From Rufibacter roseus (GTDB lineage: Bacteria; Bacteroidota; Bacteroidia; Cytophagales; Hymenobacteraceae): a stretch of 64,000 nucleotides of DNA. The position numbers and the translations under genes are program-made. The DNA is taken from positions 186,001 through 250,000 of the forward strand of contig NZ_LRML01000005.1 of assembly GCF_001647285.1 (NCBI RefSeq). Direction: 5' to 3'. Positions within the stretch are counted from its first letter, which is position 1, and every line of letters begins with the position of its first letter. Below the pieces are notes generated by a model. The model ran no database searches and was not told the origin of the DNA. It worked only from the letters and a program-made list of their open reading frames with translations. Of the stretch, positions 1 to 64,000 are shown in pieces.

Positions 1-451
1 CTTTGTTTTCAAGCTTCTTGTAATCTTCAAAGAAACGCTGTATCTCAATAAGCGTGTGCGGAGGCAACTCAGAAATATCGTTGATGTGCTTTACAGACAT
101 GTCATTGGCAGCAACGGCTATGATTTTGTCATCTTCCTCGTTGTTGTCAATCATCTGCATTACCCCAATCACTTTGGCATCAATGAGGCACATGGGGGCC
201 ACATCAATAGAGCAAAGCACCAGAATGTCTAACGGGTCCTTGTCATCGCAGTAGGTCTGCGGAATAAAACCGTAGTTAGCCGGATAATGTACTGCTGAAA
301 ATAATACACGGTCAAGCTTAAGCATGCCGCTGTCTTTATCTAACTCATATTTTGCTTTAGAACCCTTAGGGATCTCAATGATACCGGTCACTACCTTTGG
401 CGCATCTTCGCCGAAGCTCACATCATGCCACGGATTGGCGTTGTTTTTCAT
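1..451 (-). CDS. ppa: Inorganic pyrophosphatase, family I (3' end outside window)
   Basis: Hydrolyses pyrophosphate to two phosphates in the cytoplasm, pulling biosynthetic reactions forward. About 150 codons are visible from the ATG at 449-451; the C-terminus runs off the left edge. The protein starts [10 protein letters not shown]. The substrate-site segment [17 protein letters not shown] lies near residues 26-42 and the metal-binding DDKDPLD near residues 69-75, directly after [13 protein letters not shown]; a further acidic cluster (NNEEDDK) is near 103-109. These are the hallmark segments of soluble family I enzymes. It is co-directional with pafA but 52 bp beyond its stop, so it may have its own promoter. 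Confidence 0.95.
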
Positions 452-503
452 GTTGTTCTTTTAAATACGTATTAATCTTTCATCTATCACTTCTGCGGAA
501 GTG

Positions 504-2174
504 TTACTTCCAAATATACTCTGTTAAAGGGCGACCCATGTTGCCATTGGGTTCTTGAATACGCAAAAACGCCGCTAAGCTAGGAGCAATATCTATAATT
601 TCTGTTCTTACGTGAGATTCTCCTACCGGGATTTGCCAGCCGTACCACAAAAGTGGAATGTGGGTATCATAGGCCCAAGGGCTGCCGTGGGTAGTCCCTT
701 TTACCGGAGCATTGCTGTACTTGGCATACCAGCCTGGCTCCAGCGCTACCAGCACGTCTCCTGAGCGATACGGCATATAGCCATTCTCCATTAACATGCC
801 CAACCCACGTGACCAATGAGATTTCATGAGGGCATCAGCAGTCATGGTTCTTAATACACCAGGGAAGCGGTGCATGAACCGTGCTGTTTCCTCCTGCATT
901 TCTACTAGACTTACCTTTTTACTTTCAATTAGCTGATGGTTTAGGTAAACCTGCTGGTTTGTAAAGGCGCTTACCCAATCTGCCGTACCAAACCTCTGGT
1001 TTAGGTGCTTTTTAAGGGAATCTGCCATGAGGCTATTCAGGGTATTACCAGCTGGAATGCGCAGCTGCTTCATGTGCTCCGGATTATGCGCAGCGCCATG
1101 ATCGGCTGTTAAAAATACTAACACATTCTGCTTACCAATGTAGCCGTCCAGAAAAGTCAATAAATTAGCTATGTCTTGATCTAAGCGCAGGTAATTATCT
1201 TGTACTTCAATGGCATTTGGTCCGTACTGGTGGCCTATGTAATCTGGTGTTGAAAAGCTGAGCGCCAGAAAATCTGTGGCAGCCCCCTTCCCCATGTTCT
1301 CTGCCTGTATAGCAGCTATGGCAAAATCTTTGGTAAAGGTGTTTCCGGCTGGTATAGAGCGCAGCAGATCAAATGTAGTACCTCTCAACGCTGGTATGTT
1401 GTGCGGGAAAACTGGTTTTGCCTCTCCTCTGAAGGTACCCTCAAAAGATTGATCATCGGGTCCGCTTTCAGAATACTGCTCAATAGGCAGTAAAGTAGTC
1501 CATGGTTGGCTCAAGTACTGATCTGCTAGTTTCCGGTTGTTAAAAGCCTGTACCCAGGCTGGCAACTCTTGCATGTAATAGGTACTGGTGATCATGGCGC
1601 CATTGCTACCATCATACCAATAGGCACCGTTGGCGGCATGTCCGGCCGGTAATATTGAGCCTCTATCTTTTAAGCTTACCCCAATAACTTTACTCTGCAG
1701 GTTGCTGGCAATGCGCAGTTCATCTGTGATGGTACTGGCAATCATGTTTACCGGCGACATTTGCCCAGCATTAGACCCACTACCTACCGTTTTTACACTT
1801 TTGTCTTCGGCACAATAGATATTTTGCCCGGTGATACGGTTATACCAATCGTTTCCTACTATTCCGTGTATGGCTGGCGTAGTACCTGTATAAATGGAGG
1901 CATGGCCTGGCCCCGTGTATGTAGGTATGTAATTGTAATGATTGTTTCGGAAGTTGAAGCCTTCCCCCACTAACCTTTTAAAGCCTTTGTCAGAGAATTT
2001 ATTCCAGAAACGGTACAGATAATCATACCGCATCTGGTCTACCACTATACCTACCACCAATTTAGGCTTTTCAGGTACTGTTACTTTAGACTTCTTTCTT
2101 TGGGATTCGGCAGCTCCGGCACTTATGAGTGACAGCGCCAAGATCAAACTTATCTTATAGATTCTGTTAACCAT
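504..2174 (-). CDS. pafA: PafA-type alkaline phosphatase, exported
   Basis: A 556-residue exported phosphomonoesterase of the alkaline phosphatase superfamily, probably periplasmic or surface-located and used for phosphate scavenging. An N-terminal signal peptide (about residues 1-22) precedes the first metal ligand D46 (VVDQMRYD). The nucleophilic Thr is about T87 in PTYTGPGHAS, followed by GND (N108) and the KDR motif (K168, R170); N, K and R at these places are diagnostic of PafA rather than PhoA. Zinc ligands follow in STPDYIGH, TADHGAAH and GTTHGSPW. Length matches PafA (about 545). A possible -7 box, TAGGTTTG, lies at 2228-2235 on the minus strand and overlaps a 36-bp palindromic repeat. 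Confidence 0.93.
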   Translation of the reverse strand: MVNRIYKISLILALSLISAGAAESQRKKSKVTVPEKPKLVVGIVVDQMRYDYLYRFWNKFSDKGFKRLVGEGFNFRNNHYNYIPTYTGPGHASIYTGTTPAIHGIVGNDWYNRITGQNIYCAEDKSVKTVGSGSNAGQMSPVNMIASTITDELRIASNLQSKVIGVSLKDRGSILPAGHAANGAYWYDGSNGAMITSTYYMQELPAWVQAFNNRKLADQYLSQPWTTLLPIEQYSESGPDDQSFEGTFRGEAKPVFPHNIPALRGTTFDLLRSIPAGNTFTKDFAIAAIQAENMGKGAATDFLALSFSTPDYIGHQYGPNAIEVQDNYLRLDQDIANLLTFLDGYIGKQNVLVFLTADHGAAHNPEHMKQLRIPAGNTLNSLMADSLKKHLNQRFGTADWVSAFTNQQVYLNHQLIESKKVSLVEMQEETARFMHRFPGVLRTMTADALMKSHWSRGLGMLMENGYMPYRSGDVLVALEPGWYAKYSNAPVKGTTHGSPWAYDTHIPLLWYGWQIPVGESHVRTEIIDIAPSLAAFLRIQEPNGNMGRPLTEYIWK

Positions 2175-2197
2175 TGTGTCTTCAGTATTAGAGGTGT

Positions 2198-2233
2198 GTT
2201 TTCAGGCTACTTTTCTTAAATCTAGCCCAAACC
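2198..2233. repeat. 36-bp palindromic repeat, copy 1
   Basis: A diverged member of the dispersed family: left half GTTTTCAGGC, right half ending TAGCCCAAACC. It lies 23 bp upstream of the pafA start, between pafA and the atpG terminator. The outer stem is retained and the centre is degenerate. Confidence 0.6.
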
Positions 2234-2320
2234 TAAATATAGATAGGTAATGGTCTATTTCATCTGAGGGATCGCCTTAAATGGGTAAATTTAACACCTC
2301 AGTAACATTAGAACATCCCC

Positions 2321-2351
2321 TAAAAGCAAAACGCCCATTCTTCAATGGGCG
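2321..2351 (-). terminator. Rho-independent terminator of the atp operon
   Basis: On the minus strand an 8-bp perfect stem CGCCCATT/AATGGGCG with loop GAAG (2332-2351) is followed by TTTTGCTTTT. It begins about 23 bp after the atpG stop and ends the eight-gene atp transcription unit. Confidence 0.85.
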
Positions 2352-2374
2352 CTGCATAAAGAGGTTTATAGTAC

Positions 2375-3265
2375 TTATTTACCGGCTGCGAGCGCCTCGG
2401 CACCACCCACAATCTCAAGGATCTCAGTGGTGATGGCTGCTTGCCTTGTTCGGTTATAAGTTAGTTTCAATTGCTTCAGTAGTTCACCGGCGTTGTCAGT
2501 GGCCTTGTCCATGGCGGTCATACGGGCACCATGCTCAGACGCATTAGACTCTAACACGGCTTTGTATACCTGAATCTTCAAAGATTTAGGTATCAGTTGC
2601 TCCAGAATCTCTTGCTTTGAAGGCTCAAAGATATAGTCAGACTCCGCTTGGCTGGCATTCTGCTCTTCTTGATTTTCCTGAATTGGCAAGAACTGCTCTG
2701 TCCGGATGATTTGGGTAGCTACGTTTTTAAATTCGTTGTACACCAAATCCACCTGATCATAGGCACCGGTTCTAAAACCTTCCATAGCTAACTCAGCAGC
2801 TACACGAACGGTGTCAAATGACAGATTACCAAAAACGGTGGTAAAATCGCCGGCCATGGTGTACCCGCGCTTGGCGAAATACTCGTGGCCTTTTTTACCT
2901 ATGGCCATGATAGACACATTACCAGCAGCAGCCTGTTGGGCATAACGCTCAGCAATGAGTTGGTTTACCGCTTTCTGCACGTTGCTGTTAAAGGCACCGC
3001 ACAAACCACGGTCAGAGGTAACGGCAATGATAAGCACCCGCTGTACGTCACGCTTTTGGGCATACGCATTGGTGCCTTCTTCGCTTTGTACACCAGAAAG
3101 GTTTTCCAGAATGTTGTTCAACCGTTGGGCATACGGACGCATGCGCATAATATTGTCCTGAGCCCGGCGCAGCTTAGCCGCCGCCACCATTTTCATGGCT
3201 TTGGTGATTTGCTGAGTAGAGCTTACCGAAACAATGCGGTTACGTACTTCTTTTAAACTAGCCAT
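2375..3265 (-). CDS. atpG: F1F0 ATP synthase subunit gamma
   Basis: The central rotating shaft of F1, coupling proton flow through the c ring to catalysis in the beta subunits. The 296-residue protein has the N-terminal coiled-coil segment STQQITKAMKMVAAAKL (about 15-31), the conserved GLCGAFN (87-93), and a C-terminal helix with ATDNAGELL...YNRTRQAAITTEI that pairs with the N-terminal helix. It is the last gene of the operon, 68 bp after atpA. That gap carries a 17-bp perfect inverted repeat. Confidence 0.97.
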   Translation of the reverse strand: MASLKEVRNRIVSVSSTQQITKAMKMVAAAKLRRAQDNIMRMRPYAQRLNNILENLSGVQSEEGTNAYAQKRDVQRVLIIAVTSDRGLCGAFNSNVQKAVNQLIAERYAQQAAAGNVSIMAIGKKGHEYFAKRGYTMAGDFTTVFGNLSFDTVRVAAELAMEGFRTGAYDQVDLVYNEFKNVATQIIRTEQFLPIQENQEEQNASQAESDYIFEPSKQEILEQLIPKSLKIQVYKAVLESNASEHGARMTAMDKATDNAGELLKQLKLTYNRTRQAAITTEILEIVGGAEALAAGK

Positions 3266-3287
3266 TTAATAGTTAGTCAGGGGTGAG

Positions 3288-3326
3288 CACATGAATAGCA
3301 CCAGTGTTTCTGGTGCTATTCATGTG
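3288..3326 (-). other. Intercistronic hairpin between atpA and atpG
   Basis: Perfect 17-bp inverted repeat: arms 3288-3304 and 3310-3326, 5-nt loop. There is no T-tract on the minus strand, so it does not look like an ordinary terminator. It separates the gene for a three-copy subunit (alpha) from that for a one-copy subunit (gamma). A role as partial terminator, mRNA end-protecting structure or translation brake is inferred. Confidence 0.85.
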
Positions 3327-3333
3327 TCTGATA

Positions 3334-4914
<1,581 letters not shown>

Positions 4915-4916
4915 GA

Positions 4917-5474
4917 TTATAGTTTAGTAATGTATGGATTTTCTTTAAACTGATTTTTCAATTTCTGCACACTGGTGCGGATAGTATCATCTATCTGCTG
5001 GTCACCAATGCGCAATACGTACCCGCCTATTACGGCTGGGTTTACCACCTCGTGCAGTTCTACTGTTTTGCCGGTACGCTCTTCCACCATTTTCTGGAAA
5101 GAAGCTCGCAACTCAGGCGTAAGCGGAACAGCCGTAGTCACAGTTGCTCTTTGAATTCCTTTTACCTCATTGTACTGGTTCACGAACTCTTTAGCGGCTG
5201 ACTCCAGCACGGCTTCACGGTTCTTCTGAGTAATAATGCGGAAAAAGGCAGAGGTTAATTCGCTAACATCTTTACCGAAAACGGCGTTCAGAATGGCTAG
5301 CTTTTTATCGTGCTTTACAATGGGGTTGCCCAACACCAGCTGCAAGTCGCGGTTGGCGTTCAGGGTTTTGGTGAAGTACTGCATGTCTGCGTACACTTCT
5401 TCCAGAACCCCTCTTTCCTGGGCTAGCTCTAGCAGAGACTTGGCGTACCTGGAGGCAACTCTTATGTCTGACAT
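4917..5474 (-). CDS. atpH: F1F0 ATP synthase subunit delta
   Basis: The stator subunit (OSCP homologue) that joins the b-subunit stalk to the top of the F1 hexamer. 185 residues, the usual length. It opens with [17 protein letters not shown], the typical start of delta, and closes with the conserved [26 protein letters not shown] block, broken here by no insertion. It sits between atpF (69-bp gap) and atpA (2-bp gap). Confidence 0.96.
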
Positions 5475-5543
5475 TTGTATCTCTTCGTGGTTAAACGGTC
5501 TTGCTCTCTTTGGCTGGCGAGGAGCAGTGCGCCTATAATCTGC

Positions 5544-6041
5544 TTAGCTCAGGTGCGTTTCCTGCAAATATGCCTGCACCAGCGCCCGTTGGGCTTGCTC
5601 ATCTTGCAATTCGCGCTTGATCAGTTTCTGGGCAATGTCAATAGACAAGGTAGCGGCCATGTTTTTAACCTCTGTTAAAGCAGCCTTTTTCTCATTCTCA
5701 ATAGAAACACGGGCTTGCTCTACCATACGGGCACCTTCTTCAGAAGCTTTACTCTTTGCGGTTTCCACTATGTGGGTAGCGGCTTCAGAGGCTTCTTTCA
5801 AGATACGCTCACGCTCGGCACGGGCCTCTGCCAACAGACGCTCGTTGTCAGACTTTAACGCCTGCATCTCCAGCTTGGCTTTCTCGGCCATTCTCAGCGC
5901 CTCATCAATGTTGTTCTCACGCTCACGCAGGGCAGCCATAATAGGCTTCCAGGCAAACTTGGTCAACAGCAGCAACACAATCAAAAACGTGATTACCTGC
6001 CAGATAAGCAGCCCGACGTTAGGAGTTACTAATGGATTCAT
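5544..6041 (-). CDS. atpF: F1F0 ATP synthase subunit b
   Basis: Membrane-anchored peripheral stalk subunit. 165 residues: one N-terminal membrane helix (about residues 9-29, LLIWQVITFLIVLLLLTKF), then a long charged amphipathic helix rich in Ala, Glu, Arg and Lys that forms the dimeric right-handed coiled coil reaching delta. It lies 127 bp after atpE; that gap contains an inverted repeat. Only one b-type gene is present, so the stalk is expected to be a b2 homodimer. Confidence 0.96.
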   Translation of the reverse strand: MNPLVTPNVGLLIWQVITFLIVLLLLTKFAWKPIMAALRERENNIDEALRMAEKAKLEMQALKSDNERLLAEARAERERILKEASEAATHIVETAKSKASEEGARMVEQARVSIENEKKAALTEVKNMAATLSIDIAQKLIKRELQDEQAQRALVQAYLQETHLS

Positions 6042-6108
6042 TTCTTTCTAGTTTATAATCTTGAAGGTTTCCCTCTTCTAACTAACGTATACTCTCTTCT
6101 TAAACTCA

Positions 6109-6160
6109 TTTATCGCGTCTCCCGGTCCAGACCAATCGTCAGGACGGGAGATGCGATAAA
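6109..6160 (-). other. Intercistronic inverted repeat between atpE and atpF
   Basis: 16-bp arms at 6109-6124 and 6145-6160 match at 15 of 16 positions, with a 20-nt spacer. No T-tract follows. As with the atpA/atpG hairpin, it lies after the gene for a high-copy subunit (the c ring) and before one needed in two copies (b), so a role in setting transcript ratios is inferred. Confidence 0.75.
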
Positions 6161-6168
6161 ACTCATTC

Positions 6169-6429
6169 TTAGCGAATGAAAGAAATCAGAAGGCAAACAA
6201 CCACACCGAAAAGGGCTACACCCTCGATAAGAGCAGAAGCAATAATCATTGCAGTCTGGATCTTACCACCGGCCTCTGGTTGTCTGGCGATAGCCTCCAT
6301 GGCAGAGCCACCGATTCTACCGATACCCAAACCAGCGCCAAGAGCCACTAAACCAGCACCGATACCGGCACCTAAAATGGCATAACCTGCGCCTTCAGAA
6401 AACGCTTGAAGCAATAATGCTAACAACAT
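6169..6429 (-). CDS. atpE: F1F0 ATP synthase subunit c
   Basis: Proteolipid of the rotating membrane ring. 86 residues forming two membrane helices: a glycine-rich first helix (AILGAGIGAGLVALGAGLG, about 17-35), the polar loop with RQP (49-51), and a second helix carrying the ion-binding carboxylate E69 (SALIEGVALF). The residue after E69 is Gly rather than Ser/Thr and no sodium-ligand pattern is seen, so proton coupling is expected. It lies 37 bp after atpB. Confidence 0.97.
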   Translation of the reverse strand: MLLALLLQAFSEGAGYAILGAGIGAGLVALGAGLGIGRIGGSAMEAIARQPEAGGKIQTAMIIASALIEGVALFGVVVCLLISFIR

Positions 6430-6466
6430 AGAAGTAGATATATATAGTTAAAAAAAGAAATACAGA

Positions 6467-7519
6467 TTAATGATGCGCGTCTACGGCATATGGGGCATCG
6501 CCATGGCCCATATCGTCATGATGGTCGTGCTCCTCCACCGCTCCGCCAAAGTACATGGCGCTCAGCAGGGTGAAAATGTATGCCTGCAGCAAAGCCACAA
6601 ACAATTCCAGGAAGTTCATAAACGTAGCAAAAGCCACACTCACCGGCCCAATGGCTACACTTTGGAAGATAAAGATCAAGCTAAACAAACTTAGGATGAT
6701 GATGTGACCCGCTGTTATGTTAGCGAAAAGACGCACCATCAGAGAGAAAGGCTTTGTAAAGATACCGATCACCTCTACCAAAGGCATAATTGGAATACCC
6801 CACTTCAACCACCACGGAACACCCGGCGTGTTGAAAATGTGCCCCCAGTAAGATTTATTTCCGCTGAACACAGTGATTAACAAGGTCATCACAGCTAGCA
6901 CCAGGGTAACGGTAATATTACCGGTTAAGTTAGCGCCACCAGGCATCAAGCCCAACAGGTTGTTAAACCAGATAAAGAAGAAGATGGTGAGCAAATACGG
7001 CATGTAACGCTCATACTTAGGACCAATATTGGTTTTGGCAATTTCATCCCGAATAAAGATGATGATTGGCTCAAAGAAAGACTGCAGACCTCTTGGCGCC
7101 TTGCCACGGTTCTTTTTGTATGCCCCCGCAATGGATAGAAACACCAGAAACAACAGCAACACGCTCAACAACATGGAGGCCACGTTTTTAGTGATAGATA
7201 AATCCAGAGGACCTTCTTTGTGCTCTCCTTCAGAGTTGGCGTAATAAATATGGCCATGCTCCATCACGTAACCCTTGTATGGCTGCAGCTGATGGTTCTC
7301 ATCATAGAAGTTAGACGACATGAAAACATCCAATCCGTTTTCACCATACAAAATCACTGGCAACGGAAGCACCAACCCGTCAGCGAAATGCCAGGTATAA
7401 TCATCACCAATGTGGTGCATGATCATATCTCCAGGGTTAAAATCTGCCCCTTCAGCCGATTCTGCAGCTTGGGCCGAAAAAGAAAGAATAGCAAATAGAA
7501 AAACGAGTATCTTCTTCAT
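6467..7519 (-). CDS. atpB: F1F0 ATP synthase subunit a
   Basis: Membrane stator forming the two proton half-channels against the c ring. From the ATG at 7519 it is 350 residues; an in-frame ATG 12 codons upstream (7555) is possible, but MKKILVFLFAILSFSAQA is a standard signal peptide start. A Bacteroidota-type extracellular N-terminal domain of about 100 residues follows, then five or so membrane helices. The essential Arg is in SLMVRLFANITAGH (R263 from the chosen start). A His/Asp-rich tail (EEHDHHDDMGHG) ends the protein and could bind metal. Confidence 0.95.
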   Translation of the reverse strand: MKKILVFLFAILSFSAQAAESAEGADFNPGDMIMHHIGDDYTWHFADGLVLPLPVILYGENGLDVFMSSNFYDENHQLQPYKGYVMEHGHIYYANSEGEHKEGPLDLSITKNVASMLLSVLLLFLVFLSIAGAYKKNRGKAPRGLQSFFEPIIIFIRDEIAKTNIGPKYERYMPYLLTIFFFIWFNNLLGLMPGGANLTGNITVTLVLAVMTLLITVFSGNKSYWGHIFNTPGVPWWLKWGIPIMPLVEVIGIFTKPFSLMVRLFANITAGHIIILSLFSLIFIFQSVAIGPVSVAFATFMNFLELFVALLQAYIFTLLSAMYFGGAVEEHDHHDDMGHGDAPYAVDAHH

Positions 7520-7563
7520 TAAGAGCAGGTTAAAAGGAAAGCTTAAAAAATTCAAACACTTCC

Positions 7564-7947
7564 TTATAATGGCTTTTTTGAATTTCGGCGCAAGTTACTC
7601 AACAAAGCGTAGATTTCAAATCCAGTATAAATAAAATAAAGCGCGAAAAAGTTAAATACGAATTGAACAATGTTCTCCTCGTGGAAATGCCTATATACAA
7701 AAATTGCTATTATCCCGAATACCATCCGCAAGCCCATAGCGCTGAAATAATAGGCTTGCAGATTCTCAGAATCTTGCTTTAGACCCAGTTGCGCCACATA
7801 ATGCGCAAAGCCAGTGAGAAACACGAAGAACCCCAGAAGCCACCAAACATACTCATGCACCACGGTGTAGCCGGTAAAGAACACCAAAACCGAAACTACC
7901 AGCACTAGCAATCCGGTCAGCACAACCATTCCTCTAACAAATCCCAC
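7564..7947 (-). CDS. AtpI-like four-helix membrane protein of the atp operon
   Basis: 127 residues, nearly all membrane: helices at about 8-27, 33-52, 66-85 and 91-115, with a Lys/Arg-rich C-terminus (NLRRNSKKPL). Its position between atpZ and atpB is where AtpI-type proteins occur, and size and topology fit, so a role in c-ring assembly or ion supply during assembly is inferred. No catalytic motif is visible. It follows atpZ by 9 bp. Confidence 0.75.
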   Translation of the reverse strand: MGFVRGMVVLTGLLVLVVSVLVFFTGYTVVHEYVWWLLGFFVFLTGFAHYVAQLGLKQDSENLQAYYFSAMGLRMVFGIIAIFVYRHFHEENIVQFVFNFFALYFIYTGFEIYALLSNLRRNSKKPL

Positions 7948-7956
7948 GCGCCTGCT

Positions 7957-8193
7957 TTATTTCTTTCTGGTTAAGGTCACAATGACCGAATACATAGACC
8001 CGAACACCGCCAACAACAGCAAAACAAGTGTCCACCACGGAATCTGGTTCTGAAAATACGCATCCAGCTTTCGTCCGCCCCAGGCCGCCACCGCCATAAT
8101 GGCAATCATCTGAAAAGCCAAGCCCGAGTACTTCAGGTAAGGCTTTAGCTGAGCATCTTCTTTTTCTTTAGGAGACTGGGGCTTAGGTTCCAT
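7957..8193 (-). CDS. atpZ: AtpZ/AtpI-type ATP synthase assembly protein
   Basis: A 78-residue protein with a charged, Pro-rich N-terminus (EPKPQSPKEKEDAQLKP) and two membrane helices (about 27-42 and 53-72), the layout of the small AtpZ/AtpQ family. It is the first gene of the atp operon, directly downstream of a TAnnTTTG promoter box. The family promotes ATP synthase assembly and may carry Mg or Ca. Confidence 0.8.
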   Translation of the reverse strand: MEPKPQSPKEKEDAQLKPYLKYSGLAFQMIAIMAVAAWGGRKLDAYFQNQIPWWTLVLLLLAVFGSMYSVIVTLTRKK

Positions 8194-8210
8194 TTTTGAA
8201 AGGTGAACTG

Positions 8211-8218
8211 CAAAGGTA
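8211..8218 (-). promoter_or_regulatory. Promoter -7 box of the atp operon
   Basis: TACCTTTG on the minus strand, followed by C, matches the Bacteroidota sigma-A -7 consensus TAnnTTTG. It lies 17 bp upstream of the atpZ start. A TTG 15 bp further upstream is a slightly short-spaced candidate -33 element. Confidence 0.55.
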
Positions 8219-8255
8219 ACAAACCTGCCGCAGCAATGGCAGAAATAAAAAACAC

Positions 8256-8291
8256 GTTTTTGGCTTGTTTTTAGAAAAGGAGGTCGAAAAC
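8256..8291. repeat. 36-bp palindromic repeat, copy 2
   Basis: GTTTTTGGCTTGTTTT then, after the centre, a right half ending GGTCGAAAAC. It lies between the terminator of the interrupted lipoprotein gene and the atp operon promoter. Confidence 0.75.
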
Positions 8292-8320
8292 AAAAAAGCC
8301 TCTACCGAAAAAAGGCGCAA

Positions 8321-8355
8321 CAAAAAAGAATCTAGAGCCTGATTTACAGGCTCTA
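8321..8355 (-). terminator. Terminator of the interrupted lipoprotein gene
   Basis: 9-bp perfect stem TAGAGCCTG/CAGGCTCTA (8333-8355, loop of 5) followed on the minus strand by GATTCTTTTTTG. The stem begins inside the TAG stop codon of the gene it ends. Confidence 0.85.
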
Positions 8356-8910
8356 ATCGCAGGCGCAGGTGCCGAACTTATAGTCGAAGCGACCGTTGCT
8401 CAGCGTGATGGTTTTGCTGCCAGAAGACTCCTTCAGGATAAGGTGGAAGGTGCCGGAGATGATCTCGCTCTGCCGGTCGAAGCGGGTTATTAGGAAACTG
8501 CTGCCCGGCTGGGGATACCCGTATTCAATGCGAGGTGAATCTTCACTTTGAAAGGTAACGTGAAGAGAATCTATCTTTTCGCCCATGCCACTTACTGACG
8601 CTCCTCCATTAGTACCTATGGCGAAAAAAGATTTTTTATCCTTCACATATTTCCGGAAAGTCATCCCGATGGCTTGCTGTGCATTCGCCAGCGGGCTCAC
8701 GTCTACATTCGCTCTCCCGCAGGGGTTGTCCAGCAGGGCGCATTCATAGTAAGGCACCCACACCTGCCCGTCTTCATAAGTGAAGCCGACGGTGTTCTTC
8801 CCCTCCTGGGTGGTGGCTGGCAGCTTGGCGTTCTTGGTGGGGTCGTCGTCTTTGCAGCAGGCGGAGAGGAGGAGAAGGCTGAGGAGTTATAATGGGATAA
8901 GCTTTTTCAT
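8353..8910 (-). pseudogene. Lipoprotein gene interrupted by an in-frame stop
   Basis: From the ATG at 8908-8910 the frame reads MKKLIPL, then TAA (8887-8889), then LLSLLLLSACCKDDD, and runs open to the TAG at 8353-8355. Without the stop this would be a 185-residue lipoprotein with a textbook signal peptide and lipobox (LSAC). The mature domain has several Cys (YECALLDNPCG and CACD at the end), suggesting disulfides; I recognise no family. The only ATG after the stop (8763) would give a 136-residue protein without an export signal. One base change explains the lesion, so it may be a recent mutation, a sequencing error, or an off-state. Confidence 0.8.
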
Positions 8911-9298
8911 GAAAGGGGGGGTTATGGTGATAGATAAAAAGATTTAATTTGTTATATGCTGTTTTATAGAAAGGTAAGGAGTTAATGTCATTTCTAAAAG
9001 GAATTGCCTCTGTGAAAATTCACAAGCCGTACTAGCTCTCGTTTCCGGCCTGTTTTTGGGAAAACAGGCCGAAAACGCAACTCCACTTTGACTCCCAGCA
9101 GAACAGCTTAATCTATTAAATACTGCTTGCCGTAATAGGTGAACTAGCGCACAAAAACGTAAATTTGTTTCTTGTATCTTTTGTGTGGGCTTGGAGATGC
9201 ATGACCAAAGATCTCTTCAGCTTGTAAAGCTCAACAGAATATAAAATAAAAAAGGGCAGAAAACAGTTCTACTGTTACTCCATTACCAGACACATACG
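8911..9298. other. Intergenic region, divergent promoters and one repeat
   Basis: 388 bp between the interrupted lipoprotein gene and sprE. It holds one 36-bp palindrome (9041-9076). A weak TATCTTTT box near 9175 on the plus strand could serve sprE. No ORF with coding character was seen. Confidence 0.6.
9041..9076. repeat. 36-bp palindromic repeat, copy 3
   Basis: One of the best-preserved copies: GGCCTGTTTT (9047-9056) and AAAACAGGCC (9061-9070) are perfect complements around TGGG, flanked by GTTTCC and GAAAAC. Confidence 0.9.
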
Positions 9299-11899
9299 TT
9301 GAACCTGAATCGATTTTTTTTAATCATAGTGCTGTTGGCAACAGTGGTGGGCTGCGCTCCGGAGAAGCCATTCGGCCGCTTTTACCACAACCTGAACGCC
9401 CGCTTTAACGGCTATTTTCTGGCCCGCGAGAAAATGCAGGAGATTGAGGCTAAGATTGACGCGGCCAACATCAATGACTACAACAGTATTCTGCAGATTC
9501 TTCCTCCTCTTGACACCACTGTTCTTAAAACCCTCCGGCCAGAGTTGGAGGAAGTAATCAAGCGAGCCTCCTTCCCAATTGCCCGCCACCCAAAATCAAG
9601 GTGGGTAGATGACTGCTATGTACTTATTGGCAAGGCCCGCTATTACATGGGCGAGGAAGAAGAAGCCATCAGGGCATTTAGGTACGTGCAAACCACCAGC
9701 AAAGACCGCCATGCCAAGCACGAGGCATTGGTCTGGCTCATGCGCACCTACATCAGGCAGAAAGACTATGACAATGCCATTATGGTGTCTGAGCAGTTCC
9801 GGAAAGAGCGCATGAATGAGCAGAACGGTTTGGAGCTCCTGCTCACCCGGGCACAGCTGGCTAGTATTGAGAATGATTACCAAAGTATGATCCAGAACCT
9901 GGAGCGGGCCATTCCGTTTGCCGACAAAAGGGACCGGGAATCCAGACTCAGATTTATATTGGGTCAGTTGTACCAGGCCACTGGGCAAGACGCCAAAGCC
10001 TATGCCCAATTTGATGAGGTACTAGGTAAGAATCCTCCTTATGAACTAGGTTTTTATGCGAAGCTAAACCTTGCCCAGGTAACCGAGCTGAAAGACGCTA
10101 CCACCAAAGAGGAGGTAGAGAAATTTCTGTTCAAACTAGCCAACGACGGTAAAAACCTTGAGTACCTTGATAAAATCTACTATGATTTGGCCAAGCTTCA
10201 GCTCAAGCAAGAAGAGTATCAAGATGCTCTTGGCTATCTGAAGCAGTCTACCGCCGCCTCTACTACCAACCGTAACCAAAAGGCCTATTCCTACCTGCTA
10301 TCTGGTCAAATACATTATGAGCACCTGCAGCAATACAAACTGGCCCAGGCATACTATGACAGCACCTTACAACTACTGCCGCCAACTGCCTTAGGCTATG
10401 AAGAACTAGCCGACCGTAGAACCGTACTCACCGCCTTTGTACAGCAGCTGGAAATCATACGGACCGAAGACAGCTTACAAACATTGGCGCAACTTCCGGC
10501 TGCCGAGCGGGCGCAGCGCGTAGCCCAACAGATAGAGAGAGAGCAGGAGGCCGAACGGCAAGCGGAGCAGAACCTTGCCCTAGCGGCAGCCAATTCTACC
10601 CTCAGAAACAGCATCACGGCTCCTAACACCCCGCCTCCGGCTGGCCCCGGCGGCGCCAACAGCACCTGGTACTTTGACAATCCCGTGGCCATGGCCAGTG
10701 CCCGTAACGATTTTATTAGGGTATGGGGAGATAGGCCTTTGGTAGACAATTGGCGTCGGCGTTCTGCTTTAGGCAGTACCGATGCCGTAGTAGCAGGCCC
10801 AGCGGTGGGCAACACCACTGACAGTGCCGCTCTGGCAGAAGTGGTGAGTCAAAAAACAGAGACGTACCTGGCCGCCATTCCGTCTACTCCTCAGCAATTG
10901 ACAGCGTCACATGAGCGGCTAGAGGAGGCATTGTTTACGCTGGGTAATATTTACCAGCAGCGGTTACGTGAACCAGAGCAAGCTACCGCCACTTTCTTGA
11001 AGCTTCTGCAGCGTTACCCGTCTACAGAACATGCCTCTGAGGCTTACTACAGCCTGTATGTTATTGCCCAGAGTCAGCAGCAAACAGAGCAAGCAAACAA
11101 GTATGCACAACTTCTGAAAGAGAAATTCCCCAACTCAAAATACAGCCGTTTAATTGACCAGCCCGACTTCTTACGCACCTATTCCGCCGAGACCGCTGCG
11201 GCTCATAGGCTCTATGACACTGCGTATGTGCTGTATGAACAGGAGAATTATGCCGAGGCCTCTTCTGTTTTAAGCCAACTTTCAGAAAAACACCCCGGAA
11301 ACGAGTTCCCCGACCAGATCAGTTTTCTGCGGGCTCTCATTGTGGGACGGACTCAACCTCCTGCAACATTCAAAGCTGCAATGGAAACCTTCATCCAACA
11401 ATTTCCAGACAGTGACCTAAAGCCTAAAGCGCAGCAGTACCTGGAAATGCACCAACGGTTTGAGAGCGGTGAATTGACCAAAGAGCCAGAAATGACGTTG
11501 AAAGACATTGCCGTGGTTGAAGCCCCAAAATATGAGGCTGCCCCAGAAGCTTTACATGCTTTTGCAGTAGTACATCCTGCTCAGGACTCGCTTGCTCTAA
11601 AAGCTTTAATGGCCAATTTCGTGCAGTACAACACCCGTTTCTTTGCCAAAAGGAACTTAAAGGTGGAGCCCGTTGCTTTAAACGACAGTACTGTGTTATT
11701 AACTGTCCAGAATTTTGCCGATGCTAAAGCCGCCCAGCAATACTCTAAGTTACAATCTACGCGTACCGCCCCAATGGCTACTGTAAAAGGTTCTAATTTT
11801 GCTACCTTTGTTATCTCTGAGCAAAACCTCAACCTGCTTCGGCAACTAAAGGATCTGGCACAGTATTTGGCCTTCTTTGAACAAAATTACCAAGAATAA
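9299..11899 (+). CDS. sprE: SprE/PorW-like TPR lipoprotein of type IX secretion
   Basis: An 866-residue outer-membrane-type lipoprotein required in relatives for type IX secretion and gliding. A signal peptide ends at the lipobox VVGC with the lipidated Cys at residue 19. Many TPR-like helical repeats follow (for example around 100-260, 295-370, 570-690), separated by a low-complexity Ala/Gln/Pro stretch near 400-450. Length equals that of SprE. The start is apparently TTG, since no ATG precedes the signal peptide in frame. The por/gld core lies about 4.4 kb downstream on the other strand, supporting the assignment. Confidence 0.85.
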   Translation: MNLNRFFLIIVLLATVVGCAPEKPFGRFYHNLNARFNGYFLAREKMQEIEAKIDAANINDYNSILQILPPLDTTVLKTLRPELEEVIKRASFPIARHPKSRWVDDCYVLIGKARYYMGEEEEAIRAFRYVQTTSKDRHAKHEALVWLMRTYIRQKDYDNAIMVSEQFRKERMNEQNGLELLLTRAQLASIENDYQSMIQNLERAIPFADKRDRESRLRFILGQLYQATGQDAKAYAQFDEVLGKNPPYELGFYAKLNLAQVTELKDATTKEEVEKFLFKLANDGKNLEYLDKIYYDLAKLQLKQEEYQDALGYLKQSTAASTTNRNQKAYSYLLSGQIHYEHLQQYKLAQAYYDSTLQLLPPTALGYEELADRRTVLTAFVQQLEIIRTEDSLQTLAQLPAAERAQRVAQQIEREQEAERQAEQNLALAAANSTLRNSITAPNTPPPAGPGGANSTWYFDNPVAMASARNDFIRVWGDRPLVDNWRRRSALGSTDAVVAGPAVGNTTDSAALAEVVSQKTETYLAAIPSTPQQLTASHERLEEALFTLGNIYQQRLREPEQATATFLKLLQRYPSTEHASEAYYSLYVIAQSQQQTEQANKYAQLLKEKFPNSKYSRLIDQPDFLRTYSAETAAAHRLYDTAYVLYEQENYAEASSVLSQLSEKHPGNEFPDQISFLRALIVGRTQPPATFKAAMETFIQQFPDSDLKPKAQQYLEMHQRFESGELTKEPEMTLKDIAVVEAPKYEAAPEALHAFAVVHPAQDSLALKALMANFVQYNTRFFAKRNLKVEPVALNDSTVLLTVQNFADAKAAQQYSKLQSTRTAPMATVKGSNFATFVISEQNLNLLRQLKDLAQYLAFFEQNYQE

Positions 11900-11903
11900 A
11901 CCC

Positions 11904-14198
11904 ATGTCATCAACGCCTAGCAATTCGTTCCGGAAGATCGTTTCGGCGCTTTGGCTTTTCTTTGCCGGAGGATTCGTTTTCTTCCTGCTGTACATCTTTG
12001 CGGTAAGCATTAATTTTCTGAACCTGTTCGGAGATTTGCCTGACCTCAAAACGCTGGAGAACCCTAAAAGTGAGTTAGCCTCTGAAGTGTATTCTGAAGA
12101 CGGCATGCTTTTAGGTAAATACTTCCGTGAGAACCGTACTCCCGTTACCTATGAGCAGCTGCCTCAGCACTTGATTGATGCCTTAATTGCTACAGAAGAC
12201 ATAAGGTTTGAAGAACATTCCGGCATTGACTTCAAAGGCACCTTGGCGGTACCTTATTACCAGATAACCGGAAAGCAAGACCGCGGCTCCAGTACCCTTA
12301 CGCAGCAGCTGGCCCGTAACCTCTTCCGCACCCGCGACGACCTCAACGACGGCTTACTGAGCGACGTGAAAGGCCTGCGTATGCTCATTATCAAAACAAA
12401 GGAGTGGATCATGTCCATCAAGTTAGAGCGCTCTTATACCAAAAAAGAGATTCTGATGATGTACCTGAACACGGTAGATTTTGGCAGCAATGCATTTGGA
12501 ATAAAAGTAGCCGCCAAAACCTTTTTCAATAAAAACCCTGAAGATTTAACTGTAGAAGAATCCGCCACTCTGGTAGGTGTGCTGAAAGGACCATCTTTCT
12601 ATAGCCCAGTGTCTCGTCCTGAGCGCTCTTTGAACCGCCGTAATACGGTGCTGGATCAAATGCTCAAGTACAACTACATTGATGAGCCTGTTTACCAAGC
12701 TAGCGTAGCCAAGCCTTTAAAACTAAACCTAAACGTTGAAAACCAGAACAAAGGCTTAGCTCCCTATTTCCGGACTGAGCTCGGGAAAGAAGTATCTAGA
12801 TGGGCCAAAGAGAACGGCTATGACCTGTATTCTGACGGACTGAAAATCTATACCACCATTAACTCCAAAATGCAAAAGTATGCTGAGGAGGCGTTGGAGC
12901 AGCACATGAAGACCATGCAGCAAGAGTTCTTCAAGCAGTGGAAAGGCAAAAACCCTTGGACAGACGAAAATGGTCGTGAGATCAAAGGCTTTTTAGAAAA
13001 AGAAATAAAGCGTACCGCCCGTTACCGCAGCCTTGATGAGCAGTATGACGGCAATGAAGACTCTATCAAGTTCCACCTGAACCAGAAGGTGCCCATGACG
13101 GTGTTCTCATGGAGCGGGGAAATAGATACATTAATGAGCCCTATGGACTCATTGCGGTACTACAAGCATTTCTTGCAAGCAGGTTTTATGGCCATGGATC
13201 CTTTAACGGGTCATGTAAAGGCATGGGTAGGAGGCAATAATTATAAATTCTTTAAGTATGACCACGTGAAACAAGGGGCACGCCAGCCAGGCTCTACCTT
13301 TAAGCCCTTTGTGTACACTGCCGCCATTGAAGCAGGTTTTTCACCATGTGATCAGGTAGCAGATGCCCCTGTGACCATCATTAATGAAGACGGGGTTCCG
13401 TGGACCCCTAAAAACAGTGATGGAAAGTACACTGGCAAAAGACTTACCCTGCGTGAGGCCTTGGCTTTTTCTGTAAACACTGTTACCACTCATTTAATGA
13501 AGAATATTGGGCCAGAGAAAGTGGTACAAACGGCTAAACGTTTAGGAATAACTACTAAGCTTGACCCTGTTGCTTCTTTGGCCTTGGGAACCAGTGATGT
13601 CACTCTGTATGATATGGTGGGGGCTTATGGCACCTTTGTCAACAAGGGAGTATGGACTGAGCCAAAATACCTGCTTCGTATAGAAGATAAAAATGGGAAT
13701 GTTCTACAAGAATTCGCTTCTAAAACGTTAGAGGCACTTTCTGAAGAGACAGCCTATATGATGGTACACATGCTGCAAGGCGGTGCTGATATACGCGGAG
13801 GAACTTCTTATTATGGACTAAGACACCGTTACGGCCTTAAAAATGAAATAGGTGGTAAAACCGGAACAACTCAGAATCACTCTGATGCCTGGTATATGGG
13901 TATTACCCCAGATCTGGCAGCTGGTGTTTGGGTTGGCGGTGAAGACCGGAGTATTCACTTCCGCAGCGCTGCTTACGGGCAGGGAAATAAACTGGCCATG
14001 CCTATTTATGCTCTGTTTATGAAGAAGGTGTACGCTGATAAATCTTTGAACGTATCAAAGGCTTCATTTCCTAAACCTGAGGCACCCTTATCTAAACAAT
14101 TGAACTGTTCTGAAGCCAATAATAGCCCTACTCCGGCAGATTCCGTACAACAAGACCAAACTCTGATTTTACCTGATAACATAGAAAAAGGATTTTAA
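11904..14198 (+). CDS. mrcA: Class A penicillin-binding protein (transglycosylase/transpeptidase)
   Basis: Bifunctional peptidoglycan synthase of the inner membrane, 764 residues from the ATG at 11904. One membrane anchor (about 15-36) precedes the GT51 glycosyltransferase domain with the catalytic Glu in TEDIRFEEHSG (E98) and GSSTLTQQLARN. The transpeptidase domain has S464-T-F-K467, SVN, and K652-T-G-T-T. An upstream TTG at 11877 would add nine residues inside sprE and is less likely. It starts 4 bp after the sprE stop, so the two are cotranscribed. Confidence 0.95.
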   Translation: MSSTPSNSFRKIVSALWLFFAGGFVFFLLYIFAVSINFLNLFGDLPDLKTLENPKSELASEVYSEDGMLLGKYFRENRTPVTYEQLPQHLIDALIATEDIRFEEHSGIDFKGTLAVPYYQITGKQDRGSSTLTQQLARNLFRTRDDLNDGLLSDVKGLRMLIIKTKEWIMSIKLERSYTKKEILMMYLNTVDFGSNAFGIKVAAKTFFNKNPEDLTVEESATLVGVLKGPSFYSPVSRPERSLNRRNTVLDQMLKYNYIDEPVYQASVAKPLKLNLNVENQNKGLAPYFRTELGKEVSRWAKENGYDLYSDGLKIYTTINSKMQKYAEEALEQHMKTMQQEFFKQWKGKNPWTDENGREIKGFLEKEIKRTARYRSLDEQYDGNEDSIKFHLNQKVPMTVFSWSGEIDTLMSPMDSLRYYKHFLQAGFMAMDPLTGHVKAWVGGNNYKFFKYDHVKQGARQPGSTFKPFVYTAAIEAGFSPCDQVADAPVTIINEDGVPWTPKNSDGKYTGKRLTLREALAFSVNTVTTHLMKNIGPEKVVQTAKRLGITTKLDPVASLALGTSDVTLYDMVGAYGTFVNKGVWTEPKYLLRIEDKNGNVLQEFASKTLEALSEETAYMMVHMLQGGADIRGGTSYYGLRHRYGLKNEIGGKTGTTQNHSDAWYMGITPDLAAGVWVGGEDRSIHFRSAAYGQGNKLAMPIYALFMKKVYADKSLNVSKASFPKPEAPLSKQLNCSEANNSPTPADSVQQDQTLILPDNIEKGF

Positions 14199-14211
14199 GG
14201 GAAGCTTTGGT

Positions 14212-16017
14212 ATGGCGATAGAGGAAAGTGCTAAGGATCAGATTAAACACTTGCCCCACCGCCCCGGCATCTATAAGTTTTATGATGACAAGGGCATAAT
14301 ATACGTGGGCAAAGCGGTTGATATCCGGAAACGGGTCAGCAGTTATTTTAACCGCTCTACCCAGCATAACAAAAAAACTCTGAAGCTCATTTCTCAGATA
14401 AAACGCATTGAGTTTACTATTGTAGATAGTGAGGCCGATGCCTATTTACTCGAGAACAACCTGATTAAGCAGCATCAGCCTAAGTATAATATCCTTCTCA
14501 AAGACGGCAAATCTTACCCGTACCTGTGCATCACCAATGAGCGGTTTCCCCGCGTACTAAGTACACGTAATAAAATAAATGATGGCTCGCGGTACTTTGG
14601 GCCTTACCCAAGCGTGACCAGCATGTATGTTATTCTGGAGCTGATCAGAACCCTTTATCCATTACGTACCTGCAGTTATAATTTAAGCCCTGCCAATGTG
14701 CAGGCTGGTAAATTCAAAGTTTGCCTTGAATACCATATTGGCAATTGCAAGGGCCCCTGTGAAGGCCTTTATGACGAAACAGAATACAACGCACACATAC
14801 AGCAGATTAAAAACATTTTATCAGGTAACCTGAGCATTGCCAAGAATTACTTCAAAGAGAAAATGTCTGCCGCCGCGGCAGAAATGCAGTATGAATTAGC
14901 GCATCAGTTCAAGCAAAAACTAGACCTGCTCGATGATTTTCAGGCCAAGTCAACCGTGGTGAGCCATTCCCTCACTAATATCGATGTGTTCACCATTACC
15001 TCCAATGAGAAGTGTGCCTTCATCAACTATCTGCGGGTAATGAACGGTTCTATCATCACAACCCAGTCTCTTGAACTTCAGAAAAAGCTGGAAGAAAGTG
15101 ATCAGGAAATTCTTGCCTCTATTATAATGAGGCTCAGGACTGAGTATGAAAGCACTTCCAAAGAAATACTAGTAAATGTTGAAGATTTGACTCTTCCGCT
15201 GGAAGGGATTGCTGTAGCTGTTCCTCAAATAGGAGATAAACGCAAGTTGCTGAACCTTTCTTTAAAAAATGCACTGTATCTGCGCAAGGAAAAAGAAAGC
15301 ATGCAAGACAAATCCAAAGACAGCAATGAGGTTCGCATTCTGGAAACTATGAAGCGTGACCTACGCCTCACTGAACTGCCTAAGCACATTGAATGCTTTG
15401 ACAACTCAAATTTCCAAGGCGATAATCCAGTGGCCTCTATGGTCTGCTTCCGAAATGCCAAGCCCTCTAAAAAGGACTACCGTCACTTTCACATTAAAAC
15501 CGTAGTAGGTCCAGATGATTTTGCCTCTATGTATGAGGTTGTCACCAGGCGGTACAAAAGGCTTCTCGAAGAAGGGGCTTCCTTGCCTCAATTAGTCATT
15601 ATTGATGGGGGTAAAGGTCAGTTAGGCATGGCCGTGAAGGCTCTTAAAGATTTAGGTATTTACGGGCAAATAGCAATTGTAGGTATTGCGAAACGCTTAG
15701 AGGAAATTTTCTATCCTGGCGACACCCTGCCTCTTTATATCGATAAAAAGTCAGAGTCACTTAAGCTAATTCAACGTCTCCGTAACGAAGCTCACCGGTT
15801 TGCCATTACATTTCACCGCTCTCTCCGTGACTCCGGCACTCTGCAAACAGAACTCACTAAGATCAAAGGTTTGGGCCCAGCTACTGCTGAAAAGCTTTTG
15901 ACAAAATTTAAGTCAGTTAAGAAGATAGCAGAACTCTCTGAACCAGAACTTGAGGTGGAGGTAGGAAAGAGCAAAGCCAAACTTCTGTACAACTACTTTT
16001 CCAAGCCGAAGGACTAG
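14212..16017 (+). CDS. uvrC: Excinuclease ABC subunit C
   Basis: Makes both incisions in nucleotide excision repair after UvrAB locates damage. 601 residues: GIY-YIG nuclease at the N-terminus (GIYKFYDDKGIIYVGKA, about 18-34), UVR motif near 225-255, a central RNase H-like nuclease (ECFDNSNFQG, VIIDGGKGQL), and a C-terminal helix-hairpin-helix (IKGLGPATAEKLLTKFKSV). It lies 13 bp after the penicillin-binding protein gene and ends in a shared bidirectional terminator. Confidence 0.97.
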   Translation: MAIEESAKDQIKHLPHRPGIYKFYDDKGIIYVGKAVDIRKRVSSYFNRSTQHNKKTLKLISQIKRIEFTIVDSEADAYLLENNLIKQHQPKYNILLKDGKSYPYLCITNERFPRVLSTRNKINDGSRYFGPYPSVTSMYVILELIRTLYPLRTCSYNLSPANVQAGKFKVCLEYHIGNCKGPCEGLYDETEYNAHIQQIKNILSGNLSIAKNYFKEKMSAAAAEMQYELAHQFKQKLDLLDDFQAKSTVVSHSLTNIDVFTITSNEKCAFINYLRVMNGSIITTQSLELQKKLEESDQEILASIIMRLRTEYESTSKEILVNVEDLTLPLEGIAVAVPQIGDKRKLLNLSLKNALYLRKEKESMQDKSKDSNEVRILETMKRDLRLTELPKHIECFDNSNFQGDNPVASMVCFRNAKPSKKDYRHFHIKTVVGPDDFASMYEVVTRRYKRLLEEGASLPQLVIIDGGKGQLGMAVKALKDLGIYGQIAIVGIAKRLEEIFYPGDTLPLYIDKKSESLKLIQRLRNEAHRFAITFHRSLRDSGTLQTELTKIKGLGPATAEKLLTKFKSVKKIAELSEPELEVEVGKSKAKLLYNYFSKPKD

Positions 16018-16204
16018 CTCTTTTTAAGTGAAGTTTAGGTTAATTCTAGCCTTTAGTTACTCCTCTTTCGCTAGTCAATTGACTCGTGTATTTTTGGTAG
16101 GTAGTTTATGTATAGCTATTTAAAATAGTATTCTCTTCCACTACTTTTGTTCTTTTTTATACCTGTAAAATATTTAACTTTCTAGGCTATTCCAGCTGCC
16201 GGTT

Positions 16205-16266
16205 CTTCTTCGTATAAATAAAAAAAGGCACCGTAAGAGGTACCTTTTTTTATTTATACGAAGAAG
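16205..16266. terminator. Bidirectional terminator between uvrC and gldN
   Basis: 28-bp arms (16205-16232 and 16239-16266) match at 27 of 28 positions around a 6-nt loop. Each arm carries a run of A or T, giving a GC-containing stem top and T-tract in both directions, as expected for two convergent units. Confidence 0.9.
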
Positions 16267-16273
16267 ATAATGA

Positions 16274-17317
16274 TTAATAGCTCCAAAGGCTATACTCCCA
16301 TTCTATTAAATCCTCCATAGCTTGTTGGGCTGCTAAAAGACCATTTTTGCCATTTCCTAATGGATCGCCAGTTGGGTTTGATACCTTCGTGATATATGAA
16401 CTGAATAACCATAAATCAAAAGCATCTGCCAAATTCTTATGCTGAGCGTTATTCTGGGAATTGAACCAAATAGCTTCTTCAGGGTGTGCTCTGAACAATT
16501 TCACTAGATCGCTAAATTTGAAAGAAGCGATAGTTTTTTCGATACCTAATGAACCTGTGAATTTAGATGGCATCATCAAGGTTAAAGCTTGTGGATCATG
16601 ATAAAGACGAGATCTCTTCTTATCAAAAACTACATCTTCTTTTAGCTCCATCCGATAAAGTTGATTTGGCAAAAGCTCAGAAGCTTCAGCTGCTACAGCT
16701 GCAGCAGCACCTGTTCCTGGTACTTCTTCCCCTGTATCTTCATATACAGTTCTGGTTATCGTTTTGGATGGATCCCAAGGATCTTTCTCTGTAATAGTTT
16801 TTGTTTTCCTATTACCACCGGCTGCTGGTGGAAAGTCTTGAGCTGGCCCAATGATGTTAGAAGACTGTCTCAGGTTTTCAGAAAAAGTTGCAATTGAAAT
16901 AGGTGTGGCAAGAGAATCATTGGTATATGCCTGCAGCTCTCCTCTTTTTACAGCTTCAACTATCAACTTTGAAATCTGTCTCCCATTTGAGAACATTGGC
17001 TGATTCTGCTTTTCGCGTAAATCAATTGCTCTCCAAACGGTCTTTTTGAACATAACGTCTGAAGGAGCAATAGGCCTAGCAGATGGATTAGCAGCTAAAG
17101 AGGTTTCTCTTAATTGCTGAGCCGCAGCACTCTGCTGCTGCTCTTGCTGCTGACGCTCTAAATCTGCCTGACGTTGCCTCTCTTGTTCAGCGGAAACATT
17201 TTGCTGCGTTCTGGCGGGCGTAGCAGTTCTTCTGTTGTTGGTATTGCGTCTCTGTGCCTCTGTTACCAATGGCAACCCCATCAAACCAGCTAAACCTAAA
17301 ACAATTAACTTCTTCAT
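16274..17317 (-). CDS. gldN: Gliding motility / type IX secretion protein GldN
   Basis: Periplasmic partner (PorN) of the outer-membrane GldK ring in the type IX secretion system. 347 residues: signal peptide (about 1-21), an extended linker rich in Gln, Arg and Ala, then the conserved GldN domain from about residue 85 (SDVMFKKTVWRAIDLREKQNQP). The linker is unusually Gln-rich. It is the last gene of gldK-L-M-N, 19 bp after gldM. Confidence 0.93.
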   Translation of the reverse strand: MKKLIVLGLAGLMGLPLVTEAQRRNTNNRRTATPARTQQNVSAEQERQRQADLERQQQEQQQSAAAQQLRETSLAANPSARPIAPSDVMFKKTVWRAIDLREKQNQPMFSNGRQISKLIVEAVKRGELQAYTNDSLATPISIATFSENLRQSSNIIGPAQDFPPAAGGNRKTKTITEKDPWDPSKTITRTVYEDTGEEVPGTGAAAAVAAEASELLPNQLYRMELKEDVVFDKKRSRLYHDPQALTLMMPSKFTGSLGIEKTIASFKFSDLVKLFRAHPEEAIWFNSQNNAQHKNLADAFDLWLFSSYITKVSNPTGDPLGNGKNGLLAAQQAMEDLIEWEYSLWSY

Positions 17318-17336
17318 GTACTACGTATTTTTACTA

Positions 17337-18935
17337 TTAATTAAGCTGAAGGTTCAAGTCCTGAACGTTTGCACCCACTGGCTTTGTATTACCGCGTGAA
17401 TCTCTACGTCTTACTTCTTTCACTTCAACCGCAATTCTGTCTCCTGGACGTGCTAATTCAGCTATTCTTGTCAAATTGATAGTAGGCTGATTGCTTTCCA
17501 AGGTTAAAACTGGTCTAGTTCCACGCACTAAGTATACAGTATAATCAGTTACTCTGTACTGTGCTTCTTTAGGCAACATTTCAGCAAAGCTTTTGTCTGG
17601 TATTGCACGCATCTCTAGAACACGTGGTCCTGGAGCCGGCATACCTCTTTTCACATCAATTGGTTGACCATTTGCATAGGCTACAACTTGCGGCATAGGT
17701 ACAGCCTTCACTGTAAACTCTTGGCTTCCAATTAAGTTCCCGTTGCTACTAACATTTAGCTTTACTACACGTCCAGTTGGGTAAATTGAAACATCCCCTT
17801 TCTTAGGCCCTTTACTTACAACCGCACCAGATGCACTAAAAGTAGGATCGTACAAAGCTCCTAACGCTGGCACTTGAACACTTAGTTCGTTCGCGCACTC
17901 ATAATATAATGAGTTTACAGTAGCAGATTGTATCTGCATTACCGGCTTCGCCACAACATATTCTTGTGTTACATTGAATGTAGTATCCTGACCGTTTGCC
18001 TGACGGAAACGCACAGTACCCTTCCAGGTTTTTTTAGCATTTCCTTCGGCATCATAATCACCAGCTGAAGCAGTAAATTCAATCTGACCTCTTCCATTCT
18101 TTACAGGAACAGTACTACCATTCACTGTCATGGTCGGAGAGATTGCATCAGAAGAAGCTGCCAAGAACATTTCTGCTTTGTATTTTGTACCAGCAGCTAC
18201 CGTTTTTGACTCAGCACTAGCCATGGCGAAGATATTTTCGAACTTGATAATATCTGCACCTACTTTTTGAGCTAACTGTGACAAGGTCTCTGCCTCATAT
18301 TTAAGCACTTCTGATTCCATTTGAGCCAGAGTTGCCAAAGCCGCAACAATAGGAGTCTCAGAGAAATTTAGCTGAGCAAAATCTTTTTTCCGCTGCTCTT
18401 TGTTATTCTTCACCCTAGGGTCCTGATCTCCGTCTTGAGCTAGTTTTGCAGGCACATTTGTGTTATACTGATTCAAAAACTTAGAATACTCATTAAGCTT
18501 TTGCTGCAATTCATAACCTTTACCCTTTTTATTACCAGCTTCACCAACCATTAGCTGAGCAACTCCTGTTTGGTTTTCTGGGTTTTTATAAGCTCCGGTT
18601 GTTGCATCTCTGCCTTCTGCTAATTTCTCCAGTTCCGCACGCAGACCGTGAATATATGCTGTGATTTCAGCTGTCTCTTTTCTCACAGCCTCAGCATTTT
18701 GCACTACGCGTGTATCTTGAGCTCTATTACCTGACTCGCTTACGGCAGCTTTTATTCCTCTTAATGTTCCGCTGTTATCCTGGTTTGTTTTAGCGTTAAC
18801 AGTTGTTAAGCTGTCATCGATAAACTGAAACTTCAAGAGTATTGCAGAGCTAACGTTCAAAGCCAACATTGCAGTAAGCACGAGATACATCATCCCGATC
18901 AGCTTCTGCCGTGGCGATTCTTTTCCTCCAGCCAT
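17337..18935 (-). CDS. gldM: Gliding motility / type IX secretion motor protein GldM
   Basis: Inner-membrane motor stalk (PorM) that crosses the periplasm to push on GldK/N. 532 residues: the conserved N-terminus ESPRQKLIGMMYLVLTAMLALNVS supplies the single membrane helix (about 12-32) that sits inside the GldL pentamer. Four periplasmic domains follow (helical D1 about 60-220, then beta-rich D2-D4). Length is normal for the family. It lies 59 bp after gldL. Confidence 0.97.
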   Translation of the reverse strand: MAGGKESPRQKLIGMMYLVLTAMLALNVSSAILLKFQFIDDSLTTVNAKTNQDNSGTLRGIKAAVSESGNRAQDTRVVQNAEAVRKETAEITAYIHGLRAELEKLAEGRDATTGAYKNPENQTGVAQLMVGEAGNKKGKGYELQQKLNEYSKFLNQYNTNVPAKLAQDGDQDPRVKNNKEQRKKDFAQLNFSETPIVAALATLAQMESEVLKYEAETLSQLAQKVGADIIKFENIFAMASAESKTVAAGTKYKAEMFLAASSDAISPTMTVNGSTVPVKNGRGQIEFTASAGDYDAEGNAKKTWKGTVRFRQANGQDTTFNVTQEYVVAKPVMQIQSATVNSLYYECANELSVQVPALGALYDPTFSASGAVVSKGPKKGDVSIYPTGRVVKLNVSSNGNLIGSQEFTVKAVPMPQVVAYANGQPIDVKRGMPAPGPRVLEMRAIPDKSFAEMLPKEAQYRVTDYTVYLVRGTRPVLTLESNQPTINLTRIAELARPGDRIAVEVKEVRRRDSRGNTKPVGANVQDLNLQLN

Positions 18936-18994
18936 ATATCCTAAATAAAGCTTTTAATTCGATTAAATGGTTTAGTATAAAGGTTTGGCGAAGA

Positions 18995-19786
18995 CTAGCC
19001 TCTCATTGCATTCAGCATATTGCCGTACACATTGTTCAATGAATGAAGATTCTTAGTCAAATTGGTTACTTCCTCTTTGAATTGCTCTGTATCACGGCTG
19101 GCATCAGTAAGATTCTCCATAGCCATAGTCAAGCTACCATAGAACTTATTCATTGATTTCAGGTGGTTGTTTGCATCTTGAAGCTCCATTTCATATACAG
19201 CGTTCAATGCACCCAAGTTCTTAGTGATATTTTGCACCTGCTGATGATAGGCTTGAGCATCAGTGGTAGCGTTAGCCATATGAGAGATAGCATCAACCGT
19301 AGAAGCATAGGCTTCATTAATTTTATCTAATGAACCTGCTGCAGTTCTCACACGAGTTGTATATTCTTTTGTGGCAACGGTTGCATCAGTAAGATCTGCC
19401 ATTTGAGCAGTTGTTTCACTTAATCTGTTCAAACCTTGGCCTAATGAGCTGATAGTTGCTGGAGTTACATTAGACTCACGCAGCATTTTATCTAAATCAC
19501 CAGTTAAAGAAGGACCTGAGGCAGCTGGTACAGTTGGAAGAGGACCATCATAATCATCTCTTAACTGTGGATAAACTTTTTCCCACTCTGGGTCATGAGG
19601 AATAGGCTGGAAGGCACTTAAGAAGAAAATCACAGCTTCAGTTCCAAGTCCCAACATCAACATTTGATCCGCTGGCCCAATGTGCAAAATTTTAAATAAA
19701 GCACCTAAAATTACTACTGCAGCACCAATACCATAAACTTTGGGCATCAACCCATCCCATAGCCAGTGTTTTTTTGATTTGCTCAT
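18995..19786 (-). CDS. gldL: Gliding motility / type IX secretion motor protein GldL
   Basis: Inner-membrane stator ring (PorL) that, with GldM, converts proton motive force into rotation. 263 residues with two membrane helices near 15-35 and 42-59. The conserved membrane Glu is E50 (LGLGTEAVIFF), matching the Glu known to be essential in Flavobacterium. A long cytoplasmic helical region follows, with internally similar segments of the type YxxxVxNITKNLGALNAVYE and FKEEVTNLTKNLHSLNNVYG. Confidence 0.96.
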   Translation of the reverse strand: MSKSKKHWLWDGLMPKVYGIGAAVVILGALFKILHIGPADQMLMLGLGTEAVIFFLSAFQPIPHDPEWEKVYPQLRDDYDGPLPTVPAASGPSLTGDLDKMLRESNVTPATISSLGQGLNRLSETTAQMADLTDATVATKEYTTRVRTAAGSLDKINEAYASTVDAISHMANATTDAQAYHQQVQNITKNLGALNAVYEMELQDANNHLKSMNKFYGSLTMAMENLTDASRDTEQFKEEVTNLTKNLHSLNNVYGNMLNAMRG

Positions 19787-19861
19787 TTTTTTTGACAGAT
19801 TAAAATTGTAAAGAGTGTGTTTTTAAAAAAAGGGATAGTAAGAAATTTAGATTAGTGCAGA

Positions 19862-20893
19862 TTAATAATTTCCAAAACCAAATTCACGACCAGAAGAACG
19901 GCCAATGTAGATCATAGCACTTCTGAAACCGATATAAGAGCTAGCAGAATCTTTATGCTCAAAATTCCGCACGCCTGTTTCCAAAAAGTAAGCTATATCT
20001 TTCCAAGATCCACCTCTCACAATTTTACGTACTTCAGCAGTATCATAGTATGTTGGGTTCAAATCCCAGGTGATAGGCACTGTAACTGAAGAATATGCAT
20101 CTTCACACCATTCAGCCACATTACCAGCCATATCATATAGACCAAAATCGTTTGGATAATATTGTCCTACAGGAGCAGTATAGGTAAAGCCATCACTGTA
20201 GTAATCGCCACGTCCAGGCTTGAAGTTAGCCAACATACAGCCACTGGCATTACGAAGGTAAGGACCACCCCAAGGGTAAGTAGCTAAATCACGACCACCC
20301 CGCGCTGCATATTCCCACTCAGCCTCAGAAGGAAGCCTAAAGCCTGGCACTGGTGCCATGTCATTTGAGGCATTGAAGTCGTTTTTATGCTTCGTTCTCC
20401 ACCGGTTAAATTCTTTTGCAGCATTCCAACTAACACCCACTACCGGATAATCATCAAAAGCAGGGTGTGAATAGTAATACTCTACCAGCGGATCACCCAT
20501 GTGGTAAGTGAAGTCCTTTGTCCAAACTGATGTGTCTGGGTAAAGCACACCTCTCACATATGGTTCTCCAAGAATATCCAAAGAATCCGTCAGCATCACT
20601 TCCATGAACTGACGATATTCATTATTGGTAATCTCAGTTTCATCCATATAAAACCCACCAATAGTTACCTGCTTGTTCATATTAGACATACTAGCAGCAA
20701 TGTCTTGATCTGTCTGCCCCATATGAAACGTTCCGCCCGGACAGGCGATCATTCCATAAGGCACTTCCTGAGGATTGAACTCAGGACGATCCTGCGCCCC
20801 TATCACATCACCTTGAGAGCCTCTCCCCATACCACAACCTGTCACAAAGGCGACACTCAACGCAATGGCAGAAACTTGTAAAAACTTATTCAT
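19862..20893 (-). CDS. gldK: Gliding motility / type IX secretion lipoprotein GldK
   Basis: Outer-membrane-attached ring lipoprotein (PorK). From the ATG at 20893 it has 343 residues: signal peptide with lipobox VTGC, then a formylglycine-generating-enzyme-like (SUMF1) fold with WNAAKEFNRW, FRLPSEAEWEYAARGG, YPWGG, NVAEWCED, RGGSW and GFR. The fold is used structurally here. A further ATG 11 codons upstream (20926) would put extra residues before the signal peptide and is less likely. It is the first gene of the gldKLMN operon. Confidence 0.94.
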   Translation of the reverse strand: MNKFLQVSAIALSVAFVTGCGMGRGSQGDVIGAQDRPEFNPQEVPYGMIACPGGTFHMGQTDQDIAASMSNMNKQVTIGGFYMDETEITNNEYRQFMEVMLTDSLDILGEPYVRGVLYPDTSVWTKDFTYHMGDPLVEYYYSHPAFDDYPVVGVSWNAAKEFNRWRTKHKNDFNASNDMAPVPGFRLPSEAEWEYAARGGRDLATYPWGGPYLRNASGCMLANFKPGRGDYYSDGFTYTAPVGQYYPNDFGLYDMAGNVAEWCEDAYSSVTVPITWDLNPTYYDTAEVRKIVRGGSWKDIAYFLETGVRNFEHKDSASSYIGFRSAMIYIGRSSGREFGFGNY

Positions 20894-20950
20894 AATACTG
20901 TACTTGTAAAGAAAAAGCGACATCACTAAGCGTAACTAATTTTAAGTTAG

Positions 20951-20981
20951 CAAAGATATACAACTGATTTCAAAAACAAAA
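20951..20981 (-). promoter_or_regulatory. Promoter of gldKLMN
   Basis: -7 box TATCTTTG (minus strand, 20951-20958) and a -33 TTTTG about 18 bp further upstream (20977-20981), the usual Bacteroidota arrangement. It leaves a 5' leader of about 50 nt before the gldK ATG. Confidence 0.55.
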
Positions 20982-21074
20982 TTATTGTTATTCCTCGAAC
21001 TTTATTTTTTTAACGAGATTATCAAATTATTATTTTAAGGGCTGAATAAATACTACATGGTCAACATGTTGCGC

Positions 21075-21094
21075 AATACCTACTTCTAGGTATT
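21075..21094 (-). other. Small hairpin after porP
   Basis: AATACCTA/TAGGTATT with loop of 4, directly at the porP stop. No T-tract follows, so it may be a weak stop signal or 3' stabiliser. Confidence 0.4.
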
Positions 21095-22059
21095 TACATG
21101 TTATATCTTGGGGTTCTGATTGGAGGTTTTGTAGTATTTTTAGATCTAGGCAGTCGGTAGCCTAACATAACCTCGTGAGAGGTAGGACTCTTGGCAGCAG
21201 CATTAACCACTGTATAATCAAAAGCATAACCAAAACTTAACGCATTGTTCTTCAATAAGTAAACACCTAACAAACCAGTCATTGCCTCTCCAAATCTATA
21301 CCCGGCCCCACCCCAGAACTTTTCATTGAAAGTTACCCTTACTCCTGCCTCCACAGATGACACTCCTGCATTTAAATCTTGTTTTAATATTGTTGTAGGT
21401 GTTACGACCACATTTGAAGAAAGTTCAGCATTATAACCCGCTGAAACCATCAGGTGCTTTTCTCCGGTCACAATGCTACGATCTGATGAACGTGCCTCGT
21501 TTTCAAATTCGTATGTCGCTCCTAATAAATTTGTTACACCTGCACCTAAATACCATCTTTCGTGCTGGTACCATGCTCCAACTCCCAAATCGTACTTACG
21601 GTCAGAGCTATTGAAAGGAACACGAGGATCGCCTATGTCATTAGGCCTGTAGCCACCTTTACTCATATTCACAAGCATCCCCTGAACCCCTATCCCAAGC
21701 CTACCGGCACCAATAGGGATATGATGCGCATAAGAGAGTTGCGCTGAGAAGACATCTACCGCCCCAATTTCATCATTCATCACCACAAGCCCCAAACCAC
21801 TTCTTAAGCCAGGCAAGGGAGCTGAAACTGAAAATAAAGCTGTTCTGGGAGCACCTCCGGCATCAAATGAACCTTCATAGCCAAGCCACTGGTACCGGTA
21901 CAATACATTCAACTCCGTTTGGCCGGTTATACCTGCGTAGCCTGGACTAATGAACTGTCCGTTAAAAGAGTAATGGCTGAATTGAGGAAGCTGCTGCGCC
22001 AAACCTAACAAAGGCACGGCAAAAAAGAAGACAAACAGTGACAGGCGAAATTTGTGCAT
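21094..22059 (-). CDS. porP: PorP/SprF family type IX secretion outer-membrane protein
   Basis: A 14-strand-type outer-membrane barrel protein of the PorP/SprF family, which links type IX cargo to the surface or to the motor. From the ATG at 22059 it has 321 residues with a signal peptide ending LGLAQQ. The typical opening QLPQFSHYSFNGQFISPGYAG and repeated aromatic beta-strands follow. ATGs at 22062 and 22083 are alternatives. It precedes gldK by 200 bp with a separate promoter between them, giving the porP-K-L-M-N order known from Porphyromonas. Confidence 0.9.
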   Translation of the reverse strand: MHKFRLSLFVFFFAVPLLGLAQQLPQFSHYSFNGQFISPGYAGITGQTELNVLYRYQWLGYEGSFDAGGAPRTALFSVSAPLPGLRSGLGLVVMNDEIGAVDVFSAQLSYAHHIPIGAGRLGIGVQGMLVNMSKGGYRPNDIGDPRVPFNSSDRKYDLGVGAWYQHERWYLGAGVTNLLGATYEFENEARSSDRSIVTGEKHLMVSAGYNAELSSNVVVTPTTILKQDLNAGVSSVEAGVRVTFNEKFWGGAGYRFGEAMTGLLGVYLLKNNALSFGYAFDYTVVNAAAKSPTSHEVMLGYRLPRSKNTTKPPIRTPRYNM

Positions 22060-22135
22060 CATAGAGTGCAATAAAGAATGCAAGACTATATCAAAATAGC
22101 AAAGGGCTTAAGCTAGCAAATTGTCGATAAACCAC

Positions 22136-22143
22136 CAAAGGTA
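22136..22143 (-). promoter_or_regulatory. Candidate -7 box upstream of porP
   Basis: TACCTTTG on the minus strand, about 76 bp before the chosen porP start. No well-spaced -33 element was seen. Confidence 0.4.
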
Positions 22144-22203
22144 TCCACAATTCTTTAGCCATAGCCCTTGCTACGCACAAATTAAATAAAAGTAACGTTA
22201 AGT

Positions 22204-22995
22204 TTACTTTTTGCCAGAATGTTGTTGTATATAAACCTCAATGGCCCCCGTCATAGACGGAGCATTCGGCATTGGCGCCTCAATGTCAAGCTCTAACCCC
22301 GCATCTCTTACCGCCTGGGCTGTAGTAGGCCCAAAGGCAGCAATTCTAGTGCTATTCTGCTTGAAATCAGGGAAGTTCACAAACAATGAGTTAATACCTG
22401 AAGGGCTAAAGAATGCAATGCAATCATATTTTACTTCCGCCAGATCAGATAAGTCTGAGGCCACGGTTTTATACATGGTGGCTTCCGTGAAATCAAAATT
22501 GTTCTCACGCATGAATTCCGGAATATCTTCTTTCCTGATATTGGAGCATGGGTACAAGAATTTCTCTCCTTTATGCTTCTTGAGCACATCAAACAGATCT
22601 GACGCTGTTTTACCACCTACAAACAGCTTACGCTTACGCAACACAATGTACTTTTGAAGGTAATAAGCAGTTTGATCAGAAATACAGAAGTACTTCATCT
22701 CAGCAGGAACATCAATCTTGCCCTCGGAACAGATTCTGAAAAAATGGTCAACGGCGTTACGGCTGGTGAAAATAACAGCCGTATGATCCAGGATTGAAAT
22801 CTTCTCTTTCCGGAACTCTTTATAAGGCACCGGCTCAATTTCAATAAAGGCCCTGAAATCAACCTTGATTCCGTATTTCTCAGCAATGCCTAAGTATGGC
22901 GAATTATCGTTTGCCGGCTTTGGTTGCGTGACCAGAATACTTGAAATCTTTTTTGAATGTCTGTCCGCACCCAACTCTTCTTTACCGTCAGCCAT
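22204..22995 (-). CDS. hemD: Uroporphyrinogen-III synthase
   Basis: Cyclises hydroxymethylbilane to uroporphyrinogen III in haem synthesis. 263 residues in the two-domain HemD fold: first half ILVTQPKP...AVIFTSRNAVDHFF, linker, then GEKFLYPCSNIRKEDIPEFM and DCIAFFSPSGINSLF...RIAAFGPTTAQAVRDAGL, the typical substrate-cleft segments. HemD sequences vary greatly, but this pattern is clear. It lies 62 bp after a DUF4271 gene, a pairing frequent in this phylum. Confidence 0.9.
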   Translation of the reverse strand: MADGKEELGADRHSKKISSILVTQPKPANDNSPYLGIAEKYGIKVDFRAFIEIEPVPYKEFRKEKISILDHTAVIFTSRNAVDHFFRICSEGKIDVPAEMKYFCISDQTAYYLQKYIVLRKRKLFVGGKTASDLFDVLKKHKGEKFLYPCSNIRKEDIPEFMRENNFDFTEATMYKTVASDLSDLAEVKYDCIAFFSPSGINSLFVNFPDFKQNSTRIAAFGPTTAQAVRDAGLELDIEAPMPNAPSMTGAIEVYIQQHSGKK

Positions 22996-23057
22996 GTTAG
23001 AAGGTATTTTTAAAAATGCAATCTAAGATTACTAATAAATCTTTGAGTCAAAACCAA

Positions 23058-24185
23058 TTACACAAAAACGATCAACTTGAGCAGAATCATCAATGGAATC
23101 ACTTCTGTGGCGCAAAGGTACGAAAATAAATGTAGATTTTGGAGAGAATATTTATTACTAACCGTGATGAACGTTCTAATTACTGTAAAAATCAGCAAGC
23201 CTGTAATTGCAACATTGGCTACCCAATAAATCATTTCCGGGGTAGACTGTTCAAAGGCTAGATATAGGAGCATAACCATAGGAAGAAGACCACCCATTGC
23301 CAAAAGCGTGCGCAAAAACTCACGATATTGAGTTAGCACAACCTCCTCTACTCCAAATATAAAACCCATCAGCCGCAGCAATAGAAACTTGAGCACCACA
23401 AAAAGAAAGATGATGAGCGAGTAAAGCAGAATCTTGGAGATCAGGTCGGCCTGTGTGGCAGCAAAGAGCTGATTCAGCAGAGTAAGCTCTTCAAGGTTGG
23501 TGTGCACGGCCACAATCAATAATGCAAAAGACAAAGCAAAAGCCAGCACAAACAAAATGCTGGACCAATTACCTATTGGTTTGGCCAAAAGCCCCTCTTC
23601 CAGCGTAGAAAGCTTGGTAAAATTGTTTAACCTGAAAATACTGGCAAAGTCAGACGGAAACGTAAGCCTTAAGCTTCCATACATCAAGCCCACCACCAGC
23701 ATAAACAGCACCAAAGCACTTCTGGGGGAATCGGTCTGTCTTGGCTTTACTTGCAGTAAAGTTTTCTGCGCCGCATTTATAACCTCCACATGCTCTGTAG
23801 CCGATTTGAATGACAGATAATTTGGCTGCAGTTGAGGGTGCCAGACCGTGAGCAGATACTTTTTGTCGGGCTGTAGAAAACGGGATAAGTCTATGGTATA
23901 CCGAGCCGTGGAATCAGCTACGAACACTAATTTATTGTCTAGATACAAACAAAGGTTTTGCCGTGCCGCCAGTTCAATTTTAGGATTTGTGAATCGATCA
24001 TAGGTCACCCACTGGTAAAGCGCCTGGTATTCATCATGGAAATCTGGCAAATAAGGTACCAGTTGATTTTTTGAGGATTGGTACACCAACCAATCAGTAC
24101 TTAGCAGAGGTTTCTGAGGCCCAGGCTGAGCCTGAAGCTGCCCCACTGTTAACCAAAGAAAGAAAAAGGCTAACCAATAGCGCAT
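23058..24185 (-). CDS. DUF4271 membrane protein
   Basis: 375 residues. A signal peptide (about 1-19) and a soluble N-terminal half of about 140 residues are followed by some six membrane helices from about residue 155 to the end (LFMLVVGLMYGSLRL, ILFVLAFALSFALLIVA, ILLYSLIIFLFVVLKFLLL, LLAMGGLLPMVMLLYLAF, WVANVAITGLLIFTVI, VIPLMILLKLIVFV). This matches the Bacteroidota-specific DUF4271 family, usually next to hemD. Biochemical role unknown. It starts 3 bp after the WecA-type gene stop. Confidence 0.8.
   Translation of the reverse strand: MRYWLAFFFLWLTVGQLQAQPGPQKPLLSTDWLVYQSSKNQLVPYLPDFHDEYQALYQWVTYDRFTNPKIELAARQNLCLYLDNKLVFVADSTARYTIDLSRFLQPDKKYLLTVWHPQLQPNYLSFKSATEHVEVINAAQKTLLQVKPRQTDSPRSALVLFMLVVGLMYGSLRLTFPSDFASIFRLNNFTKLSTLEEGLLAKPIGNWSSILFVLAFALSFALLIVAVHTNLEELTLLNQLFAATQADLISKILLYSLIIFLFVVLKFLLLRLMGFIFGVEEVVLTQYREFLRTLLAMGGLLPMVMLLYLAFEQSTPEMIYWVANVAITGLLIFTVIRTFITVSNKYSLQNLHLFSYLCATEVIPLMILLKLIVFV
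23113..23120 (-). promoter_or_regulatory. Candidate internal -7 box for hemD
   Basis: TACCTTTG followed by C on the minus strand, inside the last codons of the DUF4271 gene and about 118 bp before hemD. No good -33 box, so hemD may also rely on readthrough. Confidence 0.4.
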
Positions 24186-24188
24186 ATG

Positions 24189-25223
24189 TTATGGATTCTC
24201 CGCTGGCTTAGCTTTATATTCCCCCAGCACCAAACTAAGCACCACAGAAAACCCGACCAGACAAAGCAACAGGTTTAAATTACCCCAGTCAGCAAAGCTG
24301 AAAACAAAAACTATGACCAGTATATTCAGCAAGGCTAAAAGCAACACAGTACTAACCTGGCTGAACCCCATAGCCAGAATGCGGTGGTGAATATGGTTCT
24401 TATCAGGAGAGAAAGGCGAAACTCCTTTCATAATTCGGATAAAGGAAACGCGGATGGTATCAAAAAGAGGCACAAACAATACGCCCAATGCCACGGAAGG
24501 AGAGGACGGCACATAACGCATTTCTATAAATTGAATGGCCATAACCGACACTACAAAGCCGCAGAGCAATGAGCCGGTATCACCCATAAAAATACGCGCT
24601 TTGTAAAAATTGTAGCGCAAGAAGCCTAGCAATCCGCCAATTAAACAAACCGCCACACCTGCATAATTAGAATACGCCGGCATGTGCGACAAATAAAAGA
24701 AGGTGCCAAACGTGGCCACAATAATAGTCACAATAGTACCGGCCAAACCATCTAGTCCATCTATTAAATTTACTGCGTTGGTAATACCTACAATGGCAAA
24801 AAAGGTAAACCCATAGCTGAGCCCCTCCGGCAGTTCATAAATTCCGAAAATGCCTTGGAAGCTGGTAATTCTTATATCAGCAATAAACATGACTACCCCT
24901 GTAGCCAACACCTGCATAAAGAACTTCTTAAAGGCTGAAATAGACACTAAGTCGTCTTTAAGCCCCCCGAAAAAAAGAATAATACAGCCGGCCAACAGTT
25001 GCTGAACCCCGTTGTCAAGCACGCCAAAAATGGTAAGCGCAGACATGAAGCCAGCAAACACTCCCAAGCCCCCTAAACGAGGAGTTAGCGACACGTGCAC
25101 CGTTCGCTTGTTGGGCTGGTCAAGAATATTTTTCAAGTGCGCCACATACACAATAGAAGGTATGGCAAACAGGGCAATGAAAAATGACCAGCTGAATGAG
25201 AGCAAATATGTGAAAAACTTCAT
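24189..25223 (-). CDS. WecA/TagO-type undecaprenyl-phosphate sugar-phosphate transferase
   Basis: Inner-membrane enzyme that moves a sugar-1-phosphate (typically GlcNAc-1-P) from a UDP-sugar to undecaprenyl phosphate, the first step of O-antigen, teichoic-acid-like or exopolysaccharide synthesis. 344 residues, about eleven membrane helices. Family motifs are present: PRLGGLGVF, GGLKDDLVS (metal and substrate Asp), NLIDGLDGLAG, FMGDTGS and DKNHIHHRI. The His-rich HIHH motif separates it from MraY. The exact sugar cannot be told from sequence alone. Confidence 0.88.
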   Translation of the reverse strand: MKFFTYLLSFSWSFFIALFAIPSIVYVAHLKNILDQPNKRTVHVSLTPRLGGLGVFAGFMSALTIFGVLDNGVQQLLAGCIILFFGGLKDDLVSISAFKKFFMQVLATGVVMFIADIRITSFQGIFGIYELPEGLSYGFTFFAIVGITNAVNLIDGLDGLAGTIVTIIVATFGTFFYLSHMPAYSNYAGVAVCLIGGLLGFLRYNFYKARIFMGDTGSLLCGFVVSVMAIQFIEMRYVPSSPSVALGVLFVPLFDTIRVSFIRIMKGVSPFSPDKNHIHHRILAMGFSQVSTVLLLALLNILVIVFVFSFADWGNLNLLLCLVGFSVVLSLVLGEYKAKPAENP

Positions 25224-25297
25224 GTTTAGGTCACTATTGTGGTGAAAGAGTAGAAGCCTCTGGTTTGATACTTCTGAGGCCTATTGCCCCTGATACC

Positions 25298-25702
25298 TTA
25301 TGAATGCAATACCCCTTGTTTCTCTAAAAGCGTAATCTGAATTAAATTTTCCTCTACTATAGTTCCCGGAACAAACAAAAACTTTTTGTCATGAATTTCT
25401 TTGCCTATGTAGTAACTCACCCAGTACTCATTGGTTAGATGAAAGAGCCCCGGATCAATAGGTTCTACCTGTCTGAAGCTCCGCGGCTCAACGGTCTCAT
25501 ACATATGCCTTAAGACTGAAGTCTTCACCTCTTCCCCTTCATGGGTGCCATAGCCTTTTGAGGCAATCAGCACATTCTCAAGGTAAAAATTATTGTTATT
25601 GATAAAGTAGACATTCCACTCTTCCTGCCCTAACTCGTTTACTTCACGGGCTATAGCTATGGAGACACCTTCTACTTTATGAAAATCAATGTCTTTCTTC
25701 AT
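25298..25702 (-). CDS. Conserved hypothetical protein downstream of lipB
   Basis: 134 residues, soluble, acidic, no signal or membrane segment. It starts MKKDIDFHKVEGVSIAIAREV, has a FINNNNFYLENVLIASKGYG segment split by turns, and ends with a likely beta-rich part (EYWVSYYIGKEIHDKKFLFVPGTIVEENL). The start overlaps the lipB end by 17 bp, so translation is probably coupled. I do not recognise a characterised family; the link to lipoate metabolism is positional only. Confidence 0.75.
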   Translation of the reverse strand: MKKDIDFHKVEGVSIAIAREVNELGQEEWNVYFINNNNFYLENVLIASKGYGTHEGEEVKTSVLRHMYETVEPRSFRQVEPIDPGLFHLTNEYWVSYYIGKEIHDKKFLFVPGTIVEENLIQITLLEKQGVLHS

Positions 25703-26465
25703 ATTGCTTCACCAAGATTTGGGCATCAAACAAGCGTTCAAAATGAACTAATAACTTTGCCTCTACCTCTTCTAGCGGCACTTTCTGACCGAGTTCCTGC
25801 TCTAAAGAAGTCACCGCTTTGTCAGTAATACCACAAGGCACTATGTTACCGAAGTAGCTTAAATCAGTATTCACGTTCAGCGCTAAACCGTGCATGGTTA
25901 CCCAGCGGCTGCACTTCACACCCATGGCACATATTTTCCTAGGATTCTTTTGCTCCTCAAAATCTATCCAGACTCCGGTAAGCCCATCAATACGACCAGC
26001 GGCTATACCGTAATCAGCTAGGGTAAGAATAACGGCCTCTTCTAAGAAACGAAGGTACTTGTGTATATCTGTAAAAAAGTTCTCGAGGTCCAGAATAGGA
26101 TAAGCAACCAGCTGTCCAGGACCATGGTACGTGATGTCACCCCCACGGTTGATTTTATAAAAAGAAGCTTCTTTTTTCTGAAGGCCTTCTTCATCTAAAA
26201 GCAAATGCTCTTCATGGCCACTTTTACCCAAAGTATATACGTGCGGGTGCTGGCAAAACAGCAAATAATTGGGGGTTGGCAACTGTTCCTCCTCTGGTAG
26301 CTGTCGGTTCTGAGATTTCACAGCCAACACCTCTTTCAGTAGTTGTTCCTGATAATCCCAAGCCTGTTGGTAATCTACCAAACCAAAGCGTTTAAGAAGT
26401 ATGTTTTTGTTATGTACCACAGGTGTAAAAGTCTGGAGCGGCCGCTTAGCACATGAACCTGCCAA
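25686..26465 (-). CDS. lipB: Octanoyltransferase LipB
   Basis: Transfers octanoate from acyl carrier protein to lipoyl domains, the first step of lipoate synthesis. Motifs: NRGGDITYHGPGQLVAYPILDL (about 107-127), catalytic Lys K184 in MGVKCSRW, MHGLALNV, and catalytic Cys C211 in NIVPCGI. The 259-residue frame starts at an ATG at 26465; the first about 18 residues are not family-like, so a GTG near codon 16-17 may be the true start. Divergent from yraN. Confidence 0.93.
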   Translation of the reverse strand: MAGSCAKRPLQTFTPVVHNKNILLKRFGLVDYQQAWDYQEQLLKEVLAVKSQNRQLPEEEQLPTPNYLLFCQHPHVYTLGKSGHEEHLLLDEEGLQKKEASFYKINRGGDITYHGPGQLVAYPILDLENFFTDIHKYLRFLEEAVILTLADYGIAAGRIDGLTGVWIDFEEQKNPRKICAMGVKCSRWVTMHGLALNVNTDLSYFGNIVPCGITDKAVTSLEQELGQKVPLEEVEAKLLVHFERLFDAQILVKQYEERH

Positions 26466-26561
26466 AGCATTGCTTCTTCACCGCTTACGGAGCTTTGCGT
26501 ATAAAATGCTCAATAAGAGAAAAGTTATGCAAATTACTCAATTAACTATCAGCTACCAAAA

Positions 26562-26915
26562 ATGGCACATAATACCCGCTTAGGCCAACAAGGCGAAGAC
26601 GCCGCAGAGGCGTATCTACGGGCAAAAGGCTATCAGGTTTTGTCCCGCAACTATAGGTACAGGCGGGCTGAAGTAGATCTTATAGCAGTAAAAGACAAAA
26701 TACTGGTGCTTGTAGAAGTAAAAACTAGGAGCACCCATTATTTTGGATACCCAGAAGAAGCAGTAACACCAGCCAAAGAAGAACTCTTATTGATGGCTGC
26801 TGATAATTATATTGAAGAAACTAACTGGCAGCACGACGTCAGATTTGACATTATTTCCATTCTATGGCAGAAGTCAGGGCCAATGATCTGGCATTTTGAA
26901 GATGCATTCCACTGA
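26562..26915 (+). CDS. yraN: YraN family (UPF0102) nuclease-fold protein
   Basis: 117 residues, a small restriction-endonuclease-like fold protein. Typical segments: GQQGEDAAEAYLRAKGYQVL, RAEVDLIAVKDKILVLVEVKTRS (the E-D-ExK type site of the fold) and DVRFDIISI near the end. The precise function is unsettled; a role in DNA processing is proposed for relatives. It is a single gene, divergent from lipB, converging on the envelope gene at 27149. Confidence 0.9.
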   Translation: MAHNTRLGQQGEDAAEAYLRAKGYQVLSRNYRYRRAEVDLIAVKDKILVLVEVKTRSTHYFGYPEEAVTPAKEELLLMAADNYIEETNWQHDVRFDIISILWQKSGPMIWHFEDAFH

Positions 26916-27067
26916 CTCATTTCATAAACAATACTTAGCGATAGAGACCATTTACTGCTTTTTGCTTAAACACAATCAACAGCCGCATATTTCTTCATTT
27001 AACACACTCTTTCACTGTTGAATTACATCTAATTATAACTGACATAACAGTAGAATAATAAAAAGCC

Positions 27068-27103
27068 GTTTTCGGCCTCTTTTTAAAAAAAGAGGCCGAA
27101 AAC
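27068..27103. repeat. 36-bp palindromic repeat, copy 4 (perfect stem)
   Basis: The most perfect copy: arms 27065-27084 and 27087-27106 are 20-bp exact complements with a 2-nt loop, extending the 36-mer by 3 bp each side. It lies between the convergent yraN and 27149 genes and could end transcription from both. Confidence 0.95.
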
Positions 27104-27148
27104 GGCATATATGTTACCCACAGGGGTACTTAGTTTATCTACTTCTGG

Positions 27149-28054
27149 TTATTTCTTTTGAAAGACAGTTTGCCCATGGCGGTCATACTGTTTCACGAGC
27201 ACTGGCTCAAACGGTTCGTCAAAGGCAGACTCTGGGTACTGTATCTCAAATTGCCGACGCCCTCTAAAGTCAAAGTAGTTTATCCAAATGCCAACTTTAC
27301 GGCCCTTGTCATACTTACCCTGCCACTCTATCTGACCATTCTCATAAAACTTAAGATACTCGCCCTGCACTTCCCCGTACTGGTACGGAATAACTTCCTT
27401 TACCTTGGTTTTAGCGGCATCATAGTATGTAACCAGAGCATCACGCAAGAACCCCTTGTTATAATGTTGTTTGTCGGTAAGAATACTATCTGTACGGAAC
27501 GTTTCCCACCGCAGGTGTTTGGCGCCCACATAAAAATACCCCTGCTCAATCACCACATCGCCTCTTGTTTTGGTGTAAGGCCCATGCAACACCAATAATT
27601 TAGTTTTAGAGGGATCTAGTTCATTGCGGGTTTTAAAGATCCTTTTTCTTTTAATGTCATAATAATGTTTTTCCAGCACATACTCGTTTGGCTGCTTGAA
27701 CTCGCGCAAGTAATGGAAAGTCTCTATTATCTGGTTTTTGCCTTTGCCCTGCCGGGTGAAGGCTTTTTTTGTTCTATATCCAAAATAGACGTTCTTCTTG
27801 CCCTTCTTCTTTTTCTTATCGTCTTTTTCATCTACGCTGTCAGCAGATACCACCAGCGAGGGCTTCGCTAAAGAGTCTGCCATGAGCGCCGAATCTGTAG
27901 GATATACCACCACCAAAGGCTCCGACTTTTTCCAGAAGAGAAGCCAGTTCTTTTTCTCCTTGCCAATAATCTGCGCCTGGGCCTTCGGAGAAGCTCCCCC
28001 TAAAACCAATACGCCGATGACCAGCACGCTTACCCACGTTCTCACAAATGCCAT
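27149..28054 (-). CDS. Exported protein with MORN/YwqK-type repeats
   Basis: 301 residues. Signal peptide (about 1-28, ending AQAQ), a Lys-rich linker (DDKKKKKGKKN), then repeated short beta units of the MORN/YwqK type: HYYDIKRKRIFKTRN, GPYTKTRGDVVIEQGYFYVG, YYDAAKTKVKEVIPYQYGEVQGEYLKFYENGQIEWQGKYDKGRKVGIW broken over several turns. Such repeats make curved beta-sheets for binding. The partner is unknown; envelope location is inferred from the signal. Confidence 0.7.
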   Translation of the reverse strand: MAFVRTWVSVLVIGVLVLGGASPKAQAQIIGKEKKNWLLFWKKSEPLVVVYPTDSALMADSLAKPSLVVSADSVDEKDDKKKKKGKKNVYFGYRTKKAFTRQGKGKNQIIETFHYLREFKQPNEYVLEKHYYDIKRKRIFKTRNELDPSKTKLLVLHGPYTKTRGDVVIEQGYFYVGAKHLRWETFRTDSILTDKQHYNKGFLRDALVTYYDAAKTKVKEVIPYQYGEVQGEYLKFYENGQIEWQGKYDKGRKVGIWINYFDFRGRRQFEIQYPESAFDEPFEPVLVKQYDRHGQTVFQKK

Positions 28055-28199
28055 GGAACTAATATTTTCAAAGTTTTACTGCCAATAACGCAAGATACCT
28101 GTTATCTGGTATACTAAAACTGTATACGGCAAATACCTGCCTCACTGTTAGACCTTAGATTTTACAACAAAAAAACACAGATTAAATTCAGAGAGCCGC

Positions 28200-28235
28200 G
28201 TTTTTTAGCCGTTTTTTCAAAAACAACCCTAAAAC
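28200..28235. repeat. 36-bp palindromic repeat, copy 5
   Basis: GTTTTTTAGCCGTTTT at the left and AAAACAACCCTAAAAC at the right, a degenerate copy just past the rlpA terminator. Confidence 0.65.
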
Positions 28236-28238
28236 AGA

Positions 28239-28270
28239 ACAGCCAAGCCTGCAGTGGCAGGCTTGGCTGT
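28239..28270 (-). terminator. Terminator of rlpA
   Basis: 14-bp perfect stem (28239-28252 with 28257-28270), 4-nt loop, followed on the minus strand by TCTGTTTTAGGG. It starts about 20 bp after the rlpA stop. Confidence 0.75.
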
Positions 28271-28290
28271 TAAAGATAATTTCGAAAAAC

Positions 28291-29091
28291 TTATAGGGCA
28301 CTAGCGAGAGAGGCAGCCTCAGCTATTTCTTTCACCAGACCTCCAAAGCCTTTGCTTTCCAGTTCTTTTTTTGCTTTCTCGGCTTCAGCACGGTTAGCGA
28401 AACGTCCAGCTATGATGCGGTGCACTGTTTTCCCGTTCACGATGTCTTCTTGGCGGGCAATAGGCATCTTCTGATATATTCTGCGCAGTTTTTCTACTTG
28501 CAGCTCAGCATTGCCTTGAGTACTGAAGGCACCCGCCTGAACAACAAAATACTTTTGTTGCGCCAATACACCAGCGGTTGCCGTAGAAGGAGTTGCTGCT
28601 ACAGCAGCAGAAAGCGCCTCAGTGTTGGTGGCGGCCGTAGCGGCTATGGCATTTGCTTCTTCCTCAGCTTTCGCTTTTTCAGCGGCGCGCTGGGCTAGGA
28701 ACTCGGCAGGCAATTCCACTACTTCTACCTGTACATTAATTAAACCTGATTTACGGGAGGCAATAGTTTTAAAAGCGGCCTCTGATAAATCAATGACCCG
28801 CGGGGCTCTGAATGGGCCAGTATCATTAACCTTAACAATAATACTTTTACCCGTTGCCATGTTGGTAACCTTTACCTTAGTGCCCATTGGCAGGCCATTG
28901 TGGGCGGCGGTGTGCTTAAAGCGATTGTATACTTCACCGCTAGCGGTGCGGCGGCCGTGGTATTTAGCCCCGTACCAAGAGGCTACTCCGGCTTGCTCAT
29001 CGCCTACTTCTTGCCCTGAGGCAGTTGGCGCAAAGCTGAATGAAATAATGAAAAGAACGGCAATTGCATAGTAAATTTTCAGTTTCCCCAT
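28291..29091 (-). CDS. rlpA: RlpA-like septal lytic transglycosylase with SPOR domain
   Basis: 266 residues. Signal peptide (about 1-26), RlpA double-psi beta-barrel domain (about 33-115) with GVASWYGAKYHGRRTASGE, HTAAHNGLPMGTKVKVTN and VNDTGPF followed by RVIDLS, an Ala/Thr-rich linker, and a C-terminal SPOR domain (about 184-260) that binds denuded glycan at division sites. The His and Asp used in RlpA catalysis are both present, so an active enzyme is likely. No lipobox is visible. Confidence 0.92.
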   Translation of the reverse strand: MGKLKIYYAIAVLFIISFSFAPTASGQEVGDEQAGVASWYGAKYHGRRTASGEVYNRFKHTAAHNGLPMGTKVKVTNMATGKSIIVKVNDTGPFRAPRVIDLSEAAFKTIASRKSGLINVQVEVVELPAEFLAQRAAEKAKAEEEANAIAATAATNTEALSAAVAATPSTATAGVLAQQKYFVVQAGAFSTQGNAELQVEKLRRIYQKMPIARQEDIVNGKTVHRIIAGRFANRAEAEKAKKELESKGFGGLVKEIAEAASLASAL

Positions 29092-29503
29092 TATTGGTTT
29101 AGTTGGTGGAACATCAATTCGAAGGCAGCAAAATTAGGAAATATTTTTTCATTGCAACCACTCCTAGGTTTTCACGCTTCCGTCTACCTAGCATAAAACA
29201 CTTTAAAGTTATATAATTCTATGTTTTTGTTCAAAATATTTAATTCAAAATATAACTAAATTCATAAACCGTGGTATGCCAAACTTAAAGGAAAACTTTA
29301 AGTCAGATTCTGCCTTTACAGTTACTATAGACGTGTTTTTACATTTTCATATTGATATAAATAGATATTTAGATTCTTAAAAAAATAGAATACCTGTTCT
29401 TAAAAATATTTTTTTTCTGAAAAAATTTGTGAAACAGATCTATTTATAACCGTTTTACGTAGACAAATAGTTTGCATACACCCAAACCCACACCTCCTTT
29501 CCT
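29092..29503. other. AT-rich intergenic region with divergent promoters
   Basis: 412 bp between rlpA (minus) and the DUF72 gene (plus). It holds the rlpA promoter at its left. The rest is strongly AT-rich with A and T runs (29360-29450), giving no ORF, repeat or hairpin that I trust. Confidence 0.6.
29129..29157 (-). promoter_or_regulatory. Promoter of rlpA
   Basis: -7 box TAATTTTG (29129-29136) and -33 TTG (29155-29157) with an 18-bp spacer, on the minus strand, about 38 bp before the rlpA ATG. Confidence 0.5.
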
Positions 29504-30412
29504 ATGGATTTTGGACGCCTGCCAGACATAAGCAACGTTGATTTCAGACTACCCCAAGACCACCAGCAAACGGCTCATGTTTTAGCCCTTTCAGAGCGAC
29601 CTACCAAACCATCCATCTACTTGGGCTGCCCTACCTGGACGAACAAGCCCTGGGTTGGCACTTACTACCCTGCCGGGGCACAAGACGCACAACTACTATA
29701 TTGGTATTCGCGGCAGTTTAACACCTTAGAAATGAACACCACCCACTACCGCATACCCGACGCCTCAGCCATTAACCGCTGGCGCCAGGCCGTGCCGCCA
29801 GGTTTTGTTTTCTGCCCTAAATTACCGCAAATCATTAGCCACGACCAGTTACTGCAAAACGCAGGAGAACCCACCAAGCTTTTCTGTGATGCTGTTTTAG
29901 GCTTGGGAGAAACGTTAGGCATGGTTTTTCTTCAGTTGCCGCCTTTCTTCGGACCCGATGACTGGCCGGTATTAGAAAATTATTTGCAGCACTTCCCTAA
30001 AGAAGTTCCGCTGGCAGTGGAGTTTAGACACGAGAACTGGTTTAAAGATTCTGAAATAGTAGACGAGGCTTTCCAGATGCTCACTGAAAGACAGATAGCC
30101 ACTGTACTGACTGACGTGGCTGGCCGAAGAGATGTGCTGCACATGCGCCTGACCTCATCAGTGGCTATGATCAGGTTCAACGGGCACGGGTTGGTTCCTT
30201 CGGATTTTTCAAGACTTGAGGCTTGGGCTGAACGGCTGCACCAGTGGTTGGAACAGGGTTTACACACTGTGTATTTCTTCATGCACCAGAAAGACATCAT
30301 GCATGCTCCGCCTGCCATAGAACACCTCATAGACCAACTGGAAAGCAGAACTGGCCTGCACTTACAGCGCCCACAGAAGGTACAGCAATATGTGCAAGGG
30401 CAACTTTTCTAG
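29504..30412 (+). CDS. DUF72 (YecE-like) TIM-barrel protein
   Basis: 302 residues of the DUF72 family. Typical segments: YLGCPTWTNKPWVGTYYP (about 38-55), LEMNTTHYRIP, FCPKLPQIISHD, LGMVFLQLPPFFG, LAVEFRHENWF, MRFNGHG-type strand (MIRFNGHG) and VYFFMHQKD near the end. The fold is a TIM barrel; the reaction is not established, although relatives occur near iron-sulfur and repair genes. Single gene, no operon partner. Confidence 0.88.
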   Translation: MDFGRLPDISNVDFRLPQDHQQTAHVLALSERPTKPSIYLGCPTWTNKPWVGTYYPAGAQDAQLLYWYSRQFNTLEMNTTHYRIPDASAINRWRQAVPPGFVFCPKLPQIISHDQLLQNAGEPTKLFCDAVLGLGETLGMVFLQLPPFFGPDDWPVLENYLQHFPKEVPLAVEFRHENWFKDSEIVDEAFQMLTERQIATVLTDVAGRRDVLHMRLTSSVAMIRFNGHGLVPSDFSRLEAWAERLHQWLEQGLHTVYFFMHQKDIMHAPPAIEHLIDQLESRTGLHLQRPQKVQQYVQGQLF

Positions 30413-30756
30413 TATGATTTTTTTAATATATCTGCTGCTTCTCTAGCAACATCATTGATTATAACAGTTAGAACTAGAAAAGAAAAATAACCCTGTTGCC
30501 CTACCTATTGAACTACCCTCCTAACCCTGATTATACTTAAAGAACAAGCTTTACAGCCCTCCTTTCTTCCAGCTGGGTTTTAGGCTTGTTTTTTTAATAA
30601 AAAGCCTAAAACAGACGCATCGCACAATACACATGTATAGCTAAAACAAAGCTCCTTATCTTCTGTAAGTTCCGCCGATTTTACCAAACAGTGTGCTGCC
30701 CTAAGCAACCATTGCCTACAGATGAGCATCTATAGCACTAGAAAACAGCTACTGCT
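30413..30756. other. Intergenic region with one repeat
   Basis: 344 bp between two plus-strand genes. Contains one 36-bp palindrome (30577-30612); otherwise nothing recognisable. Confidence 0.6.
30577..30612. repeat. 36-bp palindromic repeat, copy 6
   Basis: Left GTTTTAGGCTTGTTTT, right ending AAAAAGCCTAAAAC. The A-T pair at stem position 6/31 replaces the C-G pair of other copies, a compensated change. Confidence 0.85.
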
Positions 30757-32295
30757 ATGACTTTAAAACAATTACTTCAGACCAGTTGCCTTGCATTAGG
30801 CATGTTCAGTCCTTTCTTAGTATCAGCACAAGCCAAAGCTCCATTATTACGCGCTCCGCAAGACACCGTGCAGGTTTTCATGAAAGAAAACAACTTCAGC
30901 CTAACTTTTAAAGTAAGTGAAGCGGGCAAGGAAAAGCTAGTGAGAATCGGGCCTAAAAGTCGGCCTAACCCCATACACGTGAACACGGGCACAGACAGCC
31001 TTGCCGTCATATACCAAAACAACCAACGGGAGCGCTTTTGGGTAACCAACGGCAAAGACACCACCAGTTTAGTTATCTCTTACTTTACGCCGCCTGCCCA
31101 CACTGAACTAAACAAAAAAGCCAGCGAACTATACCACCAGAAAAACTACAATGAGTCCATTAAACTTTACCAACAGTCCTTGGCGGCTTCCCCTAAGGGT
31201 TCACACGTACGCAACACGTACTACAACATTGCCTGCAACTACGCTCTTATGGGCCAAAAGGAGCAAGCCCTTAACTATTTAGAAAAATCAGTGGCCGCCG
31301 GTTACAAGAACCTGTCTAACATGAAACGAGATTCTGATCTGGAGATTCTCAAGCAAGACAAAAAGTATCTTAAACTAGAGCAACAGCTAGAAAAAAAACA
31401 TGCCCAACTAGGCGATCCTGACAAGGTTCAATTGGTCACCGCAGACGTACATAATTTTTGGAAAGCCTATGATTTAGCCGCCAGAGAACCAGCACGCCAG
31501 CAGGAAATATTTGAGAAGGAATATTTTGAAAAAGCATCTGTAGGGTTACAAGACTATTTTGAATTTAAGATTGGCTCTACCGAGTTGTTCCTGAATAACC
31601 TGAACAACAAAACTGCTTTCTTCCCAGCCATAAGAAAGAACACACTGCAGGCAGACAATATGAAAGCCGATATCTATAAGAGCTTTCATAAGATGAAGGA
31701 ACTGTACCCAGCGTCAACGTTTCCAAACGTTTATTTTGTAGTGGGGCGTTACAACTCGGCCGGCACCGCCTCAGACAACGGGCTTCTAATTGGCATTGAC
31801 CAGTTCTCCCGCTCAGAAGACGTACCCATGCATGAGCTAAACCTGTGGGAGCGAAACAATTTCAACTACATAAAAAATGTGCCGCCCCTAATTGCTCATG
31901 AGCTTATTCACTTCATTCAGACAAACAAGTCAGACACCACGCTGTTAGCAGGATCTTTAACCGAAGGAATGGCTGACTTCATTGGCGAACTTATTTCCGG
32001 CACCAACATCAACAAACGTCTACATGATTTTGCCAACCCGCGCGAAGAAGAAATTTGGGAGAAATTTAAAGCCGAAATGTACCTGAACCGATCCAAAAAC
32101 TGGATTGCCAACGGCAATCAGGAGCGACCTGACTGGCCAGCCGACTTAGGCTATTACATGGGCTACAAAATCTGTGAAGCGTACTACAACAAAGCCACAG
32201 ACAAAAAGCAGGCGGTGAAGGACATTTTAGAATTTCAAGACGCTAAAGCTTTCTTTGAAGCCAGCGGCTACGCCGATAAATTTTCTAAGTCTTAA
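30757..32295 (+). CDS. Exported TPR protein with HExxH metalloprotease-like domain
   Basis: 512 residues. Signal peptide (about 1-26, ending SAQA), a beta-rich N-terminal part, two TPR units (about 113-185: ASELYHQKNYNESIKLYQQSL and YYNIACNYALMGQKEQALNYL, split by a turn), then a domain with H381-E-L-I-H385 followed 25-30 residues later by LTEGMADFIGEL, whose Glu could be the third zinc ligand. This resembles DUF2268-type or gluzincin peptidases, but I cannot fix the family. Secreted or periplasmic role inferred. A strong terminator follows. Confidence 0.75.
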   Translation: MTLKQLLQTSCLALGMFSPFLVSAQAKAPLLRAPQDTVQVFMKENNFSLTFKVSEAGKEKLVRIGPKSRPNPIHVNTGTDSLAVIYQNNQRERFWVTNGKDTTSLVISYFTPPAHTELNKKASELYHQKNYNESIKLYQQSLAASPKGSHVRNTYYNIACNYALMGQKEQALNYLEKSVAAGYKNLSNMKRDSDLEILKQDKKYLKLEQQLEKKHAQLGDPDKVQLVTADVHNFWKAYDLAAREPARQQEIFEKEYFEKASVGLQDYFEFKIGSTELFLNNLNNKTAFFPAIRKNTLQADNMKADIYKSFHKMKELYPASTFPNVYFVVGRYNSAGTASDNGLLIGIDQFSRSEDVPMHELNLWERNNFNYIKNVPPLIAHELIHFIQTNKSDTTLLAGSLTEGMADFIGELISGTNINKRLHDFANPREEEIWEKFKAEMYLNRSKNWIANGNQERPDWPADLGYYMGYKICEAYYNKATDKKQAVKDILEFQDAKAFFEASGYADKFSKS

Positions 32296-32320
32296 CAAGT
32301 ACGCTTCTGAAGTAGAAGGC

Positions 32321-32356
32321 GTTTTAGGCTTGTTTTCCAGAAAATGGGCCCTAAAT
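32321..32356. repeat. 36-bp palindromic repeat, copy 7
   Basis: Left GTTTTAGGCTTGTTTT, right AAAATGGGCCCTAAAT. It is nested in a wider inverted pair, GCTTCTGA (about 32303) and TCAGAAGC (about 32356). Confidence 0.75.
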
Positions 32357-32371
32357 CAGAAGCGCTTTTAG

Positions 32372-32408
32372 ACCTCACAGGTTATGAAACCTGTGAGGTG
32401 TTTTTTTT
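32372..32408 (+). terminator. Terminator of the HExxH protein gene
   Basis: 12-bp perfect stem ACCTCACAGGTT/AACCTGTGAGGT (32372-32399), 4-nt loop, then G and eight T. A strong Rho-independent terminator on the plus strand. Confidence 0.92.
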
Positions 32409-32481
32409 GATTCAGTTATAATTTGCGGCAGATGCCGACACACGCAGCTCTTGGAAACACTGCAAGGTCCTTTGAGTAGGC

Positions 32482-32517
32482 GTTTTCAGGCTAATTTTAG
32501 AAAAGCAGGCCCAAAAA
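32482..32517. repeat. 36-bp palindromic repeat, copy 8 (left end of composite)
   Basis: Left GTTTTCAGGCTAATTTT, right AAAGCAGGCCCAAAAA. It ends 3 bp before the left long arm of the composite; copy 9 sits 3 bp outside the right arm. Confidence 0.7.
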
Positions 32518-32520
32518 GAA

Positions 32521-32700
32521 TTGCAGGAGTCCCTTCTCCCTGAGGGAGAAGGGCTAGGGTGAGGGGCCAACGGTGGCTACAGAGAAACAGCTTTTGATTT
32601 ACCCAAATCCATTTTCTTTTCCTGAACAACCACTTCTGCCATTCGAAACGTTTTCCCCCTCATCCTATCCTTCTCCCTCAGGGAGAAGGGACTCCTGCAA
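32521..32700. repeat. Paired inverted arms (MITE-like composite)
   Basis: The first 32 bp (32521-32552) and last 32 bp (32669-32700) are exact reverse complements, and similarity continues for about 46 bp with one gap. Each arm contains its own 23-bp palindrome, CCCTTCTCCCT-G-AGGGAGAAGGG. The interior of about 90 bp has no ORF. Confidence 0.9.
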
Positions 32701-32703
32701 TGT

Positions 32704-32739
32704 GTTTTGAGCCTGATTTTCGCAAAACAGGCCTAAAGC
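32704..32739. repeat. 36-bp palindromic repeat, copy 9 (right end of composite)
   Basis: Left GTTTTGAGCCTGATTTT, right AAAACAGGCCTAAAGC. It lies between the composite and the histidine kinase stop (32775). Confidence 0.8.
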
Positions 32740-32774
32740 ACATAAGCGGTGTTCCCCCTCGCACGGGAGAGAGG

Positions 32775-34079
32775 CTAAGGGGTGAAGTTTATTGCAAATG
32801 TAGTCACCCTATCAGCACCTGTTTGCAAAGAGAATTTAAACCCGTGCTGCAACAAAATTTCGCGCACCATGGTTAAGCCTATGCCCTGGCCGTTGGCTTT
32901 GGTACTGAAGAAGGGAGAAAATAGCTTTTCCTGCACCTCAGGCGCAATGCCTTTGCCATTGTCCTGGATGAGCAACTGCGGCGGGTTGGCTACAGTTCTT
33001 ACCTTCACCCAACCACCAGCGTCTACAGCCTCTACCGCATTTTTCAGCACGTTGATCAGTACTTGCTCTAGTTGCTGCACATCTACTTCTACCGTGGGTG
33101 AATCGGCATCTAAATCCCATTGCCAGGCGACCTGCGCCCGTTCAAAGCTGGGCGTCATGAGCCGGTGAATGCTTTGCAGAAGCTCATGCAACGGCACCGG
33201 TCTCTTTACCGGCGGCGGAATACGCACCACATTGGCGAAGTTGGCCATAAAACCCGCCAGGTTTTGGTTACGGGTAATGCACACCTGCAGCGCCTCGTCA
33301 AAATCTGGGCGGGTAGCTGGGTCTAGCTGAGGCGAGAAATAAGAAAAGGAGTGAAGAATAGAATTTACCGCCCCAATGGAGTTGTTGATCTCATGCGACA
33401 TCATTCTAATCAGCTTTTCATAGGCATTCCGCTCTTTCTCCAGGAGCTCTGCCGTCAGTTCCTCTACCAGAATAAAGTACCGGTGGTAGCCGCGGTCAAG
33501 AAACCGGATTTTACGGCAGCGGTACGTCTGTATGCCGTTGGGTCTGATCACGCGTTGCTCGTCTTTAGGGAGCTTGCCTAACGAATCTCCCCAATGCCCG
33601 GGCAGTTCCGGTAACGGTTTCCCTACTACCTCTTTTCCTGAAGTCTGCAATAAAAGGGCCGCCGCCGGGTTTAGGCCCGCTACCCGGTCATGAGTGTCTA
33701 ACAGAATAATGCCAGAAGGCGAGGCTTCAATAAGGCGTTCCAGTAAGAAATGTTTTTCGGTTTGCACCACGCGCTCCTGCCGCAGCTCGTCCATCATCTG
33801 GTTGTACACTTGTATAAGCTGGTCTACCTCTTTCTGGCCGGTTTCTATAAATTTGATGGAAAAGTCACGGTCTTTGATAGACTCTATTCCGGCGGCAATA
33901 AGGTTAAGAGGCCGCACGAAGGAGGTGTACAGTTTGGCAGTGAAGACAATGCTGGCGATAATCAGGATTTCAGCGGCTACAAACAGTGCTTTGTTGTAGT
34001 CCAGCAACTGCCAGGCCAGCGTCACCAAGGCCAGGTGCAACAGTACAGCCGCTACAATAAACTTACTCCGCAGCCTCAT
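32775..34079 (-). CDS. Sensor histidine kinase, NtrY/NtrB-like
   Basis: 434 residues, inner membrane. Two N-terminal helices (about 7-25 and 31-50) with almost no external loop, a HAMP-like linker (about 51-105), a PAS domain (about 110-205), then the kinase: phospho-accepting H229 in RMMSHEINNSIGAVN, N box VLINVLKNAVEA, G1 IQDNGKGI and G2 GQGIGLTM. The minimal external loop suggests sensing within the membrane or cytoplasm. It overlaps the sigma-54 activator upstream by 17 bp, so the two form a cognate pair. Confidence 0.92.
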   Translation of the reverse strand: MRLRSKFIVAAVLLHLALVTLAWQLLDYNKALFVAAEILIIASIVFTAKLYTSFVRPLNLIAAGIESIKDRDFSIKFIETGQKEVDQLIQVYNQMMDELRQERVVQTEKHFLLERLIEASPSGIILLDTHDRVAGLNPAAALLLQTSGKEVVGKPLPELPGHWGDSLGKLPKDEQRVIRPNGIQTYRCRKIRFLDRGYHRYFILVEELTAELLEKERNAYEKLIRMMSHEINNSIGAVNSILHSFSYFSPQLDPATRPDFDEALQVCITRNQNLAGFMANFANVVRIPPPVKRPVPLHELLQSIHRLMTPSFERAQVAWQWDLDADSPTVEVDVQQLEQVLINVLKNAVEAVDAGGWVKVRTVANPPQLLIQDNGKGIAPEVQEKLFSPFFSTKANGQGIGLTMVREILLQHGFKFSLQTGADRVTTFAINFTP

Positions 34080-35445
34080 ATGGAATGTTGAACTTCTCTA
34101 GCCGCCGGTACAAGGCTCCCCGGCTTACCCCCAAGGCTTTGGCCACTTTGCTGACATTGTTCTGGTAATAGGCCATGGATTTCCTGATCATATTGGCTTC
34201 CATTTCCTCTAAGGTCATCGTGCCTACACTGGGCAACTGTTTCTCTTCTATTCTGCGGCTGCCGCCCTGCAACTGGCTCTGAAAATCTTCTACTTCCAAC
34301 AGACTCTTGCCAGACACCAGTACCGTGCGTTCCACCAGGTTCTTCAGTTCTCTGATATTGCCGGGCAACGGGAGCTCGCTCAGCCATTTCAACGCCTTGT
34401 TGCCCACCTGCAGTTCTTGCTTGTGGTAGGTTTTGCGCAGGTTGTTTACAAAGTGCTGCACCAACAGCGGAATATCCTGGTTGCGCTCGCGCAGGGCCGG
34501 CAGTTTTACCGTGATCAGGTTAATTCTATAATAAAGGTCTTCCCGGAACTTGCCTTCAGACACCATTTCTTGCAGGTTGCGGTTAGTGGCGCAAACTACC
34601 CGTATATCCAGGTTTCGGGAGCGGCTGTCGCCGAGCACCTCATAGGTGCGGTCTTGTAGCACGCGCAACAGCTTTACTTGGCTGGCCATATCCAGCTCGC
34701 CAATCTCATCTAAAAAGATGGTGCCCTTGTTGGCCATTTCAAAGCGGCCCAAGCGGTCGGTTTTGGCATCGGTGAAGGCACCTCGGCGGTGTCCGAACAT
34801 CTCGCTTTCAAACAAGCTAGCGGAGATGCCGCCCAGGTTCACTTTTACAAAAGGTGCCTTGCGGCGGTGGCTGTTCTTGTGCAGGGCCTCGGCAATGAGC
34901 TCTTTACCAGTGCCGCTGTCTCCTTCAATCAAAACAGAAGCGTCAGTGGCACTTATCTGGCCAATGTTGCGCAGCACCTGCAACAGCCCCGGATCTTCGC
35001 CCACAATCATGGAGAAGTCAAATTGGTCGTCCAGTGCTTTGCGGGTGAGTTTACCGGTGGAGATTTCGGCAGAGGGTTTGGCTAGTTCCAGTGCGGTTTT
35101 AACAGATTGCAACAGCGCCTCGTTGCTCCAGGGTTTGGTAATAAAATCGGCGGCACCACCTTTGAGGCCTTCCACTGCCAGGTTGATAGAACCCCAACCT
35201 GTTATCAGAATAACTGGTACCGCTGGGTACAGGTGCTTGATTTGATCTAACAAACGCAGCCCATCCTCACCGGTGGTTTCCATGGAGAAGTTCATGTCCA
35301 TTAACACCAACTGAGGCATTTGCCTGTGAGCAAATTGTAGCGCCTCCTCTGGCCCGGCAGCTTGGGCCGTAGCATATCCGGCTTGTTTCAGCAACAAACT
35401 TAAGGAAGCACGTACGGCTACGTCATCGTCAATAATCAGGATCAT
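34063..35445 (-). CDS. Sigma-54-dependent response regulator, NtrC family
   Basis: 460 residues. Receiver domain (about 1-120) with DDD and phospho-acceptor D50 (LVLMDMNF) and the TKPW Lys; AAA+ domain with Walker A GDSGTGKE (about 173-180), the sigma-54 contact loop as GAFTDA instead of GAFTGA, and FLDEIGE; C-terminal Fis-type helix-turn-helix NVSKVAKALGVSRGALYRRL. The GAFTDA form is, to my knowledge, frequent in Bacteroidota. A probable target, a sigma-54 promoter with an upstream palindrome, lies before the HlyD-TolC genes of the same locus. Confidence 0.93.
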   Translation of the reverse strand: MILIIDDDVAVRASLSLLLKQAGYATAQAAGPEEALQFAHRQMPQLVLMDMNFSMETTGEDGLRLLDQIKHLYPAVPVILITGWGSINLAVEGLKGGAADFITKPWSNEALLQSVKTALELAKPSAEISTGKLTRKALDDQFDFSMIVGEDPGLLQVLRNIGQISATDASVLIEGDSGTGKELIAEALHKNSHRRKAPFVKVNLGGISASLFESEMFGHRRGAFTDAKTDRLGRFEMANKGTIFLDEIGELDMASQVKLLRVLQDRTYEVLGDSRSRNLDIRVVCATNRNLQEMVSEGKFREDLYYRINLITVKLPALRERNQDIPLLVQHFVNNLRKTYHKQELQVGNKALKWLSELPLPGNIRELKNLVERTVLVSGKSLLEVEDFQSQLQGGSRRIEEKQLPSVGTMTLEEMEANMIRKSMAYYQNNVSKVAKALGVSRGALYRRLEKFNIPYEAAE

Positions 35446-35475
35446 GGGTTCTTGGAGCGAGTAAGTGAAGGTAGC

Positions 35476-35511
35476 GATTTTGGGTTGATTTTGGAAAAAC
35501 AGGCGAAAAAC
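35476..35511. repeat. 36-bp palindromic repeat, copy 10
   Basis: Degenerate: left GATTTTGGGTTGATTTT, right AAAACAGGCGAAAAAC. It lies 30 bp upstream of the response regulator start. Confidence 0.6.
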
Positions 35512-35632
35512 GGGAGTGGCAGTTTTTGTTGATCAAAACCGAAGACACTGGCAGGTCTTAAAGACACTGCCAGGTCTGGGCGAGTTCTGGCGCATTTGCG
35601 GCTCGCTCCAAGTGGCTTCAAGGGATTAATCC

Positions 35633-35668
35633 GTTCTCGGGCTCATTTCTGAAAACGAACCCAAAAAC
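35633..35668. repeat. 36-bp palindromic repeat, copy 11
   Basis: Left GTTCTCGGGCTCATTT, right AAACGAACCCAAAAAC. The GGG/CCC pairing is kept. Confidence 0.65.
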
Positions 35669-35709
35669 GCTCTTCCCCGATAGCCCCCCCCTCTCAATTG
35701 ATGAGCAGG

Positions 35710-35853
35710 GTCGTTTCATTCTACCAGATCCAGGTAATCTTAAGGTTCAGAAATGCGAATTCTTGAGGCTAACGCCTCACTGAAGTTGAAAACTTCAGTC
35801 ATTATAGGTCCAAGTTGAAAACATGAACCAGAAAATAATTAGAATGAAACGAC
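35710..35853. repeat. 14-bp inverted pair enclosing two hairpins
   Basis: GTCGTTTCATTCTA (35710-35723) and its exact complement (35840-35853) enclose 116 bp that hold two tandem hairpins. It lies 24 bp after the permease gene stop and resembles the paired-arm composites elsewhere in the window. Confidence 0.7.
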
Positions 35854-35877
35854 TCTACCATTGGAAGGGATGGGATT

Positions 35878-37059
35878 CTACTCCTCGTGCAAGGCCACCG
35901 CAGGGTAGATTTTGGAGGCTTGGTAGCTCGGGTAAATTGCGCATATGGTGGCCAACAGAAAAATAAGGAAGGCGGCGGCGGCAATGCTTTCCCAGTAAAT
36001 GGCGGAGGAGAGTTGAAAGACCTGCAACAGCGGGAACTGTACCGCCAGCAATAAGCCTAACAGCAACCCGAATGTGGCAATCACCAGCACTTCGCCTACA
36101 AACTGATTCCGGATTTGCTTAGAAGACGCGCCAATGGCTCTTCGTAAACCAATTTCGGCGTAGCGGCGGTTAATGTTGTACCAGAGTACCCCGAACAACC
36201 CTAAGGCGACATTGAAAACCAGAAAACCGCAAACCAAACCTAAGGCTACCATGGGCACGGTTGTCATTTTGGCTTTGCTTTGGCGCATTTTCTCCAGGGT
36301 AGTTACTTCAATGGTCCAATCTTTGGCAATGCGCGAAAGCTCCCGCACCATTTTCTCCTCAAAGGCCACGCCAGCCCCCGGTTTAACTTTCATGACCAGA
36401 CCGTTCCAGAAATAGCTTTTCTCCTCATCTAAATTGATGCACTCAAAATAGGCAGCCTCTTCTGGGTCAAACTCACTATAAGAGCGATAATGGTCTATCA
36501 CTCCAATTACCGCATATTGGGAAGAATCATTTATCGGAAGCAATTTTCCGATGGCCTCTTCGTCGCCAAACAATTCTTCTTTTAGCTTTTGATTAATGAC
36601 AATGGGTTTGTGCAAGCTTGCCTTGTCTTGTGGTCCAAACCAGCGACCTTGGCTAACTTCCAGGCCAAGTACCTTCTGGTAATCGGCTTGCACGTTAAAA
36701 ACGTTGGCCTGTATGTCTTTTTTCCCACCATAAGACAAGTTGTTGTTCATTTGGCTAAAGGCAAAGGGCGTGTTGGAATTAGAGAGCGAGGCATGTTCCA
36801 CTTCCGGAAAACTTTTCACCCGCTGAATCAACTCCCGCTGAACGGCTAGGTTATGTGCTGTGGAGTCAGTCTGCGGATTCAGCCAAAGCTGCCACACGTT
36901 GTCATAAGTAAAACCCAAAGGTTTGGTGTAGTTGTGGTAATTGTAGATGCCGAAACTAAGCACCGCGAAGAGCACCAGAAAAGAAAAGAAGATTTCAGTG
37001 ATCAACAAGAAATTGCTTTTCTTCTGATTCCAGATCAGTTTAAACAGATGGCGTATCAT
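35878..37059 (-). CDS. ABC transporter permease, MacB/FtsX type (second)
   Basis: 393 residues, four membrane helices: one near the N-terminus (about 18-40), a large MacB periplasmic core-like domain (about 45-265), then three helices in the C-terminal FtsX domain (VALGLVCGFLVFNVALGLFG, LVIATFGLLLGLLLAVQ, AAAAFLIFLLATICAIYP) with RRAIGASSKQIRNQFVGE, the typical coupling segment. It overlaps the other permease by 4 bp, so a heterodimer is likely. Confidence 0.9.
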   Translation of the reverse strand: MIRHLFKLIWNQKKSNFLLITEIFFSFLVLFAVLSFGIYNYHNYTKPLGFTYDNVWQLWLNPQTDSTAHNLAVQRELIQRVKSFPEVEHASLSNSNTPFAFSQMNNNLSYGGKKDIQANVFNVQADYQKVLGLEVSQGRWFGPQDKASLHKPIVINQKLKEELFGDEEAIGKLLPINDSSQYAVIGVIDHYRSYSEFDPEEAAYFECINLDEEKSYFWNGLVMKVKPGAGVAFEEKMVRELSRIAKDWTIEVTTLEKMRQSKAKMTTVPMVALGLVCGFLVFNVALGLFGVLWYNINRRYAEIGLRRAIGASSKQIRNQFVGEVLVIATFGLLLGLLLAVQFPLLQVFQLSSAIYWESIAAAAFLIFLLATICAIYPSYQASKIYPAVALHEE

Positions 37060-38297
37060 TTTGAACCTCCTTTGAGTGCCTCAACGGCGTTTAAGCGTGA
37101 CATTTTAAAAGCGGGGTACACCCCAGAAACCAATCCGAACACAAGGCAGAGCAACAAGCCCCAGGCAAATACCCGCAGGTTCAGCCCCAGATCGGCGTAA
37201 GCAATAATGCCGCTGTTGTTGATTATCTCCAGCACTCCCGCTGAGATCAGGAAGCCCAACATGCCGCCCAACAGCGTAAGAAAAATGTTTTCCACAACGA
37301 ACTGTCCAATAATAGTTTTGGAAGAGGCCCCAAACGCTTTGCGCACGCCAATTTCAGAGGAGCGCTCCATAATGCGACTAATGTTGATGTTCACCAGGTT
37401 AATGGTGGGCAACAGCATAAATAGAAAAGCCGCCCCAGCCAATATCATGTATAAAAAAGTTGATTTATCCTTCGTGCCGCCTCCCAGAAAGCTGCGGGCG
37501 AAGGTTCCGAAGATATTGTCTGCATAAGAATGCACCTCCTTGTCCTCCTTGGAAACTTGCTTGTTTAACTGTTGCATCATCTGCCCATATTCGTCTTTGA
37601 TCTTAGGTACATCGCTTGCCTTTTTGGCTTTGATCGTGGCGAAGTAAGATCCCCTTAGACTGGTCCTTTTGAAGTCCTGACTCTTCAAGGTGATAGGCAC
37701 CCACAAATCAGCGTAAGAGTGCAGACGCAGGGCTGGCACATCTTTTACCACCCCAATCACCTTGTATTTCACCTGGTCCACCTCTATGTACTGGCCCACG
37801 GCTTCTTTGTCCCCGAAGTAACTTTTTCTGGTGTTCTGATTGATGACCGCCACCCGGGTAGCATTGGCCACTTCCTGAGCACTAAATGGTCGGCCTTCCA
37901 GAAAATTAAATTCCAGGATTTCCCAAAACGCTTCATCGGTAAATTTTAAGTCCAACGTCAGCTTTTTGTTGTTTACATAGCTGTTCACCGTGGTAAAGAT
38001 GGAGTTTATAGAAATGTTTTCCGGTGTTTTCAAGGAACGGACGTAGCGGTCCAGAAAATAATAACTGGGCGGCCCACTACTCATACCATCATTTTTGAAT
38101 TGCTCTCGCAAATTGTTTACAAAAAGCAATCGGTCAGATTCGCGCTCCGGCATTTGGGGGCCAAACACGTGGTCAAAGAGCGAGGTCACCACCATGAGCA
38201 CCATTAAGGTAAAGCTGATCCCGAAGAGGCTGATGAAGGTGAAGAACTTGCGGCGCTGTAATACCGCCCAGGCAATTTTCAGATAATTCTTTAACAT
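37056..38297 (-). CDS. ABC transporter permease, MacB/FtsX type (first)
   Basis: 413 residues with the same layout: N-terminal helix (about 19-40, FTFISLFGISFTLMVLMV), periplasmic core domain (about 45-280) and a C-terminal FtsX unit of three helices with VRKAFGASSKTIIGQFVVEN. It differs enough from its partner to be an old duplication. It follows the ATPase gene by 10 bp. Expected to use ATP-driven mechanotransmission to push substrate through a TolC exit duct. Confidence 0.92.
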   Translation of the reverse strand: MLKNYLKIAWAVLQRRKFFTFISLFGISFTLMVLMVVTSLFDHVFGPQMPERESDRLLFVNNLREQFKNDGMSSGPPSYYFLDRYVRSLKTPENISINSIFTTVNSYVNNKKLTLDLKFTDEAFWEILEFNFLEGRPFSAQEVANATRVAVINQNTRKSYFGDKEAVGQYIEVDQVKYKVIGVVKDVPALRLHSYADLWVPITLKSQDFKRTSLRGSYFATIKAKKASDVPKIKDEYGQMMQQLNKQVSKEDKEVHSYADNIFGTFARSFLGGGTKDKSTFLYMILAGAAFLFMLLPTINLVNINISRIMERSSEIGVRKAFGASSKTIIGQFVVENIFLTLLGGMLGFLISAGVLEIINNSGIIAYADLGLNLRVFAWGLLLCLVFGLVSGVYPAFKMSRLNAVEALKGGSK

Positions 38298-38307
38298 GGC
38301 TGTAGCG

Positions 38308-39000
38308 TTAGATCTGGGCTTCTAGTACTCTTGAATCTGCCACTTGCTGCCCGTCAAAAAACCGAATGAGGCGGTTGGTTTTAAGGGCCATGTTCTCGTC
38401 GTGGGTCACCATCACAATAGTGGTTCCCTCTTCTTGGTTCAGGCGCAGGAGAATATCCATGATTTCCTCGCCCATCACGCTGTCCAGGTTACCGGTAGGT
38501 TCATCGGCCAGAATAATCTCTGGATTGCCTGCCAGGGCTCGGGCTATGGCCACCCGCTGTCGCTGCCCACCGGAAAGCTGGTTAGGGAAGTGTTTGGTGC
38601 GGGCACTTAACCCTACTTTCTCCAATGCTTCCAATGCTCGCTTCCGCCGGTCACTGCCAGACACGTTGCGGTACAGGAGTGGCAATTCCACATTATCCAC
38701 CACACTCAGGTCATAAATAAGGTGGTAGCTCTGGAACACAAACCCAATTTTCTCATTGCGTAGCTTGGCCAGCTTACTGTCTGAGTGGGTTTTCACCGGC
38801 TGGCCGTCAATGGCCACGTGGCCGCTGGTAGGCTCGTCCAACAAGCCCATGATGTTGAGCAACGTGGATTTCCCGCAACCCGAAGGCCCCATGATGGACA
38901 CAAACTCACCGCGTTCCACGTGCAGGTTCACGCGGTGAAGGGCTACCGTTTCTATGGTTTTGGTGCGGTAGACTTTTTCAATGTCAATTAACTGTATCAT
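38308..39000 (-). CDS. ABC transporter ATPase, MacB/LolD type
   Basis: 230 residues, cytoplasmic. Walker A GPSGCGKST (38-46), Q-loop FVFQSYHL, signature LSGGQRQRVAIARAL, Walker B IILADEPTGNLD and switch His MVTHDE. All active-site motifs are intact. It heads the ATPase-permease-permease unit; 339 bp of repeat-rich DNA separate it from tolC. Confidence 0.96.
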   Translation of the reverse strand: MIQLIDIEKVYRTKTIETVALHRVNLHVERGEFVSIMGPSGCGKSTLLNIMGLLDEPTSGHVAIDGQPVKTHSDSKLAKLRNEKIGFVFQSYHLIYDLSVVDNVELPLLYRNVSGSDRRKRALEALEKVGLSARTKHFPNQLSGGQRQRVAIARALAGNPEIILADEPTGNLDSVMGEEIMDILLRLNQEEGTTIVMVTHDENMALKTNRLIRFFDGQQVADSRVLEAQI

Positions 39001-39077
39001 AATATTATGTGCTAAAGTGCTAATTTTTCAAGGTGTTATACTTCTGTTCAATCTGTTACTTTATCTGCTGCTTCTAC

Positions 39078-39268
39078 AGATTCTCCCCTTGAGGGGAGCG
39101 AAGAGGGGTGTTTACATCTGCTGACATGGCATTCCCAACTATGACGCGGATTTACTTCCGTGACTAAAGATGAAAGGAAAGTCACTTCCGCGCCATAGAA
39201 AGCAAATGCGGTTCAGCAATGCGTGCTCTCCTGTGTAAACATCCCCCTGCCCCCTTCAAAGGGGGAAT
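39078..39268. repeat. Paired inverted arms, CCCCCTTTGAAGGGGG family
   Basis: Left arm 39078-39117 (AGATTCTCCCCTTGAGGGG, then GGGGTGTTTACA) and right arm 39233-39268 (TGTGTAAACATCCCCC, then CCCCTTCAAAGGGGGAA) are inverted copies of one unit. The same unit occurs twice around 54.8-55.1 kb. Confidence 0.75.
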
Positions 39269-39292
39269 TTGCGTTTGGCAAAGGTGCTTTAT

Positions 39293-39328
39293 GTTTTCGG
39301 CCTCTTTTCTGAAAACTAGGCTAAAAAC
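39293..39328. repeat. 36-bp palindromic repeat, copy 12
   Basis: Left GTTTTCGGCCTCTTTT, right AAACTAGGCTAAAAAC. It lies 11 bp downstream of the TolC-like gene stop and 24 bp from the paired-arm composite. Confidence 0.85.
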
Positions 39329-39339
39329 AGCCGTTTTCA

Positions 39340-40800
39340 CTACTCTGCCAGCAGCGGTTGTCCTTTTTCAAAATCATATAAAGTAAGTGCTCGAAGCCTA
39401 TAGTAGGCTACCCAGAAATCTTGCAGGGCTTCAATGTAGGCGCGGCGGGCCTGGTCTTTCTCTTGCAAAGCTATGTTCAGGTCAGTGATGCTGATGCGAC
39501 CCACCAGAAACGTGGACTTAGTGATGTCATAGCGTTCTTGGGCAATGGAATCTGCGGAGGCAGTAATGCGGAGGCGCTCTTTGAGCAAGTCAATTTGGTT
39601 TACCTGGGTCAGCACGCTCTGCTCAAAATTTATTTGCTCCTGCTGCACGGTGTACTGCGCCAGTTGCAGCTGCGCTTGGGCAGTTTTTACGTTGGCTTTC
39701 TGTCTTCCCCAGTCTACAAGAGGCACACTAAACCCGAGGGTAACTTGCTGCTGGTTTTCTGGCTGGGCGTAGCTTTCTGAGAAATTATTGGCGCTCTTGG
39801 TCAACCCAAAAGTAGCGTATAAGTTTGCATTAAAGCCGCCTTTACCACGTGTCTCGGCTATTTTCTGTTCTGCCTCTAGCACTTGCCGCTGGTATTGAAA
39901 ACGCTCTTTGCGGTTCAACCTAGCCTGTGCCAGCGCCAACTGTTCCTCTACCTCCAGCGTGGGTATCTCCACTGGTGCCTGCACCGCTACTTTCTCCCCC
40001 TGAGCAATACCTACATAAGCGGCAAACTGCATGGCTACTGTTTTAAGCTCATTAGAGGCCTGTGCCTGTGCCAGCTGTGCGTTCATAAGGCTAAGTTTAA
40101 GCTGCAGCAGTTCATTTCTAGACAATCTACCCAGCCGATACTTTTCTTCGGCAATCTTGAAAAGTGTCTGATTGTTCTCCACGTTTTTGCTGGCAATCTC
40201 AAAGTTTACCTGCTGCAGGAGTACGTCAAAAAAGCGCTGGGTAGCAGTGGTGGCTATCGCTTCGCGGTCCTCCAGGTACTGTCGTTCAGATTCAGCGTAG
40301 CGCAATGGCTCTATTTTCTTAGCCCATGCCAGTTCGTTGTACCCAAAAACAGGCTGCCGAAAGCCTATGATGGCCGGGAAGGTATTGTATCGCTGAAGCC
40401 CTTGGTTGAAGTCATCAAACCGTTGACTCTGGGAAGAGATAAAGAACTGCCCGCCCGTAAGCCCCACCGCTTGGCTCAGCGACAGCCCCACCTCTGAGTT
40501 GCTGATAGAAACAGCTCTGAAATCAATGGTTCCGTCTGGTTGCGTAACGGGAATAATACTTCGGGAAAAATCTGGCATTGTGCCGCTCAACGAGAGCTGC
40601 GGACGGTAATTGGCTTTGAAGGTGCGGTACTGCCAATAATTGCTGGTTTTATTAGTAACCGCCTGCTTGGCGGCAATAGAAGAAGCCAAGGCTAATTTAA
40701 TAGTTTCCTGCAGCGTGAGCACGCGGCCAATCTGCTGCGCCTGCGCTGTTGCCAAATGCCAGAGCAACCCCAACCCTATACAGAATAAAGTCTTTTTCAT
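39340..40800 (-). CDS. TolC-family outer-membrane efflux protein
   Basis: 486 residues. Signal peptide (about 1-21), then two long helical-hairpin repeats of the outer membrane efflux family (TLQETIKLALASSIAAKQA near the start; LRNRE-like SRNELLQLKLSLMNAQLAQAQA in the middle; ISITDLNIALQEKDQARRAYIEALQDFW at the end, split by turns). It forms the trimeric exit duct. It follows the HlyD adaptor by 11 bp, so adaptor and channel are one unit. Confidence 0.92.
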   Translation of the reverse strand: MKKTLFCIGLGLLWHLATAQAQQIGRVLTLQETIKLALASSIAAKQAVTNKTSNYWQYRTFKANYRPQLSLSGTMPDFSRSIIPVTQPDGTIDFRAVSISNSEVGLSLSQAVGLTGGQFFISSQSQRFDDFNQGLQRYNTFPAIIGFRQPVFGYNELAWAKKIEPLRYAESERQYLEDREAIATTATQRFFDVLLQQVNFEIASKNVENNQTLFKIAEEKYRLGRLSRNELLQLKLSLMNAQLAQAQASNELKTVAMQFAAYVGIAQGEKVAVQAPVEIPTLEVEEQLALAQARLNRKERFQYQRQVLEAEQKIAETRGKGGFNANLYATFGLTKSANNFSESYAQPENQQQVTLGFSVPLVDWGRQKANVKTAQAQLQLAQYTVQQEQINFEQSVLTQVNQIDLLKERLRITASADSIAQERYDITKSTFLVGRISITDLNIALQEKDQARRAYIEALQDFWVAYYRLRALTLYDFEKGQPLLAE

Positions 40801-40811
40801 AGTTTGGCAGC

Positions 40812-42062
40812 TTAGTCGTTTGAAAGTAGCAGCTCCTTCAGGTGCACGTACTCCTTGGTGCTGGAGATAATGATTTCTTCACCTGCCGCTATGTTGCCCT
40901 GCAGTTCCACGTAATCCAGGTTATTTGCACCGGTTTTGAGCATACGCCGCACAGCTTTGTCGCCTTGTACCACAAATACTGCCTGCTCAGAAGCACCCGT
41001 GTAGAAAGGACCGTTTTTCACCCGCAGCACATTCGGTCTGAATTCGGTGAGCACAAATACCTCCACCCTAAGATTGGACCTGAGCGCCTGATGGCTTTTC
41101 TCCTGCAGCCGCACATAGAACGTGATAATGCCGTTTTCTACCTTGGGCTGTACACTGGCTATTTCACCGCGCAAATCCGCATCATTTACCCTTACCACCA
41201 CGGGACCGCCGGTTTTCACCTGCTCGGCATAAGAGTCAGAGATAGTGGCTTTTATTCTGAAGCTGCTCAAATCGGCTACGCGGGCCACGGGCTCTCCGGC
41301 GTTCACGGTAGCACCTATTTCTTCGTTTACCCACGTGACCACGCCTTTTTTAGTAGCTTTTATATCTGCCTGCTCCAGCTGGCGCTGCAGTTGGTTAATG
41401 TCCCGGCGCTGCATTTCAAGCTCAAAGCCCACGGCTTTCATGTCTATTTGCGCTGCATCTTGTTCGTCTTGAATCTGGCGTTTTAGCTGCTCCAACTCCA
41501 ACGCAGCTACTTTTAGATCTAATTCAGCCTTCTTCACGTTTTCCTGAGTACCGCCGCCAATGGAGAGTAGGTACTGCTCATCTGATAGTGCGGCTTGCAG
41601 GCTTTTCACGCGGACTTCTTGCACGGCATAGCGGGAGCGGAGTTGGTTTACATTTTTTTGTAGGCCATTCTGGAGCTGGTCCGTTTTGTTTTGCTTAAGA
41701 TGCTGCTCGTCTCTGAGTTTTTCTAGGGTGGTATGTGAGGACTGCTTGTCTAGTTGCACCAGAGGCTCATTGGCTGCCACATGGTCGCCGGGCCGGTGCA
41801 GCACGCGCTCAATTTTAGCATGAATGGGGCTGGCTATAACCTCTTCCGCCTCCGGCACCACCATGCCCGTAGCGGTCAAGGAAGATTCAACGGCTCCTAT
41901 CTCCACGGTGGCATAACGTAGTTCTGATTTGGCCACTTTGGTCTTCAGCACCGTCCGGAACGCTAGCACAACCAGTAGCACTACGGCAACAGCCGCGCCT
42001 ATTTGCCAGATGCGGCGGCGCTTGCTTTGCTGAACAACAGCCTGAGGTAATTCTCTATCCAT
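40812..42062 (-). CDS. HlyD-type periplasmic adaptor (membrane fusion) protein
   Basis: 416 residues. One N-terminal membrane helix (about 19-38), lipoyl-like half-motifs (VIASPIHAKIERVLHRPGD and VTWVNEEIGATVNAGEPV), a long coiled coil between them (about 115-235, Gln/Leu/Glu-rich), then beta-barrel and membrane-proximal domains ending VQGDKAVRRMLKTGANNLDYVELQGNIAAGEEII across several strands. It bridges the ABC transporter and TolC. It is the first gene of the locus and lies behind a sigma-54-like promoter. Confidence 0.93.
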   Translation of the reverse strand: MDRELPQAVVQQSKRRRIWQIGAAVAVVLLVVLAFRTVLKTKVAKSELRYATVEIGAVESSLTATGMVVPEAEEVIASPIHAKIERVLHRPGDHVAANEPLVQLDKQSSHTTLEKLRDEQHLKQNKTDQLQNGLQKNVNQLRSRYAVQEVRVKSLQAALSDEQYLLSIGGGTQENVKKAELDLKVAALELEQLKRQIQDEQDAAQIDMKAVGFELEMQRRDINQLQRQLEQADIKATKKGVVTWVNEEIGATVNAGEPVARVADLSSFRIKATISDSYAEQVKTGGPVVVRVNDADLRGEIASVQPKVENGIITFYVRLQEKSHQALRSNLRVEVFVLTEFRPNVLRVKNGPFYTGASEQAVFVVQGDKAVRRMLKTGANNLDYVELQGNIAAGEEIIISSTKEYVHLKELLLSND

Positions 42063-42089
42063 TTTTTACATGATTGGTAAAATCAAGTA

Positions 42090-42105
42090 TCCAATGGTTG
42101 TGCCA
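42090..42105 (-). promoter_or_regulatory. Sigma-54-like promoter of the export locus
   Basis: TGGCAC-AACCA-TTGGA on the minus strand matches the -24/-12 consensus TGGCAC-N5-TTGCA at all but one base, with exact spacing. It lies 28 bp before the adaptor start. A sigma-54 activator is encoded in the same locus. Confidence 0.65.
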
Positions 42106-42157
42106 GTTTATAAACACCTCATATACTGGCAATTACTTACTTTTAAATAGTATATCA

Positions 42158-42175
42158 GTGTCCAAGATTGGACAC
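42158..42175. promoter_or_regulatory. 18-bp perfect palindrome, candidate activator site
   Basis: GTGTCCAA-N2-TTGGACAC, 53 bp upstream of the -24 element. Position and symmetry fit an upstream activating sequence for the Fis-type helix-turn-helix of the NtrC-like regulator at 34063-35445. Binding is inferred. Confidence 0.65.
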
Positions 42176-42244
42176 TTATTCCAGAAATGGGCAGATTTTG
42201 CCGCGTCTTTACGAGTAACGTAGCTACAACAAAAAACCGACCCT

Positions 42245-42278
42245 GTTTCCGGCCTCTATTTCTAGAAAGAGGCGAAAC
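42245..42278. repeat. Palindromic repeat, copy 13 (34 bp)
   Basis: GTTTCCGGCCTCTATTTC and GAAAGAGGCGAAAC form the stem, extended outward by CCCT/AGGG. Two bases shorter than the other copies. It lies 27 bp downstream of the M16 gene stop. Confidence 0.75.
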
Positions 42279-42305
42279 AGGGCCGGTACACCAACTTAAA
42301 AATGA

Positions 42306-44375
42306 TTAGTTTACCTTGAAAACTTCATCTTTCAGGTTCTTGTTTACTTCTACGCTAGTCACTATAGATGGCAACACTTGTCCACCAACGTGCACCTCAA
42401 TTTTGTGCGGAAACTTGATACCGTTCACTTCACGATAGTCTTTCAAATCAGTGGTCTGAGAGGCAGTTCCTATGGCAGTTTGCTCAGTTACTACTTCACG
42501 CACTTTCAATCCGGTTTCCTTATCAAAATAATGGAATGACTTTTTACCGCTTGGCAGGGTCAGTTCCAGTTTGAAGGCATCACGGCCGTCTACTTTTTCC
42601 ATTTGGTTCAAAGCTAACTGCACACCTAAGCGGTCGTAGTTCAGAAAGCTCAGCCACAGGTCCATTTTCTGGTCTTGCACCTCATACTGATCCAACTCTT
42701 TTAAAGTACCCTGGCTACGCATTTGCCCTTTCGGTCCATTCACCACCACGCGGTTGATTTCATTGCCGGAGTGGCTTACTGTCAGAACCATTTTGTCTAT
42801 GCCTTTCTGCTGATGCTTCACATTCAGTTGGCCGCCTGGCATGTTGATGGTACGGTTAAAAGTTACATCTTTCACGTTCTCCAGAGCAGCTTTTCCGCCT
42901 AAGGCATTGATGTAGTTAGCCAATACAGTTTGCACGGTCACTCCGGAAGGAAGAGACATCAGAGGAGCTTCTACTTGCTCACCATAAGCATTGAAATAAG
43001 CTATGGGCTGGCTAGTATTGAATTTCTTTAGCCTATCAGCAATCTCGCGGGCGTTACCTACGGCTATTAAATGAGCGTTCTGCGGCTGCAGGTATTTTTG
43101 CGCTACCCGCTGCACATCTGCTGGCGTAACAGCGGCCACATTCTTCAGGTAGTTCGCGTAATAATCTTTAGGCAGGTTGTAACGCGCAGTATTAATAGCG
43201 AACATGGCCACTGTGAGCGGGTTCTCCAGAGAACGGGCAAAAGAGCCAATCATCATGTTCTGCACCTTCTGCAACTCCTCGGCCGAAACCGGTTCTTTGC
43301 GCAGGCGGTCCATTTCAAAAATGATTTGGGTGAAAGCGCTGTCGGTTACGGCATTCCGAACACTGGCGTAAGCCACAAACTGGCCCGCCACACGGTCTGA
43401 GGTAAGCGAAGAGTTAGAACCATAGGTATAAGCATGCTTCTCACGCAGGTTAGCATCTAAGCGGGCAAATGAACCACCTAAAATGCTGTTCATAATGGTG
43501 GCGGCAATGGCATCTGGGCTACCTGGCTTCAAGTCTGCCACGTGCGTAACCGAGATAGAAGACTGCACTGAGTTTGGTCTGTCTATAATGGATACTTTGT
43601 TGCTGCTGGCCAAAGCTGGAGCGGCATAAGTAGGCTGCGAAACGCTCCCTTTTTTCCACTTGCCAAAGTACTGCTTTACCAGCTTCTTAGCTTCTTTCAC
43701 GTTGATATCACCCACTATAGCCAAGTAACCAATGTTTGGTTTAAAGTAGGTGTTGTAGTACTGCTGCACATCTGGCAGGGTGATGTTCTCCACCGTTTTC
43801 TCGGTCATAATTTCACCGTACGGATGATTCTTGCCATACAGCAAAGTTCTTTGGGCGTTGTTTTCCATGGCCTCTGGGTTGTCTTTGGCAGAGGCAAGGT
43901 TAGAGAGAGCCTGCTTTTTGAACTTGTCAAGCTCTTCTTGCTTAAACTGCGGGTTCAGCACCACATCGGCACTTAGCTCCATTAGTTTTGGCAGGTGCTT
44001 TTTGAGGCCTCCGGCCGAAAACCCGGTAGCCGTTGTGTTCAAAGTGGCACCAATAAAGTCAATCTCCTCGTCTAGCTGGTCTTTTGTACGGGTTACTGTT
44101 CCGCTACGCATCAGGTAACCAGCGGCACTGGTAAGACCTACCTTTTCTCCTTCCACCACGGGTAAACGGTCAAGCACCAGGCTCATGGTAACTGTGGGCA
44201 ATTTGCGATTCTCTACCACATACACCTTTAGGCCGTTGGAGAGGGTGAAATATTCATACTTGCCTAACTCAATAATTGGAGCCGGACCGGCAGGCGGAGG
44301 CGTTTGTTTAGTTTGGGCCACACTGCCGAAAGAGACAGTAAGCGCCAAAAAGAAAGCTGAAATATATTTTTTCAT
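42306..44375 (-). CDS. M16-family peptidase-like protein, non-catalytic partner
   Basis: 689 residues. Signal peptide (about 1-20), two M16 domains (about 37-250 and 255-470), and an extra C-terminal domain of about 210 residues (LANYINALGGKAALENVKDVTFNRT onward, split by turns) resembling the lipoprotein-carrier-like domain found in such proteins. The zinc motif HxxEH is missing where expected (GLTSAAGYLMRSGT), so it should act as the inactive half of a heterodimer with the adjacent active M16 protein, 33 bp away. Confidence 0.9.
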   Translation of the reverse strand: MKKYISAFFLALTVSFGSVAQTKQTPPPAGPAPIIELGKYEYFTLSNGLKVYVVENRKLPTVTMSLVLDRLPVVEGEKVGLTSAAGYLMRSGTVTRTKDQLDEEIDFIGATLNTTATGFSAGGLKKHLPKLMELSADVVLNPQFKQEELDKFKKQALSNLASAKDNPEAMENNAQRTLLYGKNHPYGEIMTEKTVENITLPDVQQYYNTYFKPNIGYLAIVGDINVKEAKKLVKQYFGKWKKGSVSQPTYAAPALASSNKVSIIDRPNSVQSSISVTHVADLKPGSPDAIAATIMNSILGGSFARLDANLREKHAYTYGSNSSLTSDRVAGQFVAYASVRNAVTDSAFTQIIFEMDRLRKEPVSAEELQKVQNMMIGSFARSLENPLTVAMFAINTARYNLPKDYYANYLKNVAAVTPADVQRVAQKYLQPQNAHLIAVGNAREIADRLKKFNTSQPIAYFNAYGEQVEAPLMSLPSGVTVQTVLANYINALGGKAALENVKDVTFNRTINMPGGQLNVKHQQKGIDKMVLTVSHSGNEINRVVVNGPKGQMRSQGTLKELDQYEVQDQKMDLWLSFLNYDRLGVQLALNQMEKVDGRDAFKLELTLPSGKKSFHYFDKETGLKVREVVTEQTAIGTASQTTDLKDYREVNGIKFPHKIEVHVGGQVLPSIVTSVEVNKNLKDEVFKVN

Positions 44376-44408
44376 GAAACTCTTAAAATAAAGGAATGAA
44401 CCGACAGT

Positions 44409-45734
44409 TTATCTGGCTTGCGCTGCTTTGGGCAGGTAATGCAGCACCGAACGGCTTTCTTTGGTGAGGTATTGATTGGCTACCCGCATGATGTCTTCTT
44501 TAGTAACGGCCAAGAACTTATCAAGCTCTGTGTTGATCAGGTTGGTGTTGCCATACAGCGTGTGGTAAGAAGCCAGTTTCTCGGTTCGACCTTCTAACGT
44601 AGCCAAACCATTGATGTAGTCGGTCTCTATTTTATTGCGTAGCTTTTGGAATTCCTGATCAGAGATCGGCTCTTTTTTCACGCGCTCAATTTCGGCATCC
44701 AAAGCACGCTCCAGGTCCTCAACCGTTACGCCCATGTTCGCTACTGCCAAATTAATGAACAGCCCTGGGTCTTCCATTGACAAAGGCACGGAGGCCACCG
44801 TTACTGCTTTTTGCTGGTTGTCTACCAAAGCCTTGTTCAGGCGGGAGCTCTGCCCACCAGAAAGTAGGGTAGTGAGCATATGAATGGCGTACGAGTCTTC
44901 TGTTCCCTGCGCTGGAATGTGGTAGGCCTGAATAACAGCCGGCAACTGAATGTTATCGAAAATAACCCGACGGTTTTCTTCTATCTGCTTCGGCTCTTCT
45001 ACGCTAGGGCGAATGATAGGCGTATTGCTTTTCGGGATGCCGCCAAAGTACTGTGCTACCAGTTTCTTTGTTTGCTCCACATCAAGATCACCGGCAATGG
45101 TAAGGGTGGCGTTGTTTGGCACATAGAACGTTTTGTAGAACTGCCGGAATTCCGCCATATTAGCCATGTCTATATACTGCGCCGACCCAATGGGCACCCA
45201 ACGGTACGGGTGCACCGCGTATGCCGTAGAGAAGGTGTTCTCCAGCAAAGTACCGTAGGGCTGATTGTCAATGCGCTGCTTTTTCTCCTCTTTCACCACC
45301 TGGCGCTGCGTCTCAACTCCTTGTGGGTCAATTTTAGCGGCACGCAAACGGTCTGCTTCCATCCAAAGACCCAGAGCCAGTTGGTTGGAGGGCAGAATCT
45401 GATAGTAGTACGTGCGGTCAAAAGAGGTATTTGCATTTACTGCCCCGCCCGCTGATTGTATCATGTTGATATACTGCCCCCGCTCCACATTTTCAGAACC
45501 TTCAAACATGAGGTGCTCAAAAAAGTGTGCGAAACCAGTACGTTCAGGATCTTCATTTTTAGAACCCACATGGTACATCATGGTTACGGCCACGGTAGGG
45601 GTGCTTTTGTCTTGGTGCAGAATCACGTGCAGACCATTGGGCAGGTCATACTCCGTAAACTCAATCTTGTTGCTATGCGCGGCAGCGGTTAAGCTGGCAC
45701 CCAACAACAGGGTACTTAGCAATTTACGTTTCAT
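44409..45734 (-). CDS. M16-family zinc peptidase, catalytic partner
   Basis: 441 residues. Signal peptide (about 1-19, ending AAAHS). The inverted zinc motif H70-F-F-E73-H74 (GFAHFFEHLMFEGS) is intact, with the distal Glu region RQVVKEEKKQRIDNQPYG. Two M16 domains follow. With the inactive partner downstream it should form a periplasmic clamshell peptidase degrading peptides. Signal peptide implies export. Confidence 0.93.
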   Translation of the reverse strand: MKRKLLSTLLLGASLTAAAHSNKIEFTEYDLPNGLHVILHQDKSTPTVAVTMMYHVGSKNEDPERTGFAHFFEHLMFEGSENVERGQYINMIQSAGGAVNANTSFDRTYYYQILPSNQLALGLWMEADRLRAAKIDPQGVETQRQVVKEEKKQRIDNQPYGTLLENTFSTAYAVHPYRWVPIGSAQYIDMANMAEFRQFYKTFYVPNNATLTIAGDLDVEQTKKLVAQYFGGIPKSNTPIIRPSVEEPKQIEENRRVIFDNIQLPAVIQAYHIPAQGTEDSYAIHMLTTLLSGGQSSRLNKALVDNQQKAVTVASVPLSMEDPGLFINLAVANMGVTVEDLERALDAEIERVKKEPISDQEFQKLRNKIETDYINGLATLEGRTEKLASYHTLYGNTNLINTELDKFLAVTKEDIMRVANQYLTKESRSVLHYLPKAAQAR

Positions 45735-45937
45735 TCAAAAAGCATTAAAAAATAAAAAGGGTCGTTTGTCTAGTTCGGTTAGTTTTTAGAAAACTCCATA
45801 AAATTAAGCCATTTTTTTGGAAAACCGTTCCAATTAACTGTCTGCCAGGGCATGGTATCAAAATATTTTTAAAAGCTGATTAAACCAAACCAAATAATTC
45901 CACTCAAAAGGAAAACCCTTAAACATTAGAGATTAGA

Positions 45938-46330
45938 ATGAAAATCCTGAAAAACATTTCTCGGCTGGCCCTCCTGTTTGTAGGCTTATTGGCTGCCACT
46001 TCCGCTTTTGCCCAGCAAGGCCAAGGCGCACGTTTAACTGCTGCAGAAAGAGCTCAGATGCAGGTTGACCGTTACCAGAAACAACTGGATCTAACTCCTG
46101 AGCAAACGGTTAAAATCAAAGAGATAGTATTGGCCGGCGCCGAAGAACTAGACAAGATGCGCGCCAGCGGTGCCCGCCCAGACCGCGAAGCCATGCAGGC
46201 TACGGCTCTGAAACGTAACGAGGAAATCAAAGCGATTCTTACTCCTGAGCAACAAGCCAAATTTGATAAACTGCTGGCTGATCAATTAGAACGCCGAGGC
46301 CAGGGTGGCCGTGGCCAAAGACGTAATTAG
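45938..46330 (+). CDS. Spy/CpxP-like periplasmic LTxxQ protein
   Basis: 130 residues. Signal peptide (about 1-25, ending AFAQQ), then an all-helical mature part with two LTPEQ motifs (QLDLTPEQTVKIKEIV and IKAILTPEQQAKFDKLL) and a Gly/Arg-rich tail. The two LTxxQ motifs are typical of the Spy/CpxP chaperone and sensor group; Bacteroidota relatives are mostly uncharacterised. Divergent from the M16 pair; own terminator. Confidence 0.8.
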   Translation: MKILKNISRLALLFVGLLAATSAFAQQGQGARLTAAERAQMQVDRYQKQLDLTPEQTVKIKEIVLAGAEELDKMRASGARPDREAMQATALKRNEEIKAILTPEQQAKFDKLLADQLERRGQGGRGQRRN

Positions 46331-46353
46331 TAAGCATTCCCCTTGCTTGTGTT

Positions 46354-46386
46354 GAAGCCGGAGCCCCTCCTCCGGCTTCTTTTTTT
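46354..46386 (+). terminator. Terminator of the LTxxQ protein gene
   Basis: 10-bp perfect stem GAAGCCGGAG/CTCCGGCTTC (46354-46379), 6-nt loop, then seven T. Confidence 0.93.
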
Positions 46387-46389
46387 GCC

Positions 46390-46425
46390 GTTTTGAGGCT
46401 GTTTTTCTAAAAACAGACCTAAAAG
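46390..46425. repeat. 36-bp palindromic repeat, copy 14
   Basis: Left GTTTTGAGGCTGTTTT, right AAAACAGACCTAAAAG. It starts 3 bp after the terminator T-tract. Confidence 0.8.
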
Positions 46426-46503
46426 ACATTACCAGTGGCATTTGGCTTTACTAACAGAAGATTCTATCTTTCAAAAAGAATCACACCTTCTGCTCCGCTG
46501 ACT

Positions 46504-48918
46504 ATGAAATGGCTCAAAGCTGCTCTGGCAACTGTTTTAACTCTGTTGATCATCTACGCGCTTAACCGCACCTTTGGCATAGTACCAGCTTTAGGACCTT
46601 TTCTAAGCCCTTATGAAGGGTTCTGGCGAAACGGAGAACAGGTAGGTGACTTTGAGTCTGAGGAGCTCACGTTGCACGGACTGCAGCAACCGGTGCAGGT
46701 GCGGTTAGATTCTCTCCGGATTCCGCACGTGTTCGCGCAGAACGACCACGACCTGTACTTTGCCCAAGGCTATCTCACCGCCAAAGACCGTCTCTGGCAG
46801 ATGGAGTTTATGACGCACGCCGCAGCAGGACGTTTGTCTGAAGTAGTGGGTGATATGGCGCTGGAGATGGACCGCTACCAACGCCGCATGGGCATGTTAG
46901 AATCAGCAAAAGCTTCTTTGAAAAAACTGCAAGCCAACCCCAAAAGCCGATTGGCCATGGATGCCTACAGTGCTGGGGTAAATGCCTATATCAGCCAACT
47001 CTCGCCAGCAGATTATCAGGTAGAATACAAGCTGCTGCACTACAAGCCCGAGCCTTGGAGCCCACTCAAGATTTCATTGCTACTCAAAATGCTGGCCATG
47101 GATATGACGGGATATTCTGATGACCTTCGCATGACCAACGTGCTCCGGAAGTACGGCCCTGAAGTAATTAAAGACCTGTTCCCCGATTATCCCTTCCGTG
47201 AGGAGCCTATTATTCCGGAAGGTATCAAACCAGACTTCACACCTCTGCCTGTACCACCCACTCCCGCTGACTTTATGGCTCAGGCCTTGTCTCACGCACT
47301 GGAACGGCAGAAGCCCGAAAATTTAGGCAGTAACAACTGGGCAGTGGCCGGCACTAAGACGGCTAACGGATATCCTTTACTGGCGTCTGACCCGCACCTG
47401 GGCTTGAGCTTGCCTTCCATCTGGCACGCCATACAGCTGCACGCGCCTGGCGTGAACACCTTTGGCGTTACAATTCCGGGCGCACCTGGCGTAGGCATTG
47501 GCTTTAACGAACATATTGCTTGGGGCATGACCAACGTGGGCGCCGATGTGCTGGACTGGTACGAAATTACGTTCAAAGACAGCACTTTTCAGCAATACAG
47601 GCACAACGACCAATGGAAACCGGTGCGGCTGGTGGTAGAGGAAATAAAAGTGAAAGGAGGCGGCACTGTGGTCGACACAGTGCTGTACACGCACCACGGC
47701 CCTATTGCTTATCTGCCAAATGAAACTGCCTTCCGCAGCCGCAACACACCCGTTGGCCACGCCCTCCGCTGGACCGGCCACGACACCCAAAATGAGTTGC
47801 TGGCTTTATATGAGATAAACCGTTCGCAGAATTTCCCAGAGTTTAGAAAAGCTATCACGCATTGGGCCGCGCCCGCTTTCAACTTTGTGTACGCCGACAG
47901 TAGCAACATTGCCATTGTCTCCAACGGTCTGTTCCCGCTCAAATGGACTGGGCAGGGCAAATTTCTGCTGAACGGCGCCAACCCCACCCACGACTGGCAA
48001 GGCTGGGTTCCCATGGACCAGGTGCCAGCCGTGCTGAACCCCGACCGTGGCTTTGTAAGTTCTGCCAACCAGACGCCGGTGAGCCCGAAAGATTATCCTT
48101 ATTACTTAGGCTCCAGCTTTGCCGGATATGAGCGCAGCGCCCGCATCAACCAGCGTCTCACCAGCATGACCCAAGCCACGCCAGACAGTTTCCGGCTGCT
48201 GCAAACCGACACCTATAGTTTTGTTCCCAAAAACGTTCTGCCCACGCTGCTGCAGCTCATAGATCAAGCCTCGCTTACAGCAGAACAGAAGAGAGTCTAC
48301 CAAACCTTAGCCAGCTGGAATTATCATTATGATGCAAATAAAATAGCGCCTTCCGTTTTCGAGGAATGGTGGCAGAACTTCGCCCAAGCCGTCTGGTCAG
48401 ATGAGTTCCCGGCAGACCAATTCAAAGCCCCTGCCCGCGACCGCCTGGTGCAAATGATTTTACAGGAGCCAACAGCCCGCTGGTTTGATGATGTGACCAC
48501 GCCGATAAAAGAAACCATGGCAGACCTAGCCAACGCCACCTTCAGAGCCGTGGCTGATAGCGCAGCCTCTGGCGAAGAAAAAGAGTGGGAGTGGGGTCAT
48601 GCTAAAAACTCCAACATACGGCACCTGGCACAGCTACCAGGTTTCGGACAGAAACTCTACAGCGGCGGCAGCGCCAACTCCATCAACGCCCTCAACGGCA
48701 GCCACGGCCCTGCTTGGCGAATGGTGGTACAGATGGGGCCAACGGTAAAAGCCTGGGGTGTGTACCCCGGCGGCCAAAGCGGAAACCCCGGCAGCCCGTT
48801 CTATGACAACCAGCTGGAAGACTGGCAAAAAGGCAACCTGCACCAGCTGCTGTTTCTAAGAAGCGCAGAGGATAGGCCAGAGCAGACGGGGGTGGTGTGG
48901 AAGTTGAAGGGAAAATAG
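46504..48918 (+). CDS. Penicillin acylase family Ntn-hydrolase
   Basis: 804 residues from the ATG at 46504 (MKWLKAALATVLTLLIIYAL, a signal or anchor helix); a GTG at 46435 is less likely. The proenzyme should cut itself before S276 in LGSNNWAVAG, making the catalytic N-terminal Ser of the beta chain. Family segments: RIPHVFAQNDHDLYFAQGYL, DRLWQMEFMTHAAAGRLSE, ASDPHLGLSLPSIWH, SGGSANSINA and a C-terminal PGGQSGNPGSPFYDNQ. Natural substrates may be acyl-homoserine lactones or other amides; this cannot be told from sequence. Confidence 0.93.
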   Translation: MKWLKAALATVLTLLIIYALNRTFGIVPALGPFLSPYEGFWRNGEQVGDFESEELTLHGLQQPVQVRLDSLRIPHVFAQNDHDLYFAQGYLTAKDRLWQMEFMTHAAAGRLSEVVGDMALEMDRYQRRMGMLESAKASLKKLQANPKSRLAMDAYSAGVNAYISQLSPADYQVEYKLLHYKPEPWSPLKISLLLKMLAMDMTGYSDDLRMTNVLRKYGPEVIKDLFPDYPFREEPIIPEGIKPDFTPLPVPPTPADFMAQALSHALERQKPENLGSNNWAVAGTKTANGYPLLASDPHLGLSLPSIWHAIQLHAPGVNTFGVTIPGAPGVGIGFNEHIAWGMTNVGADVLDWYEITFKDSTFQQYRHNDQWKPVRLVVEEIKVKGGGTVVDTVLYTHHGPIAYLPNETAFRSRNTPVGHALRWTGHDTQNELLALYEINRSQNFPEFRKAITHWAAPAFNFVYADSSNIAIVSNGLFPLKWTGQGKFLLNGANPTHDWQGWVPMDQVPAVLNPDRGFVSSANQTPVSPKDYPYYLGSSFAGYERSARINQRLTSMTQATPDSFRLLQTDTYSFVPKNVLPTLLQLIDQASLTAEQKRVYQTLASWNYHYDANKIAPSVFEEWWQNFAQAVWSDEFPADQFKAPARDRLVQMILQEPTARWFDDVTTPIKETMADLANATFRAVADSAASGEEKEWEWGHAKNSNIRHLAQLPGFGQKLYSGGSANSINALNGSHGPAWRMVVQMGPTVKAWGVYPGGQSGNPGSPFYDNQLEDWQKGNLHQLLFLRSAEDRPEQTGVVWKLKGK

Positions 48919-48937
48919 TTTTTAGCATTACTTAATA

Positions 48938-49711
48938 ATGAAGGCAGCATTCCGGATGATGATTTTATGCCTGTTTTTCTCCTGTTCACAACAGGAGAAA
49001 AACTCTGTTTCTCCCCAAGCTGTATCAATCAATGATGTAACTGAAGACAAAGCAGCAACAAAAAACACAGCCAAAGAAGTGGAGAAGCCAGCAACTCCTG
49101 TTTGTAATTATGACAATGATGTTTCGGACTTAGGATTGGGCCTTGTTCAAGCTCCAACCACCTTTGAGTTGTTCAATGATAGCCTCCTCACCAATTTGTT
49201 TTTACAATGGGACATGCACTCCAGTGACACGCCTCCCAAACCTTTATGCTCTAAATATTACATGCCAGAGTACGGCATTATGCACTTTATATGCCTTCAA
49301 AAGACAAGTACGTATTTTAAAGTGCTTGTAAACTTCAATGAAGTAAAATATTTCCCCGCTACTACTGAATATCAGTTCCAAACTTGGGAGAACTATATTC
49401 TCTCTTCTTATGGTATTAGGAGAACAACTAGTGAAGATGGGAGCATTGCTTATCATCAGTCTCTAAGAAGTTCTCCTTCTGAATCAGCAAAATCAATAGA
49501 AATTCCAGAGGGACTAGAGAACTTTTGCCCTAGAGAAATAAAAGGTGACTGGGTTAAAGTAACATATGATTGCTTTTACAATGTAGAGGAGCCAATGAAC
49601 GAAGGAGAGCCATGTCACAATTACATTAACAAATGTAAAAACCCAACCTCAGGTTGGTTAAGGTGGCGCCAAAAGAACAAAATTTTGATAGATATATTTT
49701 TGATGCCCTAA
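48938..49711 (+). CDS. Hypothetical lipoprotein, AT-rich
   Basis: 257 residues. Signal peptide with lipobox FFSC (Cys about 16), a Ser/Thr/Lys-rich spacer, then a domain with many Cys (about 58, 104, 119, 204, 220, 236, 241) that probably forms disulfides. No family recognised. Base composition is visibly more AT-rich than the neighbours, a possible sign of transfer. It lies 19 bp after the acylase gene. Confidence 0.7.
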   Translation: MKAAFRMMILCLFFSCSQQEKNSVSPQAVSINDVTEDKAATKNTAKEVEKPATPVCNYDNDVSDLGLGLVQAPTTFELFNDSLLTNLFLQWDMHSSDTPPKPLCSKYYMPEYGIMHFICLQKTSTYFKVLVNFNEVKYFPATTEYQFQTWENYILSSYGIRRTTSEDGSIAYHQSLRSSPSESAKSIEIPEGLENFCPREIKGDWVKVTYDCFYNVEEPMNEGEPCHNYINKCKNPTSGWLRWRQKNKILIDIFLMP

Positions 49712-49719
49712 TCCTTTGC

Positions 49720-49755
49720 GTTTTCCGCCTCTTTTCCCAAAAACAGCTCTAAAAC
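49720..49755. repeat. 36-bp palindromic repeat, copy 15
   Basis: Left GTTTTCCGCCTCTTTT, right AAAACAGCTCTAAAAC. It lies 8 bp after a stop codon and 10 bp before the next start. Confidence 0.8.
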
Positions 49756-49765
49756 ACCAACGTCT

Positions 49766-50098
49766 ATGCTCTTTCTCCTCATACTGCTCCTCAGCCTGAT
49801 TGCCCAGCTTTTCCTGCCTTGGTGGAGCTTGGCTGTTGTCTGCTTTTTGATAGCCGCCTGGAAAGCCCGGCACGGCGGGCACGCTTTTTTAGCGGGTTTC
49901 GGAGCAATTGCGCTTTTATGGTTGGGAGCGGCGTTGTTCTGGCACTTTGCCTCTGAAGGAATTCTGACCGAACGCGTGGCAGCCATGATGACAGCCAGTT
50001 CCACCATTTTACTGTTCGTGGCTACAGTGGCATTGGGTGGTTTGGTTGGCGGCCTAAGTGCTATGTCCGGCTTTTATGTTAGGCGGGCGCTGGGGTAG
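49766..50098 (+). CDS. Small membrane protein of unknown function
   Basis: 110 residues with about four membrane helices (MLFLLILLLSLIAQLFL; WSLAVVCFLIAAW; AGFGAIALLWLGAALFWHF; STILLFVATVALGGLVGGL). The first loop holds KARHGGH. Not recognised. It sits between two 36-bp repeats, one starting 1 bp after its stop. Confidence 0.7.
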   Translation: MLFLLILLLSLIAQLFLPWWSLAVVCFLIAAWKARHGGHAFLAGFGAIALLWLGAALFWHFASEGILTERVAAMMTASSTILLFVATVALGGLVGGLSAMSGFYVRRALG

Positions 50099-50099
50099 C

Positions 50100-50135
50100 G
50101 TTTTAGGCTTATTTTTTAAAAAACATGGCAAAAAT
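50100..50135. repeat. 36-bp palindromic repeat, copy 16
   Basis: Left GTTTTAGGCTTATTTT, right AAAACATGGCAAAAAT. It begins 1 bp after the stop of the small membrane protein gene. Confidence 0.7.
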
Positions 50136-50216
50136 GTAGTTAATAACTAGATCAAACCCGCTTTTATTCTACCATATATTGATAATTATCAGCGCCTTTA
50201 AGGACAAATCAAAATT

Positions 50217-50236
50217 ATATCTGCAAAAGCAGATAT
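50217..50236 (+). promoter_or_regulatory. Leader hairpin upstream of the 50267 gene
   Basis: ATATCTGC-AAAA-GCAGATAT followed by TTTTATCTTG, 30 bp before the ATG. It could be a short attenuator or an operator overlapping the promoter; the sequence does not decide which. Confidence 0.4.
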
Positions 50237-50266
50237 TTTTATCTTGCGGTAAATCTGCCCCTAATC

Positions 50267-51448
50267 ATGAAACTCCTGCTCGCTCTTATAGTTGTTTTCT
50301 TGCTGTCATTTTCGGTAAAAGCCCAAACAGACCAGCCGCCTTACCGGCTTTCCGCTGAGTTGCAAAGGCAAATAGAACAGGATACTGTTCCATGGAAAAT
50401 GCAGAAAGCCGCCTGGGCTTATTCGTTCATGGGCGACTACCCAAAAGCGTTAGAGGCGTGGGCTACACAGTACGGTAACATGAATCGCAAAGTCACCGCC
50501 CAAGACAGCGCCACCTTCGCCGCCTACACCCCCAGAAACGCCACCGAGTATATTCTGCAACAGGCCCCTCAGGAGCAGATTCTCATCATCAATGAAGCGC
50601 ACCACAACCCGTTGCACCGCACATTTACGCAATCTTTACTGGAAGATTTGCACAAGCAGGGCTACCGGTATTTAGGCTTAGAAGGACTTTACCAGCAAGA
50701 CAGCCTAATTAACCAACGAAAATATCCGGTGCAGGAAAGTGGCTACTACGCCAAAGAACCGCAGTTCGGAAATTTGATCAGAGAAGCCATGCGTCTGGGC
50801 TTTACAGTGTTCGGCTACGATGCCGAGGGCAACGGCAAAGTGCGGGAAATTGGGCAGGCGCGCAACATCCAAAAAGTACTTCAGCGCGACCCGAAGGCCA
50901 AAATCATCCTCCACTGCGGGTTTGACCACATCAACGAAGGCCCTTCTCAGGCTTGGGAGAAAGCCATGGCTGGCCGTCTGAAGGAATTCACCGGCATTGA
51001 TCCCTTCACAATTGACCAGGAAGCTTACACCGAAACCAGCGACAACCGTTTTGACCAGCCGTTCTTTCAGCTTTCGCGCTTAGATTACCCAGCGGTGTAC
51101 GTGCATAAAGACACAGGCAAGCCCTTTGCCGGAAGCGGCCAGTACCGTACTGTAGATGCCGTAGTGGTGCACCCCAGAACCACCTACGTTTCCGGCCGAC
51201 CCAATTGGCTTTGGTTTGGTGGGAAAAGAAAATCTTACCAAATTCCGCCAGCTAAAATAAAACTTGGTTTCCCTTGCCTGGTGATGGCCTACAAAGCCGG
51301 AGAGAATGAGTTAGCCGTACCTATGGATGTGGTAGAATTCAACAGCGCGCAAGACATAAAGCCGCTGGTGCTGCCCAAAGGCTCATACCGCGTAAAACTC
51401 AAAGACAGCACCGGCAAAGAACAAGAACTGCAAGTACGGGTGAAGTAG
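50267..51448 (+). CDS. Exported EreA/ChaN-like fold protein
   Basis: 393 residues. Signal peptide (about 1-20, ending VKAQ), a short helical part, then a domain with NEAHHNPLHR (109-118), YLGLEGL (about 136) and HCGFDH (about 219). This spacing of an E-H-H motif, an LEG strand and a later His motif recalls the EreA/ChaN/TraB group of esterase- or haem-binding-like folds. The match is by motif only. A beta-rich C-terminal part of about 100 residues follows. Function unknown; export is clear. Confidence 0.65.
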   Translation: MKLLLALIVVFLLSFSVKAQTDQPPYRLSAELQRQIEQDTVPWKMQKAAWAYSFMGDYPKALEAWATQYGNMNRKVTAQDSATFAAYTPRNATEYILQQAPQEQILIINEAHHNPLHRTFTQSLLEDLHKQGYRYLGLEGLYQQDSLINQRKYPVQESGYYAKEPQFGNLIREAMRLGFTVFGYDAEGNGKVREIGQARNIQKVLQRDPKAKIILHCGFDHINEGPSQAWEKAMAGRLKEFTGIDPFTIDQEAYTETSDNRFDQPFFQLSRLDYPAVYVHKDTGKPFAGSGQYRTVDAVVVHPRTTYVSGRPNWLWFGGKRKSYQIPPAKIKLGFPCLVMAYKAGENELAVPMDVVEFNSAQDIKPLVLPKGSYRVKLKDSTGKEQELQVRVK

Positions 51449-51454
51449 TTGTTT

Positions 51455-51489
51455 TCGTTATCCGTTACTCGTTGTTCGTTATTCGGTAA
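51455..51489. repeat. Heptamer tandem array
   Basis: Five 7-bp units, TCGTTAT, CCGTTAC, TCGTTGT, TCGTTAT and TCGGTAA, starting 6 bp after a stop codon. It resembles in period the heptamer arrays flanking the gene at 62207. Confidence 0.75.
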
Positions 51490-51510
51490 TCCCGCTGAAG
51501 TCACCATCCT

Positions 51511-51546
51511 GTTTTCGGCCTCTTTTTCAGAAAACAAGCCAAAAAC
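51511..51546. repeat. 36-bp palindromic repeat, copy 17
   Basis: Left GTTTTCGGCCTCTTTT, right AAAACAAGCCAAAAAC. It lies 21 bp after the heptamer array. Confidence 0.85.
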
Positions 51547-51703
51547 ATTTCTCACATCCCCCCCAACTTGTAGCTAGCTCAAAAGACCTCGTAGCGTCCG
51601 GAGGACCTGCGACCTCTGCGCCAGCAACCACTGAAAATCCCACACCAGAATTTTTTTTCAAATTGCTGTAATGTTCTCTTACCGTCGCCGTCTCTGTTAT
51701 TGA

Positions 51704-52213
51704 ATGGACTTACAAGAGTTTAAAATCAAGGTACTCCCCAGCAAGCAAAAGCTGTACAGGCTGGCGCTTTTCATGCTCCAGAACAAGGAGGAGGCCGAGG
51801 ATATTTTGCAGGACGTGTTCCTGAAACTCTGGACCATTAAGCACAAGCTGCACGCCTACGCCAGCATTGAGGCGCTGGCCATGAGCACTACCAAAAACCT
51901 ATGCCTGGACAAACTCAGAAGCAAGCGCAACAAACACATGGTAGATGTGGTGGACCTGGAACTGGACTCTCACGAAACCAACCCCTACCAGCGCTATGAG
52001 CAGGCCGACCAGGTAAGCAAGGTGCAGGAACTACTGAAGGATTTGCCCGAGCAACAGCGGCTGGTACTGCACCTGCGCGACGTGGAGGGTTATTCTTACG
52101 AAGAAATTGAACAGGTAACGGGCATTCAGGTAAACGCGCTGCGGGTAACCTTGTCCAGAGCCAGAAAAAGTGTGCGCGACGGTCTTTTAAAGATGGAAAA
52201 CTATGCCCTTTGA
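51704..52213 (+). CDS. ECF-type RNA polymerase sigma factor
   Basis: 169 residues. Region 2 with NKEEAEDILQDVFLKLW (about 27-43) and region 4 with LPEQQRLVLHLRDVEGYSYEEIEQ followed by TGIQVNALRVTLSRARKSVRD (about 117-160), the DNA-binding helix-turn-helix. No extra domains. The stop overlaps the start of the next gene by 11 bp, so the sigma factor and its likely antagonist are translationally coupled. Confidence 0.94.
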   Translation: MDLQEFKIKVLPSKQKLYRLALFMLQNKEEAEDILQDVFLKLWTIKHKLHAYASIEALAMSTTKNLCLDKLRSKRNKHMVDVVDLELDSHETNPYQRYEQADQVSKVQELLKDLPEQQRLVLHLRDVEGYSYEEIEQVTGIQVNALRVTLSRARKSVRDGLLKMENYAL

Positions 52214-53144
52214 GCAGATAGAGACTTTACTGGAGAAATACTACAACGGCGATACGTCTTTAGAGGAAGAACGCCAGCTAAAAGATTATTTCAAACAAAC
52301 CAAGCTGCTGCCAGACCACCTAAAGGTTCACGCCATCCAGTTTGAAGCTTATGACCAAGAGCAAAAGGTTGAGCTAGACAAGTTTCTGAATGACGACTGG
52401 CTGTTTGAGAAAATTGAAGGACCAGCCTTGGCGAGCCAAACAATATTGGCAAAGCCGAAGAGCAGAAACTTCTTTAGCCAATACAGCTGGCAAATAGCTG
52501 CGAGCATCAGCTTGTTGTTGGTAGCTTTCTGGGCGGGTAATTATTATAACAGCGCAACTGAAGTTGTGACTGCACCAACCCCTACCATAGCGGTTCAGGC
52601 GCCAACTCAAGAGCAAGAACCTGCTGCAGCAAACCAAATTCAGGCAGAACCTACAGAAACAGCCTCCGCGAGTACAGAAACTCAACTTCCACCGAGCGTT
52701 GAGCCAGAAGAACGCTTAACTCCTTCGCCACGGCGGCAAACAAGAACAGTACTAGCCGCCGCTACCACCGTGGCTGACGCCTCGGCCAGTGAGCGTTTGC
52801 AGATGGTGCGTCAGGAGTTGGAGACAGATGGCCTTACCCCTGAAGAGAACCAAAAAGTTATTCGGCAGCTGGTGAAAACCATGAACCAAGACAACAACGT
52901 GAACGTGCGACTAGCCGCCTGCGAAGCCTTGTACAAGTTCAGAGAGCACCCAGAGGCGCGCAAGGCTTTTATTCAGGCGCTGGGCACGCAGACAGACCCC
53001 ATCATGCAAATCACGCTGATTGAAGTAGTGACCAGCCTGAAAGAGAAAACTGCGGTGCCGCAGCTGCAAAACCTTGTGGGCCGCGACGATTTATTACCCA
53101 TTGTAAAATACAAAGCACAAGAGGGTCTGGGCACCCTCATATAA
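52203..53144 (+). CDS. Probable anti-sigma factor with C-terminal HEAT repeats
   Basis: 313 residues. A cytoplasmic N-terminal part (about 1-95) starts PFEQIETLLEKYYNGDTSLEEERQL split by a turn, like anti-sigma domains of this phylum; one membrane helix at about 97-115 (IAASISLLLVAFWAGNYY); a Gln/Glu/Pro/Thr-rich spacer; then HEAT-type helical repeats (about 225-313). No zinc motif was seen. Overlap with the sigma gene and topology support the anti-sigma role. HEAT repeats on the outer side could sense envelope ligands. Confidence 0.82.
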   Translation: MPFEQIETLLEKYYNGDTSLEEERQLKDYFKQTKLLPDHLKVHAIQFEAYDQEQKVELDKFLNDDWLFEKIEGPALASQTILAKPKSRNFFSQYSWQIAASISLLLVAFWAGNYYNSATEVVTAPTPTIAVQAPTQEQEPAAANQIQAEPTETASASTETQLPPSVEPEERLTPSPRRQTRTVLAAATTVADASASERLQMVRQELETDGLTPEENQKVIRQLVKTMNQDNNVNVRLAACEALYKFREHPEARKAFIQALGTQTDPIMQITLIEVVTSLKEKTAVPQLQNLVGRDDLLPIVKYKAQEGLGTLI

Positions 53145-53163
53145 TCTTCAAAACCTTTACAAC

Positions 53164-54000
53164 ATGAAAAAATTAGTAGTAATGGCGTGGGCCTGCCTCA
53201 TGCTTACCGGAACCTCCTTTGCACAAGTAGCCGCTGGCGGCGGCGGGAGCACAAAAGAAAAAACCAACGCCAATGCTGTTAAAACTTATAAAATCAAATT
53301 AGGCAACGGCAAAGACAAAAAGGTGTTGTTCACCATGTTCAACAGCGGCGTAGATATTATTGGCTACAACGGTGACGAGGTCATTATTGAAACCAGTGAC
53401 TACACCCCACCACCCAAACGCGCCGAAGGCCTGAAGCCGCTCTACAATCAAACAGAAGACAATACAGATTTAGGTCTATCCGTACAGAAGGAAGGCAACA
53501 CCGTTACTATCACCAAAGCGTCTAGAACCGATGGAAATTATACAGTAAAAGTGCCAAGAAATGCTTCCATTGTGTACAAAGAAGCCAATTGGACCGGCGG
53601 CGACCTCTCCATCAAAGACTTGGACGGTGAAATTGAAGCCAAACTCAATAATGCTGAAGCTACCTTCACCAACGTCTCTGGCCCCGTGGTAGCCAACACC
53701 ACCGCTGGCTCTATTAAAATTGTTTTTTCCTCACTAAGCCAAGGTAAACCCAGTAGCCTATCTGCCGTGGCCGGTGACATAGACATTACGCTCCCAAGCA
53801 ATGCCAAAGCTGACTTCAAGCTCAAATCTTTGCAGGGTGAAATCTACACTGATTTTAACATGGAGGTGAAGCGGGAAACAAAAGAAGACCTGCCCCTGAT
53901 TGGCGGCGGCGGCAACATAGACGGCAAAATAAACGGCGGCGGCGTAGAAATTGCCGTGCAGAGCGTTACCAGCGACATCTTCATCCGGAAAAAGAAATAA
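53164..54000 (+). CDS. DUF4097-type exported beta-repeat protein (first)
   Basis: 278 residues. Signal peptide (about 1-20, ending SFAQ), a Gly/Lys spacer, then repeated beta units of the DUF4097 adhesin-like fold: GDLSIKDLDGEIEAKLNNAEATF, GSIKIVFSSL, GDIDITLPSNA and LQGEIYTDF. Such proteins make a beta-helix and are commonly found beside ECF sigma genes in this phylum. It follows the anti-sigma gene by 19 bp. Confidence 0.85.
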   Translation: MKKLVVMAWACLMLTGTSFAQVAAGGGGSTKEKTNANAVKTYKIKLGNGKDKKVLFTMFNSGVDIIGYNGDEVIIETSDYTPPPKRAEGLKPLYNQTEDNTDLGLSVQKEGNTVTITKASRTDGNYTVKVPRNASIVYKEANWTGGDLSIKDLDGEIEAKLNNAEATFTNVSGPVVANTTAGSIKIVFSSLSQGKPSSLSAVAGDIDITLPSNAKADFKLKSLQGEIYTDFNMEVKRETKEDLPLIGGGGNIDGKINGGGVEIAVQSVTSDIFIRKKK

Positions 54001-54030
54001 TTCACCTCCCCTAAAAAACACCTACTTCTT

Positions 54031-54738
54031 ATGAAAAATCTATTGATGGCGGCCCTGCTGCTGTGGGGCTCCCTGGCTGCGTATGCCCAAAAAAAAGTAG
54101 TAGAAAAGACTCTACCTGTTCCTGCTACTAACAAAGTAAAGTTGAATTTCAAGTTCGGAGACAACATCAAAGTCACTGCTTGGGACAAAAAAGAAGCTTA
54201 CGTGAAGGTAACCTATGAGATTAACGGCGGAACGCTGAACGAGGCTCTTCAACTTACCTTCACTCCCGGAAAAGACCAACTGCAAGTGCTCGCTGACCTG
54301 AACGAGGACCTCCTGAAAAACAGCAACTTTACCGGAGACTGCCCCGAAGGCTACAGCATGACCTTCAGTACCTATGTCAAAGAAAAAATTGAGAAAGGCT
54401 CCTGTACTCGCATTGACTACGAGGTTTTCCTGCCCCGCAACACAGACTTAACATTAGAAACCATCAACGGCGACATAGAATTGCGCGGCTTCACCGGCCC
54501 CATCAACGCCAAGTCCATCAGCGGGTTTGTAGACATGGACTGGTTCCAACAGAAAGGAGCCACCGTGGCACTTAAAACCATTACCGGCGAAGTTTTCTCT
54601 GACGTCAACATTGAATTCACCGGCAAACGCGAAACCATGCCCATTGTAGGTTACCAGCTCAAAGGCAACGTCAACAAAGGCGGGCCAGCCATCAAACTAG
54701 AAACCATCAGCAACAACATCTATTTCCGGCAGAAGTAG
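54031..54738 (+). CDS. DUF4097-type exported beta-repeat protein (second)
   Basis: 235 residues, a paralogue of the preceding protein with a signal peptide (about 1-20, ending AYAQK) and the same ending (NVNKGGPAIKLETISNNIYFRQK resembles KINGGGVEIAVQSVTSDIFIRKK; each given in part). Contains LTLETINGDIELRGFTG and LKTITGEVFSDVN. A central CPEGYSMTF and SCTRIDY could make a disulfide. It lies 30 bp after the first copy, as an old tandem duplication. Confidence 0.85.
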   Translation: MKNLLMAALLLWGSLAAYAQKKVVEKTLPVPATNKVKLNFKFGDNIKVTAWDKKEAYVKVTYEINGGTLNEALQLTFTPGKDQLQVLADLNEDLLKNSNFTGDCPEGYSMTFSTYVKEKIEKGSCTRIDYEVFLPRNTDLTLETINGDIELRGFTGPINAKSISGFVDMDWFQQKGATVALKTITGEVFSDVNIEFTGKRETMPIVGYQLKGNVNKGGPAIKLETISNNIYFRQK

Positions 54739-54904
54739 TTGCGACTGCGGTTGAAAAGAGTAGCTGAGGCAGAAGACTTAAGTTTCAAAGCGCATAAAGC
54801 ATATCCCTCTACCTCCCCGCTTATTCTAGCAGATTCCCCCTTTGAAGGGGGCAGGGGGATGTTACACAGGAGAACCCACACATTTCAGATGATTTATAAT
54901 GTAC

Positions 54905-54924
54905 GGACAGGTCGCGACCTGTCC
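54905..54924. repeat. 20-bp perfect palindrome, copy A
   Basis: GGACAGGTCG and its exact complement, centred on a CGCG core. The identical sequence recurs at 55032-55051, both inside the paired-arm structure. Confidence 0.9.
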
Positions 54925-55031
54925 AAAGACACTGGCCTGAAATGAAACTCTTGCTATGAAAAGAAAGGGCAAAAAATTCTTTGGCAGAGGCTGCACCCAT
55001 GCATAAATGAGACTGCCAGGGCAACCGCCAA

Positions 55032-55051
55032 GGACAGGTCGCGACCTGTCC
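55032..55051. repeat. 20-bp perfect palindrome, copy B
   Basis: Second identical copy, 127 bp from the first. Its outer neighbour bases differ, so only the palindrome itself is conserved. Confidence 0.9.
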
Positions 55052-55142
55052 CTACGAGTGAATGCCATCATCTGCTTGTGTAAACATCCCCCTGCCCCTT
55101 CAAAGGGGGAGTATCTGGTAGAGTAGCAAAATCCTCCCCAGC

Positions 55143-55178
55143 GTTTTAGGCCCGCTTTCCAGAAAACAAGCCGGAAAC
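55143..55178. repeat. 36-bp palindromic repeat, copy 18
   Basis: Left GTTTTAGGCCCGCTTT, right AAAACAAGCCGGAAAC. It lies 26 bp from the right arm of the paired-arm composite, as copy 12 does at the other locus. Confidence 0.75.
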
Positions 55179-55280
55179 AGGAAAGCACCTAGTCTCGAAG
55201 AATTCTGATAGACGTTAAGAACCAAGGCGGCAGCAGCCGTCATTTCACCACCAAATCCTACAATCTTATCCTTTATTACC

Positions 55281-57722
55281 ATGAAAAAAAGAGCCCTCTT
55301 TTTGCTGGGTCTGCTATGCCTTTGCCTGAACGTTTCTGTTGAGGGCTGGGCCCAATCCGCCTCCCAACCCATAGCATTAGCCGAGGTGAAAGGCCCAGGC
55401 AAAATTTCCGGTGTCCTCACAGATTCATTAACTGGCAAACCAGTAGAATTTGCGACAGTGGCGCTGCTGCAAAACGGAAAGAATCTAGACGGTACCCTCA
55501 CCGATAGCCGCGGCCACTTTACCTTTTCCCACCTCCGCACCGGCACTTATGAACTGAATTTCTCCTTCATCGGCTACAATGCCAAAAATTTAAAATCTAT
55601 CATTATCACGGAAAAAGATCCGGAGGTAATAGTGGGCAATACCAAGCTGAGTCCGGCGGCCACTAAGCTGCAGGAGGTAACGGTGGTGGGCCAGAAGCCT
55701 CTGATTGAAGACAAAATTGACCGCCTGATCTATAATGCTGACCAAGATTTGACCAATACCGGTGGAAACGCCGCCGATGTGCTGCAGAAAGTGCCCTCGC
55801 TCACCGTTGACGCCGACGGAAACGTGCAGCTGCGGGGCTCCGGCAACGTGCGGGTGCTGCTGAATGGCAAACCGTCTCCTTTCTTGGCTAATAATCTGGC
55901 TGAAGCCCTGAAGCAAATCCCTTCGGACCAGATTAAAAGTGTAGAGGTCATCACCAGTCCATCGGCGAAATATGACGCAGAGGGCACCGCCGGCATCATC
56001 AACATCATCACTAAAAAGAGTTTTGTACCCGGCCTGAACGGGAACGTAGGCCTTACTCTTGGCAACAGGAACAGCAGCCTGAGCAGCAGCCTTTACGCCC
56101 GACGCGGCAAGTTCGGCACCAACTTGTCTTTGAGTGGCTTTCAGTATAACGTGCCCAAAGGCTTCGGCATGTACCGGAAGGAGTTTAGGGAAGGCGAAGA
56201 CGTGGTGACCACCCAAACGGGCGGCGGCCGGGTGTACGGCGGCGGCGGAAACGTACAGCTGGGGCTTGAGTACGATCTGGATTCTGTGAACCTACTTTCT
56301 GCGGGCGTACAACTAAACACCGGCCGTTACAAAGGCGACGGAAGCCAGAAAACCATCACCTCAGAATCTGGACCTTACCAACAAATTGGCAATAACACCC
56401 ACAATCAGTTTTCTCCCCTCAGCGCTGATATCAACTTTGGTTACACCCGCATAATCAAACCCAAGCAGGAACTAACGGTGCTGGGGCAGTTCAGCCAGTT
56501 TAAAATGGAAAGCTTTATTGACCAGAACCGGCACACGCTGGGTGACCAGCAACTGTACTACCTGCAGCACAATACCAACCAGAGCATGAACCGCGAAACC
56601 ACGCTGCAAACCGATTACGTGCATCCGTTCACCGACAAATCAACGCTGGAAGTGGGTGTAAAAAGTATTTTCAGGCGGGCCTACAGCAATACGCAGTACC
56701 AGGTGCACTATCCGCTGGAAGACCGACAAGATTTGGAAGACAACAACTTTAACTATACCCAAGATGTGGCGGCGGGCTACCTCTCTTATAAAGTAACTTT
56801 GCTCAAGAACTACGCCGCCATTATCGGAGTTCGGTATGAACATACTCGCCTGAAAGGAGCGTTCACCAGTACGCAAACGAATCTGGATGAATCGTACCAG
56901 CACATTATCCCGAGCCTGGCCGTGTCACGCACGTTCAAGGAAAACCACACGCTCAAACTAAGTTACACGCAACGGCTGCAGCGCCCGCACATTTTCCTGC
57001 TCAACCCTTACCGCGACATACGCGACCCTAAAAGCGTGTTCTATGGCAACCCCAAACTAGCCCCTGAACTGTCGCACCTGTACGAAATTGGCTATAGCAC
57101 TTTCTTCAAAACCAGCTCGGTTTCTACTGCTCTCTATGTTAGAAAAATCAACAACGCCATTCAGCAGGTGACGCCAGAAATTATTGATGGCATTTCGCAG
57201 AACACCTTTGCCAACGCCGGAAAACTGCTGAGCTACGGCCTCAACGTATCAGGGTCTACCAAGCCAGTGCCCGCCCTGAACCTGAACGGAAACCTGAACC
57301 TTTACTACAACCAAATTAACGGTTTGGGCATGCACAACAGCGGCTGGCAGTACAACCTCAGCTTCTCCACCGGCTATGATTTCGGGAAAGGTTTTAGCGG
57401 CCAGTTTTCCGGTGGTTTCAACTCGCCCCGGGTGCTGCTGCAGGGCCAGTCACTTTCCTGGAGCTACTACAACTTGGCTGTAAAGAAAGAGTTGTTTGAC
57501 AAACGAGGCAGCGTGAGCTTGGGCGTGAACAATCCGTTCACCAAGAGCATTAACTACGGTCAACAAATCAGCACCGCCGTTTTTGAGCAAACCAACGACA
57601 ACATCAACTTTAACCGCGGCATCCGCATCAGCTTCGACTTTAAGTTTGGGCAACAAAGTGGCAGCAAACCTCCTAGAAAGAAGAAGACCATTAAGAATGA
57701 CGACATGAAGGAGGGGGCGTAA
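55281..57722 (+). CDS. Outer-membrane beta-barrel receptor (TonB-dependent-type)
   Basis: 813 residues. Signal peptide (about 1-26), a carboxypeptidase-regulatory-like beta domain (about 45-120: SGVLTDSLTGKPVEFATVAL, GHFTFSHLRTGTYELNFSFIGY), a plug domain (about 130-250: ADVLQKVPSLTVDADGNVQLRG, VLLNGKPSPF, VEVITSPSAKYDAEGTAGIINI) and a barrel to the end. This is the outer membrane beta-barrel family close to TonB-dependent receptors. The basic tail (GSKPPRKKKTIKNDD) is unusual for a barrel end. Nearness to the ECF sigma genes suggests, without proof, joint control. Confidence 0.9.
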   Translation: MKKRALFLLGLLCLCLNVSVEGWAQSASQPIALAEVKGPGKISGVLTDSLTGKPVEFATVALLQNGKNLDGTLTDSRGHFTFSHLRTGTYELNFSFIGYNAKNLKSIIITEKDPEVIVGNTKLSPAATKLQEVTVVGQKPLIEDKIDRLIYNADQDLTNTGGNAADVLQKVPSLTVDADGNVQLRGSGNVRVLLNGKPSPFLANNLAEALKQIPSDQIKSVEVITSPSAKYDAEGTAGIINIITKKSFVPGLNGNVGLTLGNRNSSLSSSLYARRGKFGTNLSLSGFQYNVPKGFGMYRKEFREGEDVVTTQTGGGRVYGGGGNVQLGLEYDLDSVNLLSAGVQLNTGRYKGDGSQKTITSESGPYQQIGNNTHNQFSPLSADINFGYTRIIKPKQELTVLGQFSQFKMESFIDQNRHTLGDQQLYYLQHNTNQSMNRETTLQTDYVHPFTDKSTLEVGVKSIFRRAYSNTQYQVHYPLEDRQDLEDNNFNYTQDVAAGYLSYKVTLLKNYAAIIGVRYEHTRLKGAFTSTQTNLDESYQHIIPSLAVSRTFKENHTLKLSYTQRLQRPHIFLLNPYRDIRDPKSVFYGNPKLAPELSHLYEIGYSTFFKTSSVSTALYVRKINNAIQQVTPEIIDGISQNTFANAGKLLSYGLNVSGSTKPVPALNLNGNLNLYYNQINGLGMHNSGWQYNLSFSTGYDFGKGFSGQFSGGFNSPRVLLQGQSLSWSYYNLAVKKELFDKRGSVSLGVNNPFTKSINYGQQISTAVFEQTNDNINFNRGIRISFDFKFGQQSGSKPPRKKKTIKNDDMKEGA

Positions 57723-57801
57723 GTAGAGAGACTCAATACATTTACGCCAGAAGGTATTGAACAGCAATAAGATTTGGATTTTTGGTTTAATACTCAGCAG
57801 C

Positions 57802-57830
57802 GCACGGTTCTTTGGGCCGTGCTTCTGTTT
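57802..57830 (+). terminator. Weak terminator after the receptor gene
   Basis: GCACGG/CCGTGC stem (57802-57822), with two possible G-T pairs, followed by TTCTGTTTTT. It merges into the next repeat copy. Confidence 0.45.
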
Positions 57831-57862
57831 TTAAGCCTTTTTTAGAAAACTAGCCCGCAAAC
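57827..57862. repeat. 36-bp palindromic repeat, copy 19
   Basis: Left GTTTTTAAGCCTTTTT, right AAACTAGCCCGCAAAC. First of two copies in direct succession, 15 bp from the next. Confidence 0.65.
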
Positions 57863-57877
57863 AGAAATATTCTTGCC

Positions 57878-57913
57878 GTTTTCGGCCTCTTTTCCGCAAA
57901 TTAGCCCCGAAAC
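57878..57913. repeat. 36-bp palindromic repeat, copy 20
   Basis: Left GTTTTCGGCCTCTTTT, right AAATTAGCCCCGAAAC. It ends 15 bp before the nagA start. Confidence 0.75.
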
Positions 57914-57928
57914 AAAAACTTTCCCCTC

Positions 57929-59074
57929 ATGCGGCACGCGCTCACCAACGGCACCATTTACTCAGGCCATACCACGGCCCAAGGCTACGCGGTCTTGTTT
58001 GAAGAAGATAAAATCATTGATGTGATTCAGGCCGATGAAATTCCGGCAGACACCACCATTATTGACGTGCAGGGCGGCATTATCTGTCCGGGCTTCGTGG
58101 ATTTGCAGGTGAACGGCGGCGGTGGCGTGTACTTCACCCAATACCCCACGCTGGAGAGCCTGAATACCATCCGAGATGCGCACCTGCAATTCGGTACCAC
58201 CAGCTTTCTGCCTACAGTCATTTCGGCGTTTCAGGAGACTATTCTGGAAACCATTTCCGCGGTGCGCCAGGCCATGCAGCAACACCCCAGCACCTTTCTG
58301 GGCATGCATCTGGAAGGGCCATTCTTTAATCCAGAGAAACTAGGAGCACATGATCCTGCCTGCATCCGGAGCGCCACGCATGAGGAACTGGATGTGCTGT
58401 TAGAGGCGGGGAAAGATGTGATTACTTACCTTACCCTGGCCCCCGAATGCATAGAGGAAGACATTCTAAAACGCCTGGCCCAAACCGACATCGTGCTGTC
58501 AGCCGGACATAGCCTAGCCACCTATGACCAAGCCCTACACTTCTTTCAGAACGGTATTACCGCTGTTACGCACCTGTACAACGCCATGAGCGGCATAGAC
58601 ACCAAGGCACCCGGTCTGGCAGCTGCCACCCTAGACTACGGACATGCCTGGACGGGCATTATTGTAGACGGAGAGCACTGCCACCCGTACGCCGTGCGAC
58701 TGGCCAAGAAAATGCTGGGCCAGAAACTGCTGCTCATCTCAGACTGCGCCGCCTGCGTAGGTTCTGATATTGAATTCTCTGCGTTTGGCAATTTCGTTTC
58801 ATACTACCGCAACGGCCGCTGCGAAACCGAAGATGGCCGGTTGGCCGGTTCTGCCCTCACCATGCTGAAAGCCGTGCAAAATACCGTAAACATGGTGGGT
58901 CTACCCGTAGATGAGGCTATAAGAATGGCAACACTTTATCCGGCGCAGGTTCTGAAACTGGAACAGAAGGTAGGGCAGCTTATTCCTGGCGCAGCCGCCA
59001 ATCTGGTGGTCATGAATCAGGAGCTGGAACTGCAACAGGTGTGGGTAGACGGGCAGCAGGTGACGTTGCATTAA
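57929..59074 (+). CDS. nagA: N-acetylglucosamine-6-phosphate deacetylase
   Basis: Removes acetate from GlcNAc-6-phosphate in amino-sugar recycling, cytoplasmic. 381 residues of the amidohydrolase fold: GFVDLQVNGGGG (about 53-64), metal ligand Glu E129 in MHLEGPFFNPEKLGAHD, LSAGHSLATYD, VTHLYNAMSG and catalytic Asp region LISDCAA. Length fits the family. It could feed cell-wall sugar to glycolysis, in line with the pfkB gene 129 bp downstream. Confidence 0.94.
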   Translation: MRHALTNGTIYSGHTTAQGYAVLFEEDKIIDVIQADEIPADTTIIDVQGGIICPGFVDLQVNGGGGVYFTQYPTLESLNTIRDAHLQFGTTSFLPTVISAFQETILETISAVRQAMQQHPSTFLGMHLEGPFFNPEKLGAHDPACIRSATHEELDVLLEAGKDVITYLTLAPECIEEDILKRLAQTDIVLSAGHSLATYDQALHFFQNGITAVTHLYNAMSGIDTKAPGLAAATLDYGHAWTGIIVDGEHCHPYAVRLAKKMLGQKLLLISDCAACVGSDIEFSAFGNFVSYYRNGRCETEDGRLAGSALTMLKAVQNTVNMVGLPVDEAIRMATLYPAQVLKLEQKVGQLIPGAAANLVVMNQELELQQVWVDGQQVTLH

Positions 59075-59083
59075 CCAGAGGCT

Positions 59084-59119
59084 GTTTTAGCCCTGTTTTC
59101 ATAAAAACAGCCTTAAAAC
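59084..59119. repeat. 36-bp palindromic repeat, copy 21
   Basis: Left GTTTTAGCCCTGTTTT, right AAAACAGCCTTAAAAC. It starts 9 bp after the nagA stop. Confidence 0.85.
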
Positions 59120-59203
59120 AGTTTTTCCCGTTTATGGTTTATATCTTTAAAATATAACCTGCGGCCCGAGCGGCACCCATACAAGAGAGCTAACACCCCA
59201 ACT

Positions 59204-60142
59204 ATGAAAATCATTACCATTACCATCAACCCAGCCTTAGATAAAAGTACCCGCCTTCCAAAGCTGGCTCCAGAGAAGAAACTCCGCTGTGAAACTCCCA
59301 CTTATGAGCCGGGTGGCGGCGGCATCAATGTTTCCAGAGCCATTAAAAAGTTAGGCGGCGAATCAATTGCCTGGTACTTATCTGGCGGGGCGGCAGGCAA
59401 ACGGATAGGGCAACTTCTTGAGGAGGAAGGGGTACAATACCGCGAATTCCAATGTGAGAACTGGACCCGTGAGAACCTGATGGTATATGAAAAATCTTCG
59501 GGCGAACAGTTTCGGTTTGGTATGCCCGGTCCGCATATCTCAGAACCAGAGTGGCGGCAAATTCTGCAGGCGCTGGAAGACCTCCAAGACATACCTGAAT
59601 ATGTAGTGGCCAGCGGCAGCAACGCCCCAGGCGTACCCGATGATTTCTATGGGCAAATTGCCCAAATAGCCGTCAAAAAAGGATTTAAATTAGTTGTAGA
59701 CACCTCGGGCGAAGCACTTATGTCCTCGGCCGGCGAAGGCATATTCATGCTCAAGCCCAACCTGAACGAGCTGGCCGCCTTGGCAGGCAAAGATAAGATC
59801 TCGGCCAAAGAGCAGGAAGAGCTCGCCCAGCAGGTAATTGCAGAAGGCAAAAGTCAGGTACTGGTTGTTTCTCTTGGCCCTCGTGGCGCCATGCTCGCTA
59901 CCAAAGACAACATTGAATACATTGTTCCGCCCACCGTAAAGCAAGATAGCGCCGTGGGTGCCGGAGATAGTATGGTAGGGGGAATGGTGCTTAAACTTAC
60001 TGAAGGTTGGTCGCTTTCTGACGTAGTGCGCTACGGCGTAGCCACCGGTTCCGCCACCACCATGACTCCTGGCTCTGAGCTCTGCCGCAAACCAGACGTA
60101 GAAGAAATTTATGCCTGGATCAAACTGCACGGCTCTTTGTAA
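59204..60142 (+). CDS. pfkB: PfkB-family phosphofructokinase (ribokinase fold)
   Basis: 312 residues. TITINPALDKS at the N-terminus, GGGGINVSRAIKKLGG (about 37-52), KPNLNEL and the catalytic GAGDS with base D255 (252-256). This follows 6-phosphofructokinase II / 1-phosphofructokinase / tagatose-6-phosphate kinase sequences, with MPGP and TRENLMV typical of the group. Fructose-6-phosphate is the most likely substrate, though others in the group cannot be excluded. Confidence 0.88.
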   Translation: MKIITITINPALDKSTRLPKLAPEKKLRCETPTYEPGGGGINVSRAIKKLGGESIAWYLSGGAAGKRIGQLLEEEGVQYREFQCENWTRENLMVYEKSSGEQFRFGMPGPHISEPEWRQILQALEDLQDIPEYVVASGSNAPGVPDDFYGQIAQIAVKKGFKLVVDTSGEALMSSAGEGIFMLKPNLNELAALAGKDKISAKEQEELAQQVIAEGKSQVLVVSLGPRGAMLATKDNIEYIVPPTVKQDSAVGAGDSMVGGMVLKLTEGWSLSDVVRYGVATGSATTMTPGSELCRKPDVEEIYAWIKLHGSL

Positions 60143-60471
60143 AAGTCACTGCTGCTTCCCTGGCGCTAAACATAAGATTATAATCTCGCTGCAACTCTTC
60201 ACCATAAACAGGCACGCCAGATAAGTTATTTTCCATCCCTGTTTTAGGGCTGTTTTCATAAAAGCAGCCCTAAAACAGGGATTCTTTTTTGTACAGGTGG
60301 TGAAGCTTTCCTACTACCCATGAACCTCAACAACTGGGTTAAAAAATACCACTGTTTGGAGATTCTGCTAGGCTCGCGCCCATTCATTTTTTGCTTTCCA
60401 GCCCCATTATTAGTAAACTTAAGGTGGCAAAATAATTTGCTTCTTACCCAACCACTAAACAAACCAAACCA
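60143..60471. other. Intergenic region with one repeat
   Basis: 329 bp between pfkB and tldD. Apart from the 36-bp palindrome at 60241-60276 nothing was recognised. Confidence 0.6.
60241..60276. repeat. 36-bp palindromic repeat, copy 22 (terminator-like)
   Basis: Left GTTTTAGGGCTGTTTT, right AAAGCAGCCCTAAAAC; CCCT and AGGG extend the stem to 20 bp. On the plus strand it is followed by ATTCTTTTTT, so this copy may serve as the pfkB terminator. Position 9/28 is a G-C pair here and C-G in other copies. Confidence 0.9.
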
Positions 60472-62115
60472 TTGAAGAGACGTGACTTTATAGGATTGAC
60501 CGCCATGGGCGTAGGAGGGCTGATGCTCGCCAACGTGCCTACGTTCGGTCATGAGATTGATCCGGCCCGCGCCTTGGAGCCGGTAAATACGGCCTTGCAC
60601 AAACGCTTGGCTGATGTGGCACTTAACACCGCCAAAAGCAAAGGTGCCTCTTACGCCGATGTGCGCATTGGACGTTATCTGTCGCAGAACCTGTTCACCC
60701 GCGAGAAGCAGGTGCAGGGCATCAGTACAACTGAGAGCTACGGTGTGGGCGTGCGTGTAATTGCGAACGGCACCTGGGGCTTTGCCGCCACTTCTGATGT
60801 AAGCGACAAAGGCATCGCCAAGGCCGCCGAACAAGCCGTAGCCATTGCCAAAGCAAATTCCAAGTTGCAGAAAGAGCCGGTACAACTGGCCCCAGTGAAA
60901 GGCTACGGCGAAGAAAGCTGGAAAACACCCATCAAGCAGAATGCCTTTGCCGTACCGGTTTCTGAGAAAGCCGATTTGCTATTAGCAGCCAACGCTGCCG
61001 CCTTGGCCGCCGGTGCCAACTTTGTGAACTCGGCGCTGTTCCAGGTAAACGAGCAGAAATATTTTGCTTCAACCGAAGGCTCCTACATTGACCAGGACAT
61101 TCACCGCATCTGGCCAAACTTTACAGTAACCGCCGTTGACAAAGCCTCTGGCAAGTTCAAAACCCGCGATGCCCTGAGCGCACCAATGGGAATGGGCTAC
61201 GAATACCTTACCGTAAAAGCCCCTACCATGAAAGGCCCTGAAGGCACTGGCTTAGTGGGCTATGACAAGTATTTTAACATGGTAGCCGATGCCAGCTTAG
61301 CGGCCAAACAGGCCCGTGAGAAGCTCACGGCTAAATCAGTACTGGCAGGTAAATACGATCTGGTGCTGGACCCGAACCACCTGGGCCTCACCATTCACGA
61401 AAGTGTGGGTCACCCGCTCGAACTTGACCGTGTATTGGGCTACGAAGCCAACTACGCCGGCACTAGCTTCGCTACGCTGGATAAATGGCAGACCAAGAAC
61501 TTCCCGTACGGCAGTAAGATCGTGAACATCTTCGCTGATAAAACCCAAGAGGGATCTTTAGGAGCAGTAGGTTTTGACGATGAAGGCGTAAAAACAAAGA
61601 AGTGGGATCTAATTAAAGACGGAATGCTGGTGAACTACCAAGCCACTCGCGACCAAGCCCACATCATTAACGAGAAAGAATCGCACGGCTGCTCATACGC
61701 CGATAACTGGAGCTCAGTGCAGTTCCAGCGGATGCCAAACGTGTCATTGGCGCCGGGCAAAGAGAAGCTGAACGTAGACCAAATGATCAGCGGCGTGGAC
61801 AAAGGCATTTACATTGCCGGCCGCGGCTCCTACTCCATTGACCAGCAGCGCTACAACTTCCAGTTCGGGGGCCAGACGTTCTACGAGATCAAAGGCGGTA
61901 AAATTGTGGGGCCTCTGGAAGACGTGGCCTACCAAAGCAACACCCAAGAATTCTGGAACTCCTGCGCCGCCATCTGCGACGAAAGCGACTACCGCCTCTT
62001 CGGCTCGTTCTTCGACGGCAAAGGCCAACCCAGCCAAGTAAGCGCCGTTTCGCACGGTTCGGCGCATACGCGCTTTAACGGCGTCAATGTGATCAATACA
62101 GGTAGAAAAATCTAA
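60472..62115 (+). CDS. tldD: TldD-family metalloprotease with Tat signal
   Basis: 547 residues. The protein begins KRRDFIGLTAMGVGGLMLA, a twin-arginine signal, so export in folded form is expected, unlike cytosolic enterobacterial TldD. The metal motif is H309-E-S-V-G-H314 followed by PLELDRVLGYEANYAGTS. The start is apparently TTG: no ATG precedes the RR motif in frame. It should pair with the TldE-like protein at 62654-63970 in a heterodimer. The last 33 coding bases are repeated in inverted orientation just past the stop. Confidence 0.9.
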   Translation: MKRRDFIGLTAMGVGGLMLANVPTFGHEIDPARALEPVNTALHKRLADVALNTAKSKGASYADVRIGRYLSQNLFTREKQVQGISTTESYGVGVRVIANGTWGFAATSDVSDKGIAKAAEQAVAIAKANSKLQKEPVQLAPVKGYGEESWKTPIKQNAFAVPVSEKADLLLAANAAALAAGANFVNSALFQVNEQKYFASTEGSYIDQDIHRIWPNFTVTAVDKASGKFKTRDALSAPMGMGYEYLTVKAPTMKGPEGTGLVGYDKYFNMVADASLAAKQAREKLTAKSVLAGKYDLVLDPNHLGLTIHESVGHPLELDRVLGYEANYAGTSFATLDKWQTKNFPYGSKIVNIFADKTQEGSLGAVGFDDEGVKTKKWDLIKDGMLVNYQATRDQAHIINEKESHGCSYADNWSSVQFQRMPNVSLAPGKEKLNVDQMISGVDKGIYIAGRGSYSIDQQRYNFQFGGQTFYEIKGGKIVGPLEDVAYQSNTQEFWNSCAAICDESDYRLFGSFFDGKGQPSQVSAVSHGSAHTRFNGVNVINTGRKI

Positions 62116-62150
62116 GATTTTCTACCTGTATTGATCACATTGACGCCGTT
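62077..62150. repeat. Inverted duplication of the tldD 3' end
   Basis: Arms 62077-62109 and 62118-62150 are exact 33-bp reverse complements. Between them are one unpaired A (62110), a TC/GA pair and the stop codon TAA (62113-62115) as loop. The left arm is coding sequence, so the right arm is a newer inverted copy of it. Confidence 0.95.
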
Positions 62151-62181
62151 AGTCCTGAGTTCTGAGTCTTGAGTCCTGAGT
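62151..62181 (+). repeat. Left heptamer array of the four-helix-bundle element
   Basis: AGTCCTG, AGTTCTG, AGTCTTG, AGTCCTG, AGT: 4.4 units of 7 bp. It begins at the very end of the inverted duplication and matches the complement of the right array at 25 of 31 positions. Confidence 0.85.
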
Positions 62182-62206
62182 TTGAAAATAGTAAATCTGG
62201 TTTGTT

Positions 62207-62602
62207 ATGGCGGAGAGTATCATTGCTTCTAAGTCTTACAGTTTTGCTCTGCGGATGATTATATTATATAAGCATCTGCAGAAAGAACAGCGGGAATTTT
62301 ATGTGCTCACAAAGCAAGTATTGCGCAGTGGTACGTCTATAGGAGCAAATGTAGAGGAAGCCTTAGGTAGTCCCTCAAGTGCAGATTTTAGAAATAAACT
62401 GACTATTGCACTAAAGGAAGCCCGGGAAACAAGCTACTGGCTCAGACTTTTGAAAGACTCTGAAATGATCTCAGTTACTTCTTTTGAGAGTGTGCATGAA
62501 GAATGTCAGGAACTCATAAAAATCCTGAAGAGCATTATCCTCACTTCAAAAAAGAACGAAAAGAAAGGCCAAATACCACCCACTCAGGACTCAGAACTCT
62601 AG
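62207..62602 (+). CDS. Four-helix-bundle protein (23S rRNA intervening-sequence / S23 type)
   Basis: 131 residues, all-helical. Typical of the S23/Avd-like family: SYSFALRMIILYKHLQKEQ, LTKQVLRSGTSIGANVEEALG, FRNKLTIALKEARETSYWLRLL and a final helix HEECQELIKILKSII. Family members assemble as barrels and are basic, binding nucleic acid; relatives lie in 23S rRNA intervening sequences. Here it sits between tldD and tldE, and its last residues (PPTQDSEL) are encoded by the right heptamer array. No transposase or reverse transcriptase accompanies it. Confidence 0.9.
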   Translation: MAESIIASKSYSFALRMIILYKHLQKEQREFYVLTKQVLRSGTSIGANVEEALGSPSSADFRNKLTIALKEARETSYWLRLLKDSEMISVTSFESVHEECQELIKILKSIILTSKKNEKKGQIPPTQDSEL

Positions 62603-62612
62603 ACTCAGAACT
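62582..62612 (-). repeat. Right heptamer array of the four-helix-bundle element
   Basis: ACTCAGG, ACTCAGA, ACTCTAG, ACTCAGA, ACT: inverted relative to the left array and overlapping the stop codon of the four-helix-bundle gene (62600-62602). Confidence 0.85.
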
Positions 62613-62653
62613 AAAAACTTGCAGTTTCAATCAACATCAGACGTATCCCAACA

Positions 62654-63970
62654 ATGGCAATACTAAGTAAAGAACAAGCGCAGGCGCTGCTGAAAAAGGC
62701 GCTAAGCTATTCAAAAGCCGATGAGTGTGAGGTGAACCTCAGCGGTTATAAGGGCGGAAACATCCGCTACGCACGCAGCACCGTCTCTACCAGCGGTGAA
62801 GAAGAAAACATGTCGCTGGCCGTGGAGTCGCGGTTTGGCAAACGCAGCGGTGTGGCCACCATCAATGAATTTGATGATGCCTCGCTGGAGAAAGTAATCA
62901 GACGCTCAGAGGAAGTGGCGCGCATTGCCCCGGAAAGTCCGGAGTACGTGCCCATGCTGGGGCCGCAGAATTACCTGCCCAGCAACGCCTGGTTTAAAAC
63001 TACGCATGACATCAACCCCGAATACCGGGCCGAGGCAGCCGCCAAAAGCATGCAGCTCGCTGACAGCAAGAAACTGACGGCCGCTGGTTTCTGGGAAGAC
63101 CGCAGCGGGTTCAACGCCAAAATGAACTCCAAAGGCTTATTCGCCTACAACCAAAGTTCTGGGGTAGATTTCTCGGTGACTATGCGTACCGAAGACGGTA
63201 CCGGCTCTGGCTACGTAACCCGCGATGTGAGCGATGTGACCCGATTAGACACTGGCACTGCCTCTGAAATTGCGGCGCAAAAAGCATTGGGTTCCAGAAA
63301 CGCCAAAGCCATTGAGCCCGGCAAGTACACCGTCATTCTGGAACCTACCGCTGCAGTAGACTTACTGCAGAACATGTTCCGCAGCATGGATGCCCGTAAT
63401 GCAGAGGAGGGCCGGAGCTTCCTGAGTAAACCAGGTGGCAAGACCAAGTTAGGCGAGAAAATGTTTGACGAGCGCATCATCATTACCTCTGACCCAACCA
63501 ACCCAGAGATCCCAACCTCAACCTGGGCCGGAGATGGCCGTCCGCACGAGAAAGTAACCTGGATTGACAAAGGCGTGATCAAAAATATGCCGTACTCCCG
63601 CTTCTGGGCTGAGAAAAAAGGAGTGAAAGGATTACCCTCGCCAGGGGGCTTCATCATGGCGGGCGGCAACCAGAGCCTTGATGACCTCATCAAAGGCACC
63701 AAAAAAGGCATACTGGTCACTCGCTTGTGGTACATCAGAGCCGTGGATCCGCAAACCCTGCTCTACACCGGCCTCACCCGCGACGGAACCTTCTACATTG
63801 AGAACGGCAAGATTAAGCACCCCGTGAAGAACTTCCGCTTTAACGAGAGCCCAGTCATTATGCTCAATAACTTGGAAGCCTTGGGCAAACCACAGCGCGT
63901 AAACGGCAATCTGGTGCCGCCTATGAAGATAAGAGACTTTACCTTTACCAGCCTGTCTGACGCTGTATAA
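62654..63970 (+). CDS. TldE/PmbA-family partner protein
   Basis: 438 residues of the TldD/PmbA family: KADECEVNLSGYKGGNIRYARS near the start, split by a turn, and SPGGFIMAGGNQSLDDLI, LWYIRAVDPQTLLYTGLTRDGTF, FRFNESPVIMLNNLEALG toward the end. The HExxxH metal motif of TldD is missing, as in TldE. No signal peptide is visible, in contrast to the Tat signal on the tldD product, so how the two meet is unclear. It was probably directly behind tldD before the insertion. Confidence 0.9.
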   Translation: MAILSKEQAQALLKKALSYSKADECEVNLSGYKGGNIRYARSTVSTSGEEENMSLAVESRFGKRSGVATINEFDDASLEKVIRRSEEVARIAPESPEYVPMLGPQNYLPSNAWFKTTHDINPEYRAEAAAKSMQLADSKKLTAAGFWEDRSGFNAKMNSKGLFAYNQSSGVDFSVTMRTEDGTGSGYVTRDVSDVTRLDTGTASEIAAQKALGSRNAKAIEPGKYTVILEPTAAVDLLQNMFRSMDARNAEEGRSFLSKPGGKTKLGEKMFDERIIITSDPTNPEIPTSTWAGDGRPHEKVTWIDKGVIKNMPYSRFWAEKKGVKGLPSPGGFIMAGGNQSLDDLIKGTKKGILVTRLWYIRAVDPQTLLYTGLTRDGTFYIENGKIKHPVKNFRFNESPVIMLNNLEALGKPQRVNGNLVPPMKIRDFTFTSLSDAV

Positions 63971-64000
63971 GCCTCACCCCAACCCCTCTCCATTATTGGA

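What the first reader, a model, noticed from the sequence alone, without database searches (positions are those of the whole stretch)
2198..60276. Family of 22 dispersed palindromes, 21 of them exactly 36 bp, at transcription-unit ends
Seen directly: copies start at 2198, 8256, 9041, 27068, 28200, 30577, 32321, 32482, 32704, 35476, 35633, 39293, 42245 (34 bp), 46390, 49720, 50100, 51511, 55143, 57827, 57878, 59084 and 60241. Each has a left half near GTTTTNGGCCTSTTTT, a 4-nt centre, and a complementary right half. All lie outside genes, many within 1-60 bp of a stop codon, and none is inside the atp, gldKLMN or uvrC units. Stem bases covary: pair 6/31 is C-G or A-T, pair 9/28 is C-G or G-C, pair 12/25 is G-C or C-G. 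Fixed length with compensated changes points to selection on the structure or to copying of a fixed unit. Possible roles: REP-like element, mRNA 3' hairpin, binding site for a nucleoid or terminator protein. No RAYT-type transposase is in the window.
Basis: partly seen in the sequence, partly recalled or inferred. Interest (0 to 1): 0.85.

Follow-up and report, generated by a model that had tools for sequence, protein, structure and literature searches.

The report
Palindromes marking Rufibacter transcription-unit ends
In the bacterial genus Rufibacter a palindrome about 36 letters long sits at fixed places, mostly where genes end, often more than a thousand times per genome; each species spells it a little differently, which looks like a DNA signal read by a still unknown protein rather than a jumping repeat.

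Summary
The repeat family is real and larger than reported. The host is Rufibacter. The own genome holds 1200 copies at up to 3 mismatches, none for the backwards pattern, and about 1770 by extrapolation from 319 in 924 kb. All 16 Rufibacter genomes carry it; in the order scan 8 of 8 Rufibacter genomes matched, against one place in 382 others.
Copies are intergenic (287 of 313), mostly at gene ends: 57 of 67 convergent gaps of 100 bp or more hold one, 32 of 93 divergent, 1 of 93 tandem gaps under 60 bp.
New facts: copies keep their place (1387 of 1468 anchored comparisons; 65 of 1167 copy-free control points). Yet orthologs between distant species are hardly more alike than random copies, while several species show their own dialect. 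Half-sites are symmetric, nearly always 4 bp apart, and only weakly held by RNA pairing.
So a REP/RAYT-type mobile repeat is unlikely and RNA hairpin function looks secondary. Best reading: a vertically inherited dyad recognition site for an unidentified DNA-binding protein at transcription-unit boundaries. The protein and its effect are inferred, not shown.

The parts
2198..2233 (.). copy; 141 bp from the stop of the ATP-synt-family gene 2375-3265(-)
   Evidence: 28.6 bits; a copy 130-144 bp from the same stop in 14 of 14 genomes listed
8256..8291 (.). copy between two minus-strand genes, 61 bp after the stop of 8353-8763(-)
   Evidence: 44.7 bits
9041..9076 (.). copy in a divergent gap, 15 of 16 arm pairs
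   Evidence: 47.8 bits
   Evidence: 31.7 bits, inside coding sequence
27068..27103 (.). copy between convergent genes, perfect 16 of 16
   Evidence: 47.6 bits; at least one copy in this gap in 15 of 15 relatives
28200..28235 (.). copy 55 bp after the stop of 28291-29091(-)
   Evidence: 40.0 bits; 54-67 bp from this stop in 16 of 16 genomes
30577..30612 (.). copy in a tandem gap
   Evidence: 39.7 bits; copy in only 2 of 9 comparable relatives
32321..32356 (.). copy 25 bp after the stop of 30802-32295(+)
   Evidence: 35.0 bits
32482..32517 (.). copy in the same convergent gap
   Evidence: 38.4 bits
32704..32739 (.). copy 35 bp after the stop of 32775-34079(-)
   Evidence: 41.3 bits
35476..35511 (.). 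copy 30 bp upstream of the start of 34063-35445(-)
   Evidence: 39.3 bits; a site at 29-30 bp in 11 of 15 genomes listed
35633..35668 (.). second copy in the same gap
   Evidence: 30.6 bits
39293..39328 (.). copy 11 bp after the stop of 39340-40755(-)
   Evidence: 42.4 bits; at least one copy in this gap in 14 of 14 comparable relatives
42245..42278 (.). 34-bp variant, about 25 bp after the stop of 42306-44375(-); relatives carry 36-bp forms in this gap
   Evidence: 17.1 bits; copy in 7 of 7 comparable relatives
46390..46425 (.). copy 59 bp after the stop of 45938-46330(+)
   Evidence: 43.3 bits
49720..49755 (.). copy 8 bp after the stop of 48956-49711(+)
   Evidence: 43.8 bits
50100..50135 (.). 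copy 1 bp after the stop of 49847-50098(+)
   Evidence: 37.9 bits
51511..51546 (.). copy 62 bp after the stop of 50399-51448(+)
   Evidence: 48.6 bits
55143..55178 (.). copy 102 bp before the start of 55281-57722(+)
   Evidence: 40.0 bits
57827..57862 (.). copy 104 bp after the stop of 55281-57722(+)
   Evidence: 26.6 bits
57878..57913 (.). second copy 15 bp further, 15 bp before the next start
   Evidence: 37.7 bits
59084..59119 (.). copy 9 bp after the stop of 57929-59074(+)
   Evidence: 47.9 bits
60241..60276 (.). copy 98 bp after the stop of 59204-60142(+); the flanks extend the stem
   Evidence: 49.4 bits; folded with 10-bp flanks: -36.4 kcal/mol, z -9.6

Best explanation
The 36-bp (about 40-bp) dyad is a vertically inherited DNA recognition site at transcription-unit boundaries, read as double-stranded DNA by a symmetric (dimeric) sequence-specific protein not yet identified. 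Two half-sites (GTTTTNRRSYTRWTTTYN) at a strict 4-bp centre are each constrained largely on their own. Shown: the motif, its place mostly at gene ends, its fixed orthologous positions, the species dialects, the weakness of RNA-pairing constraint, the lack of detected mobility. Inferred: that a protein binds it; that its specificity has drifted between species so that a large set of sites per genome drifted with it; that binding insulates neighbouring units, as a roadblock to read-through transcription or an anchor that absorbs transcription-driven supercoiling, above all between convergent genes. A subset has in addition become the tip of longer hairpins with T-richer tails and may double as a bidirectional intrinsic terminator.
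For: Constraint differs by position: T3, T4, T14, T15 are 97-99% fixed, position 6 nearly free, and all 319 own copies differ in sequence. One spacing dominates. Arms show no asymmetry relative to transcription at p<0.05 in 16 of 18 positions; 11 and 13 are the weak exceptions. Positions: 1387 of 1468 anchored comparisons hold a copy against 65 of 1167 control points; gap table summed over 15 relatives: both 107, own only 9, relative only 18, neither 241. In seven distant pairs orthologs are 0.61-0.74 alike, random between-genome pairs 0.62-0.69, paralogs within a genome 0.68-0.78. Dialects: 12 C 90% and 13 A 66% in G012; 6 T 93% in G300; 5 A 67% and 6 G 72% in R. immobilis; 12 G 82% and 13 T 87% in R. 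ruber (the R. ruber set is biased, see Tried and rejected). Ends: convergent gaps >=100 bp 57 of 67, divergent 32 of 93. RNA pairing near stops: GU 394, AC 331, other 804; 19 terminator-like stems of the own genome gave 12, 6 and 1.
Against: No binding protein was identified and no expression data were available. Pairing is not irrelevant: perfect copies exceed expectation in the own genome (21 of 319 against 1.1), G300 (11 of 100 against 2.5), R. immobilis (14 of 120 against 3.8) and G012 (15 of 114 against 7.0); among 826 ortholog pairs there are 712 compensated pair changes against 279 (sd 16) with reshuffled arms, though not independent and not clear in most of the five close pairs taken singly. 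Pairing is better near stops, with slightly more GU than AC (p 0.02). Over all pairs orthologs are somewhat more alike (0.684) than non-orthologs (0.639), and the own genome's paralogs (0.678) are hardly more alike than its copies are to other genomes', so its dialect is weak. About a third of divergent gaps >=100 bp hold a copy. The control points are mostly tandem gaps; among them the 15 in convergent gaps all had a copy in the relative. G008 copies are degenerate (23.6 bits, none perfect, 3 reversed hits against 102). Gene borders come from my own gene caller.
Confidence: 0.55

Rival explanations
1. RNA-level element: the copy is a 3' hairpin of the mRNA that protects it from exonucleases or is part of an intrinsic (often bidirectional) terminator.
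For: Near-stop (60 of 366) and convergent (49 of 255) copies are more often perfect than near-start (11 of 172) and divergent (8 of 94) ones; flanks extend the stem by 5 or more pairs in 124 of 887 copies against 10.8 expected; T is enriched further out in 156 orientations with 4 or more extra pairs. GU over AC 394 to 331 near stops. 712 compensated changes among ortholog pairs against 279 expected. Some fold very stably (27068: -34.2 kcal/mol).
Against: 804 non-GU, non-AC mismatches are tolerated; 2 of 6 folded window copies are not clearly more stable than shuffles, z -1.0 and +0.6; mean pairs of 16 are 12.0 against 11.5 for shuffled arms in the own genome and not higher than shuffled in G012 and G300; pairing alone cannot fix T3, T4, T14, T15, the 4-bp spacing or a species dialect; no U-tract directly follows.
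Confidence: 0.2
2. REP/RAYT-like or MITE-like mobile repeat, spread and homogenised by a Y1 (HUH) transposase or another enzyme.
For: Short dispersed palindrome, mostly intergenic; species-wide homogenisation; Y1-family proteins over the curated cut-off in 15 of 16 genomes; some R. ruber and G012 copies are not unique (281 of 296 and 107 of 114 distinct, though R. ruber stretches overlap); Y1 loci have copies on both sides in 6 of 28 against 14.4% of background genes, no test run.
Against: G007 has 1252 copies at up to 3 mismatches but no Y1 match better than E 0.5. Close species: 92 of 94 anchored copies shared, 24 of 118 without anchor; the two misses are a coding-region look-alike and an interval where the relative keeps a degenerate stretch. 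A 31.7-kb stretch with defence-type genes has none; about 11 expected at the mean density. No tandem arrays: 26 of 856 neighbouring pairs closer than 60 bp, the window counted twice.
Confidence: 0.1
3. DNA-uptake (self-recognition) signal like the DUS of Neisseriaceae, here as a palindrome, kept by biased uptake and recombination rather than by a function at each site.
For: Thousands of copies, species dialects, inverted pairs at gene ends and core-genome bias are what PMC3630211 reports for DUS (passages read). The own genome would devote about 1.2% to it (319 x 36 per 924 kb). A foreign-looking stretch lacks it. ComEC-type and DprA-type proteins in 16 of 16 genomes.
Against: Rarely inside genes (13 of 313 fully inside), whereas intragenic DUS are common. 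Most left half-sites have their partner: 246 pairs at gap 4 among 300 left hits. ComEC and DprA occur also where the motif is weak (G008, G396), so they do not track it. I recall no report of competence for the genus; not searched.
Confidence: 0.12

Closest known systems
REP / BIME elements with TnpA-REP (RAYT); GTAG and CGTC palindrome families
   Same: Short palindromes, up to thousands per genome, mostly intergenic (PMC3733652, passages read)
   Different: No GTAG or CGTC foot; 16-bp arms with a fixed 4-bp centre; no arrays; no clear Y1 gene link; fixed orthologous positions across a genus, whereas PMC3733652 describes families unevenly distributed among species
Atypical REP-like structures of TnpA-Y1 subclass 2.6 (Bacteroidetes)
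   Same: Bacteroidetes, hairpins without GT[AG]G, copies elsewhere in the genome (PMC6006769, section 12 and passages)
   Different: Those flank the Y1 genes; here Y1 genes are not clearly more flanked than other genes and G007 has no credible Y1 gene. Their sequences are in a supplement I did not see, and I did not assign the Rufibacter Y1 proteins to subclasses
DNA uptake sequence dialects of Neisseriaceae
   Same: Species dialects, thousands of copies, inverted pairs at gene ends (PMC3630211, passages)
   Different: DUS is a 10-mer (12-mer recalled), often inside genes; here a single long dyad mostly outside genes
Bidirectional intrinsic terminators
   Same: Inverted repeat between convergent genes; the subset with extended stems has T-richer tails
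   Different: No U-tract directly after the 36-mer, fixed sequence, dialects; ordinary terminator-like palindromes occur beside it and in sister genera

Membership tests
REP/RAYT | GTAG or CGTC tetranucleotide at one end | tested here: not met
   Consensus borders are CY|GTTTT and AAAAC|RG
REP/RAYT | Cognate Y1 gene flanked by the repeat | tested here: not met
   Copies within 300 bp on both sides in 6 of 28 Y1 loci, background 14.4% of 312 own genes; 30 loci held, 2 without a usable ORF
REP/RAYT | Y1 enzyme in every genome with many copies | tested here: not met
   G007: 1252 copies, best Y1 match E 0.5 with two stops
REP/RAYT | Recent gain and loss of copies | tested here: not met
   92 of 94 anchored copies shared in six directed comparisons of three close pairs; strains of one species were not available
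REP/RAYT | Many, mostly intergenic, palindromic copies | tested here: met
   319 in 924 kb; 287 of 313 intergenic
Intrinsic terminator / RNA hairpin | Stem kept by base pairing, GU tolerated over AC | tested here: inconclusive
   394 GU, 331 AC (p 0.02), 804 other; compensated changes 712 against 279 among ortholog pairs
Intrinsic terminator / RNA hairpin | T-tract after the stem | tested here: inconclusive
   T about 0.3 from position 4 on for 686 near-stop orientations, up to 0.54 in 156 with extended stems
DNA uptake sequence | Species dialects | tested here: met
   Position-specific shifts between several species
DNA uptake sequence | Common inside genes | tested here: not met
   13 of 313 fully inside
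DNA uptake sequence | Promotes uptake of DNA that carries it | not testable with these tools
   Needs a transformation assay
Protein-binding dyad site | Two symmetric half-sites at one spacing | tested here: met
   246 arm pairs at gap 4; 3 at gap 3, 3 at gap 5, 7 at gaps of 15-55
Protein-binding dyad site | A protein binds it | not testable with these tools
   No candidate protein identified
Rfam families | Match at the gathering score | tested here: not met
   0 matches in the window

The most novel reading that the evidence does not exclude
A genus-wide DNA punctuation mark: a long dyad at most convergent transcription-unit ends, at positions largely inherited since the ancestor of Rufibacter, read by a protein whose specificity changes from species to species and drags a thousand or more sites with it. 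It may serve as a transcription roadblock/topological insulator or, most boldly, as a palindromic self-recognition signal for DNA uptake in Bacteroidetes.
Probability: 0.4. Interest if true: 0.9.

Novelty: new variant of a known kind. Interest (0 to 1): 0.75.

Why it matters
Abundant extragenic palindromes are usually filed as mobile or selfish repeats. Here positions are nearly frozen while the sequence keeps being rewritten in step across the genome, which is hard to explain without a trans-acting reader. G008 and G396, with weak motifs, may be natural partial loss cases.

Tried and rejected
RAYT mobilisation: PF01797 searched in 16 genomes and 28 of 30 held loci measured for flanking copies: no clear association. 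An early impression from R. immobilis, a Y1 gene with copies on both sides, did not hold up across loci.

RNA function: oriented GU against AC counts, shuffled arms, the 22-row alignment, ortholog pairs and folding of 6 of the 23 window sites: partial support only.

Bias to know: 106 of the 108 loci were used, and the R. ruber set is mostly made of them. They were fetched because they hold a near-perfect copy, so perfect-copy counts there (R. ruber 67 of 296 against 9.8) are inflated and I do not lean on them.

Inverted centre between close species as a general process: 2 exact inversions against 1.9 expected in 65 pairs, not supported. Promoter adjacency: TAnnTTT[GC] within 20 bp upstream in 16 of 558 near-start orientations and 22 of 995 near-stop ones: no rule. 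Regular spacing: coefficient of variation 1.2. Tandem arrays: none among the closest pairs listed. tRNA ends: only 3 tRNAs in the 924 kb, uninformative. Crude terminator calls: terminators coexist with copies in mixed order, no clear replacement; the finder also fires on reversed sequence (27 of 207 gaps).

Sister genera at the orthologous region: 0 hits at 12 bits in 60 kb of each of five genomes. The covariance model finds 1-6 strand-matches in 21 of 188 other genomes of the family, with at most 33 candidates scored per genome; the only two Pontibacter loci I looked at are one shared gene cluster. Plasmid and phage collections: one unrelated partial match and none for the consensus; no plasmid match for window 20923-23057. 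Viral collection: one contig, twice. Competence genes as the tracking factor: ComEC and DprA in 16 of 16, not discriminating.

Papers: PMC3733652 and PMC3630211 passages; PMC6006769 passages and section 12; all others search listings only. Searches that listed no paper on this element; that is not proof that none exists.

Full report
Observation. A symmetric weight matrix from 21 of them scores 21 of the 22 at 29 bits or more and the 34-bp copy at 20.7; the best score in ten Markov-1 resamplings of the window is 9.5. One further site, 11267, lies inside a coding sequence. The copies are imperfect dyads: 8-17 of 18 pairs. The window alignment alone shows no covariation beyond shuffles.

Host and range. 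With up to 2 mismatches the own genome has 754 copies and the backwards control 0. In the order scan 8 of 8 Rufibacter genomes matched, and 1 place in 1 of 382 others. With up to 3 mismatches all 16 Rufibacter genomes have 154-1986 copies, the own one 1200; the backwards control gave 1 in one genome and 0 in the rest. A covariance model finds 1-6 strand-matches in 21 of 188 other genomes of the family. I looked at two loci, both found by pattern: the Pontibacter contigs L016 and L070 share one gene cluster and one copy site, consistent with transfer of a Rufibacter-type segment. In syntenic stretches the density is 0.23-0.48 per kb in all 16 genomes, reversed controls 0, so differences in strict counts seem to reflect how closely each species follows the pattern more than how many sites it has.

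Anatomy. In 924 kb of the own genome 319 copies were found, none for the reversed sequence, all different. Arms stand exactly 4 bp apart in 246 pairs, with 3 at gap 3, 3 at gap 5 and 7 at larger gaps. T3, T4, T14 and T15 are 97-99% fixed, position 6 is nearly free, position 9 is C or G in 89%. Conservation continues outward: C or T at -1 in 95%, C at -2 in 55%.

Placement. 287 of 313 copies are wholly intergenic, 13 overlap genes and 13 lie inside, although 82-86% of the sequence is coding. By gap type and length: convergent >=100 bp 57 of 67 with a copy, divergent >=100 bp 32 of 93, tandem under 60 bp 1 of 93, tandem >=100 bp 158 of 303. In tandem gaps 74% of 185 copies are nearer the stop than the start. 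Genes were called by my own dicodon script, so single borders may be wrong.

Positions are inherited. Comparing the window with syntenic stretches of 15 relatives gap by gap gives both 107, own only 9, relative only 18, neither 241 (sums over). All-against-all among 16 genomes, 1387 of 1468 anchored copies have a partner, against 65 of 1167 copy-free intergenic points taken from 6 of the genomes. These comparisons are not independent, and the control points are mostly tandem: 0 of 860 with both genes on the minus strand, 32 of 83 with both on plus, 18 of 209 divergent, and all 15 convergent ones had a copy in the relative. Three closest pairs, both directions: of 118 copies 94 were anchored and 92 shared; one miss is a coding look-alike and the other an interval where the relative keeps a degenerate stretch. 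Distances are kept too: 54-67 bp from the stop at the 28200 site in 16 of 16 genomes. Counter-example: the 30577 gap has a copy in only 2 of 9 comparable relatives.

Sequences are not inherited in the same way. In the seven distant pairs listed orthologous copies are 0.61-0.74 identical, random pairs between the same genomes 0.62-0.69, paralogs within a genome 0.68-0.78; over all pairs orthologs reach 0.684, non-orthologs 0.639, paralogs 0.685. Several species have their own spelling: CR at 12-13 in G012, T at 6 in G300 and G007, AG at 5-6 in R. immobilis, GT at 12-13 in R. ruber; the own genome's spelling is loose. G008 is degenerate (23.6 bits; 3 reversed hits against 102). Fixed sites with a moving consensus are what a trans-acting reader with drifting specificity would leave; that step is inference.

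DNA or RNA. Arms are symmetric relative to transcription in 16 of 18 positions. In transcript orientation near stops there are 394 GU, 331 AC and 804 other mismatches (p 0.02 for GU over AC); near starts 181, 197 and 431; 19 terminator-like stems of the own genome gave 12, 6 and 1. Pairing does matter somewhat: perfect copies are 21 against 1.1 expected in the own genome, yet the mean hardly differs (12.0 against 11.5) and in G012 and G300 not at all; ortholog pairs show 712 compensated changes against 279 expected. In 124 of 887 copies site-specific flanks extend the dyad by 5 or more pairs, against 10.8 expected, more often at gene ends. Either some copies serve as terminator hairpins, or template switching during replication perfects and extends them; I cannot separate the two. 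The sets include 106 loci chosen for a near-perfect copy.

Probably not a mobile repeat. Y1 genes are not clearly surrounded by copies, G007 has many copies and no credible Y1 gene, neighbouring copies form no arrays, and the longest copy-free stretch, 31.7 kb with three convergent pairs, carries restriction, DndE-like, HerA-like and DprA-like genes among the 10 of its 24 genes that I scanned, a foreign-looking stretch. How so many copies arose in one ancestor remains unexplained; an old burst followed by domestication is possible.

Comparison. REP families (PMC3733652, PMC6006769) share looks, not most of the tested features. DUS dialects (PMC3630211) are the closest parallel in evolutionary behaviour. 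ComEC and DprA occur in 16 of 16 genomes and do not track motif strength. The searches listed no paper on this element.

Noticed in passing
L095:3059-3134, L011:732-799 and other loci: Perfect inverted extension of site-specific flanks around the 36-mer, up to 20 bp on each side; looks like template switching or terminator building.
   Followed up: partly
L016:4683-4718 and L070:6779-6814: Two Pontibacter species share one gene cluster with one copy; 40-bp flanks differ by one base, but one copy is the reverse complement of the other plus one substitution, as if flipped in place.
   Followed up: partly
G000:C33:137596-169296 (L191-L193): 31.7-kb stretch without copies, with restriction/DndE/HerA-type genes and a second DprA homologue.
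   Followed up: partly
L114: An IMG/VR 'viral' contig whose first 1624 held bases are identical to R. immobilis DNA (L108); the only viral-collection hit for the repeat.
   Followed up: partly
window 35476-35511: Promoter-proximal site 29-30 bp before a minus-strand gene start in 11 of 15 genomes listed; the half next to the gene looks better conserved than the dyad.
   Followed up: no
window 32518-32703: The stretch between two copies has inverted ends (gaattgcaggagtcc / ggactcctgcaatgt), seen in the flanks printed.
   Followed up: no
   Followed up: partly
window copies: The repeat begins GTTTT and ends AAAAC at 36 bp, like many type II CRISPR repeats (recalled); no arrays, so probably coincidence.
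   Followed up: no
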